Notes under the pieces: model-generated
Seen by the model: only the letters and a program-made list of their open reading frames with translations
The model's database searches: none
Told to the model about the DNA's origin: nothing
DNA from: Apostichopus japonicus
Taxonomy: Eukaryota > Echinodermata > Holothuroidea > Aspidochirotida > Stichopodidae
NCBI RefSeq assembly: GCF_037975245.1
Contig: NC_092576.1
Span: forward strand, 3,727,001 to 3,791,000
Reading direction: 5' to 3'
DNA: 64,000 nt
Part shown: positions 1 through 64,000 of the stretch, in pieces
Position numbering within the stretch: the first letter of the stretch is position 1
How the letters are laid out: each line of letters opens with the position of its first letter
Program-made: the position numbers and the translations under genes

Positions 1-2945
1 GAGATATAACACACACTGAACACTAAGGAGATAATAACACACACTGAACACTAAGGAGGTAATAACACACACTGGACACTAAGGAGATAATAACACACAC
101 TGGACACTAAGGAGATAATAACACACACTGGATACTAAGGAGGTAATAACACACACTGAACACTAAGGAGATATAACACACACTGAACACTAAGGAGATA
201 ATAACACACACTGAACACTAAGGAGATAATAACACACACTGAACAATAAGGAGATAATAACACACACTGAACACTAAGGAGATATAACACACACTGGACA
301 CTAAGGAGGTAATAACACACACTGAACACTTAGTAGATAATAACACACACTGAACACTAAGGAGATATAACACACACTGAACACTAAGGAGATAATAACA
401 CACACTGAACACTAAGGAGATAATAACACACACTGAACACTAAGGAGATAATAACACACACTGGACACTAAGGAGATAATAACACATACTGAACACTAAG
501 GAGATGATAACACACACTGAACACTAGGTAGATAATAACACTCACTGGACAATAAGGAGATAATAACACACACTGTTCACTATTGAGGTAATAACACACA
601 CTGGACACTAAGGAGTAAATAACACACACTGAACACTAAGGAGATAATAACACACACTGGACACTAAGGAGATAATAACACACACTGAACACTAGGTAGA
701 TAATAACACTCACTGGACAATAAGGAGATAATAACACACACTGTTCACTATTGAGGTAATAACACACACTGGACACTAAGGAGTAAATAACACACACTGA
801 ACACTAAGGAGATAATAACACACACTGAACACTAAGGAGATAATAACACACACTGGACACTAAGGAGATAATAACACACACTGGACACTAAGGAGATATA
901 ACACACACTGAACACTAAGGAGATAATAACACACACTGAACACTAAGGAGATAATAACACACACTGAACACTAAGGAGATAATAACACACACTGAACACT
1001 AAGGAAATAATAACACACACTGGATACTAAGGAGGTAATAACACACACTGAACACTAAGGAGATAATAACACACACTGGACACTAAGGAGATAATAACAC
1101 ATACTGAACACTAAGGAGATGATAACACACACTGAACACTAGGTAGATAATAACACTCACTGGACAATAAGGAGATAATAACACACACTGTTCACTATTG
1201 AGGTAATAACACACACTGGACACTAAGGAGTAAATAACACACACTGAACACTAAGGAGATAATAACACACACTGAACACTAAGGAGATAATAACACATAC
1301 TGAACACTAAGGAGATGATAACACACACTGAACACTAGGTAGATAATAACACTCACTGGACAATAAGGAGATAATAACACACACTGTTCACTATTGAGGT
1401 AATAACACACACTGGACACTAAGGAGTAAATAACACACACTGAACACTAAGGAGATAATAACACACACTGAACACTAAGGAGATAATAACACACACTGGA
1501 CACTAAGGAGATAATAACACACACTGGACACTAAGGAGATATAACACACACTGAACACTAAGGAGATAATAACACACACTGAACACTAAGGAGATAATAA
1601 CACACACTGAACACTAAGGAGGTAATAACACACACTGGACACTAAGGAGATAATAACACACACTGGACACTAAGGAGATAATAACACACACTGGATACTA
1701 AGGAGGTAATAACACACACTGAACACTAAGGAGATATAACACACACTGAACACTAAGGAGATAATAACACACACTGAACACTAAGGAGGTAATAACACAC
1801 ACTGGACACTAAGGAGATAATAACACACACTGGACACTAAGGAGATAATAACACACACTGGATACTAAGGAGGTAATAACACACACTGAACACTAAGGAG
1901 ATATAACACACACTGAACACTAAGGAGATAATAACACACACTGAACACTAAGGAGATAATAACACACACTGGATACTAAGGAGATAATAACACACACTGA
2001 ACACTAAGGAGATATAACACACACTGGACACTAAGGAGGTAATAACACACACTGAACACTTAGTAGATAATAACACACACTGAACACTAAGGAGATATAA
2101 CACACACTGAACACTAAGGAGATAATAACACACACTGAACACTAAGGAGATAATAACACACACTGAACACTAAGGAGATAATAACACACACTGGACACTA
2201 AGGAGGTAATAACACACACTGAACACTTAGTAGATAATAACACACACTGAACACTAAGGAGATATTAACACACACTGGACACTAAGGAGATAATAACACA
2301 CACTGAACACTAAGGAGATAATAACACACACTGGACACTAAGTAGATAATAACACATGCTGAACACTAAGGAGGTTATAACACACTGAACACTAAGGAGA
2401 TATTAACACACACTGAACACTAAGGAGATAATAACACACACTGAACACTAAGGAGATATAACACACACTGAACACTAAGGAGATAATAACACACACTGAA
2501 CACTAAGGAGGTAATAACACACACTGGACACTAAGGAGATAATAAAACACTTTACACTAAGGAGATAATGACACACACTGGACACTAAGGAGATAATAAC
2601 ACACACTGAACACTAAGGAGATATTAACACACACTGAACACTAAGGAGGTAATAACACACACTGGACACTAAGGAGATAATAACACACGCTGAACACTAA
2701 GGCGGCAATAACACACACTGAACACTAAGGAATAATAACACACACTGGACACTAAGGAGATAATAACACACACTGGACACTAAGGAGATAATAACACACA
2801 CTGGACACTAAGGAGATAATAACACACACTGGACACTAAGGAGATAATAACACACACTGGACACTAAGGAGATAATAACACACACTGGACACTAAGGAGA
2901 TAATAACACACACTGAACACTAAGGAAATAATAACCCACACTGAA
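1..2945. repeat. 28-bp minisatellite with higher-order structure
   Basis: About one hundred tandem copies of a unit of 28 bp (27 bp in copies reading GATATAAC instead of GATAATAAC), core ACACACTGAACACTAAGGAG. Variant units recur in blocks. A block containing CTAGGTAGATAATAACACTC followed by TGTTCACTATTGAGG appears near 523, 691, 1139 and 1334. The stretch around 60-430 reappears almost unchanged around 1790-2160, so multi-unit segments were duplicated. The array continues past the left edge. It probably lies in the intron upstream of the Calx-beta exon at 3087. Open frames here are only a product of the repeat. Confidence 0.97.
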
Positions 2946-3086
2946 AGTAATATTATATGTTAGTGATTGTAACATATTGAACGTCAAATACTATGACTGG
3001 AGGTCTCTGCTTTAATTATCTTACTGATTGTAACTTAGCAAAGACAACTACTAAGTTATTAATTGTAATTCCATTTTCACCTCCAG

Positions 3087-3335
3087 AGGTTGTTTCAGAA
3101 CTTCATGGTGTTACCGATGAACAGTTTCAAGTTCTAAACAAGTTATTGACGATCAAACGTGATTATAATCGAGAAGACATCAGAATTCAGATACAGGATG
3201 ATGATATTGTCAATCTTGAGGAGAGAAAAGTAAAACTCACCCTGGTACCAGAATCATTGACAGCATTAGGCAAATCAGCAGCATTGGTTATACTGGACGA
3301 TGAGGTGTCCAGTACACCGCACGGTGGGGTGTCAG
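3087..3335 (+). CDS. Calx-beta domain exon of a membrane protein (3' part of gene)
   Basis: An 83-codon exon flanked by an acceptor (CACCTCCAG before 3087) and a consensus donor (TCAG|GTATGT at 3336). Both borders are phase 1, as is usual for extracellular module exons. The peptide carries the hallmark second half of a Calx-beta repeat: IQDDDIVNLEERKVKLTL (acidic loop, then alternating strand) and, further on, ALVILDDE. Calx-beta domains occur as Ca-binding extracellular repeats in FRAS/FREM and ADGRV1 proteins and as cytoplasmic domains in Na/Ca exchangers and integrin beta-4. Here the transmembrane exon lies downstream, which points to the extracellular type. Earlier exons lie to the left of the window or within the array. 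The exact family member is not recognised. The intronic array begins right at its donor. Confidence 0.8.
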
Positions 3336-4282
3336 GTATGTAAAGAATACATGCTCCTCCATTTGACTGGACTATGATATGTTAGGCTAAGAATACATGC
3401 TCCTTCATGTTAGGTTAAGAATACATTCTCCTCCATTTGACTGGACTATGATATGTTAGGCTAAGAATACATGCTCCTTCATGTTAGGTTAAGAATACAT
3501 GCTTCTTCATTTTACTGGATGATGACATGTTAGGTTAAGAATACAGGCTCCTTCATTTGACTGGACTATGACATGTTAGGCTAAGAATACATGCTCCTTC
3601 ATTTTACTGGACTATGACAGGTTAGGCTAAGAATACATGCTCCTCCTTGTTAGGTTAAAAATACATGCTCCTTCATTTTACTGGACTATGGCATGTTAGG
3701 CTAAGAATACATGCTCCTTCATTTTACTGGACTATGATATGTTAGGCTAAGAATACATGCTCCTTCATTTGACTGGACTATGATATGTAGGCTAAGAATA
3801 CATGCTCCTCCATGTTAGGCTAAGAATACATGCTCCTTCATTTGACTGGACTATGACATGTTAGGCTAAGAATACATGCTCCTTCATGTTAGGCTAAGAA
3901 TACACGCGGACTTCATTTGACTGGACTATGACATGTTAGGCTAAGAATGCATGCTCCTTCATTTGACTGGACTATGATATGTTAGGCTAAGAATACATGC
4001 TCCTCCATGTTAGGCTAAGAATACATGCTCCTCCATGTTAGGCTAAGAATACATGCTCCTTCATGTTAGGCTAAGAATACATGCTCCTTCATTTTACTGG
4101 ACTATGACATGTAAGCTAAGAATACATGCTCCTTCATTTGACTGGATGGTTACATGTTAGGCTAATAATACAGGCTCCTTCATTTGACTGGACTATGATA
4201 TGTAAGGCTAAGAATACATGCTCCTTCATTTGACTGGACTATGATATGTTAGGCTAAGAATACATGCTCCTTCATTTGACTG
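3336..4282 (+). repeat. Intronic minisatellite, 46-bp and 28-bp alternating units
   Basis: The intron after the Calx-beta exon consists of units built on TTAGGCTAAGAATACATGCT. A longer version adds CCTTCATTTGACTGGACTATG (split as CCTTCATTTGAC and TGGACTATG), and a shorter version stops after CCTTCATG. About 25 units. The donor itself reads GTATGTAAAGAATACATGCT and matches the unit, so the array starts at the 5' splice site, although no exon bases are included. Confidence 0.95.
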
Positions 4283-5241
4283 TTGTTATATCCTTTGATC
4301 ACCACAGTGAGAAGCATACCTCTAGCCATACTCAGTCAGTGTTGTCTTTGTCCACCACTGATAAAAGCATTCCTTTTTAGAATAATCCCACATCCTAAGA
4401 TAAAAACCCAAGTTCTAATCTAGTGTATTCCTGTGGTTTATGACACATTTATAGACATAGCTTAGGACATTTTTTTAAAATACATTTCAAATTCTGTTTA
4501 TTAATATCATAATGTTCCATATATAATGTTAGACCAAAATTGTATTATCACACAAGTTTATGCTTCATTCATTTACAACTGTAATATTTAAATGGAAATT
4601 ATATCAGGAAGGCAAACATTGCCTAGACATTTTTTCCTGCTCTTTCTTTGTCTTATGCTTTAATTGTTTAATTTCCTTTCAAAGACTGCATGATTTTAGT
4701 GGTATGGTTTTTCAATCGTACCATATAATACTTCAAAAGATTTCTACATCTCCAAAATGATCATCTCCTCAAGTTCTTGAAACAAGCTAAAATGAGCCTC
4801 TCAGAATATCTCTGATTTTGAAAGTCAAGATTGTTGATATACATTGGGGAATTCAGTTTACTTGTTGTTTTAAAAGTGACATTTCAATGTGGTAGTCAGG
4901 TTAAAGTGGACCCGAGTGAAGGGGTCATAACATTCTATATTTAATTTATTATGTAACCGTGCTCATCAAAGTGATACTAGCTTGCTACAGTATATCCTTA
5001 GACATGTCAGGCATATTTAACCTCAAGTGTCACCATGCTATTATGTTATTATTATTATTAGACATGTCACTCATATTAAACTTCAAGTGTCAGGTAAATT
5101 TGATGAAACAAACATATTTTGGGCCTATATTCAAACTGTTACACTAAAGGGTCTTATGACTTTGTCACATTACAGTTTGTTTGTTATGCTTGTAAATAAT
5201 TTGGTAAGAATGATTTTGTATAATTTTGCTCTCCTCTTCAG
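4283..5241 (+). other. Intron remainder, no gene seen
   Basis: AT-rich unique sequence. No exon with consistent borders, RNA gene or transposon end was found. It ends in the acceptor TCCTCTTCAG. Confidence 0.6.
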
Positions 5242-5292
5242 CAAATACAACTTCAACACCAAAGGATGATGATGAACCTGGTGGCAGTGCTG
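5242..5292 (+). CDS. Linker exon of the Calx-beta membrane protein
   Basis: A 51-nt exon between TCCTCTTCAG and the donor GTGAAT. Phase 1 at both ends, so it joins in frame with the exons at 3087 and 5870. It encodes ANTTSTPKDDDEPGGSAG, a Thr/Ser-rich then acidic low-complexity linker, plausible as an extracellular stalk before the membrane helix. The phase match at both junctions is the main support. The exon is short and could be alternatively spliced. Confidence 0.65.
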
Positions 5293-5408
5293 GTGAATCT
5301 TCTTATCTCATTACTTGATCAGTTTTACTTTCTAGAGTGTTTTGATGTTGTTAATGGTCTAGTGATATCAATCCTATATCAGATGCTATACCGTAGTGTG
5401 AGCTGTGA

Positions 5409-5527
5409 AGAGGTGTGAACCAGTTTAGAGCTAGGTTGAAACAGTTTAGAGCTAGGTTGAAACAGTTTAGAGCTAGGTTGAAAGAGTTTAGAGCTAGGTT
5501 GAAACAGTTTAGAGCTAGGTTGAACAG
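5409..5527 (+). repeat. 21-bp tandem repeat, five copies
   Basis: Five copies of AGTTTAGAGCTAGGTTGAAAC in the intron between the linker and transmembrane exons. One copy has G for C at the last position. Confidence 0.93.
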
Positions 5528-5869
5528 TTCTTAGAAAGTTGAGCCCCAAGACTTGAACTAGTCTAAATAAACATATGTGCTTGTCTTTTTCTGTATCTAT
5601 GGTTACTTTGATTTGGCTGGTATTGATTCATGAAAAAACAAAACAAAGGGAATGGTTGTCTTCCATTAAAATTGTTTCATAACGCACCAAAAAATCCCAA
5701 AAATGGAATATAGAAATTTTGTAAAGCTGATTGGATAATAGTTGCTGTCATGTCAGATGAAGTTTACAGTTAGACTGTTTTGCATTTTTTATAGATGGTC
5801 GCTATGTTCATGTTCTTTTATACTAAGTGTCGTGTATTTCAACCCCTGTTTTTTTCTTCTTGTTTACAG

Positions 5870-6057
5870 TTTGGATCATCATCGTCATCATAATAATTAT
5901 CATCGTGGTCGTGGCTGTAGTTGCTGTGATTCTCTGGACGAAGAAAAGCAAGGCACAAAGCAGCACGACACCTGCTGGCCAACAAGCAGCTTACTCAGCA
6001 GTGCAGGGAGAGGGTGACAAGAAGGTTTACAATGCTACTACAGAGGAAATAGCATAG
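5870..6057 (+). CDS. Transmembrane and cytoplasmic C-terminal exon
   Basis: The last coding exon starts after the pyrimidine-rich acceptor TTCTTGTTTACAG, in phase 1, and ends at TAG (6055-6057). It encodes a hydrophobic helix of about 22 residues rich in Ile and Val (starting VWIIIVIIII), a basic stop-transfer KKSK, and a tail of about 38 residues ending in VYNATTEEIA. This makes the gene product a single-pass type I membrane protein with a Calx-beta ectodomain. A Tyr is present in QQAAYSAV and another in KKVYNAT; a signalling role would be inference. I do not recognise the tail. Confidence 0.8.
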
Positions 6058-6860
6058 ACAGAGCTGACTGGTATATGTTTGGAGCATGGGGTGGGGGAGA
6101 CAAATTGGGTCAACACTGTTAGTGTTTGGGGGTGGAAGGCACAGAATGGTTCAATACTGTTAGTGTTTGGGGGTGGGGGGTGGGTGAGGGAGACAAAATG
6201 GGTCAAAATTGTAAGTGTTTGGGGGTGGGTGGGGGTGGGGAGACAGAATGGTTCAGTACTGTTAGTGTTTGGGGTTGGTGGGTGGGAGAGACAGAATGGG
6301 TGAAAATTGTGTGTTTTGGGGGTGGGGATGGGGGAGACAGAATGGGTCAATACTGTTAGTGTTTGGGGTGGGGATGGGGGTGGGGGAGACAATGGTTCAA
6401 TACTGTTAGTGTTTGGGGGTGGGGTGTGGGTGGGGGAGACAGAATGGTTCAATACTGTTAGTGTTTGGGGGTGGGGGAGACGGAATGGGTCAATACGGTT
6501 AGTGTTTGTGGTGGGGATGGGGAGACAGAATGGGCCGATACTGTTAGTGTTTGGGGTGGGGATGGGGGTGGGGAGACAGAACGGGTCAATACTTTTAGTG
6601 TTTGGGGTGGGGATGGGGGTAGGGGAGACAATGGTTCAATACTGTTAGTGTTTGGGGGTGGGGGAGACAGAATGGTTCAATACTGTTAGTGTTTGGGGGT
6701 GGGGGAGACGGAATGGGTCAATACGGTTAGTGTTTGGGGTGGGGATGGGGAGACAGAGTGGGCCGATACTGTTAGTGTTTGGGGTGGGGATGGGGGTGGG
6801 GAGACAGAACGGGTCAATACTTTTAGTGTTAGTACATTCGGAGAGCAAAGAATCAATAAA
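6058..6860 (+). repeat. 3' UTR with G-rich minisatellite and polyA signal
   Basis: From about 6083 to 6830 runs an array of roughly 45-50 bp units, core ACTGTTAGTGTTTGGGGTGG followed by GGGGAGACAGAATGGGTCAAT. Runs of four to six G recur in every unit, so the transcript would carry many G-tracts. AATAAA lies at 6855-6860, just after the array, and is a good polyadenylation signal for the Calx-beta gene. Overlapping frames in both directions are repeat artefacts. Confidence 0.85.
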
Positions 6861-7339
6861 ATAAAAGTGAACAAAGGCAAGGATTGAGTGCAAGCTGGGT
6901 ATATGAACAACAAAAAAATGTTCAAAATGGAAAACAAGTTATCAATAGGATAGATGTCTTGGAAGAGGAATACGAAAGTCTCCTTCTACAATCGAGGGTT
7001 TTTTACTTAATTGTTACATTCTCTCTGTCTTTGTTGGACATGTATGTATAGTACCATCCTGGGTTAATGTCAGTCTCTGGAATCCTGGAATCGAACGAAT
7101 ACCGGAAAGTCTTTTTGTCTTGGAGAAGAACAAAGGGTTATAATAACCAAGAAGTTAAAGAAAAGTTAGTCAGGGGAGTTTTGTCTGTAATACTGTTTTT
7201 TTTTTAAGAATCAGCTGTAAATTTAATGGGTGCTTAAGTGTTAATTGATACAATTATAATGTACTGGCAAATCCATGCTTTTTATCTGTAAATAGGTCTG
7301 TGCATGATAATACAGCAAAATGTTTTGAGAATTTTGTGG
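6861..7339. other. Intergenic, nothing recognised
   Basis: Unique AT-rich sequence without a supportable gene or repeat. Confidence 0.5.
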
Positions 7340-7682
7340 TTAAAGGCATTGAAGACTCGCCCCAAACCGTGTGCCGCCCTCTGAAAAAAAGTTAACTTTC
7401 CCTTGCTTGCAAGTGAAGTTCTTTTCTTGATGCAACAAAATGCAGACAGTAATGAAACGTGATACATTGTTATCTTTTATCTGGACCTGAGATTTCCATC
7501 GCTGCTATGTACACTGTGTTGTGGGTATTGACCGTAGCTGCATGTATTGACTGTACAGTACACTAGTGTCTAATTACCTATGGTGATGGTGGTGTCTAAA
7601 ACTTCTGTTACACCTCATTCGAAACTAGGTCAGATTACCGGCATCAGACGTTTCTTTGTGCAAGAGTCTTCACTCCCTTTAA
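7340..7682 (+). mobile_element. TTAA-flanked MITE, copy 1
   Basis: A 343-bp element bounded by TTAA on both sides, with terminal inverted repeats: left TTAAAGGCATTGAAGACTC, right end read in reverse TTAAAGGGAGTGAAGACTC. Two further copies lie at 16366-16717 and 26311-26678 in the opposite orientation. The TTAA flanks suggest mobilisation by a piggyBac-type transposase, which is inference because no transposase is present. Confidence 0.88.
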
Positions 7683-7985
7683 GGCAGTGGATTTGCGATC
7701 TAAGGTTTGCAGGTTGAAGTCCTAACCAGATCATTACGTTGTGTCCTTGGGCAAGGCATTTAATCACCTTCGCCTATCTTCACCCAGGTATATAAATGGG
7801 TAACTTGTAAATATAGTTGTGTGCGCTGGTTTGTGGCTGTTGTACACAATGGGAAGTCCCCGAGGTGGTGCCCCGGGAGGGATTGCTTGAATTTAACACA
7901 CTTTGGTGTGTGGGTGTGACAAGTTACCAATGACCAGGTGTTAAGTCTTAAAGCAGTGTGAGATAGCCTTGAACAAGACTGTAAA
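7683..7985 (+). mobile_element. tRNA-derived SINE-like element
   Basis: Directly abuts the MITE. The head has a degenerate B-box (GGTTGAAGTCCT), followed by CCTTGGGCAAGGCATTTAAT, a body motif widespread in animal SINEs, and a GC-rich section (CCCCGAGGTGGTGCCCCGGG). The exact ends are unclear and no target duplication was found. Confidence 0.6.
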
Positions 7986-8755
7986 CCTTCAACTATAAAA
8001 TGTAAAATTAATTTGATAATCTTGAGATTGTCTAAGATTCGGTGTATTTTTTAATTTTTATGGCTTAGTATTTCACTATGTATCTAATTAATTTTACTTT
8101 GTGACATTCCACAGTCTTTCTTTTCTTAGCTGCTTTAATAATTTTAGAAGGACTGTGATAACTGGATATAGTGCCCATGCAACCTCAAGAAATCATCGGA
8201 ATTAACTTCTCTGTGATTGGTTGATTAATGTTTATATGTCTTAAAAAGCATCAATGCCTATAATTCTTACATATCGAGTCCTAATTAATGATAATATATT
8301 TACTGCAGCCTATCAACGGGCCAATACTACTTTCATAATGAATAGATCAAAACCTAACCTATATTAATATCATTATTTTCATAGACTAACATTTGACAAA
8401 CACGTACTACTATAAAATCATGTTTGAAAGCCTAAACTCATTTAATGAAATATTTGATACTAGCCTAACATTGAGCCAACACTACTGTATTGTTGAGTGT
8501 AATAATACCTAATTTATGTATGTTTAGAGCCTACTGTAGCATTGCTTCATCTGAAATATATTTCCTATTTTATATTTATATATATGTTGTTGTATCAACT
8601 ATTAAACCTAGTCACATGCACCAAAGGCAATAATCTTGGTACAAGTGCATTAAGTTGGAGTAATTCTTCAGAACAAAATAACCTGCTGTTTTCTTTCACG
8701 ATCATTGATTTGGAGATATAATTAGTCTTTAAACAGGCGTACTAGTGAACTACCT
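7986..8755. other. Intergenic, nothing recognised
   Basis: AT-rich unique sequence with no gene signal. Confidence 0.5.
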
Positions 8756-8759
8756 CTTA

Positions 8760-9060
8760 AACGACAGTACAAGTTCATGTATGTGTTTTACGTACATTAC
8801 ATATACAAAACCTTGTAACCATGACTACATATACACAACCTTGTAACCATGACTACATATACACAACCTTGTAACCATGACTACATATACACAACCTTCT
8901 AACCATGACTACACACACTATTTCATCAAGTTCATGTATGTGTTTTACGTACTTTACATGCATCTGCTATATATACAAAACCTTGTAACCATGACTACAT
9001 ATACACAACCTTGTAACCATGACTACACACACTATTTCATCATGTGATATGTTATTCCAT
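8760..9060. repeat. 28-bp tandem repeat in two blocks
   Basis: Copies of ATACACAACCTTGTAACC with CATGACTACAT. Two blocks (about 8800-8925 and 8965-9045) are each preceded by the same GTTCATGTATGTGTTTTACG segment, so a larger segment was duplicated. A stray related piece sits near 9390. Confidence 0.85.
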
Positions 9061-9189
9061 GACATATATATATATATCTATATATTATAAAGAAAAACCA
9101 TGTACTCCAAAAGAAAATACTATTACAAATAGCACAGAAATAAGATATGACTCCTAATTGACAAATAAGGAGTTATTGTTTTAGAGAAT

Positions 9190-9345
9190 ATATTGGAATT
9201 TTCGGTCCCCCTGGGACCTTCGTCAGCAATACTTGGCAGTCCAATGTATGCACAAATATGTTTATATATTTTATATGTATATATGCATTAATATATGTAC
9301 GTTTATATATATATCTACATATTTGTGCATACAGTAAATGTATTG
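9190..9345 (-). mobile_element. Interspersed repeat tail with hammerhead-like motif
   Basis: On the minus strand the sequence reads CTGACGA (9226-9220), one A, a 5-bp stem GGTCC/GGACC with a 5-nt loop, then GAAA (9203-9200). It is bordered by TA-rich repeats (9060-9085 and 9255-9320). The same layout occurs in a second family at 26778, 31145 and 42735. It resembles the 3' end of a retroelement, possibly Penelope-like, but no reverse transcriptase remains. Confidence 0.45.
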
Positions 9346-9349
9346 AATG

Positions 9350-9900
9350 CTCAAACAATGTTCATATAGTACGCCCCATTATTCACACCCTTGTAACCAT
9401 GATAAACACACATTATTTTACTCTATGGGATGTTATTCCATGACTAAACATACATGAAGTTTATAGGTAAAACATTGCTCCATTACATCAGCAGTTTGTT
9501 GGACCTTCTCTTTAATATCAACCATATTTGAATTGGAAATTTAATTATAAACTAAACAGTGTTTTAATATGTTGTACAAAATAAATGTAAATTTGTGTTT
9601 TTTTAACAGCAAAGTTCAGTTTGATTAAATACTAATTGGAAAGTTTTTAAAGTTTTGCAAGTTGAATAAATCATGTCATCAGTAACATATATACATTTTG
9701 CCTTCCTTTATAACCATCATGCCTGACCTTGGACAACAATCGTGGTAATTGAAGTGCCAAAGTAAAATATAGTGAGAAGTGCTGTGAGATAACGAGTTAC
9801 ACGTAGTTGTCTAACATCGCCTATAGTCTTGATATCAAACAGGAAAAAATTGCAAACATATCCCAGAGATTCCCATTCTTTGGAGGTGTGTGATGTGGGG
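9350..9900. other. Intergenic, nothing recognised
   Basis: AT-rich sequence without a supportable gene. Confidence 0.5.
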
Positions 9901-9901
9901 A

Positions 9902-9995
9902 TGTATATATATAATTGAAATCGTAATGAGTTATAAAATCCAGAACAGTGAAAAAACTTCCATCCTCCACCGGGATTCGAACCCGGGGCCTCCCG
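9902..9995 (-). mobile_element. SINE copy, minus strand
   Basis: Reverse complement of the SINE at 57660-57811. It shares AGCGGGAGGCC, the B-box GGTTCGAATCCCGGTGGA and the body from TTTTTTCACTGTTCTGG to the TATATA tail. The upstream half of the tRNA-like head is missing or replaced by an A/T-run. Confidence 0.75.
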
Positions 9996-10089
9996 CTTTA
10001 CCAAAAAAAAAGTCTTCACCCTCCCTTGACAAAATAATGTAATTCATCCATTGTAAACTTTAAGATTTCCGCGTTTTCGACCTACATTT

Positions 10090-10590
10090 AGAGACCCAAG
10101 AATCAAGAAGCCTTAGAGTAGCTTATTTGAGCCCCTATCCGTGTTAGATCGTGGATGAACACTGGCTTTTTTCAAGCCTTCTCTTTTCGATAAGTGTTCA
10201 GAGGATAACGAGGCAGGGGTGTGAACTTGCTCCCATTCCTGCTCCCGGGACCGCCATTTATTAACTTCCCCATCCGACGTACGAGAGTGTATACCCCAGC
10301 ATGTGACCACTCTCTCAAATACTGTGGTAGGCAAAGGCACCCCATTCGACGTCACTGCAGTGCAGCCATGACGAACAAAGTTTTCTCAAAACCAAGTGAA
10401 GAACAGAAACAAACCCCTTCTACCAAGTTAACAAACCAGAAATACCAAATCCACGGAAGACTGCACATCACCACTGCACTGCAGCGATTTTTAAATCGAT
10501 CAAGAGAATCTGGCTCCTGGCAGAATTTTGATCCTGGAACCTAAGGATTGTGAGGCGGACTCTCTTACCGCTGAACCAAGCAGAGGAAGG
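10090..10590 (-). mobile_element. Possible tRNA-headed SINE
   Basis: On the minus strand, 10585-10515 holds an A-box-like TGGTTCAGCGGTAAGAG and a B-box-like AGGTTCCAGGATCAAA at tRNA spacing. The following 400 bp (to about 10100) are less AT-rich than the surroundings and could be the SINE body. No second copy in the window confirms the borders. Frames across 10113-10544 are not convincing genes. Confidence 0.4.
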
Positions 10591-10599
10591 ATCGCTCAC

Positions 10600-11425
10600 T
10601 GATCAATCAAGTTATCCATTTCATATGATCACATGGCCTAAGTGTCAACAGTGATTGTCCCGGCACTTTTGTTCGCGGTTCTTGAATAGAATCATATATT
10701 TTAGTTTAAACCCAGATTTCAGTTAAGATCAATTCACAATGATACAGAAATTAATTTTAACAAAATTGATAAAAAGCAAAACATTGAAATGATACACAGG
10801 ATGATCAAGACATAGTAAGGTTTGGGTTTGACTGATTTTGGAAAGATGTTCTCTAATCCAAGTCAGAGTGAACAAAACATGGATTAGAGCACAAAGCCGA
10901 ATTATCAGAGGCACAGGTCATTAATCACTCGCTTATTTTGTTATATGCTCATATGCATCTGTAAACTCCTAATAATCATGTACTTACCTATTTGATGATA
11001 CTGCAGTTGTTGAAGGCAGAATATATATAGCAGCAAGGGCAAAACCATGTATATTGGGATGGGTATGAGGGGTGGGAGATAGGGTATACCAGGAAGGGGT
11101 GTGGGGGTAGGGTAAGATTTATCCCCCATCCCCAGAAAAGAGTTGAACAGTGACCCACAATCAGTGGCATGCACAGAATTTCCAAGGTGGGGTAGGGGAA
11201 CATTTAAATAATTTCCCCCAGTTAGGGTACGGCGCTGAACTTTTGTGGAAGGACCAATATGAAAGAAGCAATTTATGAAGAATGGGCGCTGTCGTTGGGA
11301 GATTAAAGCCAACTCCCATGTAGCCTATTGGAGGTCTTCCTTCCCCAGACAAAAATAGCAGTTAGATGGTGCGTTCTGTAACTTCTGTTCAACCAGTTTT
11401 AGACTAAATATGTAGGTTTCCATAC
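10600..11425. other. Intergenic, G-rich patch only
   Basis: Nothing gene-like. A G-rich stretch at 11055-11215 (GGGATGGGTATGAGGGGTGG) gives open frames by composition only. Confidence 0.5.
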
Positions 11426-11433
11426 CTCTAAAC

Positions 11434-11771
11434 CAGGGTTGTCCAACCTATGGCCCAGGGGCCACAGTCCGGCCCGCCGCAGGGTTGCGTCCGGCCCGCC
11501 AGAGATGCTCTACGGTGCGAAATTTTAGTGAGCAGAGTTATTGATAACAATTTGAAGCTATATAATCAATCATTCGAACCTTCTGGGTCCAAAAAACTGC
11601 ATACAGCTGGTCAGTTTGTGTGACACTCTCTAAATGGAGGGGGGGGGGGGGCGGCTGGACTTAATTCATCTGTTTTATCAGGAAGGAAAATAAATCAGTG
11701 CGCTCCACGCGCAGTGCTCACATTTTGTTGCCTTGGGCTTTGGGCCCTCTGCAAAAGGTTGGACAACCCTG
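11434..11771. mobile_element. hAT-type non-autonomous transposon with 8-bp TSD
   Basis: A 338-bp element with terminal inverted repeats CAGGGTTGTCCAACCT and AGGTTGGACAACCCTG, flanked on both sides by the identical 8-mer CTCTAAAC (11426-11433 and 11772-11779). An 8-bp duplication and a CAGGG start are characteristic of hAT elements. The interior is noncoding, with a G12-type run near 11640. Confidence 0.92.
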
Positions 11772-11779
11772 CTCTAAAC

Positions 11780-12250
11780 AGAAGGTTTCCGCTAATAAAT
11801 AACATGACATTAAAACTTCCCTGACTGATTAAGGCAAGGGTCATGAAACACTTTTTGTAAGGGCGGGGGGGGGGGTGGGTGGGGGAAGGTTCATTGCAGC
11901 TGTGTCCTTGTAGGGGGTTGGTGGATCATCCCCCAAGAAAAAAACATCAAATGTTGCATTTTGCGGGATATTTAGACTCGAATTAATTACGTCTATAGAA
12001 GTAGGCCAAAATACAAGGTTTTGAAATAGGTTGAAAAAAAAGGGGAGGGAGGAGGGTACATCGGTTTTAAAGGTCACCTGTTTCCCTGGCAGAATGCAAA
12101 AATCTCCAGACTGATCCGTTTTCTCCAGACTAACACTCGGAGGTGGGGGAATCCACGCCCCCCCCCCATGCACTTGCATTTGCTCGCCATCGTCAAATCA
12201 TCATATACTGGTTATATTCAGATCACTGGGATACCCCCCCCCCCTTATGC
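11780..12250. other. Poly-G/poly-C patches
   Basis: Contains a G-run at 11863-11872, ACGCCCCCCCCCC near 12155 and a C-run near 12235. No gene is supportable and the open frames are compositional. Confidence 0.55.
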
Positions 12251-15104
12251 CAACCAACAGGATTTCCAGTTTGCCAGTACCGACAATGTTTAGCATTGAC
12301 CAGCAGCTCACAATCTTTACTCGGGCGATATTGGACTCAAACTCTCATTTTGGTTCAAGATTGACTACTGACGGAGACGGGATTGATTTTGTGGTTATAC
12401 TACAAAAATATAAAATATTGTATCAAATCAATAAAATTAGTAGTTAATAAATCTTCATTTATTGGGGACAAAATTAGCAGGGTTTCTTAGTTTAAATAAT
12501 TGAAATTCTCTAATATGCTGCACATTGTCTTTTCAGTTTTTTTGTTGATATTGTGTATAGCCATTTCAAGAATGTTAATGACTATAAACTATGCTTTATT
12601 TCCCATTTGATGTAATAATAATAATCAGAAAGAAATAATCAAACCAGAACCAGCAAATGTGAACGATAATAATATAATGTATTAGTACCTGCTTGGTCAT
12701 ATAACTTTTGTAATTACAATAAATACTTCAAAGATATAAAAAAAAAAGATGTATTTTTTTTGCGATATGTCACTGAATTTTACAAATTTTACTGCGTAAA
12801 GAGTAATGAGTCGGTCACAGCAATTCACAAGCATATACTGTTAAACACAAGAAACCTTAACTTCCTTCAAGTAATAGTAGATAGCGTTAGTAGATAGCGT
12901 TAGTAGATAGTAATAGTAGATAGCATTTTACATACAACTATAGATTCAAAGGTATTAAACTTCAAAAATGAGAGCAACATTTCAAATGCAAAGGCTTCAT
13001 ATATTTCTAAAAACATGAGTAAATTTCTAGGTAACTTCAGAGAATATATATATATATATATATATGTTAAATGAAAAAAAAAATGGAAAACTAACAAGAG
13101 AAACTGAAATAACTTCAAACAGTTTATAATTAACTATGAAGGCAACACCGCATGGACATTTAACTTAAAAGCTAATAATATATAAACTCTAAACAGTTAA
13201 GTTTTAAAGGCAGCACACCCAATTAAGGTAAACCGGGTTAATTCATATAGTTTGATGATAGTGCTAAGGTAAAACATACAACTAGTACCAGAATTGTTAG
13301 GTAACCAGCTAACTGATCATGTGCAGGTAACAAAGTGGAACTGTTCGCGTTACATCACACACAGTGAACATTTCAATAAACCAAACATAAGAAATGCTGC
13401 TTTAAGATGCACAACAGAACCTGATGTGTAACAAAGATAAAAGTAGCAGTAACACCTCATTGCAAATAATCTATCATTATTCCAGATAATCTATAAAGTA
13501 AATATTTATTATTACATAAGATCAATGACAGATTATTAATTAATTAATTAATAATTAATTAATTCATATGTAATTTCTATGGACATCGTATTTATATTGA
13601 CTTCTACACACATTAGTCTCCCTATCTGCTTAACAATAGACTTGGCTTATTTAACTTAATACTTCTTAAAATTTTAAAGTATACTTCAATACTGAAATAA
13701 GACAATGTCTATAAATATGTAATTTAATATATATGTGTTGTGTTCTCATAACATTTGAATGGTAACATAAAAGATAACTTTATTTCAGAATACAATATAT
13801 ACATACATATTTTAAACTTATTGCATGTAATGAGTATATAGGGCAAGCTTTCTTTCCTTGCAGACGTATGTAAGTTCCAATAACGAACCAACTGGTTATA
13901 ACCTTCACTGTGTTGGAAGTTGTCATGGAAAAAAAAACCAGGATGTAATTGATCAAATGAAAAACTTAAAAAAAAATTAATTTTAAAATTGAAAATTTTA
14001 AAAGTTTAAAATTAAAAAAAAAAAAAATTTAAATTAAAAAAAAATCAATTAAAAAAATTCAAAATTTATCAAGGAAAAAAAACAACAAACAAGATACATT
14101 CCAAATATGGTTTGAATATTTCGAATTTAGCTTTACTTACACAGTTTCAAAGTGTTTAAGTTAGGTGGATTTTGAGTGGACACTTTATACAATGAATGTG
14201 TATAATTTCAATAATCAGTGTAAGTTTGAAGGTTTCCTGTTGCATGCTCCATATAGATATATATGACAATTGCAATCAATTAAAGGAACAATTAGCAGTC
14301 TGCAACCATAATCAAAACAATAAAAAAATGAAGTAATTACCTAATTAGTGCATAAACAAATCACTAATAAAAACAGTTCCATTTATTATTGATGCTATAA
14401 GACTATAGTAATTGATTGGTCATCTAAAATGATTACGCTAAGCATGTTGAACTATGGATACTATGGGTATGTCACTGTGTGGACATAATATACACATTTC
14501 ATGAATTCTTAGAGAACTGTGTGAAGATAGGAACAAACAAACAAGATACAGAGAGTTAAATAAAGAATACAGCAGTAATTATTTAGGTACATTGTGAGGA
14601 CAATGGACAACATTTATACTAAGATGTCTTCTACATCAGACTTAATACTTGAAAAAAGTATAATCCCTATCTTGGAGATGAACCAAAGACAGGCATGACA
14701 GCCCTAATTACTTCTAAGATGAGTCTGATATTAAATGGCAAGAAACTTGTACAAATGGCATTAATAGATAATAATAAGAGATGAGACTTCATTCAATGAA
14801 GGAAATGCACCAATGCTTTAGTTTAACTGCAAGTAAAGCAAACAGAATGAAGGGGAAAACGTACCAACTTGATGATATCTTGGAATACTTTAATTAGACT
14901 TAACCATACTAGGCAGTAAAGAACTGGAAACATAGAAAGAAAAGAGTTTATACAAGAGTACTGAAATATTAAGTTTCATACAGCATCTGATCTAATAATA
15001 GTTCTTGGTAATCCTGTGCACCAGAGTGTGTTAGCATGACTAAATGAAGAATGTACAACAATAACATTATTAATCTGCAGACTAACATAGAGCAACCTGG
15101 AGAC
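12251..15104. other. Long AT-rich gene desert
   Basis: Very AT-rich, with short simple repeats: TAGTAGATAGCGT near 12880, TA repeat at 13045-13064, ATTA repeats at 13535-13565, and A/T-runs at 13960-14085. No exon, RNA gene or transposon was recognised. Confidence 0.6.
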
Positions 15105-15109
15105 TATAT

Positions 15110-15975
15110 CTATATGGGCAAATGGTGTATCTAACGATACGGGCAAATGGTGTATCTAAGGATACGGGCAAATGGTGTATCTAAGGATACGGGCAAATGG
15201 TGTATCTAAGGATACGGGCAAATGGTGTATCTAACGATATGGAAAAATGGTGTATCTCACGATACGGGCAGATGGTGTATCTAACGGTACTGACAAATGG
15301 TGTATCTAACGATACAGACATATGGTGTATCTAACGATACGGGCAAATGGTGTATCTAACGATACAGACAAATGGTGTATCTAACGATACAGACAAATGG
15401 TGTATCTAACGATACAGACAAATGGTGTATCTAACGATACCGACAAATGGTGTATCTAACGATACCGACATATGGTGTAACTAACGATACGGGCAAATGG
15501 TGTATCTAACGGTACAGACAAATGGTGTATCTAACGATACAGACAAATGGTGTATCTAATGATACAGACAAATGGTGTATCTAACGATACAGACATATGG
15601 TGTAACTAACGATACGGGCAAATGGTGTATCTAACGGTACAGACAAATGGTGTATCTAACGATACAGACAAATGGTGTATCTAACGATACGGGTAGATGG
15701 TGTATCTAACGATACGGACAAATGGTGTATCTAGCGATACAGACAAATGGTGTATCTAACCATACGGACAAATGGAGTACCTAACGATACGGACAAATGG
15801 TGTATCTAATGATATGGACAAATGGTGTATCTAACGATACAGACAAATGGTGTATCTAACGATACAGATAAATGGTGTATCTAACGATAAGGACAAATAG
15901 TGTATTCAACAATACAGACAAATGGAGTATCTAACGATAAGGACAAATAGTGTATTCAACAATACAGACAAATGC
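15110..15975. repeat. 25-bp minisatellite
   Basis: About 34 copies of CAAATGGTGTATCTAACGAT with a variable five-base joint (ACGGG, ACAGA, ACCGA). The last copies are degenerate (TGTATTCAACAATAC). Confidence 0.96.
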
Positions 15976-16365
15976 AACATTGGTAATTGACAGATTTACA
16001 ATAACGTAAATCCAAAGCACAGATGATGAATAATCAATGCAGCAGGGATAATCTCTATAATTAACAGGGAAGTCAAGCATGAAGGGTTGTCAGCACAGAT
16101 AAAATGGAAAGTTAAATTGTTCATGCAGAGACAGAAAGAATGATGGAAGGGGTGACAAGGAGACAGGTTTTGCTAATCAACATAACAAAAAAACAAAAAA
16201 ATTGATTGATAAAAGAAGTGTTACAAAAAAAAAAAAAAGTATTGCACAAACCTGGCAGAATAGTTTGGCAGACTGGTAAGCTATGAGATGATATCACTGC
16301 TAATAGCAAGGTACTACAGATATAAACCTCTATATGACAGCATCAAACATACCACTGATTACTGA
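15976..16365. other. Intergenic, nothing recognised
   Basis: AT-rich sequence with an A-run near 16228. No gene. Confidence 0.5.
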
Positions 16366-16717
16366 CAGGGAGTGAAGACTCACGCACAAAGAAACGTCTC
16401 ATGCCGGTAATTTGACCTAGTTCAAATGAGGTGTAACAGAACTGTTAGACACCACCATCAATCCTAGAAAATACACACACACAGCTTGCTACCGTCGGTA
16501 ATTAGAGACTAGTGTACAGTCAGTACATGCAGCTACGGTCCATGCCCACAACACAGTGTACATAGCAGCGATGGATATCTCAGGTCTAAATAAAATATAA
16601 CGAGGTATCAAGTTTCATTACTGTCTGCATTTTGTAGCGACAAGAAGAAAACTTCACTTGCAAGTAACAGAAAGTTAACTTTTTTCAGAGGGCGGTACGA
16701 GTCTTCAATGCCTTTAA
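16366..16717 (-). mobile_element. TTAA MITE, copy 2
   Basis: Opposite orientation to the copy at 7340. It starts AGGGAGTGAAGACTC and ends GAGTCTTCAATGCCTTTAA. The left TTAA has been lost (GACAGGG). Confidence 0.85.
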
Positions 16718-17377
16718 GGTATCCATGTTACTGGTCCCTAATAACAGTAGACAAATTATACAGAGAGCATTTACTACATCTCAATAGGTCTTCAAAAGAT
16801 ATTCAAATTGACCAGCAATAAATCTTCCTCAGCAACACCGCTGATTATCAAGATTAATGACTACAAAGGGTCATCACAAAACACATTCTTAGATCTGCCA
16901 GGACATTCATCTATTTCACATCTATTAAGAGCTCTTAGCATTAACTTTCCAAGTAACGAAATAACTGAAAATAAAAACAATACTCCTTACTAAAACCTAT
17001 ACTTACAGCTGCCAGAACACTAAATTCACTTTTGATCAATTATGATTATTATGATGAATTATACATATTCCAATCAGTAGCTAGGATTGAATTTTGAATT
17101 AATAACAAACACTAGAGTTCAAGGTATGATCAGTAGAATCTCCTGTTCTATAGAAATAAAATTGATACTGAGTAAATCATGGCAAAGCAAAATTGCAAAA
17201 GCAAAGAGAAAAAAAGTCAAAATAAACTTGGAAGACTGAAAGCAGTAATTTGAAGAAAAAAAAAAATTGAAAAAGCTAATCAAGAATTTCCTCTTCTTTT
17301 TCTTCTTTACTTCTTCTAACTTGTTTAGGTATATTTATATACAACATTAATTTGAGTAAAGCAGGTACACACAAACT
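16718..17377 (-). other. Probable 3' UTR or downstream region
   Basis: Follows the stop codon at 17378 on the minus strand. No clear AATAAA was found on that strand close to the stop. Otherwise nothing recognised. Confidence 0.4.
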
Positions 17378-17557
17378 CTAGGGCAAGATCGTGCAGGAGT
17401 TACCATCAAGAGTAGGCATATATCTTTGTGGAATCACACGGTAGCCATGTTGAATTTCTCTGAGCTGGAACATATACCCAGTACAATATCTAACATGGAG
17501 TCCATTATAACGTTGCTGCTGCAAACATTCCTTCATCATGTCATACAGATGGGGAAG
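17378..17557 (-). CDS. Terminal exon of an unrecognised gene
   Basis: A 60-codon exon (59 residues and TAG at 17380-17378) following the acceptor TCACTTTAG. It starts in phase 0 with LPHLYDMMKECLQQQRYNGL and ends MPTLDGNSCTILP. Amino-acid composition and the absence of stops in this AT-rich background support coding. The upstream exon at 18159-18224 ends in phase 0 and joins in frame. I do not recognise the protein. The peptide has many Tyr, Gln and Arg and no membrane segment. Gene continuation upstream is uncertain (see the microexon candidates). Confidence 0.65.
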   Translation of the reverse strand, partial: LPHLYDMMKECLQQQRYNGLHVRYCTGYMFQLREIQHGYRVIPQRYMPTLDGNSCTILP

Positions 17558-17576
17558 CTAAAGTGACCCTATGAAT

Positions 17577-18158
17577 AGCTGTAAGGTAATGTACTAACAG
17601 AACACTTTGCAAGCCTTACCTTCACAGCCTGATAGCTAAATAGCTGCAAAGTGATGTACTTACAGAACACTTTGTAAGCCTAACCTTCACAGCCTGATAG
17701 TTACATAGAGCTGCAAGGTAATGTACTAACAGAACACTTTGTAAGTCTTACCTTCACAGCCTGACAGTTACATAGAGCTGCAAGGTAATGTACTAACAGA
17801 ACACTTTGCAAGCCTTACCTTCAGAACCTGATAGCTACATAGAGCTGCAAGGTAATATACTAACAGAACACTTTGTAAGTCTTACCTTCAGAACCTGATA
17901 GCTACATAGAGATGCAAGGTAATGTACTAACAGAACACTTTGTAAGTCTTACCTTCAGAACCTGATAGCTACATAGAGCTGCAAGGTAATGTACTAACAG
18001 AACACTTTGTAAGTCTTACCTTCAGAACCTGATACTGTAGCTACATAGAGCTGCAAGGTAATGTACTAACAGAACACTTTGCAAGCCTTACCTTCACAGC
18101 CTGATAGCTACATAGAGCTGCAAGGTAATGTACTCACAGAACACTTTGTAAGCCTAAC
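17577..18158 (-). repeat. Array seeded by an exon 3' end and donor, 67-bp units
   Basis: Nine units including the real exon border. Each carries, on the minus strand, AGCTATCAGGCTGTGAAG or the variant ending GTTCTGAAG, directly followed by a donor (GTAAGG, GTAAGA or GTTAGG). The first 18 bases equal the 3' end of the exon at 18159-18224. The rest of the unit (CTGCAAGGTAATGTACTAAC on the plus strand) is intronic. Confidence 0.9.
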
Positions 18159-18224
18159 CTTCACAGCCTGATAGCTTTTTGGGCAACCAATGTATTCATA
18201 CAGTCTTGTAGTGATTGAACAAGG
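18159..18224 (-). CDS. Internal exon of the unrecognised gene
   Basis: A 66-nt exon between the acceptor CTTAACTTTAG and the donor GAAG|GTTAGG. It is phase 0 at both ends and encodes 22 residues beginning PCSITTRLYEY and ending PKSYQAVK. It reads directly into the terminal exon at 17557. Its last 18 nt are repeated eight more times in the downstream intron, in copies that mostly have the stronger donor GTAAGG/GTAAGT-like sequence, so the original donor is weaker than those of its copies. Confidence 0.6.
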
Positions 18225-18338
18225 CTAAAGTTAAGTACCATCACATAATACCTTAAATGTTCCACTTTACATCCTTTGTTGGACTACCATATATATCTAT
18301 GTGTGATTCCAAAGAATGACAAAAGATAACAGTAAACA

Positions 18339-18343
<5 letters not shown>

Positions 18344-18421
<78 letters not shown>
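18344..18421. repeat. (TA)n microsatellite
   Basis: About 39 TA dinucleotides without interruption. Confidence 0.98.
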
Positions 18422-18423
<2 letters not shown>

Positions 18424-19090
18424 TTGTCGATGTTAAATTAATGTAAATCAGAAACTAGGGAAACAATAGGGAAATAGAAACCTGACATTCAGAGTACTTA
18501 ATATATTAAAGTAAACACTTGAAATGATCTGCCTTCTTCAGCAATCTCATGGTTGGTACAATTGAAAAGGAGAAGGTTAAACACAAAAATGGTGCGAGAA
18601 TATAAATGGGAAACTCTTGAGATTTCAGGGATCTGTGGAGAGTGTAATGTGTTTAGTCAGTCGATGTGTTTGTTGAGTCTAAACACTTACTCTACTTACT
18701 ATACCCTAGTGTTTAAATTTCTGCCAAGGGAGAGTAAGAATACAGTAAACAGCAAGAGATTTTATTGACAGATTGGCAGGAACTCAAGGTTATCATGGAC
18801 AAATCATTTAGGATACTGTCTGTAAAACCTTCACAAGATCTACCTGTGATGATGTTATTTAATACATGTAGTACTCTGAAAGTCACTATGTTAAGTTACT
18901 ATGCATCTGTTCCTTAACTGGTTTAAGATTTATAATATAAATCGAGCTCACATGCACTCCTGTACACATACATATTAAAGAGTGAAACGACATCTATATA
19001 GATCTGATATGCAGCTACCATTCATCACAATATGTGGCTTTGATAGGCTAATAATAGACTCAGGCAAAGAGTACCTTAGTATTACTGTAC
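18422..19090. other. Intron, possible retroelement tail
   Basis: No confident exon. The minus strand near 18545-18480 reads GCTGAAGAAGGCAGATCATT beside the TA repeat. This resembles the start of the retroelement tails elsewhere in the window but lacks their stem and GAAA. Confidence 0.35.
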
Positions 19091-19111
19091 CTCCTTCACA
19101 TCCAGCATCAG
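19091..19111 (-). CDS. Candidate 21-nt microexon
   Basis: CTGATGCTGGATGTGAAGGAG between ATTTGTAACAG and GTACAG. Phase 0 at both ends, it would add LMLDVKE before the exon at 18224. Supported only by borders and phase. Confidence 0.3.
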
Positions 19112-19597
19112 CTGTTACAAATATATTTACAGAGTAAAAATTCAGTCCGTTCAATGACTATGCTACATAAAGAATGATCATGATGCATCAAGAGGTAAAA
19201 CTATGTAACACTTCTTAAACAACTATCAGCACTACTCTGTAAAGTGATTCCTCAACGTGTTGATCACCAAAGAGTTCAACACTTACATTCTTTCACTGAC
19301 CAAGCAAGGATTCAAGAATTACTGCCAGCATGTAATCAATTAAGCAAGATTGATTAACAGTGGGTGGTCACAAGCTGAAAAATTTTCTTAAGAAACTAGA
19401 AAATTTCAAGTTTGACATTAATCCCTCTGCCTTTTTCGATATTTTCTGAGTACTTTGGGGAAAGTGGAAAACCACATGAACTCATGCAGAATGGCCAAAT
19501 AATGTTCCAGAAACATTAATGTCACATGGTCAATTGCTGACATCTGATATCGACAAATTTAATGTGAATGAAAAAGTATCCTCTATGTTCTAGTTAC

Positions 19598-19622
19598 CAG
19601 GAACTCCACGCATTTGTAAACT
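19598..19622 (-). CDS. Candidate 25-nt microexon
   Basis: Lies between the strong acceptor TATTTTTGACTGTCAG and the donor GTAACT. Its phase fits the candidate at 19091, adding VYKCVEFL after a split codon. Confidence 0.3.
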
Positions 19623-20106
19623 CTGACAGTCAAAAATAATTGAGTAACATTGAAATATACAGTTTTGTACTATGTAATGAGATACTAACATGTATTGGCC
19701 TAGCCTAAGCACAAGTTTTTCAATTTCTTGTATAAGCAATGTTCTATCAAACTGAAAATTGTGATGAATTTTCATTCCTTTCTCTCATGGGCCATCTTTC
19801 AATACACATAAAATCGTTAAATGACAAACTTGATGAAAAAAAAACCCAGACTCAGACAACGATATGATGTATCAAATTAGTTCTTATCAAATTAGGAACG
19901 CTTTGATGGTTGCAATTTGTTACTTATATTTATACCTTGTTTCAATGTAACCTGCCTTCCATATTTCTATTATATTTGTAGCCAGTAATCTTTCTGTCTA
20001 TGTAACATGTGTTCTTTAGAAGTTTTAGGTGATGCACATTACAGAAGTTGCACAATACCTCAGGCTTCCATGAGCATCTACAATATTGGCCTTAATTGCC
20101 TCTCAC

Positions 20107-20151
20107 TTCAAGATATTTGCTATTGCACTACCCTTTTGACATCTGCTTCCA
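20107..20151 (-). CDS. Candidate 45-nt exon
   Basis: Lies between ATATCTTTTAG and GTGAGA. In the only open frame it gives GSRCQKGSAIANIL and ends in phase 2, which fits the candidate at 19598. The chain of three small exons is internally consistent but unproven. Confidence 0.28.
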
Positions 20152-20690
20152 CTAAAAGATATTACGATACAGCTATGTGCTGTTTGAAACATTCAACCTA
20201 TTAAAAATGTTATTTACTACTTATTTATAGTTAACTATAGTTGATCAATGATACTCATTATTAAACTTGAGCTATGAGCTGTTTGAAACACTGGATATGT
20301 TAAATAATGGGATTTTAGTATTTACCACCGTTTAATAGCTGATGAACACTACTCTAAACATGTTACACATTTATGTCCTGAAAAGACCACAATAACAAGA
20401 AATTTGGTAGTTGAAGAGACAAGGGGGATCTGCCATGGATGCAGTCAATACATATATTTAAAAATATTTGAAATATGGTAGCTATTAACGAGCTGTTTTT
20501 GACTGGATCTGCATAGCAAAACACCAAGCTACGGTAGGCAAGAATTAAGACTTCTTAACATTATCTAAAAATTCATCAAGATCAAGTATTGTAGACTACT
20601 TGGCTGTATATTCCAGCTGTGGCTCCTTGAATGCTATTTTTTTCTACTGGTTTCAGTCAATTTATCAAAGGTATTTGATACTAAAATCCT
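20152..20690. other. Nothing firmly supported
   Basis: AT-rich. One short minus-strand frame (around 20610-20560) reads ILDLDEFLDNVKKS then stop, without a good acceptor. Confidence 0.4.
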
Positions 20691-20694
20691 ACAA

Positions 20695-21930
20695 TAGTTA
20701 TGACTAATACCCCTTAACTTGTGTTTTACTTTTCATTTCAACTACTCCATATTTATGACTAATACCCAATAACTTGTGTTTCACTTTTTGTTTCAACTAC
20801 TCCATATTTATGACTAATACCCCATAACTTGTGTTTTACTTTCTATTTCAACTACTCCATATTTATGTCTAATACCCCTTAACTTGTGTTTTACTTTCTA
20901 TTTCAACTGCTCCATATTTATGACTAATACCCCTTAACTTGTGTTTTACTTTCTATTTCAACTACTCCATATTTATGACTAATACCCCATAACTTGTGTT
21001 TTACTTTTCATTTCAACTACTCCATATTTATGACTAATACCCCATAACTTGTGTTTTACTTTCTATTTCAACTACTCCATATTTATGTCTAATACCCCAT
21101 AACTTGTGTTTTACTTTTCATTTCAACTACTCCATATTTATGACTAATACCCCATAACTTGTGTTTTACTTTCTATTTCAACTACTCCATATTTATGACT
21201 AGTACCCAATAACGTGTGTTTCACTTTTCATTTCAACTACTCCATATTTATGACTAATACCCCTTAACTTGTGTTTTACTTTCTATTTCAACTACTCCAT
21301 ATTTATGACTAGTACCCAATAACGTGTGTTTCACTTTTCATTTCAACTACTCCATATTTATGACTAATACCCCATAACTTGGTTTTTACTTTTCATTTCA
21401 ACTACTCCATATTTATGACTAATACCCCATAACTTGTGTTTTACTTTCTATTTCAACTACTCCATATTTATGACTAGTACCCAATAACGTGTGTTTCACT
21501 TTTCATTTCAACTACTCCATATTTATGACTAATACCCCTTAACTTGTGTTTTACTTTCTATTTCAACTACTCCATATTTATGACTAATACCCCATAACTT
21601 GGTTTTTACTTTTCATTTCAACTACTCCATATTTATGACTAATACCCCATAACTTGTGTTTTACTTTCTATTTCAACTACTCCATATTTATGACTAGTAC
21701 CCAATAACGTGTGTTTCACTTTTCATTTCAACTACTCCATATTTATGACTAATACTCCATAACTTGTGTTTCACTTTTCATTTCAACTACTCCATAGTTA
21801 TGACTAATACCCCTTAACTTGTGTTTCACTCTCTATTTCAACTACTCCATATTTATGTCTAATACCCCTTAACTTGTGTTTCACTTTCTATTTCAACTAC
21901 TCCATATTTATGACTAATACCCCTTAACAT
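20695..21930. repeat. 55-bp minisatellite
   Basis: About 22 copies of a 55-bp unit, TTTCAACTACTCCATATTTA then TGACTAATACCCCATAACTT and GTGTTTTACTTTCTA. Variants (CCCTT, CCAATAACGTG, TTTTCA) form multi-unit patterns. Confidence 0.97.
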
Positions 21931-22184
21931 TTGATTGTCCTCATTTGTATGAAGTTGGCATACTTTACAACATATTGAATACATTAACAGCAATGGCAGT
22001 GGGCTTGATAACCAAACAAACAAACAAACCTCTGAATCACAAATCAAATTCATCAAACCCACTCTGAAAGGATAAACCACAGATAAATTAAAAATGCATA
22101 TAATTGATATCAGAAACATGAAACAGCAAAGAAACAGCACATCAACATTCTCCCAAATTCCAAACTACAAAACAAAAGTTTTGT

Positions 22185-22294
22185 TATAAAAACAAACTGC
22201 GGACTTTTATTGCAAAGTAATTACCATGGTAACATAACATTTTTGGCCTTTGTTTTTATCTTTTAGTCCGTGGTGAAGTAATCAGTGAAGTGTC
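22185..22294 (-). promoter_or_regulatory. 3' UTR and polyA signal of the adenylate-kinase-like gene
   Basis: On the minus strand AATAAA lies at 22211-22206, about 85 nt after the stop codon at 22295. A short 3' UTR is therefore likely. Confidence 0.6.
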
Positions 22295-22322
22295 CTATGA
22301 TGTCGCCATTACATGTGTGGAC
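22295..22322 (-). CDS. Adenylate-kinase-like gene, exon 9
   Basis: Last exon. Acceptor TTCTTTTAG, phase 2 in, then STHVMATS and TAG (22297-22295). Very short, so its choice rests on acceptor, phase and the nearby polyA signal. Confidence 0.6.
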
Positions 22323-25300
22323 CTAAAAGAAACATAAGAGAAGATCATTTAGCAAAATAATAAAAATATGAAATTGTGATTCAAGATTCATTTTAAGACT
22401 CATTTTAAGAGTTTATTATTGGCATTAACCTAGGTATGGTCTAGAAGACAAATGGTTAACAGAATTTATCACTTTATAAGTAAGATTATCTACCTTTCTC
22501 CTCTAAATATTATCAGCAGTTCTATGGCAAACCTCATTATACCTCTCACTGCATTAGAAATCTGCTACTTAAGGTGGCATACTCCTATTAGCGTCTATAT
22601 CCATCCGCCGCAAGTGTTCTCCTTCAGGAAAAGTGCCAATTAGGAGCAGGAGAACAACTTTTTTTCTATGTTATCAATTAGGATGTGCTTTTTTGTGGCT
22701 TAAGATGTTAAAGAACAATGGAAGCACATGTGGTTAAAAAATGGGGGTAAATTGAGGCAATTTTAGACCAGTTTAGCCCTCCCAGGAGCAGCGTACAAAG
22801 ATTGTTTACGACTGAGTAAAGAGGTTTGTTTACAAGTGACGAAAAGTTCCGGCTCTCGTAGCAAAAAATCTGCACGGTCATGGTACGGAAAATTGATGGT
22901 GCCATGAAAGACCAACTTGTCAGCTATCCAGTGATGGGTAGCGTTTAGCAAGTGAAAACTTCTATCTAGACTTAGAGAACACATTACTTTTGTGATTTAG
23001 TGTGTAAGTCAATGGGGCTTTTAATGGGTGTATGCTACCTTAGTGGGGAAAGTTGGTTTCCCTATCTCATTTGACTTCTTTCTGCATTAGAAAACTGGAA
23101 CTTCTCTTTTATTTCCTGTCATGAAAGAGGGTTATGATCAACTCACCTTGTTAAATCTCTCTCCTTACTCATGAGATCAGCTATTTTATGACACAGGTCC
23201 GTGTTAGTGTCTGATGAGAACAGACAGACTTCATTCTCTGTGCTGGCAACAGCTTTGAACGTCACCGGGTACAGGCTGTTTTTTCGACTTCTGTCTTTCT
23301 TTTCGTTGCTGATGAATATAAACTTGTCCAGGTAGGTGTTCTCAGATTCAAAGAATTTAATTTGTCTTTTGGTCTGGGGGAAGAAGGAAACAAAACTTCT
23401 AGAATGTAATCAATTGGATATACAGGATTTTTGGCAATTAATTAGATAAGGCCAGTTGCTTGAATGGCTTCCCTTGCAAAGAGAAGAGAGGCTAAGAAAT
23501 GTTTAATGGCTAATAGAAATTGTATGTAAATTGGCTGTTCTTGAGACATTACTGCCTTTTCTTCTTGTGGTGGTCCTATGACCTAACTTGTATACAGCCC
23601 AGACACTGCGGGCAAATATTCTGTATTGTCCTCTCACGTACTGAGAGAGGTATGTAACCTGTATATGGCCCACATACTCCTGATAGTCCTCTCAAGTACT
23701 GAGAGAGGTATGTAACCTGTATACAGCCCACATACTCCTGATAGTCCTCTCAAGTACTGGGTGTGGTATGTAACCTGTATATGGCCCACATACTCCTGAT
23801 AGTCCTCTCAAGTACTGGGTGTGGTATGTAACCTGTATATGGCCCACATAGTCCTGATAGTCCTCTCAAGTACTGAGAGAGGTATGTAACCTGTATACAG
23901 CCCACATACTCCTGATAGTCCTCTCAAGTACTGAGAGAGGTATGTAACCTGTATACTGCCCACATAATCCTGATAGTCCTCTCAAGTACTATGAGAGGTA
24001 TGTAACCTGTATAGAGCCCACATACTCCTGATAGTCCTCTCAAGTACTGAGAGAGGTATGTAACCTGTATAAAGCCCACATACTCTGTATTGTCCTCTTA
24101 TGCACTGATTTTTCTATACTGTTGATTTAACAGCTAACATCTTTTGATCTTGACTCACCTCACCCACAGGGCAACGGCTTAGCGTGGTCTCTGTACAATC
24201 AACCACAAATGATTCAGCAAGAGGGGCTGATGTGTCTATCTTGTGACAGAGGGCAGTAATCAGTTTCTCCTGAAGTAAAGAAAGAAAAGGGAGCACAATA
24301 TGTTGAATTAATACCTATTCAGTAAGCTGCTCATTGCTTTGTGTGATTTAAGTCATACATTTGGTACAAAGAATCTTTAACATAAAGAAGAAAGAAAGAT
24401 TTTCTACCAAATCAAATAAAACAAACATTTTGTAAGATTGGTCAATTTCAGGTCTTCCATATGATATCCGTCCACACACACACAGTCACAAAATACTTAC
24501 TAATGGGGCATCGCTTTTATCCACAAAACTGACCAATTTCAGGTGTTCCATATCTGTCCATATTCTAACATACACACAGTCGCAAAATACTTACTAATGG
24601 GGCATCCTTTTTATCCACAAGACTGGCCAATTTAAGGTGTTCCATATGATATCTGCTCAAATCCAAATCCTGAAAAGCATGATCATCTGCAAGAAAGAAG
24701 CAACTTTGATCAATTCCACAATATTAGGCAAAGATCATGTTAATTTGCTGGTGAGGAATTTGTTTTTTAATTTGTTTTCAGTTAGTTGCTTGTTGTGATC
24801 CACCAACCAATGGAATGGGGTTTCATGCTCCCAGTTGCAGTGGTTATAACCATGTTCTTCTCACACTGCTACCATGTCATCATGTGATAAAGGGTTGCTT
24901 CAGATGGTTTCATGGAAGTATGAGGTTTCACGCTCCTAGTTGCAGTGGTTATAACCATGTTCTTCTCACACTGCTACCATGTCATCATGTGATAAAGGGT
25001 TGCTTCAGATGGTTTCATGGAAGTAAGGGGTTTCACGCTCCTAGTTGCAGTGGTTATAACCATGTTCTTCTCACACTGCTACCATGTCATCATGTGATAA
25101 AGGGTTGCTTCAGATGGTTTCATGGAAGTATGAGGTTTCACGCTCCTAGTTGCAGTGGTAATAACCATGTTCTTCTCACACTGCTACCATGTCATCATGT
25201 GGTAAAGGGTTGCTTCAGATGGTCTCATGGAAGTAAGTGGTTTCATGCCCCTTAGTTGCAGTGGTTACAACCATGTTCTTCTCACACTGCTACCATGTCA

Positions 25301-28300
25301 TCATGTGGTTAAGGGTTGCTTCAGATGGTTTCATGGAAGTATGAGGTTTCACGCTCCTAGTTGCAGTGGTTATAACCATATTCTCCTCACACTGCTACCA
25401 TGTCATCATGTGATAAAGGGTTGCTTCAGATGGTTTCATGGAAGTATGAGGTTTCACGCTCCTAGTTGCAGTGGTAATAACCATGTTCTTCTCACACTGC
25501 TACCATGTCATCATGTGGTAAAGGGTTGCTTCAGATGGTCTCATGGAAGTAAGTGGTTTCATGCCCCTTAGTTGCAGTGGTTACAACCATGTTCTTCTCA
25601 CACTGCTACCATGTCATCATGTGGTTAAGGGTTGCTTCAGATGGTTTCACGGAAGCCTCTATAGCGGAGACTGGAGCGACTAGCTGTTAATTCATTTGAC
25701 CCTCCATAAACACTCCATAGGAGTGTTATCTCAGTGGTTAACGCCGGTGCCTATCAATCATAAGGGCCCCCGTTAGAGTCACTCCCAGATTAATGTATAT
25801 GTCGTCCAGTTACAGAGTTGTTGACAATTAACAATTCATAATCATGGATGTTAAATATGAATGTAAGAGACTGATTTTGGTCAGCTTGCAGCTTTGATAA
25901 GCCAATGAGGCTTCTTCGCGAGTTCCTGCTTGAGGGAGGATTTAAAATACATACATACGCACACACATACACCCAGACACATTACAATATAAATCAGTGA
26001 TTACACAGAATCATCAAAACCAACCACACATCCTCTTATACATCCTGAGAACTTTCTATCCAAGTTAAACTTACCAAAAGCAAATACAATGACTGTATTA
26101 ACTGTCTTGTCAGGCACCAGCTCTAAATCCTGTCCAAAGAAATCGCTGACTCTATGCCAAATGAGATCACCGATACCACATGAGACATCTACCACCACAA
26201 GTCTGTTTCTCTCCTTGAAGAAATTTAAAGACCCTTTAACACTCTGGGCGTAGATGGCATGCCGTCTCTGACAGAAGAAGAAGAAACAACAAATATACTT
26301 GAAAATTGACTTAAAGGGAGTGAAGACTCACGTACAAAGAAACATCTGATGCTGGTAATCTGACCTAGTTTCGAATGAGGTGTAACAGAAGTGTAAGACA
26401 CCACCATCGATCCCAGAAAATACACACACAGCTTGCCACAGTCGGTAAGTAGACACTAGTGTACAGTCAATACATGTATGCAGCTACGGTCAATACCCAC
26501 AACACAGTGTACATAGCAGCGATGGACATCTCAGGTCCAGATAAAAATAACAAGGTATCACATTTCATTACTGTCTGCATTTTGTATCGACAAGAAACCA
26601 ACTTCACTTGCAAGCAACGGAAAGTTAACTTTTTTCAGAGGGCGGCACGTGGTTTGGGGGAGTCTTAAATGCCTTTGAAAACTGCAAACAAGAATTGTCT
26701 TCTTAGTATGATTATTGTTGGGAGCCAGTTAATATTTATAAATATCACAACATTTCAGAAATTTCAAGTAACAGCCTCTGAAGAAGATCCTGCTAGGATC
26801 GAAACGTCAACTTACTTTTACACATTCTATTACACAGGCTCTCTAGTGGATAAGCAGTTTGCTAACAGTTTTATTTTATTTTGATTTAACATTTCAGTAA
26901 TTGGCAGCTTAATTATAGGTTATTCCTAATGGGCTGCCTTATACCCTTCTAACTCATCTCATCTATATCCCTATATCTACAGTCATACTACTGTACTTTT
27001 GTCTCCTCCCCGTCCCCCGTACACCTTCTCATCGTCCCCCTTTTTCCTCTTCCCGTTTCGCCCCTCCCCTGTCCCCCTTTTCCCCCATCCTCCTTCTCAG
27101 CATCCTTGCACCTCTTTCATATCATCAGACCTATGGTTCCTGTTTATTTATTGACTTACTTGTGTCCTGGTAAAGTCAGCTTCATCACTCTGCCCCCCTT
27201 CTCCACTTCTTCCCTGTCACCCTTCTCCCCCGCCCCCCCCCTTCTCCCCGTCCCCATTCTCCCCGTCCCCATTCTCCCCCGTCCCCCTTCTCAGCATCCT
27301 TGCACCTCTTTCAGATCATCAGATCTATGGTTCCTGTTCATTTATTGACTTACTTGTGTCCTGGTGGAGTCAGCTTCATCACTCTGCCCCCCTTCTCCCC
27401 TTCTCCCCTGCCCCCCTTCTCCCCCGTCCCCCTTCTCCCCCGTCCCCCTTCTCCCCGTCCCCATTCTCCCCCGTCCCCCTTCTCCCCTGTTCCCCTTCTC
27501 AGCATCCTTGCACCTCTTTCAGATCAATGTTTCCTGTTTATGTATTGACTTACTTGTGTCCTGGTGGAGTCAGCTTCGTCGCTCTGCCCCCCTTCTCCCC
27601 CCATCCTCCTCCCCCGTCACCCTTCTCCCCCGACATCCTTCTCCCCAGTCCTCCTTCTCAGGATCCTTGCACTTCTTTCAGATCATCAGATCTATGGTTC
27701 CTGTTTATTTATTGACTTACTTGCGTCCTGGTGGAGTCGGCTTCGTCGCTCTGCCCCCCTTCCTTCATCTTGTCTGGGTGTTTAGCTCCATGAGCCTGTA
27801 CCTCCTTAACCGCTTTCTGCTCAGGAATGCTCAGATTCAACGCAAAGCAATCAGGAAACTGACACAAGAAATAATGATGAATGTTAATTGACTTATTAAC
27901 TATTAAATGTTCAACTATGTGAATAAGAAGTTAATTTCATACCTGTCATGAATGTTTGCTGTTAACACCCACACTGTAACTGTAGACTTTACTAATCAAA
28001 TCTCATATTTGCTAAATACTCTGTTTTGTTTTTTATAATGAAGGAAAATTTCAAACAGTTACAACTTTCTCAAGTCTTAAAGCCTTAGCTGGATCAAATG
28101 CAATATTAATCTGCTAATTAATCAGCCCATGTGGTAAAATTATCGGAAAAAGATTAAAAAAAAAAGAAAAAAGAACTTTGAAAAGATGCTTAGATATTGA
28201 AGTTCTGTTTCTGTTGCACCAGACTACAGATTTAAATTTCTGTGATCTTAAGATTAATTCCTGTGAACATCTTTGGTATATGACTATACAAAAATTAAAC

Positions 28301-31300
28301 GATGGCTCATCAGACCACAAAAAAAGTCTTAGCTGCCCAAAATACTAACCTTCTCGCAAAACCTCTTCAAATGATAATCTGGTTCCTGAAGAAAATTTTC
28401 ACATCTAAGCAGGAATTTGAGGTTAGGTACAAGATCTATAAGATGCATTGTCTTGGGTTCCAGCTGAAGTTCAGTTGCTATCATGTCAATCACCCACTCA
28501 AGGTCAAGAACACTAGGATTATCCTGAAAGACATTTAATAAAATATAAACAAGTTATTATATTTGCAGGTCATGATATTACACAGTGATACCAAATCAGC
28601 AGCCTACCGGGCCTAAAGTTAACCACATGTATGGTGATTGGGTATTAAGGCCCTTTTGGCCATAGACTTTAACACCCAGCCAGCCTCTATCTTTATCACA
28701 TTACTCAATATCTAGGTAGAACAGCACCATACAATATGGTCACACTTTGGATCACTCTGAAAATGAATTTAGACAACCCTTGATATGGAGTATTTGTATA
28801 TATACTACTATGCAAATCCTAAAAATGCATCTGTTACTCCTTCCTCCATAGTTTGCAAAGATTAATTTTGATTCTTGCATAAGCCAGGACTTTGGTTGTG
28901 TACTACAGGTAGTATGGAACAACAAAATGCCATTGTGTAACACATGTGTGTATTAGTGTAGTCACCACATACAGGTACACTAAGAACATCATGTACTGTA
29001 CACATGAATGTTTGCATTTAGTGTGTCACCACATGTATACTAAGAACATCATGTACTGTACACATGGATGTGTGTATTAGTGTAGTCACCACATGTTACT
29101 AAGAACATCATGTCATGTAGTTAGTACATATCTTGTGTAATACATACTTTCTCCATACTTGTCATATAGTTAGTACATATCTTGTGTAATACATACTTTC
29201 TACATACTTGTCATATAGTTAGTACATATCTTGTGTAATACATACTTTCTCCATACTTGTCATATAGTTAGTACATATCTTGTGTAATACATACTTTCTC
29301 CATACTTGTCATATAGTTAGTACATATCTTGTGTAATACATACTTTCTCCATACTTGTCATATAGTTAGTACATATCTTGTGTAATACATACTTTCTACA
29401 TACTTGTCATATAGTTAGTACATATCTTGTGTAATACATACTTTCTCCATACTTGTCATATAGTTAGTACATATCTTGTGTAATACATACTTTCTCCATA
29501 CTTGTCATGTATATTTATTACATATTCTTGTGTAATGCATACTTTCTTCATACTTGTCATGTATAGTTAGTACATATCTTGTGTATTAATACATGATATT
29601 TATACATTCATTCAATAGTATACTGTTACAATAGTCTCCACTGCCAAGTCAAAGTGAATTAACCCATTGAATTCATCAATTTATCAGCAATGATTGTCAA
29701 AGAGTAAGTTACCAACTGTACATGTTACATCCAGTGGCTCCCCTACAGGGCATCTTTTAAGTGTCATGTTCTATGTAATACACATGTTCTGGTTGTCACG
29801 AACCACATTGTGACAGTTATTAGATTAGCTCTCATTCCAGAACAAACGTACACCTCTGACTGGATTCACTGTGCAGATGTATACACACAATTAATGTGAC
29901 ATTAACTGCTTGCGACCGATGTGCTGTGGTTAATGGGTGTCATCAAACACACTAGACTGTCGAGTTTGTAACAGACTTGTCAAATGAAATAATAACTACA
30001 GTATGGACAGCACTTCAATTTGTTGTTTTGCGATCATGTGTCTTTAAGTTCATCTGGCAGGCTTACAGATAAACATGTACAGAGAGGATTAGTAATTTAA
30101 TTGCTAGGTAGTACTGTGAAATAGACGTATATATAGGTTGAGACTAGTGGAACACTAGTAGTTGTTACTCAGAGTTTCATGCGTTGAGCGATCGTCAGAC
30201 AACTCATATAGATACATATCAAGATAGATAGGAATAACGGAAAAACTGTTAAACGACTATGCTGCATTTAGAGAAAGGCTGGATCTTGAGTGAGATACAA
30301 TAATTAAACTAAGTAACTGATTGGAGGTAAAACAGCCAATGTTTGGTTTTTGCAGAGCTTTCGAGCAAAACTAGCTCTTTCCCATCCTTCCCATGCCCTC
30401 TACCCCGCCCCTCTTTACATCCTTACATGCCACTGGTGTAACTGTTAATATGATATAGTAGCAAGTAAATCGACTTCACTGATCTGGTACTGGTCATGCA
30501 TGTAGAATACACTGTACCGTATAGCTTATCATTACATCGCAAAGTGTGATTGGCTGTCCAGAGGTTGACACGGTAGACCTACAATATGTAATTTATTATT
30601 CAAATTAATGAGGGCTGTTCTACAATGCAGTATTTCAGGACAGGTATGTGGATACTGAAACTACCATTGCATTGAAGGGGTGTACAATCTGGTGTGACCT
30701 TGTGTGCAGGTCAACACCCCTTGGGAGTGTGAGGCAGGACTCCAGGGGGTACAAAGCTATAGACATCTAGACAAATTACACTAATGAGTAAGAACAGAAA
30801 TTCAATCATTCTAATAATTTGTTATATTTAATGGACAATTATGTGCCACAGAGTCTATGAAGTTAAATTGTGTCCAAAAGGTTTTCAGGTTCCCCCCTCT
30901 GTTGACCTTAAATGACCTTTGATCTTCACAGAAAAGACATTAGGTTCTTGGATCAATAGGACCGATATATACCAAGCACGATAATCATCCGCAATGAATG
31001 TCTTTTTCTCCATCATTTCTCTTCTCCATCCCTTGTCTACTAATCCCCTTACATCTATCTCTCTGTGTTCACTATGCTCATTAACCTGTCTGTATTCTGT
31101 GTATGTATTTGTCCCTTTTGTTACTGTTACTTGTCATTCAGCCTCTGAAGAAGATCCTGCTAGGATTGAAAAGTCAGGCCAACTAATACTTTAACACATT
31201 CTCCTACACAGGCTCTGTAGTGGATTTAGCAGTTTGCTAACAGTTTTATTTTACTTTGATGAATGTCTTTAGTTAGTGTAAACTTACACAGGTGTCACAT

Positions 31301-34300
31301 ATATAAATAGTAATACACACACACACATCAACATTAATTGATTAATTGTGTGTAGATGGGACATTATTTTCTCATCTGTTGTAACTACCTATAAATACCC
31401 ACACACATTGTGTGTAGATTGGACATTATTTTCTCATCTGTTGTAACTACCTACAAATACCCACACACATGGTGTGTAGATGGGACATTGTTTTCTCATC
31501 TATTGTAACTACCTATAAATACCCACACACATGGTGTGTAGATGGGACATTATTTTCTCATCTGTTGTAACTACCTATAAATACCCACACACATTGTGTG
31601 TAGATGGGACATTATTTTCTCACCTAGATTTGTAACTACCTATAAATACCCACACACATTGTGTGTAGATGGGACATTGTTTTCTCATCTATTGTAACTT
31701 CCTATAAATACCCACACACATGGTGTGTAGATGGGACATTGTTTTCTCACCTAGATTTGTAACTACCTATAAATACCCACACACATGGTGTGTAGATGGG
31801 ACATTATTTTCTCATCTATTGTAACTACCTATAAATACCCACACACATTGTGTGTAGATGGGACATTATTTTCTCATCTATTGTAACTTCCTATAAATAC
31901 CCACACACATTGTGTGTAGATGGGACATTGTTTTCCCACCTATTGTAACTTCCTATAAATATCCACACACATTGTGTGTAGATTGGACATTATTTTCTCA
32001 CCTAGATTTGTAACTACCTATAAATACCCACACACATTGTGTGTAGATGGGACATTGTTTTCTCATCTATTGTAACTTCCTATAAATACCCACACACATG
32101 GTGTGTAGATGGGACATTGTTTTCTCACCTAGATTTGTAACTACCTATAAATACCCACACACATGGTGTGTAGATGGGACATTATTTTCTCATCTATTGT
32201 AACTATCTATAAATACCCACACACGGTGTGTAGATGGGACATTGTTTTCTCATCTATTGTAACTACCTATAAATACCCACACACATGGTGTGTAGATGGG
32301 ACATTGTTTTCCCACCTATTGTAACTTCCTATAAATATCCACACACATTGTGTGTAGATTGGACATTATTTTCTCATCTGTTGTAACTTCCTATAAATAC
32401 CCACACACATTGTGTGTAGATGGGACATTGTTTTCCCACCTATTGTAACTATCTATAAATACCCACACACATTGTGTGTAGATGGGACATTGTTTTCCCA
32501 CCTATTGTAACTACCTATACATACCCACACACATGGTGTGTAGATGGGACATTGTTTTCTAATCTAGCTGCTGTAACTACCTATAAATACCCACACACAT
32601 TGTGTGTAGATGGGACATTGTTTTCTCACCTAGATTTGTAACTACCTATAAATACCCACACACATGGTGTGTAGATGGGACATTGTTTTCTCACCTAGAT
32701 TTGTAACTACCTATAAATACCCACACACATGGTGTGTAGATGGGACATTGTTTTCTCACCTAGATTTGTAACTACCTATAAATACCCACACACATGGTGT
32801 GTAGATGGGACATTATTTTCTCACCTAGATTTGTAACTACCTATAAATACCCACACACATTGTGTGTAGATGGGACATTATTTTCTCACCTAGATTTGTA
32901 ACTACCTATAAATACCCACACACATGGTGTGAAGATGGGACATTATTTTCCCACCTATTGTAACTACCTATAAATACCCACACACATGGTGTGTAGATGG
33001 GACATTGTTTTCTCATCTGTTGTAACTACCTATAAATACCCACACACATTGTGTGTAGATGGGACATTGTTTTCTCACCTAGATTTGTAACTACCTATAA
33101 ATACCCACACACATGGTGTGTAGATGGGACATTGTTTTCTCACCTAGATTTGTAACTACCTATAAATACCCACACACATGGTGTGTAGATGGGACATTAT
33201 TTTCTCATCTATTGTAACTACCTATAAATACCCACACACATTGTGTGTAGATTGGACATTATTTTCTCACCTAGATTTGTAACTACCTATAAATACCCAC
33301 ACACATGGTGTGTAGATGGGACATTGTTTTCTCACCTAGATTTGTAACTACCTATAAATACCCACACACATTGTGTGTAGATGGGACATTGTTTTCTCAT
33401 CTATTGTAACTACCTATAAATACCCACACACATGGTGTGTAGATGGGACATTATTTTCCTACCTATTGTAACTACCTATAAATACCCACACACATGGTGT
33501 GTAGATGGGACATTATTTTCTCATCTATTGTAACTACCTATAAATACCCACACACATTGTGTGTAGATGGGACATTGTTTTCTCATCTATTGTAACTTCC
33601 TATAAATACCCACACACATGGTGTGTAGATGGGACATTGTTTTCCTACCTATTGTAACTACCTATAAATACCCACACACATGGTGTGTAGATGGGACATT
33701 ATTTTCTCATCTATTGTAACTACCTATAAATACCCACACACATGGTGTGTAGATGGGACATTATTTTCTCATCTATTGTAACTACCTATAAATACCCACA
33801 CACATGGTGTGTAGATGGGACATTATTTTCTCACCTAGATTTGTAACTACCTATAAATACCCACACACATGGTGTGTAGATGGGACATTGTTTTCTCACC
33901 TAGATTTGTAACTACCTATAAATACCCACACACATGGTGTGTAGATGGGACATTGTTTTCCCACCTATTGTAACTTCCTATAAATACCCACACACATTGT
34001 GCGTAGATGGGACATTATTGAATAAGTTTGATCTTAATAGTTTTTACTCTCTCTTGTAATATTATTCAAATCAGTTGATCTTATTTGATAACTTTATACT
34101 CCAGGTCTGTAACCTCCTGGTTAATATCACACAATAAGTAACAAATATGATAATCCCCCCCCCCCAATTGGGGATGTGGGATGTTACCTGTTATAATATG
34201 TTCACTCTAGGGGGGGAGAGAGGTAGAGAGAGAGAGTTCTGAGGTTGAAGCAAGCAAGGAAGGGGAGTAAACTTGACAACAACAGAACTTACTATACATA

Positions 34301-37300
34301 CATAGAGTTACAGTAAGTCAGTAAGTACTGCTGTATAAATTCATGTTAATCGTGTTATGATCCATGCAGTACCACATTATCTTCAAGTCCATATAATTTA
34401 CAATTCATGTTAATCGTGTTATGATCCATGCAGTACCACATTATCTTCAAGTCCATATAATTTACAAACCATGCATGCATTCTTACCAGTTACAATACCA
34501 GAGTACTTACTATACATAGTATAATGTCAGTAAATACTGGCCAGAGTATAAACTACTTTAATCGTGTTATGACCCATGCAGTACCACATTATCTTCAAGT
34601 CCATATAGTTTACATACCATGCATGCATACTAATTATCAGTTACAAAATCAATTTACTTACTGACAGTGCTATGTACAGTAATAATGTAGGCATCAAACA
34701 ATAACAAATTTGCATAACAATGCATCTTACTAACATCTCTCCTTAATTTGGACATTAATGTAGCTTGTACACATATACCTATGATTATTCATCCACTATA
34801 GATGACACCAAGCATTCCCCTGTACATGTGGACATGTTACAGTATATATATATTTACATGTAGTATACATGTAACTAGTATTTAATGATCATGCTGTATC
34901 CACATAGTTTATACCGTAGTACTCATATAACTCTATGAACATGTAAATCTATATAAAGAACAACACAATGTTTACATCTCTCTGCATTGATACCACACCA
35001 GCATTAACAAGAACCCTTTGAAACCCTCACCCCAAGGCTGTATCTCTCTCATCTCTGAACAATTAATGATGTCATTATCTACTGACGACCTGCCAGGGCT
35101 ACTGCTGCTACTACTACTGCTGTGCAATCCACATGATAACACAGCTACGTATGTCAGAAGAATAGATCCCCTCAGACAATTATTTCACAAGGTGCTTAGA
35201 ATATTTGTTTCATATTTATTATTGTACACAATATTATCATACAATGATGCATCATAACAGGCAACAATACACACTAGTTAATGCTATGTCACAGACAAGA
35301 CTACTGTATACAGTAAGCTCAAGTTTGCACTATACTGTATTTGGTGAGACCTATAAAGTGTATGAATACATGCAACAATACACACTAGTTTATATATGCT
35401 ATGTCACAGACAAGACTACTGTATACAGTAAGCTCAAGTTTGCACTATACTGTATTTGGTGAGACCTATATAAAGTGTATGAATACATGCAACAATACAC
35501 ACTAGTTTATATGCTATGTCACAGACAAGACTCTATGCTGTATTTGGTGAGACCTAAATAAAGTGTATGAATACATGCAACAATACACACTAGTTTATAT
35601 GCTATGTCAAAGACAAGACTCTATGCTGTATTTGGTGAGACCTATATAAAGTGTATGAATACATGCAACAATACACACTAGTTTATATGCTATGTCACAG
35701 ACAAGACTCTATGCTGTATTTGGTGAGACCTAAATAAAGTGTATGAATACATGCAACAATACACACTAGTTTATATGCTATGTCACAGACAAGACTCTAT
35801 GCTGTATTTGGTGAGACCTATATAAAGTGTATGAATACATGCAACAATACACACTAGTTTATATGCTATGTCACAGACAAGGCTAGTTACAAGCTGAAGT
35901 TTGCACTATACTGTATTTGGTGAGACCTATAAAGAGAATGAATACGTACATGTGCAACAATACACATTAGTTTATATGCTATGTCACAGACAAGACTCTA
36001 TGTACAGTAAGCTGAAGTTGGCACTATACTGTATTTGGTGAGACCAATAAAGTGTATGAATTAATATAAAGGTCATCACCATCATCAGTGTTAGATCCAG
36101 ATTTCAGCATGCTAAAGATTGGTTGCAATATGCAATGGCAGTCCTGGCCCTACAGATTAATAATATAATAATCATAATTATAGTATTTGATTTTTATATA
36201 GCGCTTTACACCAGCGATAGGTCTCAAAGCGCTTAACAGACGTTATATAACCCCTGGTCAATGATAACCTGTCCCAGAGACAATCCCTCCAGTAGATTAC
36301 TTGTAGACAATGAGCTAGAGAAGGGCTATTGAAGTAGACATAAATCATATGATGTATACATGAGTAAATACTCTGCTGTCAGGATGTCTGTAGAATAATA
36401 AACTCAATCTGAAGATGACTTAAGCATAAATTGTTCCTTTTAATATCTAGCATTTTACTCTCTATTAGAGGTAACAGTTACTGCATGGTTGTAACCTATT
36501 GATAATGGGGCACAATTATTATAGTGTACCACCAATGCAGTAACTGTCTAGCAATAGCAATGTCTTGTCACCAGAAAATATGCACACTACATGGATAGTT
36601 GTTGATATATGTGTTGGTTACCTTTGATCAGCTTACATACTGTAAATGTATGGTAGTCTTTGATCATCATGAATATAGTATATAAAGTGTAGTCTTTGAT
36701 CAGCTTACATAGTCTTCCTGCAGCATACATATAGTGTAGTCTTCAATCAACATGTATAGATATATAGTGCAGTCTTCAATCAACATGTATATAGATAAGT
36801 GTACAGTAGTCTGTCTCCAGTCAACATACGTAGATCTATAGTGTAGTCTTCAATCTGACCTGCCAGTCATACAGTACAGTAGTACTACTTACAAGATGGC
36901 CAGATGTACCAGCATATGCATCAAATGAATGAGTTCAGCAAGGGTTTGTTCAGAAATGCTGGTTAACTGGCTTGACCTCCTTTAATTTATAACGAACATC
37001 ACAGCTAGATCAATACCAGTCGTTCTTGCAGTAAATCACTGCATGTATGTATAGTATAAATGAAGAATCCAATATACAGGCATGTTACATACAGTACCTA
37101 GACTTGTGCTACTACAGAGCTGCACACCTTGACACAACTGGTGAGAGTTTCTGTAGACTATTTCAGTATATACTGTACATGAAGAACACCACATAAAGCA
37201 CTCCTTTAAGATTTAACACAAACAATTCTAATTAAATTCTTTATTGTACAGTAGTTAGCCATTAATGACACTACTATATGCAAGACTCACAGTAACTGTA

Positions 37301-40300
37301 ATTATACAGCACAATGAAAAACAGAAACCCAAAAGTTTACTGGTTTTGGGTCTTTATGAATGACGATACTTACCTGTCTCCAGTATCTGCACTCCAAATA
37401 CCTAGCCTAAGAACTGGTAACATTCTTGCACAGCTGTGCCAACAATGACCCTCTATATTAAGATGGATGTAAATCCTAGGTCAAAAAATGAGCTGAAGGC
37501 CTCTAGAATGGTTGATTTGGAAGGAAGGAGGTGGGGGGGGGGGTGGACCTCATCTATATAGAGGATCTTTGTAGGCACAGACTGTTTGACCAGTTTGCAG
37601 GCTAGGTACAGTATATAGACTAGATTGTAAACTGTATACAGTGTAGGAGCCCTGAGCCAGGTTAGAGAGCTGGAATCAAGTTGGTGGTCCAAGCATTTCC
37701 ACATGTATGCAATTGTACTGCACTGTATAAAATGATGTTAGTTAAGAACCTAACTATATATACACAACGACAAGTACGAAAGTTCAACCAATGCATATCA
37801 CAGTTCAGGAGAAACTAATTAACTAATATATGCACCAGTTAATTTAAACTTTAAATATACTGATACATGTACAGTCTGTACTCTGCAATTACTTATAATT
37901 GCAATGTTCTGTACATATTGATTAAAATGTGTACAAAGTGACCACAAATACGGTGATTAAATTAACTATGTAATGCAAGGTACTGTACGTACTATAGTCT
38001 CATGAATTACAAGTTTCTAATGCACAGTTCATAGATTGATACTGCATACATGTATGTATGGTTATCACAGCTAGAGCTCTGATCAATGTACTGCAGTACC
38101 CTACAGCCCCTATACTGTACTTCAGACATTAATTCATCACTCCCAACTTGTACAACAGACTTTATCATCAACAAACTCTCAGGCTGCTGCTTGCCCTTCT
38201 TATAAATTGATAACTTTACCACTGAGTCGAGACCAAGCACAGAGTTTGCAACCAGCAGCTATAGTACTTCTGCTTGCCACACAGACTTACTGTGTAATCT
38301 GTGTTCTGGTGAGTTGAGCGCTGCTGCTGTAGCAATCTACCGTGAATGACGGCTGTTCAGCTTGCCTACTCACACATGTGTGTTCATTTAATATTAAGAG
38401 TCACTGCTATTACTGTCATGCACCTACTGTACCTTATGACGACTTACGCTAAAACAACTGGCTTTTAGAAATTACACACTATCCCCGAGGGAACTTGAAT
38501 GCAAATTATGTGGAATTGTACATCTCTGCGCTACTATTGTATATATGCTAGCTGCATGAGCATGTACAGCAATTACTTAATGGTATGTATTTAAGGGATG
38601 ATCTTAAAAAGAAGCAGCATCATTTAAAAATGTTATTTGGGGAAGGTTGCAGTCATTTTAGCTGATACTGTACACAATGCCTACATGGTAGTAAGAGGAT
38701 CAGTTTAAGATGAATTTAAAGTGTTCATTGAGCACAATCTGGTCATAGCCAACACCATGAATGCCATTACCAAACAGATAGCTAAAAAAAAAATTCCTTT
38801 TTTATAGTCATATTTATCCAACTTAATAAATAATAAGCAAGTATCTAAAAGGTTTGCAAATTATATAAGAAAAAATAAAACACCAGTTGGCATTAAAATT
38901 GTGCGGCACAAAAGTTTCTCAATATTAATTAACTAAAACATGCAATCACGTCATAATTAAAAACAGACAAGTTTATTATTCCATGGTACCTCAAAACTGT
39001 TAAACTGGTTTAACGAGTATTTATAACTGATCTAAATACTTAACCTGTACAAACTAGAATCATTATTGTAATGTGTCCCCAATTACCCTCTTATTTCCAG
39101 ATTGATCAGAAGTACAGTAATGTATTCTCATCTACTGTAGGTAACATGGTACTGTAGTTAAGGCTTACAATGACAATACAGCAGCTACAGTAAGGTTATG
39201 ACTGTATAAAGCGTTGAGGGATACATGTAAGTTAAGGACTTACAGTGATATTATAACACAGATCAAGTAGAGTTATTCCTGTTGTATACGAAGCATTGAG
39301 AGATACTTGTATTAAAGGCTTACAGTGACATTACAACACTGCTACAGTAAGGTTATGACTGTTGTATACAAAGCATTGAGGGATACATGCATTTAAGGCT
39401 TGTAGTGATATTATAACACAGCTACAGTAGGGTAATTCCTGTTGTTTACAAAGTGTTGAGGGATACATGTATTTAAGGCTGACAGTGATATCACAACACA
39501 GAGCTACAGTAGAGTAATTCCTGTTGTTTATAAGATGTTGAGGGATCCTTAAAATTGAACATAAATTTGAAGGACAACACATTAGGCCTCTTGTGTACAC
39601 TGTACAGTAAACATTGCATGTGACGTCGCGTTTACAAATAATTCCATGTGCATGTTGACTTGCTGATAAAAATGAAATCTTACAGTAAGGTTGATCATTC
39701 TTTAGAAAATGGTTAATTCCTAAGGGGAAGAAACACAGGTCTAATTATCATATATAAGTCTGTGATATATGTGAAGTAACCTGTCAAAAGATTTAGGATG
39801 CCATGGTGACCATTCACATAGACATGAGTGTTGATAATGGAATGTAGAATGCATTAATCATTAAATGGTAGGAATAGCTACTTCAATCAAATGTACATAA
39901 ATCTCTTCAAGTGAAATGGTCAATTGAGTTATCAGGGTATCATTGTAGGCAGCTATAAAGTACAGAAGTGGACAAAATCAATCATTTCTACCAGCTGTAT
40001 ATTCTAAGTGTTGAGGGTTGCTACCAGGTTTTGTTGCTTGCAAATTGTACTGTTGACCTCCATGAAGCATATATATTCTACCATCCATATTTAGGCTGTT
40101 GCTTGACTGTTGTACTAGGTAACAACACTGTGAACACACAAGAATACCAGTTAAAAGAGTTCTGTTGTTTATCATTGTGTACCCACTATAAAAATTGAGT
40201 ATTTTTTTGTACAGTTAGTTAAATGAATACTATAGGGAACACATGGGTTTAGTTCTTTTGACCTGCAGTGAAGTATTTTAGAAGTGTGTAGTACACTAAG

Positions 40301-43300
40301 AAGTCTTGGCAGTTTTTGTTGAATAATATAACCAGGGTGTATGTATAGAGTACTGTAGTATGGGCTGGCATGGTTCACTGTTTGGTCTATCAACAGAAGA
40401 GTACAGTAGTACTTGAGTAGAGATCCAAGCATAAATCCAGGCTCAGGTTGTCATAGGGACCAACAGTTTACAGTTAAGCTTGACAGATTAAAGTATCAGG
40501 GAATATCGCACAAAGCAAATGCCATGCAAAATGTGAGCAAAAAGTGTGCACAAATTGATATTTAAGTCTGTAGATACAAACAACAATATTTTGTATAAAG
40601 GAACCACAGCAATTTATAAAATAAACTTCAGAGCTTTCAACACAACTGTACAAAGTTTGAACTTCCCTCTGAATAATCATTTGCCATGAATATTCATTGT
40701 TGTTTGTAGACTTACCACAAGCATCTGTGCCAGTGCCTTGGTGTTCTGTACAGCCATTACATTCTGTACTTTCTTAGGCAGTTCCCTCATAATCATGTCT
40801 TCCACTATAAGAGGCTTGAAGCCATACATGTGTACAAGGTCATCAACCACACGTCCCTTCCTGGACCCTGGACCACCTGTTGGTGATAAAAACAGGAGAA
40901 AAATGATCAGTCTTCCACTCATCATACGTTCATAAATTTGCAAGTATAGTGCAGACTTTTGTAACATATATGAGGTGGCTCTTATATTAAATGTTATATT
41001 AATGCTTTAACGAAAAAATGTTTTGAAATAATAGCCCTGAAAACGTTTTCGTGACATATTTATTACACCACAAATAACGTTATCAAAACAAAAGACGAAA
41101 CGTTTTAATAACATTTAAAATCGTTTTTGTGTTTGCTGGGTATGTACACAATGTAATATTTGTGTATTGAACTATAGCTTGTAAACATACATTAAACTAG
41201 AGAAGTACTTTATTATAGTTAAACCCTTGACAATGAATTCATGAATTCATTTGTGACTAACAAAGCAATGAGCTCCTCCAAAGTGTGGCTACTCTTAATA
41301 ATCCAATTTCTGCGATATCTGCGATATGTATTTCTCTTGAACAATGTAAGTAAGTCAGCAACGTAGCTGACAATTCCTGCTGAGTTATAAGTAGTCTTTC
41401 AGCCTCAGGGCACATGTTAAACAAATCAGGCTTGATGAATGCTCAGTACAGCAGTAATTTATGTTAGCAATATATATGTTCTTGCTGCTGATGCTGTCCT
41501 TACATGATAAATGTTTACCTGTGGAAAGAATAAATTACCCTAGTACAGCTAGCTTCAGGCTATTTCTACTAATCTTGAGATTTTTATCAATTTACTTGCA
41601 TTTAGCAAGCACTTTAGCCAGATCTTGGAGGCCTGTCTGCAATTATCAAAACATTTCATTTTCAGCTCTGTTTCAGTCTGGGTTTGCCTAAATTACTGAG
41701 TACTGCAAAAAATAATGCTGCTGTTCAAAAAAGACTTAGTTTCAGACTCCTTCAAAACTACTTTAAAAAAAAAAAAAAAAAAAATTACTGTAAATTGTAA
41801 GAAATTTCATCTTTTCTTTGTTACCCTTAGCTTCATTATAATAAATTGTAACATGGAACTCTTCTTATCTAAAGAAGATAAGAACATGGAACAAAAACCA
41901 TACAGCTATTAGTCAATCAAATTCACAACCAATTGTACCTTTTCAACTGAAAATTTATGAGAGACCTGCTTTCTATAGTCACAGTTGCTTCAATGTCATA
42001 TACAGTAGCTCAAGATTATTATGCAGCTCTACAGTAGCACCATTAGGCCTTACAGTACTGTTGTAATACAGTTTTCACTCAATAACATTTAATATTTGAT
42101 AGTTATTGATATAGGTGGAAGAACTCTGGTGAAATTCCATGCAATCAGTAGTAACTGGTCTGATTTGACCTGCAATGAGTTGTCTTCATTCAGTGTACAC
42201 TAATAATCACATAAATGTAAAGGCATTTACAGTAGTTTAATGCAATCTTTGCAGTTCTCACATCGGAAAACTCCCTCGACTTGGAAATTAATCTAGTTGA
42301 GATTAATTAATACTGTTTTGTTGTCCTATATAGTCACTTTATAAACTTGCAGTTACATGTCCGTGACATCCCTTCCCCTTGTTGTCTACACAAGGTTAAT
42401 TATGGCACAATTAATGACTGCATCGGGCTACAATTTTTCTCTCACAACAACAAATTTAGTCCAATTAACTCACATTTATACTGCCTGCAGTCTAAATTAT
42501 TATCGTTGATGTAATTTACAGACAAGAATGAGTCATCAATTTCATCCAATTCTGGTTTTAAGAGATGTTAATATATACAATATACGTACTGCCGATAGCA
42601 GGCATGTTTTTTATAATACTTTATGTGTTAATGTGTACATAACATAAAGAGTGATTTTGTCAAACATGTTAATGCGCCTTACATCCATCAATCCCTTAAA
42701 TTTTTAAATTTATTACTTTTACATTGAACAGTCTCTGAAGAAGATCCTGCTAGGATTACAACATCAGGCCCACTTACTTTTATATACTGCTTTTAGCTTA
42801 TTTTTAACCGAGCTAATATTTGGTCACCCTCCACACATTATAATACTAGTGTTTTTAATATTTAGCCTACCGTAGTTACAGCTGTATTTGTTAGCCAATG
42901 TCTACCATTTCCATAGTAACATTTCGACTCATAATTTACAGCAATCTGTGGTCTGATAATTAAGGTCACAACAAAGCGTTATTGAACCCTAAGATATATA
43001 CTGATCGATAAACTCTGTTGACCATGCATGGATGGACATATTGCCTTAGAGAGCTCCCCCTATATTCACTGTCTTGTTACCTGTTTCTAAATTAAAATTC
43101 TGTGATCATCTGACCAATATCAAGAGATGAAATGAAAGTTGTTTGGAATTATTACTAAGCCAGGCTGGATATTTTGTACGACCTACTGATGTAGAATAAA
43201 TATCACATGTGATAAAATATATGCAAGGGTGGTAGTACTGCATGCTGCTCTTTACAGGTGAACAGTGAAGGCACTCTAGGTAATATAGTAGTTCTATATA

Positions 43301-46300
43301 TAGATGGGTGTACAATACAAGCCTTCTTATATACATAGTGTGTGTATATTGAGGCCAGTAAAGCAGTGATGAATGAATAAATATATGTGGCCTAGAGACC
43401 ATTGCTATTGGTAATTTAAATACACAACCATGCACACATTAATGGACTCTCAATATATATGAGATATTTTCATGAAAGGAGTTATAACTTAAGTAACCCA
43501 CCGTCGATCTCATATAGTTTATCATATGACAGTATCATTAAGAAAGATGTCATTAATATCAGGGAACACTTGAAGTGTTTGCAGCTTGAGTGGCACACTT
43601 GAGGTGGGTACATTAGCACCTAAAATGTTTACTTAATCAAGGTTTGCACTTTTGCAGCTTTTAATCACTGAACTGGTGTAGACAAGAGTTATAACTGTAA
43701 AGAACAGCACATTAAAAATCGAGAAGAACAAAGACTTTTGCTTAATTCATTTATTTCTAGGGTCTTGCAAGCAGTCAAAATAGCGTGTGTGTTTGTGGGG
43801 TCCTAAACAGCAGTCAAAATAGCGTGTGTGTGGGGGGTCCTAAACAGCAGTCAAAATAGCTTGTGTGTGTGTGGGGTCCTAAACAGCAGTCAAAATAGCT
43901 TGTGTGTGTGTGGGGTCCTAAACAGCAGTCAAAATAGCTTGTGTGTGTGTGGGGTCCTAGACAGCAGTCAAAATAGTGTTTGTGTGCGTGGGGTCCTAAA
44001 CAGCAGTCAAAATAGTGTTTGTGTGTGTGAGGTCCTAAACAGCAGTCAAAATAGTGTTTGTGTGCGTGGGGTCCTAAACAGCTCAGTCAAAATAGCGTGT
44101 GTGTGTGGGGGGTCCTAAACAGCTCAGTCAAAATAGCGTGTGTGTGGGGGGTCCTAAACAGCAGTCAAAATAGCTTGTGTGTGTGTGGGGTCCTAAACAG
44201 CAGTCAAAATAGCGTGTGTGTAAGGTCCTAAACAGCAGTCAAAATAGTGTGTGTGTGTGTGGGGGGGGGTCATACAGCAGTCAAAATAGCCTGTGTGTGT
44301 GTGGGATCCTAAACAGCAGGCAAAATAGCATCTGTGTGGGGTCCTCAAGGACAGGCAGAACAGTGTGTGGATCATAGAAGCCATAAAACAATAGGGGTGG
44401 ATTGTTCACCTTACATTACCATGCTAAGAAGCAGTATCAGGTCAAAGGTTATCTCTATGAAGGAAATATTTGGTGGGCTTAACCTGGCAAAAATGTGAGG
44501 GCATATGATATTCCCTCACACATGGAAGTGAATACATCACTCCTCATGGTCCCGAAAACCGTCTCAACCAAGAACTAAGGAGATCGCGCTTTCTCGGTCA
44601 CTGCACCGAAGCTTTGGAACTACCTACAACACGACATAAAGACTGCCAAATCTCTCGCCAAATTTACGAAAATTTTACAAACACATATCTTTTTAGTTTC
44701 GCAACGTGATTTTGTCACTTTTATATACTTGTGTTTAAATCTAGACTTTTACTTTTTTACAACTCTATTTCATGTGCTTATCCTTTGTTTTGTTTTTATA
44801 GATTTTGGTCTGTTTTATAATTCTTCTTGTGTTTTTAGATTTTTGTGTTTGTATTTTACATACAGTACTGTACTGCTTAATTTTCGTTTATGTGTTTTTT
44901 AGACTTTTTATTCCTTTGATTTCTCTGTCTTTTTATTTTTTTATTTGTTTTTATGTTTTGTAAAGCGCCTAGAGGCCTTTTGGTATTTGTAGGCCATGGG
45001 CCATGGCCAATTTAAATGCACTTTTGTTCACATGGTAAGTGGGGAAAGTTAATTTCTCTGAAATAGTTAGTATAAATATGTACTGAATCAAGATTGACTT
45101 GTTCTTTTTGGTTCTACTGGCACAAACAGTCAGAATTTAAGAAAAACTAACAAAAGAAATTACCCACTGCTCTTAAAAGAGCTTATCTAATTGGTCAGTA
45201 TTTTCAGGTCAAACCTTAATTGACCAATCACAGCTGTTGATCTGTGGTCTGGTTACACCATGGTTACACTAACTGCACAAACATGGCTGCTCCCACACTC
45301 AAATGTTGTATGCATGTGTGTGCACAGACAAATACGAATATTTCATCCTTTTCTGACAGCTCTTTTGCCAAAGTCAAGGATTGTGTTTTAAGGTGGATTG
45401 TGTAACCAGGTATTTATGGTGCATTAGCTAGAGATGTCACTTCAAAATACTGTATAGAGAGCTCAAAATCTTTAGCTGATTTTCAAGATCATGAGCATGG
45501 TGAGTCGTGCATTGGCTATCATTGTGAGTGCTAACAGAGATTCACAGATGAATAAACTCAACAAGACTGAAGAAAGGCTTGCAAAAAATCCGCTCAAAGA
45601 TGGTAAGCAAACATTTAAATAATATTATGAGTATGAATCCATTTTCCAACTGAAATTAGAAATGTCAATCTGACATTTTGTGGAATGTGGTTGTGCTTTT
45701 ATTTAAGTTTTTACATTCGCTCTTGACGGTTTGTTATTGTATTGTAACCTAGTCCTGCTGTCATTTTGTTGTGCAAAATGCATCAACCTGATGTAATCGT
45801 GAATTTATTTGGGTTAGGGTTAGATATGTACAAACAACAGGGATACATTTACAATCAAAATCTCTATTGAGTGTGTGTTAAGTTACATTTGGCATGTGTT
45901 CAACAAATAGAAGTACCTGTCATGGGGGGGGGGGGGGGGGTTGGTATTTAACTTTTAGACTTTCTTCAGTAGTTGCTCCATGATTTTATAAAATGAGACG
46001 AGGGCCCAAACCCATGCCCAAATTTCCATTTGCGCTTAGTTGATTTTTTTTTTTATATGGGTGGACTGGAGATCAATATTTCATTATTGCTCCGTGAGTT
46101 TTATAAAATAAGATGAGGGCCCCAAACCCACGCCCAATTTTTCATTTGTACAAATACTTGGTTGATTTTTTTATATGGGTGGAGGTCGATATTTCATTAT
46201 TGCTCAATGATTTGATAAAATAAGACAAAGGCCCCAAATCTGTGCCCAATTTTTCATTTGTAAAAAAAATTATTCATTATAACAAGTTTAGATAAACTGG

Positions 46301-49300
46301 GCTAGGTTTGTCAATTCAAGTTGTAAAACGGTGTAGGTTAATGAATTCAGAGCAAATTTTTTAATATGTATCTTTCTCTTGTTTGAATGTTACAGATGAT
46401 TCCACTGATGATGACAATGACGATGTTGAACCTGTCTGTAAGGAGCGAACACTAAGATCAAATGTAGCTGGACCATCTTCTTCAGGCAGACCACACATAC
46501 TTCCAGTGTCGTGCATCATTTGTCACGCTGATCACTGGATATGGGGCAAGGTGACCTGTAAGAGACGAAGAGAGCCCCTGACTCGTTACGAGACAATAGA
46601 TGCTGGGAAACTCAGAAAGGCTGCTGAGCTGACATGTAACGAATCCCTTCTTTTGCAAATGCGTGGCAGAGACCTTGTTGAAGTTCCGAGGCAAGATACC
46701 ATCCGAGTTGTTTTCGCAACGTAACCAGATTTCTCACTCGGAACTGGCCAAAAGAAACAACAGATATTCTATATGCAGAGGCTTATGCAAAGTTTTGCCA
46801 CAATGTCATTGATGAACAGATTCTTAAACAACAGGGTGCGATCAGGATGACAAAACTCACAGCCCAGTTCATCAAAACGGTTAAAGAAGTTCAAGGGATT
46901 GATGCCTCAAGTTACAGATCCTACAACTTAAAAAAGCATCTCCAAGGCTCCTATCCACAACTTCATTTTTGCGACCAACGCGACGCTATGAAAGTGAAGT
47001 TGTAATTTCCAGAACTGTAGAAGCTCAGGATCTAGCAGTAAACCTGGTTAATCTACAATATGATACAAAGTCAAGTAACGAGTTAGACATTTCAAGTGGT
47101 AGTGAATCTGATTTGCAGCATGAACAAAGAGGTTCATGTAGAAGTCAAGGCATTTCATTGAGTGACATGTACTTTACAGCTAGACAGCTTAGAATTGCTG
47201 TCCAAGAGGTACATGTGGACACAGCATGACATCAGACATCAATTGGACTTTGGAGTAATATTTCAAAATCTAGCATTTTTATAATGTGAACTCAAAAATT
47301 GTGATTGTTAGATGTGTAAATACATGTAGGAATGTGTGAACTAAATATAGTGCATCATTAGTTACATGTTCAAATAATGTGTAAGAAAATAGAGGGATCT
47401 GTAGGACAAACATGAAGAAAACAAATTCAGTAGTGTCAAGAGTTGTGGCTATGCATTTAGTTTGAAAAAAAAAATCAAATTGTACTCTGTTGTAACTTTC
47501 AGTATCAGTTGGAAAAGGTGTAGGACTATAATGTGATTCGAAATGGTCCCATGAAGTAATATCTCACGTTATTGTTTATTCAATTTGATGCAAATTTCCA
47601 CACAAATTGTTGTTTTATTTCATGTTAGTTTAATCGTGGCTGACACCAGTCTCCAGAACACCATTTCAGTATGGAATCTAATATACAATAATCAAGGACA
47701 TAGTCAGTGCACCACACCCTATTGAATATTGATTATGCGATCACTCAAACACCCCCCCCCCACCCGCAAAAAAAAAACAAACAAAACGAGGCTCAATTTT
47801 TGTGGATGGGTCCTGTGTGTACAGTCGTTTAACTTGTTGTTGACGAGTAAGTGCCACCCATTCACCATGGGTATTCATAAGAGTACAACTTACTGATACT
47901 ATCTACAGAAAGTTTCATGTGCAATGTTATGATCAACAAACAGTTTTAATGCATATTACAAATGAGATTTAAAGTTTTTTTGTGAAGGTAGTTAGGTGAA
48001 GCGCTGCTTGTAACAAAACATTGTACATGTAGTAGTCTGTTGTGAACTTTGGTGTTCTAAACATGTTGAAAAGATTTGCAGTTGATAAATAAAAGAAGAA
48101 CATATAGATCTGAGTTTGTCACTTTTTTAGGGCTGTTTAGACATACTTTGTTTGTTAAAAAAGTCTATCGGAATCTCCAGTTTGATTATAATGAATATGA
48201 AATAGTGTGCTTATTTATTCACCAAGAATGACCCCATCCTCAATCATGTTATAATGTATACATGCTGGCCTACTCCTTGCTCTCATTTGTTATTACTGGA
48301 TCATTAATTGCCTAGAAATAGTGTATTTCAACAATTTAACAATGAACAAACTGGCCTATCCCCACCACAAATAAACACCAAGTACAGTTGAAAAATATTA
48401 TTCCAATAGTTATATGCCTATCCAAACTTTTAGAAATGTTGTGCCATACATATTCTTTACAATTATAAAGGTTTCCACATTAAAATGTGAATTTTTTGGG
48501 GGTTAACTGTTTCTTTCTGGAGACAGAATAATTATTTTTGAAAAAGTGAGGGCGCTATTTTTCTTATGTATTTCTTTATGTTGGAAAATGTGACGTTTAA
48601 TCCGTGAATTACATATTATTGTGCCACTTTTGAGCAAAAGAACAACTTGATTCTTTATTAAGGACATATTATCTATAACTCAGACTATATTTCATGTAAT
48701 ACCACTCCGGACGTAACAAGAATCATTTTCTGGAAGGATTTCAGAGCCACGGCCCATGGCCTATTGGCGCTATATTAAGAACTTCATTATTATTACATCT
48801 GTACATTAAACAGTATTATGTGTATCTAAATACCAGACTTGCTATTTTGCAAGAACAGAAGCAGTGAAGCATAAACATGGCTCTTATAGGCCCTACATTG
48901 ACTTTATTTTTTACAACTATCTGTCACACTCTAGTTAATTTTAGTACTAGCGATCAGACAGTCACGTATGTAGTCTTGTTTCAAATTATCTGTTCAAGTA
49001 CTATAGACACATATATTTATGCATGTTAAAACCGTTATATTGCTGGTGCACACTGCTGCAGTCAAAGGATCTCTTAGAAAGTCTGCAGTATTATTCTAGG
49101 TAAATTAGAGGCCACAGAACAGAATCAATCTAATGTATGGTGGTACAATGTTAAAGTTGACGATGATTAACCGCTGTACATACATACTGTAGCGTATCTT
49201 GTGCATGGTTCATGTGTATCTATATGAACCATATAGATACACATGAACCATATCCTTTTTGATAAGAGACAATCAAAAGAACCTTTAAATCTGCTGCTAC

Positions 49301-52300
49301 ACAAACTTTGAACAGAGCTAAATTATTTCCTGAATGCAGAATGTACACACATAATTAACTAGAAGTAGATTGAATTCTTGGATTGACTTCAAGGGCATTA
49401 ATTACCGAGATTTCATTCTGCATTATAATCATCAGTTTACCTTCTAACTTCTAAGATACATAGTCATTTATTGAAGATGTCAGACATAGAGCTGTAGACC
49501 GTACTAGCTGTCCTTTAAGCATTACTGTAAGCATTACCATAGACTGACGGTACTGTACTACAATACTATAAGTACTAAGTACTACGTCCGGACAGAGTAT
49601 GATGGAGAGTGGTACTCAACACACCCATCACAAATAACAAGTACATGCATGTTGCCTTGAGTACATCCCACCATCTAGTCGTATCATACAGTACTATAGA
49701 TGTAAACAGCTCAGGTAAAACTTACGGGTTAATTCTCAGTACATTACCAATAGAATAAAGTAAGCAAATACAGTAAAGCAAGCAAGATATTAAATTGGTG
49801 GGAACCAAATGTTTAATATATTGGACAATACAATTAACCACTCGATTCTCACTACTTACAGTAGGAACAATACAATGACTAATGTGGCACATGCATAACC
49901 TGTAACTTCTTTGATTGAGAATAGACTGTAAACATGAACCATTTTTGTATACAGTGCAAACAAACCCCTTCATATATGTCACAGCATCTATGTCAATAAA
50001 AATAATTTTTCCTTGTATAACAGGGGATGCATAATAAACACAACACAAGTACAGTAGAGTAAGATTTTCAGTAATTAATATTATTATTGTAGAGATCCAA
50101 CAGTATTCCGAATAAATGGATAACAGTACAGTAGGGATGCACCGGATCCAAATTTTTGGATCCGGCCGGAACCGGATTTTGACGGATAGTACGTGAAATC
50201 CGACCGGATAAAATCCGGCCGGAACCGGATTTTTTCATTACACAAAAGAAAATCATTAATAAGAAGTAGAAGTATGAAACAAGGAGCAAATCTTAGGTGA
50301 GGTATATGCATATTATAAAGAAGGTGAAATTAAGACCCCATTTATGAGATTAAATATGACTTAAAGTGGTGTAATCTACATTCTTTAATAAAATAACTAC
50401 AATATTAAACTGATGAAGGCTGCAAGAAATGATTTCACTGCAAACTGTATTTGTTGTATACTGTATAGCTTCATATTATTACAGTAGTTGTATTGTTTTG
50501 GTTGATCTTTAGAAACAGTGGGTCAGACCATTGGGAAAATTAAATTAAACATGTTAAACCTAATTTTTCCTTACTTTGAATGTTTTTATTAATTTTTGGA
50601 AATAGTTTACATTGATTTAAGTTAATACCAACACCTTTTTAACGGATGATTTAGGCCAGATTTTGAAAAAGATCCGGAACCAGATAATTTCTCACTATCC
50701 GGCCGGATAGTCCGGCCGGACCGGATATCCGATGCATCCCTACAGTACAGTACTGTGTAATAAAGTAAAATGCAAAGTAATGAAGTAGTGATTCTCGTCA
50801 GCTGAATCTATGTGATACTTGTGCAAGATCCAGCAGCTTATAGCCATTGAACCTGTAGTGTACTTTACTGTATAGTATATCAACATGGCAACTGACAAAG
50901 TTTACATGATCTTCTATACACATTATTAATACATTGCACTTGCGTGACTGTCCAGTTAGGCCTATGGGCTCCACTTTGGTAACCATTACTTTAAAATAAA
51001 TTATGACTTGATATAATTTTAGTACATAATCGATTCATAACAATTTTTTTCTGCATCAGATGTACTTGTAGGTAGGCTACTCTAAGTTGAAACCGATCTA
51101 CAGATGGTCATTTTGTCAGCCTTAATGTACAGTAGGCCTACAGTATGAAGGCCTCTATGGAAAAGTCTATAAAGGCTACACAACATCATCCATAACGAGT
51201 AACACATTTGGCTCCCTATAATATTGGTCCTAACAGACGCTAACTCATCAGCATGTAAATCTGGACCGAACATGTCAATGAGGAGAATCGCAATAAAAAA
51301 CAATGTTGTGCAGTACCAACCATGGATGGTCAAGTGACCACTGACCAGCTTCCTAGAAGCACTCAATTCTTAATCGTACTCATCGAATGTATACGTTTCA
51401 TTCCAGTAACTTTTGTCATGTTTTTCATACATTCCTGGTGAAGCTACACTATATGCAAACAACAGAATTTAGCTAAGTGGTACATTTTTTGAAAACATTT
51501 TCATTAAATTGGGAAATTTTCTGTCAAACAATCGAACCGCAGCTGGACCACACAGAGCTTATCAGGACTGTACACAATGTATACAGAATGTGACACAGAC
51601 AAGAGAAGCAGAAGACAGGATTCGTGGTTCCTTAGCAACCCAAGTCTCCTTGCCGTTTTTGTACATAAAATGCCGCTTAACATGATCTAGTGTCCGCTGC
51701 ATGCAATCTATAAGACTTAAATTGGCAGTAGATGTTCAAATAGCAGTCAGGGTCCATACATGTACAGTATATCAAATCTTTTGTGAGACTAAACATAAAT
51801 AATCATTCAATACGAAGCAATTATTCTCAGATGTATAAACCATAAAAACCTGTTACTCGTTAGGGTGGCGTTCAGTTGTCTACAGAATGCAAATCTCTTC
51901 GAACTGACAAATGGTAAAATACAGTAAGAACTCCAATTATCCGAACCCTGTTATCCAAAGCCCAGATTTTCCGGACTGGCAATTTGTTCATTCATAAAAA
52001 AAAGTCATACGACGTAACTTTGTGATCAGCTTTCAAATTCTTTGGACAAAGCAGGAATAATTTCGTTAATTTTTTCCTGTTATCCGAAGCCCAGATTTTC
52101 CACACCGGCAAATTGTTCATTCATAAAAAGTCATATTATGTACAACTTAACTTTGTCAACTTATGTAACGATCAGCTTTCAAATTCTTTTGACAAAGCAG
52201 GAATATTTTCATTAATTTCTCCATTTCCTTAAATCGAATAGATTATCATCTGGGCCTACTACATAAACAATCTGATTGTTGTTTATATCAAGATTTTTAC

Positions 52301-53630
52301 TGGTTTACAGCTCAATTGTTATTTTCTGTTCACACACTTTTTTGACGATGACGATGACAACAATTTATTTCCAGCAATTGTGTACAGTACATGAATGTTT
52401 AAGAAAGTATAAACAAATATTTTGATATACAATACAATCTATAGAGAGACAGGTACAAAGAAAAAACATTCATCATGTTAATGGATATACCATATTTAAG
52501 CTTTACAAATGCATGGAAAAGGAGAAAAAAGATCGCAATGCTTATAGAATGTTTTCCCCGGGCCATTTGAAAATATATCCTGGAGAGCAATTGGTGAAAG
52601 GAAACAAAAAACTCTAAACCAAAAAATTAAATAGCATAAACCATGAACCTTCATTATGCTAGTGCTTGTGTGGTTAGCTGGCAGGCTATGGCATTTGATT
52701 ATGCGATACTTGATTTGAGCATTTACGCCTTTCTACTGCCTACCAAGATTCATGTCTACGCCAGTTGAAATTCTAGCTGCAGCAAAAACTTTTGATGATA
52801 TAGGATTTGTGCAAAGGCTCACTGTATGTGTAGCAATTATAGATTACAATATTCACACTTCATGACAATGCCAGGTTTATTTACTTGCAGTGTTTGCATC
52901 ATTTTTACATTTTGTAATTATCAGAAGTCCCCTAATCCATGATTGTTCCAAAGAAATTTATGACAAATGAGGGTATTGACTTACACAATGAATAAGGAAC
53001 CAGCTGTTAATTTGAAATTGCTTCAAACTGATTAGGGACTTTATGCACTACTAATCATGTGGGCAGAGTGGTGAGAGTACGCGGACTTTGGGCCTAACTT
53101 AATTCCGGGCTAGCTCAGCCTAATGAGGCCTAGTCTAACAAAGGTTACAGTACTGTAGTTGTTTAGGCTACCCTGGATTTTGGGAATCCCCACACAAACA
53201 ATTTCGAAGGACTAGGCTACTGCTCCTTCGCATCTTTACTGCACTTCACAGTGATTTCTGTGGAATCGCATCCCAATTCCTTCGTCAGTAAAGTCATTAG
53301 CCTACAAAGGATTCAACAAGTATATAATTCCAACTTTGTATAGAGATTAGGCATAATTTGCAAATTGAATATTGTTTTACTAGCCTAACATTACAACTTT
53401 ACGTGGTAACCATGTGTAGGCTAAGGAACGAACATGATCGCTGCGACGAGTAATTGATGATACCCTGGAAAATACTCACCGAACACAAACACTACGGGAG
53501 CATGTTTACTCGTCGATTTCAGGTCTGGAATGTCATTCCCGTGAATCCGTATGCTAACTTTAGGCCTACGATGAAAGAATCCTTTATCGGTATCATCTCC
53601 ATTCCCTTCTGAGCTGTTGCCGCACCCCAT
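22295..53630 (-). CDS. Adenylate-kinase-like P-loop protein, nine exons, 424 residues
   Basis: Complete gene read from nine exons whose phases all match (53480-53630, 40716-40876, 28350-28523, 27721-27858, 26075-26267, 24595-24686, 24159-24269, 23147-23373, 22295-22322; 1275 nt with stop). The N terminus MGCGNSSEGN has Gly2 and Cys3, a typical myristoylation plus palmitoylation signal, so membrane anchoring is likely. Residues 45-59 give strand PVVFVF and the P-loop GGPGSRKGR, the adenylate/nucleoside-monophosphate kinase type. However, the usual Gly before Lys is Arg and the following Thr is Arg, so ATP binding or catalysis may be changed. Then come GRVVDDLVHMYGF and PKTMHLIDLVPNLKFLL, which fit the NMP-kinase fold loosely. 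A hydrophilic insert (exon 4) and a C-terminal 220 residues with LVVVDVSCGIGDLIW are not recognised. It could be a pseudokinase or scaffold. Introns 1 and 2 are about 12 kb each and array-rich. Confidence 0.78.
22569..23041. mobile_element. MITE with TAAGGTGGCATAC inverted repeats (in intron 8)
   Basis: About 470 bp bounded by TAAGGTGGCATACTCCTATTA and, inverted at the other end, TAAGGTAGCATACACCCATTAA. The interior is noncoding and less AT-rich. The flanking duplication is short (TTA/CTA or TA), so the superfamily is uncertain. Confidence 0.75.
23147..23373 (-). CDS. Adenylate-kinase-like gene, exon 8
   Basis: 227 nt between a CCCCCAG acceptor and the donor AAG|GTGAGT. Encodes TKRQIKFFESENTYLDKFIF through KIADLMSKERDLT. 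Phase 0 in, phase 2 out. The least ambiguous exon of the C-terminal half. Confidence 0.85.
23625..24100. repeat. 58-bp intronic minisatellite (intron 7)
   Basis: About eight copies of TCCTCTCAAGTACTGAGAGA followed by GGTATGTAACCTGTATAC and AGCCCACATACTCCTGATAG. No similarity to exon 7 was seen. Confidence 0.95.
24159..24269 (-). CDS. Adenylate-kinase-like gene, exon 7
   Basis: 111 nt, phase 0 at both ends, between TTTACTTCAG and GAG|GTGAGT. Encodes EKLITALCHKIDTSAPLAES through RCPVGE. Confidence 0.82.
24440..24594 (-). repeat. Partial duplications of exon 6 and its donor
   Basis: Downstream of exon 6 its last 56 nt, the donor GTAAGT and adjacent intron are repeated (exon-like part about 24501-24556, donor 24500-24495). 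A second shorter piece at 24441-24471 lacks the donor. The copy still reads MEHLKLVSFVDKSDAPL but has no acceptor of its own. Confidence 0.88.
24595..24686 (-). CDS. Adenylate-kinase-like gene, exon 6
   Basis: 92 nt between TTTCTTGCAG and CCATTA|GTAAGT. Phase 1 in, phase 0 out. Encodes DHAFQDLDLSRYHMEHL through KKDAPL. Confidence 0.82.
24812..25655. repeat. 105-bp intronic minisatellite (intron 5)
   Basis: About eight copies containing CATGTTCTTCTCACACTGCT and AAGGGTTGCTTCAGATGGT. Because 105 is divisible by three, the plus strand stays open for 146 codons with a 35-residue period. This is antisense to the host gene and has no other coding sign. Confidence 0.95.
25700..25985 (+). mobile_element. 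tRNA-derived SINE, copy 1
   Basis: Head with A-box TATCTCAGTGGTTAACG, the shared AACGCCGGTGCCT and a worn B-box (CGTTAGAGTC). The 3' part TTGATAAGCCAATGAGGCTT through TTCCTGCTTGAGGGAGGAT ends in a CATACATACG tail. The same family at 54927-55068 has an intact B-box and lacks about 80 bp of the middle. Confidence 0.75.
26075..26267 (-). CDS. Adenylate-kinase-like gene, exon 5
   Basis: 193 nt between TTCTTCTGTCAG and TTTTG|GTAAGT. Phase 0 in, phase 1 out. Encodes RRHAIYAQSVKGSLNFFKER, then LVVVDVSCGIGDLIWHRVSD. Confidence 0.86.
26311..26678 (-). mobile_element. TTAA MITE, copy 3 (in intron 4)
   Basis: Starts TTAAAGGGAGTGAAGACTCA and ends AGTCTTAAATGCCTTTGA. The right TTAA is mutated. The interior matches the copies at 7340 and 16366, with an added stretch near the right end. 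Confidence 0.87.
26770..26885 (+). mobile_element. Interspersed repeat with intact hammerhead-like motif
   Basis: CTGAAGA (26778-26784), one A, stem GATCC/GGATC around a TGCTA loop, then GAAAC (26801-26805). It is followed by about 80 bp shared with 31139-31260 (CACAGGCTCT, GCAGTTTGCTAACAG, TTTTATTTTA). As peptide the motif reads SEEDPARIETS. Probably a 3' terminal fragment of a retroelement. Confidence 0.6.
27085..27720 (-). repeat. Array seeded by exon 4 3' end and donor, about 165-200 bp units
   Basis: Three extra copies of the last 40-45 nt of exon 4 plus its donor and intron start (donor GTAAGT at 27159-27154, 27353-27348 and 27553-27548; real one 27720-27715). Each copy is separated by expanded CCCCCTTCTCC pyrimidine tracts and GATCATCAGATCTATGG. 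All four donors are intact. Confidence 0.9.
27721..27858 (-). CDS. Adenylate-kinase-like gene, exon 4
   Basis: 138 nt, phase 0 at both ends, between CTTGTGTCAG and GCAA|GTAAGT. Encodes FPDCFALNLSIPEQKAVKEV followed by a hydrophilic stretch ending GGQSDEADSTRTQ. Being symmetric and hydrophilic, it could be skipped without breaking the frame. Its 3' end seeds the downstream array. Confidence 0.8.
27859..28349 (-). other. Intron 3
   Basis: AT-rich, nothing recognised. Confidence 0.6.
28350..28523 (-). CDS. Adenylate-kinase-like gene, exon 3
   Basis: 174 nt, phase 0 at both ends, between AATGTCTTTCAG and GAGAAG|GTTAGT. Encodes DNPSVLDLEWVIDMIATELQ through KRFCEK, including IDLVPNLKFLLRCENF. Confidence 0.86.
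28524..28915 (-). other. Intron 2, start
   Basis: Unique AT-rich sequence, nothing recognised. Confidence 0.5.
28920..29110. repeat. 60-bp tandem triplication
   Basis: Three copies of TAGTGTAGTCACCACATG with TACTAAGAACATCATGTACT in intron 2. Confidence 0.9.
29113..29600. repeat. 49-bp minisatellite
   Basis: About ten copies of GTCATATAGTTAGTACATAT followed by CTTGTGTAATACATACTTTC and TCCATACTT. The last two copies are diverged. Confidence 0.96.
29601..30990 (-). other. Intron 2, nothing recognised
   Basis: Unique sequence without exon or repeat signal apart from ordinary AT-rich patches. Confidence 0.5.
31139..31262 (+). mobile_element. Interspersed repeat, second copy of the SEEDPAR family
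   Basis: CTGAAGA (31145), A, GATCC/GGATT stem, then GAAAA. The rest follows the copy at 26770 (ACAGGCTCTGTAGTGGAT, GCAGTTTGCTAACAG). The stem closes with a G-T pair and the box is slightly decayed. Confidence 0.6.
31330..34020. repeat. Large 62/65-bp minisatellite with hairpin units
   Basis: About 43 copies of TGTGTAGATGGGACATTATT, then TTCTCATCTATTGTAACTAC, then CTATAAATACCCACACACAT. A subset has CACCTAGATTTGTAAC in place of CATCTATTGTAAC. Each junction contains ACACACATGGTGTGT, bracketed by CCCA and TGGG, so every unit can form a hairpin. It lies in intron 2 of the adenylate-kinase-like gene. Confidence 0.97.
34330..34640. repeat. Three-copy direct repeat
   Basis: Three copies of AATCGTGTTATGATCCATGC followed by AGTACCACATTATCTTCAAG and TCCATATA (near 34348, 34410 and 34560). 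Confidence 0.9.
34641..35245 (-). other. Intron 2, nothing recognised
   Basis: AT-rich sequence. The short open frame at 35018 has no supporting splice or coding pattern. Confidence 0.5.
35255..36075. repeat. 88-bp minisatellite
   Basis: About nine copies of CAACAATACACACTAGTTTA, TATGCTATGTCACAGACAAG, CTGTATTTGGTGAGACCTAT and AAAGTGTATGAATACATG. Copies differ by the presence of a GTATACAGTAAGCTCAAG segment. Confidence 0.95.
36165..36310. mobile_element. Interspersed repeat tail with GCGCTTTACACC
   Basis: TTTTATATAGCGCTTTACAC and TCTCAAAGCGCTTAACA form an imperfect inverted pair. This pattern recurs at the 3' ends of SINE/LINE copies in many marine invertebrates (recollection). Borders not defined. 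Confidence 0.45.
36311..39155 (-). other. Intron 2, nothing recognised
   Basis: AT-rich, with many TACAGTA motifs, loose repeats of AGTCTTCAATCAACATG at 36720-36850 and a G-run near 37530. No exon fits the host gene's phases. Confidence 0.5.
39160..39570. repeat. 85-bp tandem repeat, about five copies
   Basis: Units with GCATTGAGGGATACATG, TTAAGGCTTACAGTGATATT and ACAACACAGCTACAGTA. Confidence 0.88.
39571..40715 (-). other. Intron 2, nothing recognised
   Basis: AT-rich sequence. Short open frames on both strands show no coding or splice support. Confidence 0.5.
40716..40876 (-). CDS. Adenylate-kinase-like gene, exon 2 (P-loop)
   Basis: 161 nt between ATCACCAACAG and CTTGTG|GTAAGT. Phase 1 in, phase 0 out. 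Completes GGPGSRKGR and continues VVDDLVHMYGFKPLIVEDM, MRELPKKVQNVMAVQNTKAL. Confidence 0.88.
40877..42720 (-). other. Intron 1, nothing recognised
   Basis: AT-rich unique sequence with an A-run near 41765. The frames at 41461 and 41715 lack coding support. Confidence 0.5.
42725..42790 (+). mobile_element. Interspersed repeat, third (decayed) SEEDPAR copy
   Basis: CTGAAGAAGATCCTGCTAGG is kept, but GAAA has become ACAA and the 3' portion ends soon after. Confidence 0.55.
42791..43765 (-). other. Intron 1, nothing recognised
   Basis: AT-rich unique sequence. Confidence 0.5.
43770..44365. repeat. 40-bp minisatellite with GT runs
   Basis: About 15 copies of GTCCTAAACAGCAGTCAAAA, TAGCTTGTGTGTGTGTGGG. 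Variation lies mainly in the GT run and in GCAG versus GCTCAG. Open frames are repeat artefacts. Confidence 0.95.
44525..45022 (+). mobile_element. 5'-truncated LINE, reverse transcriptase C terminus and 3' UTR
   Basis: The plus-strand frame reads DRAFSVTAPKLWNYLQ, then KSLAKFTKILQTHIFL. This is the conserved end of reverse-transcriptase proteins of Jockey/CR1-type non-LTR retrotransposons (APxLWN followed by FKxxLKTHLF). The long T-rich 3' UTR ends TTTGTAAAGCGCCTAGAGGC and GGCCATGGGCCATGG. Nothing upstream of the last 50 residues remains, so this is a dead copy. Confidence 0.8.
45023..45490 (+). promoter_or_regulatory. Upstream region of the nested gene
   Basis: No gene seen. Contains CACAAACATGGCTGCTCCC near 45276 and the 5' flank of the ATG at 45491. 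A promoter is only presumed. Confidence 0.3.
45491..45602 (+). CDS. Nested gene, exon 1
   Basis: ATG at 45491, preceded in frame by a TAG a few codons upstream. Encodes MSMVSRALAIIVSANRDSQM and a charged part ending AKNPLKD. Donor GATG|GTAAGC, phase 1, matching the acceptor at 46395. Lies antisense within intron 1 of the adenylate-kinase-like gene. Confidence 0.6.
45960..46265 (+). repeat. Three imperfect 110-bp repeats in the nested gene's intron
   Basis: Three copies with TTTCATTATTGCTCC, ATTTTATAAAAT, GAGGGCCCAAACCC and TTGATTTTTTTATATGGGTGG. A G-run lies just upstream at 45925-45940. Confidence 0.85.
46396..47229 (+). pseudogene. Nested gene exon 2, cysteine/histidine protein with two frameshifts
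   Basis: The acceptor TTGTTACAG joins exon 1 in phase (DDSTDDDNDDVEP). Frame 1 has a Cys pair, PVSCIICHADHWIWGKVTC, and REPLTRYETIDAGKLRKAAE. At about 46686 the homology moves to another frame with RYHPSCFRNVTRF, AYAKFCHNVIDEQILKQQG and DASSYRSYNLKKHLQGSYP. At the T-run 46966-46970 it shifts again to RPTRRYESEVVISRTVEAQD and ends at TGA 47227-47229. CxxC followed by YHxxC suggests a zinc-binding fold. I recall this pattern in multicopy uncharacterised proteins of cnidarians and echinoderms, probably transposon-related. Two frameshifts indicate a pseudogene, unless they are assembly errors. Confidence 0.65.
47230..48093 (+). other. Presumed 3' UTR of the nested gene
   Basis: No coding signal. 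AATAAA at 48088-48093. A C-run followed by an A-run lies at 47752-47780. Confidence 0.4.
48094..49204 (-). other. Intron 1, LINE/SINE tail fragment
   Basis: Mostly unique. At 48740-48795 the sequence GGCCCATGGCCTATTGGCGC, TATATTAAGAACTTCATTAT resembles the 3' end of the LINE at 44525 (GGCCATGGGCC) and other LINE-type tails. Low certainty. Confidence 0.4.
49205..49251. repeat. Perfect 21-bp inverted repeat
   Basis: Arms 49205-49225 and 49231-49251 (ATGGTTCATGTGTATCTATA plus T and its exact complement) with the 5-nt loop GAACC. Lies in intron 1 with no array around it. Confidence 0.95.
49252..50123 (-). other. Intron 1, nothing recognised
   Basis: AT-rich, with many TACAGTA motifs. No exon. 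Confidence 0.5.
50132..50742. mobile_element. hAT-type MITE with 8-bp TSD
   Basis: A 611-bp element starting TAGGGATGCACCGGATCC and ending GGATATCCGATGCATCCCTA, flanked on both sides by CAGTACAG (50124-50131 and 50743-50750). Subterminal regions are rich in CCGGCCGGA motifs, typical of hAT transposase-binding repeats. The interior is AT-rich and noncoding. The TSD sequence is also a local motif, which slightly weakens it as evidence. Confidence 0.88.
50751..51915 (-). other. Intron 1, nothing recognised
   Basis: No exon or repeat of note. Minus-strand frames at 50798 and 51082 have no supporting features. Confidence 0.5.
51918..52230. mobile_element. Pogo/Tigger-like fragment with internal duplication
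   Basis: Begins TACAGTAAGAACTCCAATTA then TCCGAACC, which resembles pogo/Tigger ends (CAGT...TTATCCGAAC) next to TA. A segment of about 140 bp (GTTATCCGAAGCCCAGATTT through GACAAAGCAGGAAT) is present twice. The opposite terminal repeat was not found. Confidence 0.5.
52231..53479 (-). other. Intron 1, start
   Basis: Unique AT-rich sequence. No exon beyond exon 1 was found. Confidence 0.5.
53480..53630 (-). CDS. Adenylate-kinase-like gene, exon 1
   Basis: Starts at ATG 53630-53628 in a good context (AAAAATGG). Encodes MGCGNSSEGNGDDTDKGF through HAPVVFVF and ends with the donor TTCG|GTGAGT, phase 1. The Gly2-Cys3 start is the basis for predicted lipid anchoring. Less AT-rich than its surroundings. 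Confidence 0.85.
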
Positions 53631-54920
53631 TTTTGGAGAAAATCTTTCGGTACGGTTCCAACAGATTCGGCAGTGCGATGCTGTCCAAGTTCACATAGTA
53701 TCCGAGTTATTAAAACCATACCGTACACAGTATAAAATACACGTACATATACAGCATGCGCGCCCCAATATCGTACAAGTTAATTTTCGTTACAGTAGAG
53801 CGCTATTTCGAAATAATTTGATCACAAAAACAGTAGCCAAGTCCATAATGACGGGACTGGGTGAGAAGAGTTTGGAGCGGAGTTGGGGTGGCCGGGTGGG
53901 GGTGGGGAAAGGGAATGGGGTCTCTTGTGAACCATTTCCCTAAACCTTAATTTCAAGCATAATTTTGATCTATAGAAGTGACATGGCCCTCTTACTATCG
54001 CTAGTGCATCTTTACATTTCGCCGATGTGTCTTACTTAGGCACGTTTATTTCTCAACAAATTTGTGGATCCAATCAAATGGGTGCATGAGTCACAATGAA
54101 TAAAACCATAATTTAATCGGAGTTGATCGGAGTTAAAGATCTGCTTTATTGGCTCCAATTATAACACGCTATAGCTAGGAATGTTTTGTGAATACGTAAT
54201 CGACCTACCAATGTCGTAAATCTACCTCAGGCTGTACAGTTAGCCTGCGTAGCTTCTTAAATCTTTGGGTAATTTCTGTGTGAAAAAAATATATATGTTC
54301 ATGTCTATAGTGAAGTTAATCATACAGTGATCACACACATACAATCATACAAGAAAATATATGTGGCAAGCGTGGCAGACTAATTGGTAAAAAGAGGTCA
54401 TTTACGACGAAGGCAGGTCGATTATGTAATCTCAAGAAACTTGTCCATGATAGTGTGCCATAGTTGGGGTCTATACAGCAGCCCTTTAAGAATACCAGAA
54501 CTCAGATGGGGACATTAACACATGGAAGTTTTCCTTTGGCTTTAATTCCCAAAGTGAACCACATAACTTACATCTAAGTTTGAATTGATTGAGGAATACA
54601 GACTCCCTTTCCCCACCACCGTCCTCCTTTGAGGCAGTCTTGGTTTGAACAAATTAGCTAGACTGTACGTGCCCTTCTGTTTGAACATCCTTGTGTAGAA
54701 CACCCAACCCCAATTAACCTAACTAAAATCTATATATATTGCTTTGAACATACCTGTGTAGAAACCACTGGCCAATAGATGTCTTGGGTTTTGTGCATTC
54801 CTGTGCAGAAACCCCCCCAGGAAGCTGTATGGATTTGAAACCTTAGGCCTCATGCCCTCAAAGGTAAGTTAATGTGTTGTTTGATGTTCCACACTATTTA
54901 CAGTGGCATACACAAAGGGA
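53631..54920 (-). promoter_or_regulatory. 5' flank of the adenylate-kinase-like gene
   Basis: Presumed 5' UTR and promoter near 53631-53850 (less AT-rich, with GCATGCGCGCC at 53754). No TATA box was assigned. A G-rich patch lies at 53875-53925. The rest is AT-rich intergenic DNA with nothing recognised. Confidence 0.35.
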
Positions 54921-54926
54921 GATCCT

Positions 54927-55068
54927 CCATCTTCAGCCGGCAGTGCATCAACGCCGGTGCCTTTCAATTATAAGGTCCCCAGTTCGAATCACTTGCGGCT
55001 TTGATAAACCAATGATGGCTTCTACACAAGTTCCTGCTTGCAGGAGGATCTAAAATACATACATCAGC
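54927..55068 (+). mobile_element. tRNA-derived SINE, copy 2
   Basis: AACGCCGGTGCCTTTCAATT, B-box CAGTTCGAATCACTTGCGGC, TTTGATAAACCAATGATGGC and TTCCTGCTTGCAGGAGGATC, with an AAAATACATACAT tail. Same family as 25700-25985 but with a shorter middle. Confidence 0.78.
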
Positions 55069-55364
55069 CTGGGGAAGAACTTTCGGTCAGACTTTCTTTC
55101 TCCAAAAAATGTATAGACCTCTTTGATATGCCTTAAAACTAACCACTGAGGTCTAAGGTTTTTTTTGGGGAGGGGGGAAGGGGGGTGGGGTTTAACCCCA
55201 GATACCCTATATGGGCATTGCATTCAACACCCCCACCACACCACCCCTCTGATGTAACCTTTTCAATCCACCTATGGACTGTCCACAACAACTTTCATGC
55301 CTCTACAAAAATCAACCAATTGTAGCAAAATTTGATTTTGTTCCCTCCACTAATGCTATATGCA

Positions 55365-55895
55365 TACCTGTCAACTCTCCCGGTTTTACCGGGAGACTCC
55401 TGGCTTTTACTCGAATCTCCCGGCCTCCCGGTTTCATATTCTATTCTCCCGGTTTTTCTATGTTCTACACTTGCGACATTTCTGAGAACAGCCAACAATT
55501 AGTCCTATGCTTAGTAATTCCCCACAGTAACGCTGAACAGGAAAGGCTATTCAGAGTAGTTCGCAAGAACAAGACAGTCGGTCAAGTCCCAAGCTTGATG
55601 GGACTCAATCTAGCATACTAGCCATGAAGTCACAGTACCTAGAGTCCAATGTTCCCTGTTTCAAATGGAAGCCTATACTAAAGAAACCCTGAAGAAAGCG
55701 AAGCGAGCTGCTGTAAACTACAACAAGAAACACTGATTGGATGATTCTCTCACTGTATTGCATAAGTAGACTATACTTATTTAGGAGTATTTAGGAGTGA
55801 AAATTACCAACCTCCCTATTTTCCCCTTGTTCTCCCTATTTTTTGGCTCTGAAAAATGTTATTCTCCCTATTTTGGGGTCAAACAGGTTGATAGG
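55365..55895 (+). pseudogene. hAT-like transposon remnant with transposase C terminus
   Basis: Left end ACCTGTCAACTCTCCCGG and right end, inverted, ACCTATCAACCTG, with CCCGGTTTTACCGGGAG subterminal palindromes. The middle reads VIPHSNAEQERLFRVVRKNK, the start of the hAT C-terminal dimerisation region (SNAxxERxFS). A stop follows after LNLAY, and a further piece LKKAKRAAVNYNKKH lies in another frame to about 55735. Internally deleted and frameshifted, so non-functional. Confidence 0.7.
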
Positions 55896-57180
55896 TCTGT
55901 ATATGTACAAATCTATGGAAATAAAATCATATAGTGAACAAAATTCAAAACCTAAAATAAGAAAAGGACAAATAAATGACAAAGAGGCAGAAACAAGCCA
56001 GAAGGGTAATGGTTTGGTTTTTACTGTTTGTATTGCACTTATCCCTCACTACACCAGATTAAAACAATAAACTGATCGATAAATTAAATACATAAATTAA
56101 GTACTTTTAGAAACAACTCTTCATAACATAAACCTCAACATGGCAAACGAATACAGTACTATGTATAGACTTTCATCATATGAATATTCAATAAGTAAGA
56201 ATAAATGTTAGTATTCTTTTCTTTTCCATTCCAAAAAATAGGACAAATCAAGAATGACTGAAGAAAATGAAATCGAACCTTCGAAAAAGATGAAGAAAGA
56301 GACAGAAAGAATGAAACAAGTTTAGAAAGAAAGAAATAAATCTGCTAATTAAGAGAAATTTTACATCTTTTCCAAACTCTAAATAAATAAATATGATTTA
56401 TTTTCTTCATGTACAATTTTCCGCTTAAATTAAATCAAATAATCTTTTATGGAATACATGCTGTGGTTTATAAAGTTGTCATGCTGTGGTTACATAACAT
56501 AAATCCAAATCAATAACAAAAGAATATATACTGCATTTCAGTGCATTATTTAGTTTCACAATTATCCTTAAATTCCTACTACTTTTGTTTGAAATCAGGT
56601 CGCCGGATTAATATTTTTAGGTTTGACACTGTACTTAAGCTGTTCAATTGTACTTAATATGGTCACTACCCCAAGTTTCAGGTATATATCAATTCGCTAT
56701 TGATTGAGCCAATTGATATGAACTTAAGGTATAACTTGCTACACTTTGTCAAATTATTAAGGTTTAGGTTTATAAAACAGCAGCAGGAGAAGTACTTTAT
56801 AATATCCGACGTTAGCCACTTGATATTAAGTTAAGCCATTCTTTGCCACATTATTAGTACTAATATCACTCCCAAGTGCACCTCATGCATTACAAGTCAA
56901 TATTTTACAGTGACTGATTCTCTTCAGCTGAAATATTATTAATAGTATACATTATACACACTCCAATACTTTGTCTGTTATGTGTAACTGATAATGAGAG
57001 TACCTGTAACTATTATAAGTAGCATTAACTCACTGATAAATGTGGTCTAGTCTAACATTGTACATTATAATGGTACCTGCTCCTCTTCAACTATACAGGC
57101 TAGCCTGGGCAGGTCATATTACACATTTTCTTTATTTAATCATGAAAGTAAATCTTTGTTGAAAATGAAAGTGAAATATT
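55896..57180. other. Intergenic, nothing recognised
   Basis: AT-rich unique DNA. Open frames lack coding support. Confidence 0.5.
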
Positions 57181-57184
57181 CTTA

Positions 57185-57565
57185 TTATTGATTGTATCAG
57201 GGGCAGCAATATATGTATTATGATGTATGCAGCAATATCTACAGCAATATCATATTGTAAATGTGTACAGTAATTTATGTATTGTAATGTGTACAGCAAT
57301 ACATGTATTGTAATGTGTACAATGATATATATATATATATATATTTATATATTGTAATTTATACAGCAATATATGTATTGCAATGTGTACAGTAATTTAT
57401 GTATTGTCATATATACAGCAATACATGTATTGTAATGTGTACAATGATATATATATATATATATATATTGTAATTTATACAGCAATATATGTATTGCAAT
57501 GTGTACAGTAATTTCTGTATTGTATAGCAATACATGTATTGTAATGTGTACAGTAATATATCACC
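57185..57565. repeat. 27-bp-like repeats with TA runs
   Basis: Repeats of ATGTATTGTAATGTGTACAG with CAATAT or TAATTT, interrupted by TA runs near 57330 and 57450. A further block follows at 57811-57930. Confidence 0.88.
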
Positions 57566-57659
57566 AAAACAGAACTAGTATTGTTCGATACAGGTGACAA
57601 ACGCCAATAGTGGAATTACGACCTTCCTTACTGGTTTCGAACCTCTGGACATACAATCA

Positions 57660-57811
57660 GCGCCCATAGCCTAGTTCTTAGGGATGTCCGCATATAAAGC
57701 GGGAGGCCCGGGTTCGAATCCCGGTGGAAGCTGGAATTTTTTTCACTGTTATGGATTTTACAACTCATTACGATTTCAATTATATTTATATATATATATA
57801 TATATATATAT
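57660..57811 (+). mobile_element. tRNA-derived SINE with (TA)n tail
   Basis: The head 57660-57731 folds as a tRNA-like shape. The T-arm CCGGGTTCGAATCCCGG is perfect, the anticodon arm is CCGC-ATATAAA-GCGG (anticodon position ATA), and the acceptor is only 5/7 paired. The body TTTTTTCACTGTTATGGATT, TTACAACTCATTACGATTTC ends in a TA run. The second copy, at 9902-9995, proves it is interspersed. Confidence 0.82.
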
Positions 57812-57930
57812 TGTAATGTATACAGACATTTATGTATCGCAATGTATACAGCAATTCATGTATTGTTATGTAAACAGCGATTCATGTATTGTTATGAAAA
57901 ACAGCAATTCATGTATTGTTATGTGTAAAG

Positions 57931-59455
57931 GCCAGTCGTTTACGCAAGGCACCAGTAAGACTACGTGCAAACTTTAAAGATGGCGACATGGTTTCTAGCA
58001 GGGTCTTGTGACAAGTGTAATCATTCCTAGAATCAGAAGAGGCTGATTAGTTGCCATATACACTGTTTGATATATACACTGTCCTCAGTGTAACTTTATC
58101 AATGTTTGCTACGTAATGTCTAACTATTACCTTTGAACATGGTACATCAAGGTCCCTACAAAAGAACTGATTCTAAAGAATTAGGTTAGTTAATGAAGTT
58201 TAATATTAAACCATAAAGAATACTGATATATACTGCAGCAATAAACTAACTGAATATTTGCAGCTGTATATGGATCTAATGGATACAGTCCCTAGTGTAG
58301 ACATTAAACAGTCTGTCTTTGATGAGAGCTGCAAGTAAGCTTGTTTTATACAACACCTAATTGTATTCTGGTCATTTGATTGGTCAATTGCTCGTTGATT
58401 GCATGCAAAATCTGCTCTATTCCACTCTATGAAATTGAACCATGGGTTATACTCTTTTGGTAGCACTTTTTTCAATGGTAAGAGAGCAGAGAAACATGTC
58501 TGTTCAAAACAATCTGTTGCATGACTGCATTTTACCCATCTTAATATAATATGTTGCGCCTCGTTGAATGGAACAAATTACATCTTTCAACTCGTGAGAT
58601 ATTTGCACTATTGCACGAATGGAAACCATTCATTATTTGTATAATATTCCATGGCCTCTCTCTCCTCCACTAACGAAGACTGGCACAATGATGATGGCCC
58701 AGATCACAGTCCTTCCACTCTTGTTCTAATCATATGTAAATTACAATACCTATTGCGATGGATTTGTGGCATAGGTTAAATGTTTGTATTTGTGATAAAA
58801 AAGGACACAGAGTTACTGAACGTCTTAGCCATCTGCTGTGACCTTTCGTACTTTGTACTGTTCATTAACTCAGGTAGTTTGGGAGTCTGTACGCTGTATG
58901 TAAGCTGTATGAGTCTGTACGCTGCAAATATAAATGGATGCTTATATCCTGAGTAAACTTGGAAAAGGATGAAGATTGGAGAAAGGATGAAGAAAAGGAT
59001 GAAGATTGGAGAAAACAGATGGGCATGGAGAATAAATATGATAAAAGGAAGTTAACCAAATCTATATATAATGCTAATGAAAGAAGAATGGTTATGATTT
59101 GCACTAACCCTGGGAATACAAATGTCCTAAAATACATGAATATGCAGTAGAAATGGTTCTAAGCTACTAGACTGTTGTGATAAATGAAAGAAAACATAGA
59201 AAAACATCAAATGTAGAATCATGAAATGAATAAATGAATGTAATCTAAGCATATACAGATACTGGAATAGAGACCAGAATGTTTTGAGGCAAATGTCAAA
59301 CTTTAGGGATAAACAAGTTGATTTTAAGCATTTTTAAAATATCATTATATGACAAATGTGGAACAGAAGGATAAATCAAATAATACCATCTGAGAATCAC
59401 CGAGAAATGGAATACAGAGTCTACTTAAATCTAAAATAGAAGATTTCTTTGGAAG
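57931..59455. other. Intergenic, nothing recognised
   Basis: AT-rich. A GGATGAAGATTGGAGAAA duplication lies at 58965-59010. The minus-strand frame at 58206-58475 is not convincing. Confidence 0.5.
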
Positions 59456-59458
59456 AAA

Positions 59459-60325
59459 CTTATAATGCTACAACCATGTGGAGTCTACTGTGATGATTAA
59501 TACAATACTAACATACCTATGACATTGCTAGTTGATATTTATCCTCAAGGCTCCATCTGTCCAGTTGTATACAAACTTATAATGCTACAACCATGTGGAG
59601 TCTACTGTGATGATTAATACAATACTAACATACCTATGACATTGCTAGTTGATATTTATCCTCAAGGCTCCATCTGTCCAGTTGTATACAAACTTATAAT
59701 GCTACAACCATGTGGAGTCTACTGTGATGATTAATACAAACTAACATACCTATGACATTGCTAGTTGATATTTATACTCAAGGTTCCATCTGTCCAGTTG
59801 TATACAAACTTATAATGCTACAACCATGTGGAGTCTACTGTGATGATTAATACAAACTAACATACCTATGACATTGCTAGTTGATATTTACACTCAAGGT
59901 TCCATCTGTCCAGTTGTATACAAACTTATAATGCTACAACCATGTGGAGTCTACTGTGATGATTAATACAAACTAACATACCTATGACATTGCTAGTTGA
60001 TATTTATACGCAAGGTTCCATCTGTCCAGTTGTATACAACCTTATAATGCTACAACCATGTGGAGTCTACTGTGATGATTAATACAATACTAACATACCT
60101 ATGACATTGCCAGTTGATATTTATACGCAAGGCTCCATCTGTCCAGTTGTATACAACCTTATAATGCTACAACCATGTGGAGTCTACTGTGATGATTAAT
60201 ACAATACTAACATTCCTATGACATTGCCAGTTGATATTTATCCTCAAGGCTCCATCTGTCCAGTTGTATACAACCTTATAATGCTACAACCATGTGGAGT
60301 CATCTGTGATGATTAATACAATTTG
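59459..60325. repeat. 117-bp minisatellite
   Basis: About seven copies with CTTATAATGCTACAACCATG, TGGAGTCTACTGTGATGATT, CATACCTATGACATTGC and CTCCATCTGTCCAGTTGTAT. On the minus strand most copies contain CATAG|GTATGT, which resembles a donor, but no open source exon was established. Confidence 0.96.
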
Positions 60326-60554
60326 ATGTATTTTTATGCAGATATAATATGCTCACTCTTTACATAACATTTCTAAACTTTAGCCATCATTTTAAGATAA
60401 AATGCAGAGAACTTTGTGAAATCTTGTACTTGGACTGGAATGAATAGCTTGTACTGTGTCTGCACTTGAAAGGAAAATAACATTGTATCTACAATAACTG
60501 AACTCCCTGCATAGAAGAGAGTATAAAGAATATTTCCCACACCTCTCCCTCCAC

Positions 60555-60665
60555 CTTCAGAAAGTGGAATAGGAGGGAAGGGGAGGGGAGGGTAGGGGAG
60601 GTAGGGGAGGTAAGGGGAGGGGAGGGGAGGAAAGGGGAGGGGAGGGAAGGGCAGGAGGGATTGGG
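60555..60665. repeat. GGGGAGG purine tract
   Basis: Nearly pure purine tract of GGGGAGG and GGGAAGG units on the plus strand. Confidence 0.95.
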
Positions 60666-61380
60666 ATTATATTACCCTTAAAAGCAGACATAAGTTTACT
60701 AACAAAGCAAACTATTTAGTCTGTATTCCCAACAGAAGACTTGCTTAAATTAACACAAAAATATTTGTCATATTTAGATATTGTACTGACCAATCAGAAA
60801 TCTGCTTATCCCTTAAATCCACCAATGGGATGAGACCAACAACATGAAGAAAGCTTGACAAAAACTGAAAACGATAAATGGAAGCCCCTTGCTTTAAGCT
60901 TAAAATGCTAATATTTCTTTTCTACTATCAAAGACCAGTTCTCTTTTGTTTTCAATAATTTAATTTAAAGTTTCAATACTATGTGTAATTCGGAATGTCT
61001 CTAGTATGTCTACAGATTTATGCTGTGTGCTCTTATGTTAACATTGTCTGTGTGAGACACTCTATCACATGTTAGATGGATTTATTCAGCTATGAAACCA
61101 TAACCTTATGACAAAATGTGAATGATTCTTTGCCTGTATTAAACCAGGATATCACATTTAGTTAAAGAACCATGCATATTCATGAGGTGAAGAAGTATGT
61201 ACATTATATGCTTCAGTTGTTACAGATCCATTTTAACATGCTGGTCTACTAATCCTATCGGATTAAGCTTTTTAGCAGCCATGATCCACCCATCTGATCC
61301 CTAATCTGATCCCATGGCTTGATCCCTGATATACTGTCATCACCTCCTGATCCAATCAGAACAAGGAAGAGACTGACTTT
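60666..61380 (-). other. 3' UTR of the RUN-domain gene and intergenic DNA
   Basis: The minus-strand AATAAA at 61086-61081 lies about 300 nt after the stop and would end the transcript there. Otherwise unique. Confidence 0.5.
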
Positions 61381-61487
61381 TCAGAAGGCATCCTTTATGG
61401 CAGTGAACTGCTTGACAGCGAGGTCCGCAGGCAGATGGAATTTCAGTTCGTTGAGTTTATCAAGAATCTGAAGCACACTGTCAAACT
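61381..61487 (-). CDS. RUN-domain protein, last exon
   Basis: Follows the acceptor CTTTTTCTCTGTAG in phase 1. Encodes FDSVLQILDKLNELKFHLPA and DLAVKQFTAIKDAF, then TGA (61383-61381). The LPxDLAxKQ and IKDAF pattern fits the end of a RUN domain near the C terminus, as I recall for RUNDC1-type proteins. RUN domains bind small GTPases or motor adaptors; which one here is unknown. Confidence 0.75.
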
Positions 61488-61929
61488 CTACAGAGAAAAA
61501 GAACAGTGAAAAGAAATCATGATACATGTCAAAATAAAAGTTTAAGACTCTGATTGATTGGTTGAAATGAATTACCTACCTTACTGCTTAGTAGTCATGT
61601 AGGAATATGTGACTTACTTGATGCAGCCATGTATTTATAAGTAGTATAGTAATTGATACAGACTAAGTCATATGTACCTTACTTAAAACAGCCATTTAAT
61701 AATAAGTATCTCACTTGATACAGCCTTGTATTCACAAGTACTTGATACAGTAATGTAGTCATAAGTATCTTACTAAGACAGTCAAGAAGGAATGGGTATA
61801 CTTACTCCAGGAAGGTTGGTAGAAGTAAGAATCATACTCGATACACTCAAGTAGTATTAAGTACCATACTTGATATATCCATGTTGTAATAAGAATATTA
61901 CTTGATACAGTTTTGTAGTCATAAGTAAC
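61488..61929 (-). other. Intron of the RUN-domain gene
   Basis: Contains loose repeats of ACTTGATACAG and TAATAAGTA spaced irregularly, probably decayed copies of the adjoining array. Confidence 0.5.
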
Positions 61930-61959
61930 TTACTTAGTACACTAATGTAATAATGAGTA

Positions 61960-62310
61960 TTTGTACTTGATACACACACGTAGTAATATTAATTAGGACT
62001 TCATACAGAAATGAGTATTGTACTTGAGTAATATGCAGTAATATGTTTGTTACTTGATACAGTATTTTAGTAATAGGTAACTTACTTGATGTAGACATGT
62101 AACTCCATGATAAGTAATTATTCTCTATCAGGTACTTGACAGAGTCTTGCAGTAATATATATGTTACTTGATACAGTCTTTTAGTTATAGGTAACTTATT
62201 GATGTAGACATGTAACTCCATGATAAGTAATTATTCTCTATCAGGTACTTGACAGTCTTGCAGTAATATGTATGTTACTTGATACAGTCTTTTAGTAATA
62301 GGTAACTTAC
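61960..62310 (-). repeat. Array seeded by the middle RUN exon and its donor, 112-bp units
   Basis: Two clear extra copies of the last 53 nt of the exon at 62311-62405 plus its donor region. The donor is intact in the copy at 62085-62080 and broken by a one-base deletion near 62194 (CATCAATAAGT instead of CATCAAGTAAGT). More decayed pieces extend left. Confidence 0.88.
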
Positions 62311-62405
62311 TTGATGTAGACATGTAACTCCATGATACGTAATTATTCTCTATCAGGTACTTGGTCTTGTAGAGGTGTTTACACCAGACTGACAACTTCC
62401 TTTGA
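62311..62405 (-). CDS. RUN-domain protein, middle exon
   Basis: 95 nt between the pyrimidine-rich acceptor CTTGTATTATTCAG and ATCAA|GTAAGT. Phase 2 in, phase 1 out. Encodes QRKLSVWCKHLYKTKYLIEN then NYVSWSYMSTS. A second AG six bases further in would drop two residues. Trp and Tyr spacing fits the core of RUN domains. Confidence 0.78.
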
Positions 62406-62950
62406 CTGAATAATACAAGGAGGAAATGTTTGACATAAGTAAAACAAAATCACACAAACGCAGCAAACTATTGTACTGACCTCTGACACACTAATTGTTT
62501 ACAAATGATACGAAAAATGTGGAATTAAAAAAGCATTGAAGCAAAACATGTGATGGAAGGTTATTACCTATCAGTACTGCAATCATATATCTAATTGATG
62601 TAAGCTTGATGATTAAATATTAATAATCAAGAACATTTTCTGGTGTTAATATAACACAGGTGTTCTGTAGATATAATATGTACATTACCTATATTGTATT
62701 TTATTCTACAGTTTTACTACATATTATGTGTCATATATTTTTTTACTGTTACATAGCCTTTTAGAGCACTTTTGTGGATTTTATGCTTCATAAAATAAAT
62801 TATTATTATTATTATTATTATACTTTGCTGTTTAGTTATAGCTCATGTAGGTATGTTTATTATACAATGCTGTTTAGCTACTGTTCATGTTTATTATACT
62901 ATGCTGTTTTGTTACTGTTCATGTAGATATGACATGCTCATTACAGCGTG
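62406..62950 (-). other. Intron of the RUN-domain gene
   Basis: AT-rich with an ATT microsatellite at 62797-62822 and a three-copy TTTATTATACTATGCTGTTT repeat near 62820-62920. Confidence 0.6.
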
Positions 62951-62954
62951 TTCT

Positions 62955-63303
62955 ACAACTCACTTCAGGGCTTCACAGAAGAGGGCCTTGAACCTGGACT
63001 GTGTGCTCGTTCTTACAGTTTTACAACTCACTTCAGTGCTTCACAGATCAGGGCCTTAACCCCAGACTCTGTGCTTATTCTTAATATTTTACAACTCACT
63101 TCAGGGCTTCACAGATCAGGGCCTTCAACCTAGACTCTGTGCTCATTCTTACAGTTTTACAACTCACTTCAGGGCTTCACAGATCCGGGTCTTGAACCTA
63201 GACTCTATGCTCGTTCTTACTGTTACATAACTCACTTCAGTGCTTCACAGATCAGGGCCTTGACCCTAGACTCTGTGCTCATTCTTACAGTTTTACAACT
63301 CAC
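62955..63303 (-). repeat. Array seeded by exon 3' end and donor, 67-69-bp units
   Basis: Five extra copies of the last 43 or so nt of the exon at 63304-63494 with donor and about 25 nt of intron. Minus-strand donors GAA|GTGAGT lie at 63303-63298 (real), 63235-63230, 63167-63162, 63099-63094, 63030-63025 and 62963-62958. All six are intact. Spacing is 67-69 bp, not a multiple of three. Confidence 0.95.
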
Positions 63304-63494
63304 TTCAGGGCTTCACAGATCAGGGCCTTGAACCTGGACTCCGGGCTTCTCTTCAGAGGGTTGTGAGATTCCTCTATTGCATGAATCGTTGCCAGTAGAA
63401 TCTGACGGGAGGTAATAGCAGTCCCACCGACAATGTTCAGATCAAATGCCTGGGAGAGACACCTTGCTGGAGACTCGGAAAACTCTTTCCCATG
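63304..63494 (-). CDS. RUN-domain protein, upstream exon
   Basis: 191 nt between CTTTTATACAG and CTGAA|GTGAGT. Phase 0 in, phase 2 out. Encodes HGKEFSESPARCLSQAFDLN, IVGGTAITSRQILLATIHAI and KRSPESRFKALICEALK. The helix LLATIHAIEESH followed by FKALICEAL is the RUN-domain N-terminal pattern. Earlier exons lie beyond the right edge. Confidence 0.82.
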
Positions 63495-64000
63495 CTGTAT
63501 AAAAGATAAAACACACGACAAGATCCTAATGAAAAGATGGAAGATTGCTGAACTGAGAAGATGACAAACACCATCAAAGAGGATTGAATTGTTCTGAAGG
63601 CACCAATCACCTATACAGTTAATTCAAATTAAAAAGTATGGCTTTGGTTTATGTTAACAAAATAGATGATTTTACCTCAAAACTAGGAGATTACCTCACA
63701 ATTACCCCATCATCACACTCATTTTTTCTGATAATCCATTGACCCCCTCACCCTTTCCACCATGCCAGTGTACCCCTCACCCTCTCCACTATGCCACTGC
63801 TCCTCTCACCCTCTCAACCATGCCACTAACCCCCTCACCCTCTCCACCATGCCACTGTTCCCCCTTACTCTCTCACCATGCCACTGACCCCTCACCCTCT
63901 CCACCATGCTATGTTCGCCTCAAACTCTCCACCATGCCACTGTTCCCCTCACCCTCTCCACCATGCTATGTTCCCCTCACCCTCTCCACCTTGTTCCCTG
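63495..64000. repeat. Intron with 30-bp CT-rich minisatellite
   Basis: From about 63735 to the right edge: copies of CACCCTCTCCACCATGCCAC followed by TGTTCCCCT. It forms a long pyrimidine tract on the plus strand and continues past the window. Confidence 0.93.

Follow-up and report, generated by a model that had tools for sequence, protein, structure and literature searches.

A window of 64,000 nucleotides, the whole stretch of DNA analysed here, contains five exons whose own 3′ ends are repeated in tandem in the downstream intron, which raises the question of whether such arrays are seeded by a process directed at donors or are ordinary minisatellites that splicing tolerates better at one border than at the other. 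The earlier note held that they arise always at the 3′ border and never at the acceptor, by no described process. Tandem repeats across exon-intron borders have, however, already been described as mirages in lancelet globin genes, and at both borders, in the passages available of PMC3087553.

Arrays at five exon ends of the window

All five borders and arrays were recovered on the minus strand, placed as first described, by TRF (periods), self-alignment (extents) and splice-site inspection (Table 1). In each of them the repeat unit takes in the last bases of the exon, the 5′ splice site and the first part of the intron, with copy identities of 79-97% in the alignments listed for the five, and the units are mutually unrelated in sequence as well as in period, as had been proposed. 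The array at 24595 is likewise present, but its array-like repetition is limited, with only about two copies. As for the three host genes, two have family support, namely a RUN domain (PF02759, E = 8e-17) in the joined exons of the RUSC/iporin-like gene and an adenylate kinase family match below Pfam's cut-off in the second, whereas the family search gave no match for the third, which is an open frame only.

Table 1. Exons and border-spanning arrays, in positions of the window
Feature	Position	Strand	Details
Exon, RUSC/iporin-like gene	63304..63494	-	Donor after 63304, GAA|GTGAGT; joined exons match the RUN domain
68-bp array	62950..63347	-	Unit: last 37-43 exon bases, donor, intron start; 5 more donors follow, each GTGAGT
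Next exon, RUSC/iporin-like gene	62311..62405	-	Donor after 62311, CAA|GTAAGT
109-113-bp array	62034..62372	-	About 3 copies; each unit has 52-61 exonic bases
Exon, adenylate-kinase-like gene	27721..27858	-	Donor after 27721, CAA|GTAAGT
167-200-bp array	27013..27762	-	Exon end, donor and intron; 3 further donors, all GTAAGT
Second array-bearing exon, adenylate-kinase-like gene	24595..24686	-	Donor after 24595, TTA|GTAAGT
94-bp tandem duplication	24443..24647	-	About 2 copies; 52 exonic bases
Exon, third gene	18159..18224	-	Donor after 18159, AAG|GTTAGG; basis: splice site and open frame only
67-bp array	17574..18176	-	About 9 copies; occupies the entire intron
Following exon, third gene	17404..17557	-	Directly 3′ of the array-filled intron; basis: splice site and open frame only

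By self-alignment, donor-spanning arrays were found at 5 of the 12 window exons examined and acceptor-spanning arrays at none of these 12, which include one terminal exon without a donor and one apparent first exon. The five donor arrays compare with 1.26 expected from unit placement (P = 0.002) in a window that is itself the discovery set. Since the array at 18159 fills its whole intron, its polarity tells little; eight donors were found downstream in it, seven of which score higher than the authentic donor under a generic matrix, an observation against a simple rule of donor strength. A C-rich 16-bp minisatellite is nested inside the array at 27013..27762, and a further array of the window (3335/3337) begins at or just past a donor without covering it.

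A genome-wide search with the 18159 array gave matches at its own locus only, and one with the 62311 array gave its own locus plus one 50-base match in the same intron, missing matches being no proof of rarity. Of the five window arrays, the two used as queries are local rather than present at many loci, which does not fit a dispersed mobile repeat or introner.

Donor and acceptor arrays in motor-protein genes

The theme was tested in genes for myosin, dynein and kinesin of the same 672-Mb genome, in a sample of 216 exons retrieved before any repeat in them was inspected. Among the matches listed, the sampled stretches contain 40 of 70 for myosin, 85 of 85 for dynein and 46 of 126 for kinesin; a high density of exons guided their selection, which over-represents short introns. 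Border-spanning arrays were determined at 10 donors versus 3 acceptors. Donor-side recurrence thus extends to unrelated genes outside the window, but the excess is modest, only about 3:1 (sign test, P = 0.046 one-sided and 0.09 two-sided). Six parameter sets yielded 8-10 donor and 2-4 acceptor arrays, and shuffling of the sampled regions yielded 32 short self-matches and no border match in 5 x 216 exons. The strict polarity that had been claimed does not hold, for the three acceptor arrays retain intact upstream acceptors (2, 1 and 4 copies), which are evidently tolerated.

These counts include curation by hand. Automatically, 5 donor and 1 acceptor arrays were obtained in 75 myosin exons, and the 142 rows for dynein and kinesin gave 6 and 3. 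Three donor calls were removed, at L024 (donor 1517, array start 1533), L030 (donor 3047, array start 3089) and L039 (donor 2737, re-placed to 2690, array start 2713), and two were added once the donor had been re-placed (L033 8785 and L039 646). At L024 the array starts at +16 from the donor, the donor itself being uncovered. One L039 row, a copy of an exon part, was deleted along with its acceptor flag; altogether four such rows are excluded from the 216, two at E, one at Lr and one at L039. Splice sites were missing near the match end for 3 of the 216 acceptor edges and 2 of the 216 donor edges. B4536, with 18 exonic bases, was automatically donor-spanning in the exon count and internal in the array table, and was reassigned by hand.

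Most decoy donors are intact. GT is kept in 22 of 24, 15 of 15, 13 of 14 and 9 of 11 donor copies of the larger sample arrays, the first being a myosin intron with 24 further donor-like copies after its true donor. At B4536 all six donor copies found are weaker than the true donor, a copy at L039 has lost its donor, and neither L035 nor L039 has a donor copy above the scoring threshold. The scoring left out the border at 24595, and the 10 copies scored for 62311 include one unrelated 32-base similarity. Twelve of the 15 donor arrays have an in-frame stop ahead of their second donor.

Placement in introns and the origin of the donor excess

How often borders would be covered by chance was derived from the placement of 42 arrays in 179 introns, with each array collapsed to its unit, which gave an expectation of 5.2 per border type. 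Nine donor arrays were observed, slightly but not significantly more (P = 0.057), so a donor-specific process is not borne out; three acceptor arrays are not significantly few (P = 0.20). The donor result depends on the B4536 reassignment, with 8 donors and P = 0.13 before it, and L033 8785, the last exon of its stretch, lies outside the 179 introns. This collapsed null was used in place of a coverage null, since a landmark sits in the first copy of an array only and coverage therefore inflates the expectation by copy number. With that inflation, coverage gave 3 acceptors versus 18.7 expected (P = 4e-7); the corresponding apparent depletion of donors (10 versus 18.1, P = 0.012 for so few) was not relied on.

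Similar numbers of arrays lie toward the two ends of introns, and it is the crossing of borders that is unequal. Of 30 wholly intronic arrays, 5 lie in the donor quarter and 12 in the acceptor quarter, a non-uniformity that is not significant (KS P = 0.16); with crossing arrays included, 14 lie toward the donor end versus 15 toward the acceptor end, of which 9 and 3, respectively, cross the border (Fisher P = 0.025, post hoc). In a 140-base variant of this test, 3 of the 18 arrays on the acceptor side were taken as crossing (P = 0.043); plain coverage counts 4 of 18, which would weaken the result. Array coverage rises from 10/216 at the donor to 16/215 at +60, 19/213 by +120 and 20/213 at +140, and from 4/216 at the acceptor to 8/216 at -60 and 18/215 at -140; the slower recovery at the acceptor side fits the prediction from its longer signals.

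We consider it probable that the arrays are mirage-type minisatellites, born in place in introns in the ordinary manner, filtered by splicing and met here in an array-rich window. A short tandem duplication could arise anywhere in introns, and its copy number would then grow or shrink through slippage or unequal exchange. Where the unit covers a donor, the complete exon with its own donor would persist as the first copy, while the extra exon ends and donors would land in the downstream intron; the exon-proximal donor would presumably be used and the gene remain functional. Where it is an acceptor that falls within the unit, additional complete acceptors would be placed upstream of the true acceptor and might be met first, so that fewer acceptor-covering alleles would persist. 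The modest donor preference may hence mirror mainly the copies that splicing lets through, viewed in an array-rich patch. The donor used, the mechanism of duplication and the selective filter are all three what we infer, and a count of 10:3 is not large enough to tell such a filter from a moderate donor bias. Against the filter stand a donor count that exceeds what placement predicts, not significantly in the sample (P = 0.057) and plainly in the discovery window (P = 0.002), and, at the acceptor border, the three tolerated arrays and a count that is not significantly low (P = 0.20).

If dense minisatellites simply overlapped borders at random, the 10:3 split would be chance, as the two-sided P of 0.09 and the lack of a significant departure from the placement null at either border would allow; but acceptors fall far below the coverage of ordinary positions, even if that null overstates the expectation, crossing differs between the intron ends in the post hoc test, and the window, though the discovery set, adds 5 versus 0. 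We regard such an absence of asymmetry as unlikely. The same, or marginally less, can be said for a mutational process directed at donors, along the lines suggested in the earlier note, in which an R-loop, transcription pausing or an exon-end nick would be followed by slippage or templated repair. The donor excess in sample and window, the nine donor units versus 5.2 expected and the arrays that start at or just past an uncovered donor (3335/3337 in the window, +16 at L024) agree with it, but acceptor arrays exist, intronic arrays are not clustered at donors (of 30, the donor quarter holds 5 and the acceptor quarter 12), and coverage at the donor is lower than that reached in the intron by +120. 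It seems a shade more doubtful still that tandem duplications in this genome favour the 3′ ends of exons as starting points during transcription, with borders seeding intron growth and acceptor cases as rare exceptions.

That decoy donors are retained for a function, namely U1 snRNP recruitment, stronger exon recognition or stop-containing isoforms, might be suggested by the GT kept in most copies of the larger sample arrays, but young homogenised copies would retain donors even if no selection acted, unit, copy number and gene vary from case to case, and the copies at B4536 are weaker and one at L039 has lost its donor; we judge it very improbable. An artefact of assembly or gene models would gain from exons such as those of the third gene, drawn from open frames only, yet the pattern recurs at exons that match myosin, dynein and kinesin and have in-frame splice sites, and we give this reading hardly any credence.

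Relation to lancelet mirages

In structure the arrays match the lancelet mirages. PMC3087553 cites the Adh3, retinol dehydrogenase and presenilin loci as further cases, PMC3902484 describes mirages in PGBD5 and cites troponin C, and both report, in the passages available, that splicing is not disturbed. The likeness lies in a unit that spans the exon-intron border (here in the 5 window arrays and in 10 donor and 3 acceptor arrays of the sample), in a length and sequence specific to the gene (10-160 bp in the lancelet accounts available, 42-220 bp here), in many copies that keep splice signals, with L039 (lost) and L035 (none above threshold) as exceptions here, and in the involvement of donor and acceptor borders alike. 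The hosts in those accounts are all cephalochordates, which the present host, judged by its COX1, is not; this is a difference of host and not of structure. Further, a donor:acceptor ratio has been counted here (10:3 in 216 exons), and the class features of mirages include copy-number differences between haplotypes and somatic instability, whereas the present arrays are known from one assembly.

For the host, genetic code 9 (AAA = Asn, ATA = Ile) is the one out of tables 2, 5, 9 and 13 that fits COX1 on contig C35, with known COX1 motifs as the yardstick; code 9 is the echinoderm mitochondrial code and is also used by flatworms, whose COX1 the present one probably resembles less than it does that of a sea cucumber. 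Mirages therefore seem to extend to an echinoderm, which suggests that they are not a lancelet peculiarity.

Tandem duplication within a gene also copies splice signals in the intron gain reviewed in PMC3443670, where a new intron is made through the use of both copies of a duplicated exonic AGGT; here, in contrast, the copies sit in the intron beside the exon and are known from sequence alone. An earthworm metallothionein paper mentions exon duplications that are missing from the transcript (PMC12783039). In the sample, about 5% of donors (10 of 216) are followed by tandem copies of the exon end to which they belong, and loci of this kind offer natural tests of the choice that the splicing machinery makes among many near-equal sites, as well as of the idea, put forward in PMC3087553, that border arrays feed intron gain.

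Tandem arrays at exon ends in the window

Tandem Repeats Finder and self-alignment bore out the earlier note's observation that the 3' ends of five window exons carry tandem arrays running into the next intron: an array was found at each border, and downstream copies of the segment made up of exon end, donor and intron start, with 79-97% identity, were aligned at 5 of 5 borders. The splice sites of these exons are clear on reading, and self-alignment of 12 window exons gave no acceptor-side repetition. When joined, window exons matched the RUN domain (Pfam, E = 8e-17) and adenylate kinase (E = 0.0006, under the Pfam cut-off), and the adenylate-kinase-like gene matched a solved adenylate kinase with E = 9e-8; for the third gene, whose frames are open, Pfam gave no family match. 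Two of the five arrays were searched genome-wide and both matched their own locus only, a missing match being no proof of rarity; by these sequence searches, the two appear home-grown.

Positions of arrays at exon borders (local positions for sampled regions and loci)
Feature	Positions	Strand	Basis
Window exon 3' ends	63304, 62311, 27721, 24595, 18159	minus	Tandem Repeats Finder, self-alignment, splice sites
Donor arrays, myosin regions	B 4536, B 8359, I 7397, Lr 5148, F 17151		sample self-matches
Donor arrays, dynein and kinesin loci	L022 779, L033 3102, L033 8785, L035 1635, L039 646		sample self-matches
Acceptor arrays	E 13939, L039 2999, L047 2597		sample self-matches

The array at 17574-18176 occupies the entire intron behind the exon ending at 18159, and 7 of its 8 downstream donors (GTAAGG or GTAAGA) outscore the authentic GTTAGG in a generic splice matrix. 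That at 27013-27762 is two-level, a C-rich 16-bp minisatellite being nested within a 167-200-bp exon-border unit. A probable plus-strand exon at 3087-3335 (Calx-beta match weak and under the cut-off at E = 0.07; acceptor at ~3087 read by eye) has a good donor, CAG/GTATGT, after 3335, and a minisatellite (3337-4282) starts within a few bases of this donor, leaving the exon uncovered. Large minisatellites clear of annotated exons lie at 1-2945 (28 bp x 106) and 31345-34019 (62 bp x 42), and a G-rich array with 41-52 bp units at 6088-6830; GC skew is 0.42 across 6001-8000.

Donors and acceptors among 216 sampled exons

The theme was tested on a sample of the 671.6-Mb genome (35 contigs). Family searches supplied exons of myosin heads, dynein heavy chains and kinesins, stretches were picked by exon density from the lists of matches, ahead of any look at their sequence, and exon edges were set from family matches and a generic splice matrix, flagged exons then being read by eye. 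Among the 216 exons, the border segment was copied downstream at 10 donors and upstream at 3 acceptors (sign test P = 0.046 one-sided, 0.092 two-sided), the weakest donor array, at L035, aligning at 78% over 58 bases. Across six parameter sets, the counts ranged over 8-10 for donors and 2-4 for acceptors; no border array appeared in five shuffled versions of the sample. Window and sample combined gave 15 donors versus 3 acceptors (two-sided P = 0.008), the window being the set that raised the idea. Thus, the donor-versus-acceptor self-alignment that the earlier note had proposed did find more donors in this sample, but acceptors were affected as well, and its claim of one polarity, always at the donor side, is refuted as a rule: because 3 acceptors beside 10 donors carry arrays, the donor polarity is a bias. 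The window is an outlier, with donor arrays at 5 of 12 exons versus 10 of 216 in the sample (P = 0.0004), and repeated copies cover 24% of its tested non-exon positions versus 9.7% (2,128/21,956).

The acceptor arrays in region E and at loci L039 and L047 hold 2, 1 and 4 upstream acceptors, respectively, with matrix scores equal to that of the true acceptor. At the L047 kinesin exon start (2428-2596, gene orientation), five near-identical acceptors spaced 42 bp apart precede one exon, a mirror image of the donor arrays.

Array placement and probable filtering by splicing

When borders were taken to be no different from other positions in the sampled regions, 10 donors were found versus 18.1 expected (P = 0.012 for so few) and 3 acceptors versus 18.7 (P = 4e-7 for so few), an expectation that is overstated because the true border fits only in the first copy. 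Under a placement null, in which a single unit was dropped into the array-collapsed intron (42 arrays, 179 sample introns), 9 donors were observed versus 5.2 expected (upper-tail P = 0.057; with the B4536 array of a myosin region not yet assigned donor-spanning by hand, 8 and P = 0.13), and 3 acceptors versus 5.2 (P = 0.20 for so few); in the window, the discovery set, donors numbered 5 versus 1.26 (P = 0.002). On these P values, donors may exceed random placement outside the discovery set, although not significantly; a mild donor excess stands.

The arrays are probably minisatellites born in place within introns, with those covering a border kept or lost as splicing tolerates, our confidence being kept moderate because acceptors do not fall significantly short of the placement expectation. 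Two post hoc patterns in the sample favour such filtering. The 30 wholly intronic arrays show no lean toward donors (the donor quarter of the collapsed intron holds 5 of them, the acceptor quarter 12; unevenness not significant, KS P = 0.16); with crossing arrays included, 14 lie at the donor end and 15 at the acceptor end, and the border is crossed by 9 of the former versus 3 of the latter (Fisher P = 0.025, post hoc). In addition, array coverage recovers more quickly downstream of donors (10/216 at the border, 16/215 at +60, 20/213 at +140) than upstream of acceptors (4/216, 8/216 at -60, 18/215 at -140), in keeping with the donor signal being short and the acceptor signal extending further to take in the branch point and pyrimidine tract. 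A donor-covering unit would leave the exon and its own donor intact in front, later copies being surplus, and a previously undescribed process is not needed for the donor bias.

The donor arrays number 15, 5 in the window and 10 in the sample; in 12 of them, the reading frame meets a stop before the second donor, counting B4536, which has no single period and whose stop at +56 was compared with the first similar copy at +163. If used, the next donor would extend the protein in frame at L022 (66 bp) and L033 8785 (72 bp) and cause a frameshift at L033 3102 (52 bp). GT is retained in most copies, both in the sample (F17151 22/24, L033 3102 15/15, L022 13/14, B8359 9/11) and in the window (18159 8/8, 63304 5/5, 27721 3/3); copies weaker than the true donor number 6 of 6 found at B4536, 5/14 at L022 and 5/15 at L033 3102, and the L039 copy has lost the donor. 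The exonic share of the unit spans 0.20-0.65, never above 0.65, and departs from uniform (KS P = 0.03), some periods being ambiguous.

Lancelet mirages and the host

The earlier note knew of no described cause, yet tandem repeats spanning exon-intron borders are already on record in lancelets as 'mirages' (PMC3087553, PMC3902484). The former reports the intron end and exon 2 start repeated in the globin gene BflGb6 and the exon 2 3' boundary in BflGb9, either border being open to duplication according to a figure legend; mirages are said there to leave splicing undisturbed, vary in copy number between haplotypes and are proposed to act in intron gain, with Adh3, retinol dehydrogenase and presenilin cited as earlier loci. 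PGBD5 and troponin C are added in PMC3902484, and tandem duplication is described as a route to intron gain in PMC3443670. Our literature search found no echinoderm report of border-spanning repeats, which does not prove absence from print; judged from sequence, the kind seems to extend beyond lancelets, to a probable echinoderm.

A 16.1-kb contig holds the best COX1 match, and of translation tables 2, 5, 9 and 13, table 9 gives the motifs expected of COX1; table 9 (AAA = Asn, ATA = Ile) is the echinoderm and flatworm code. Additional COX1 pieces with TGA codons occur on a second contig, C29 (14745-16086 and 30842-31219), and may represent a further mitochondrial copy or a nuclear copy.
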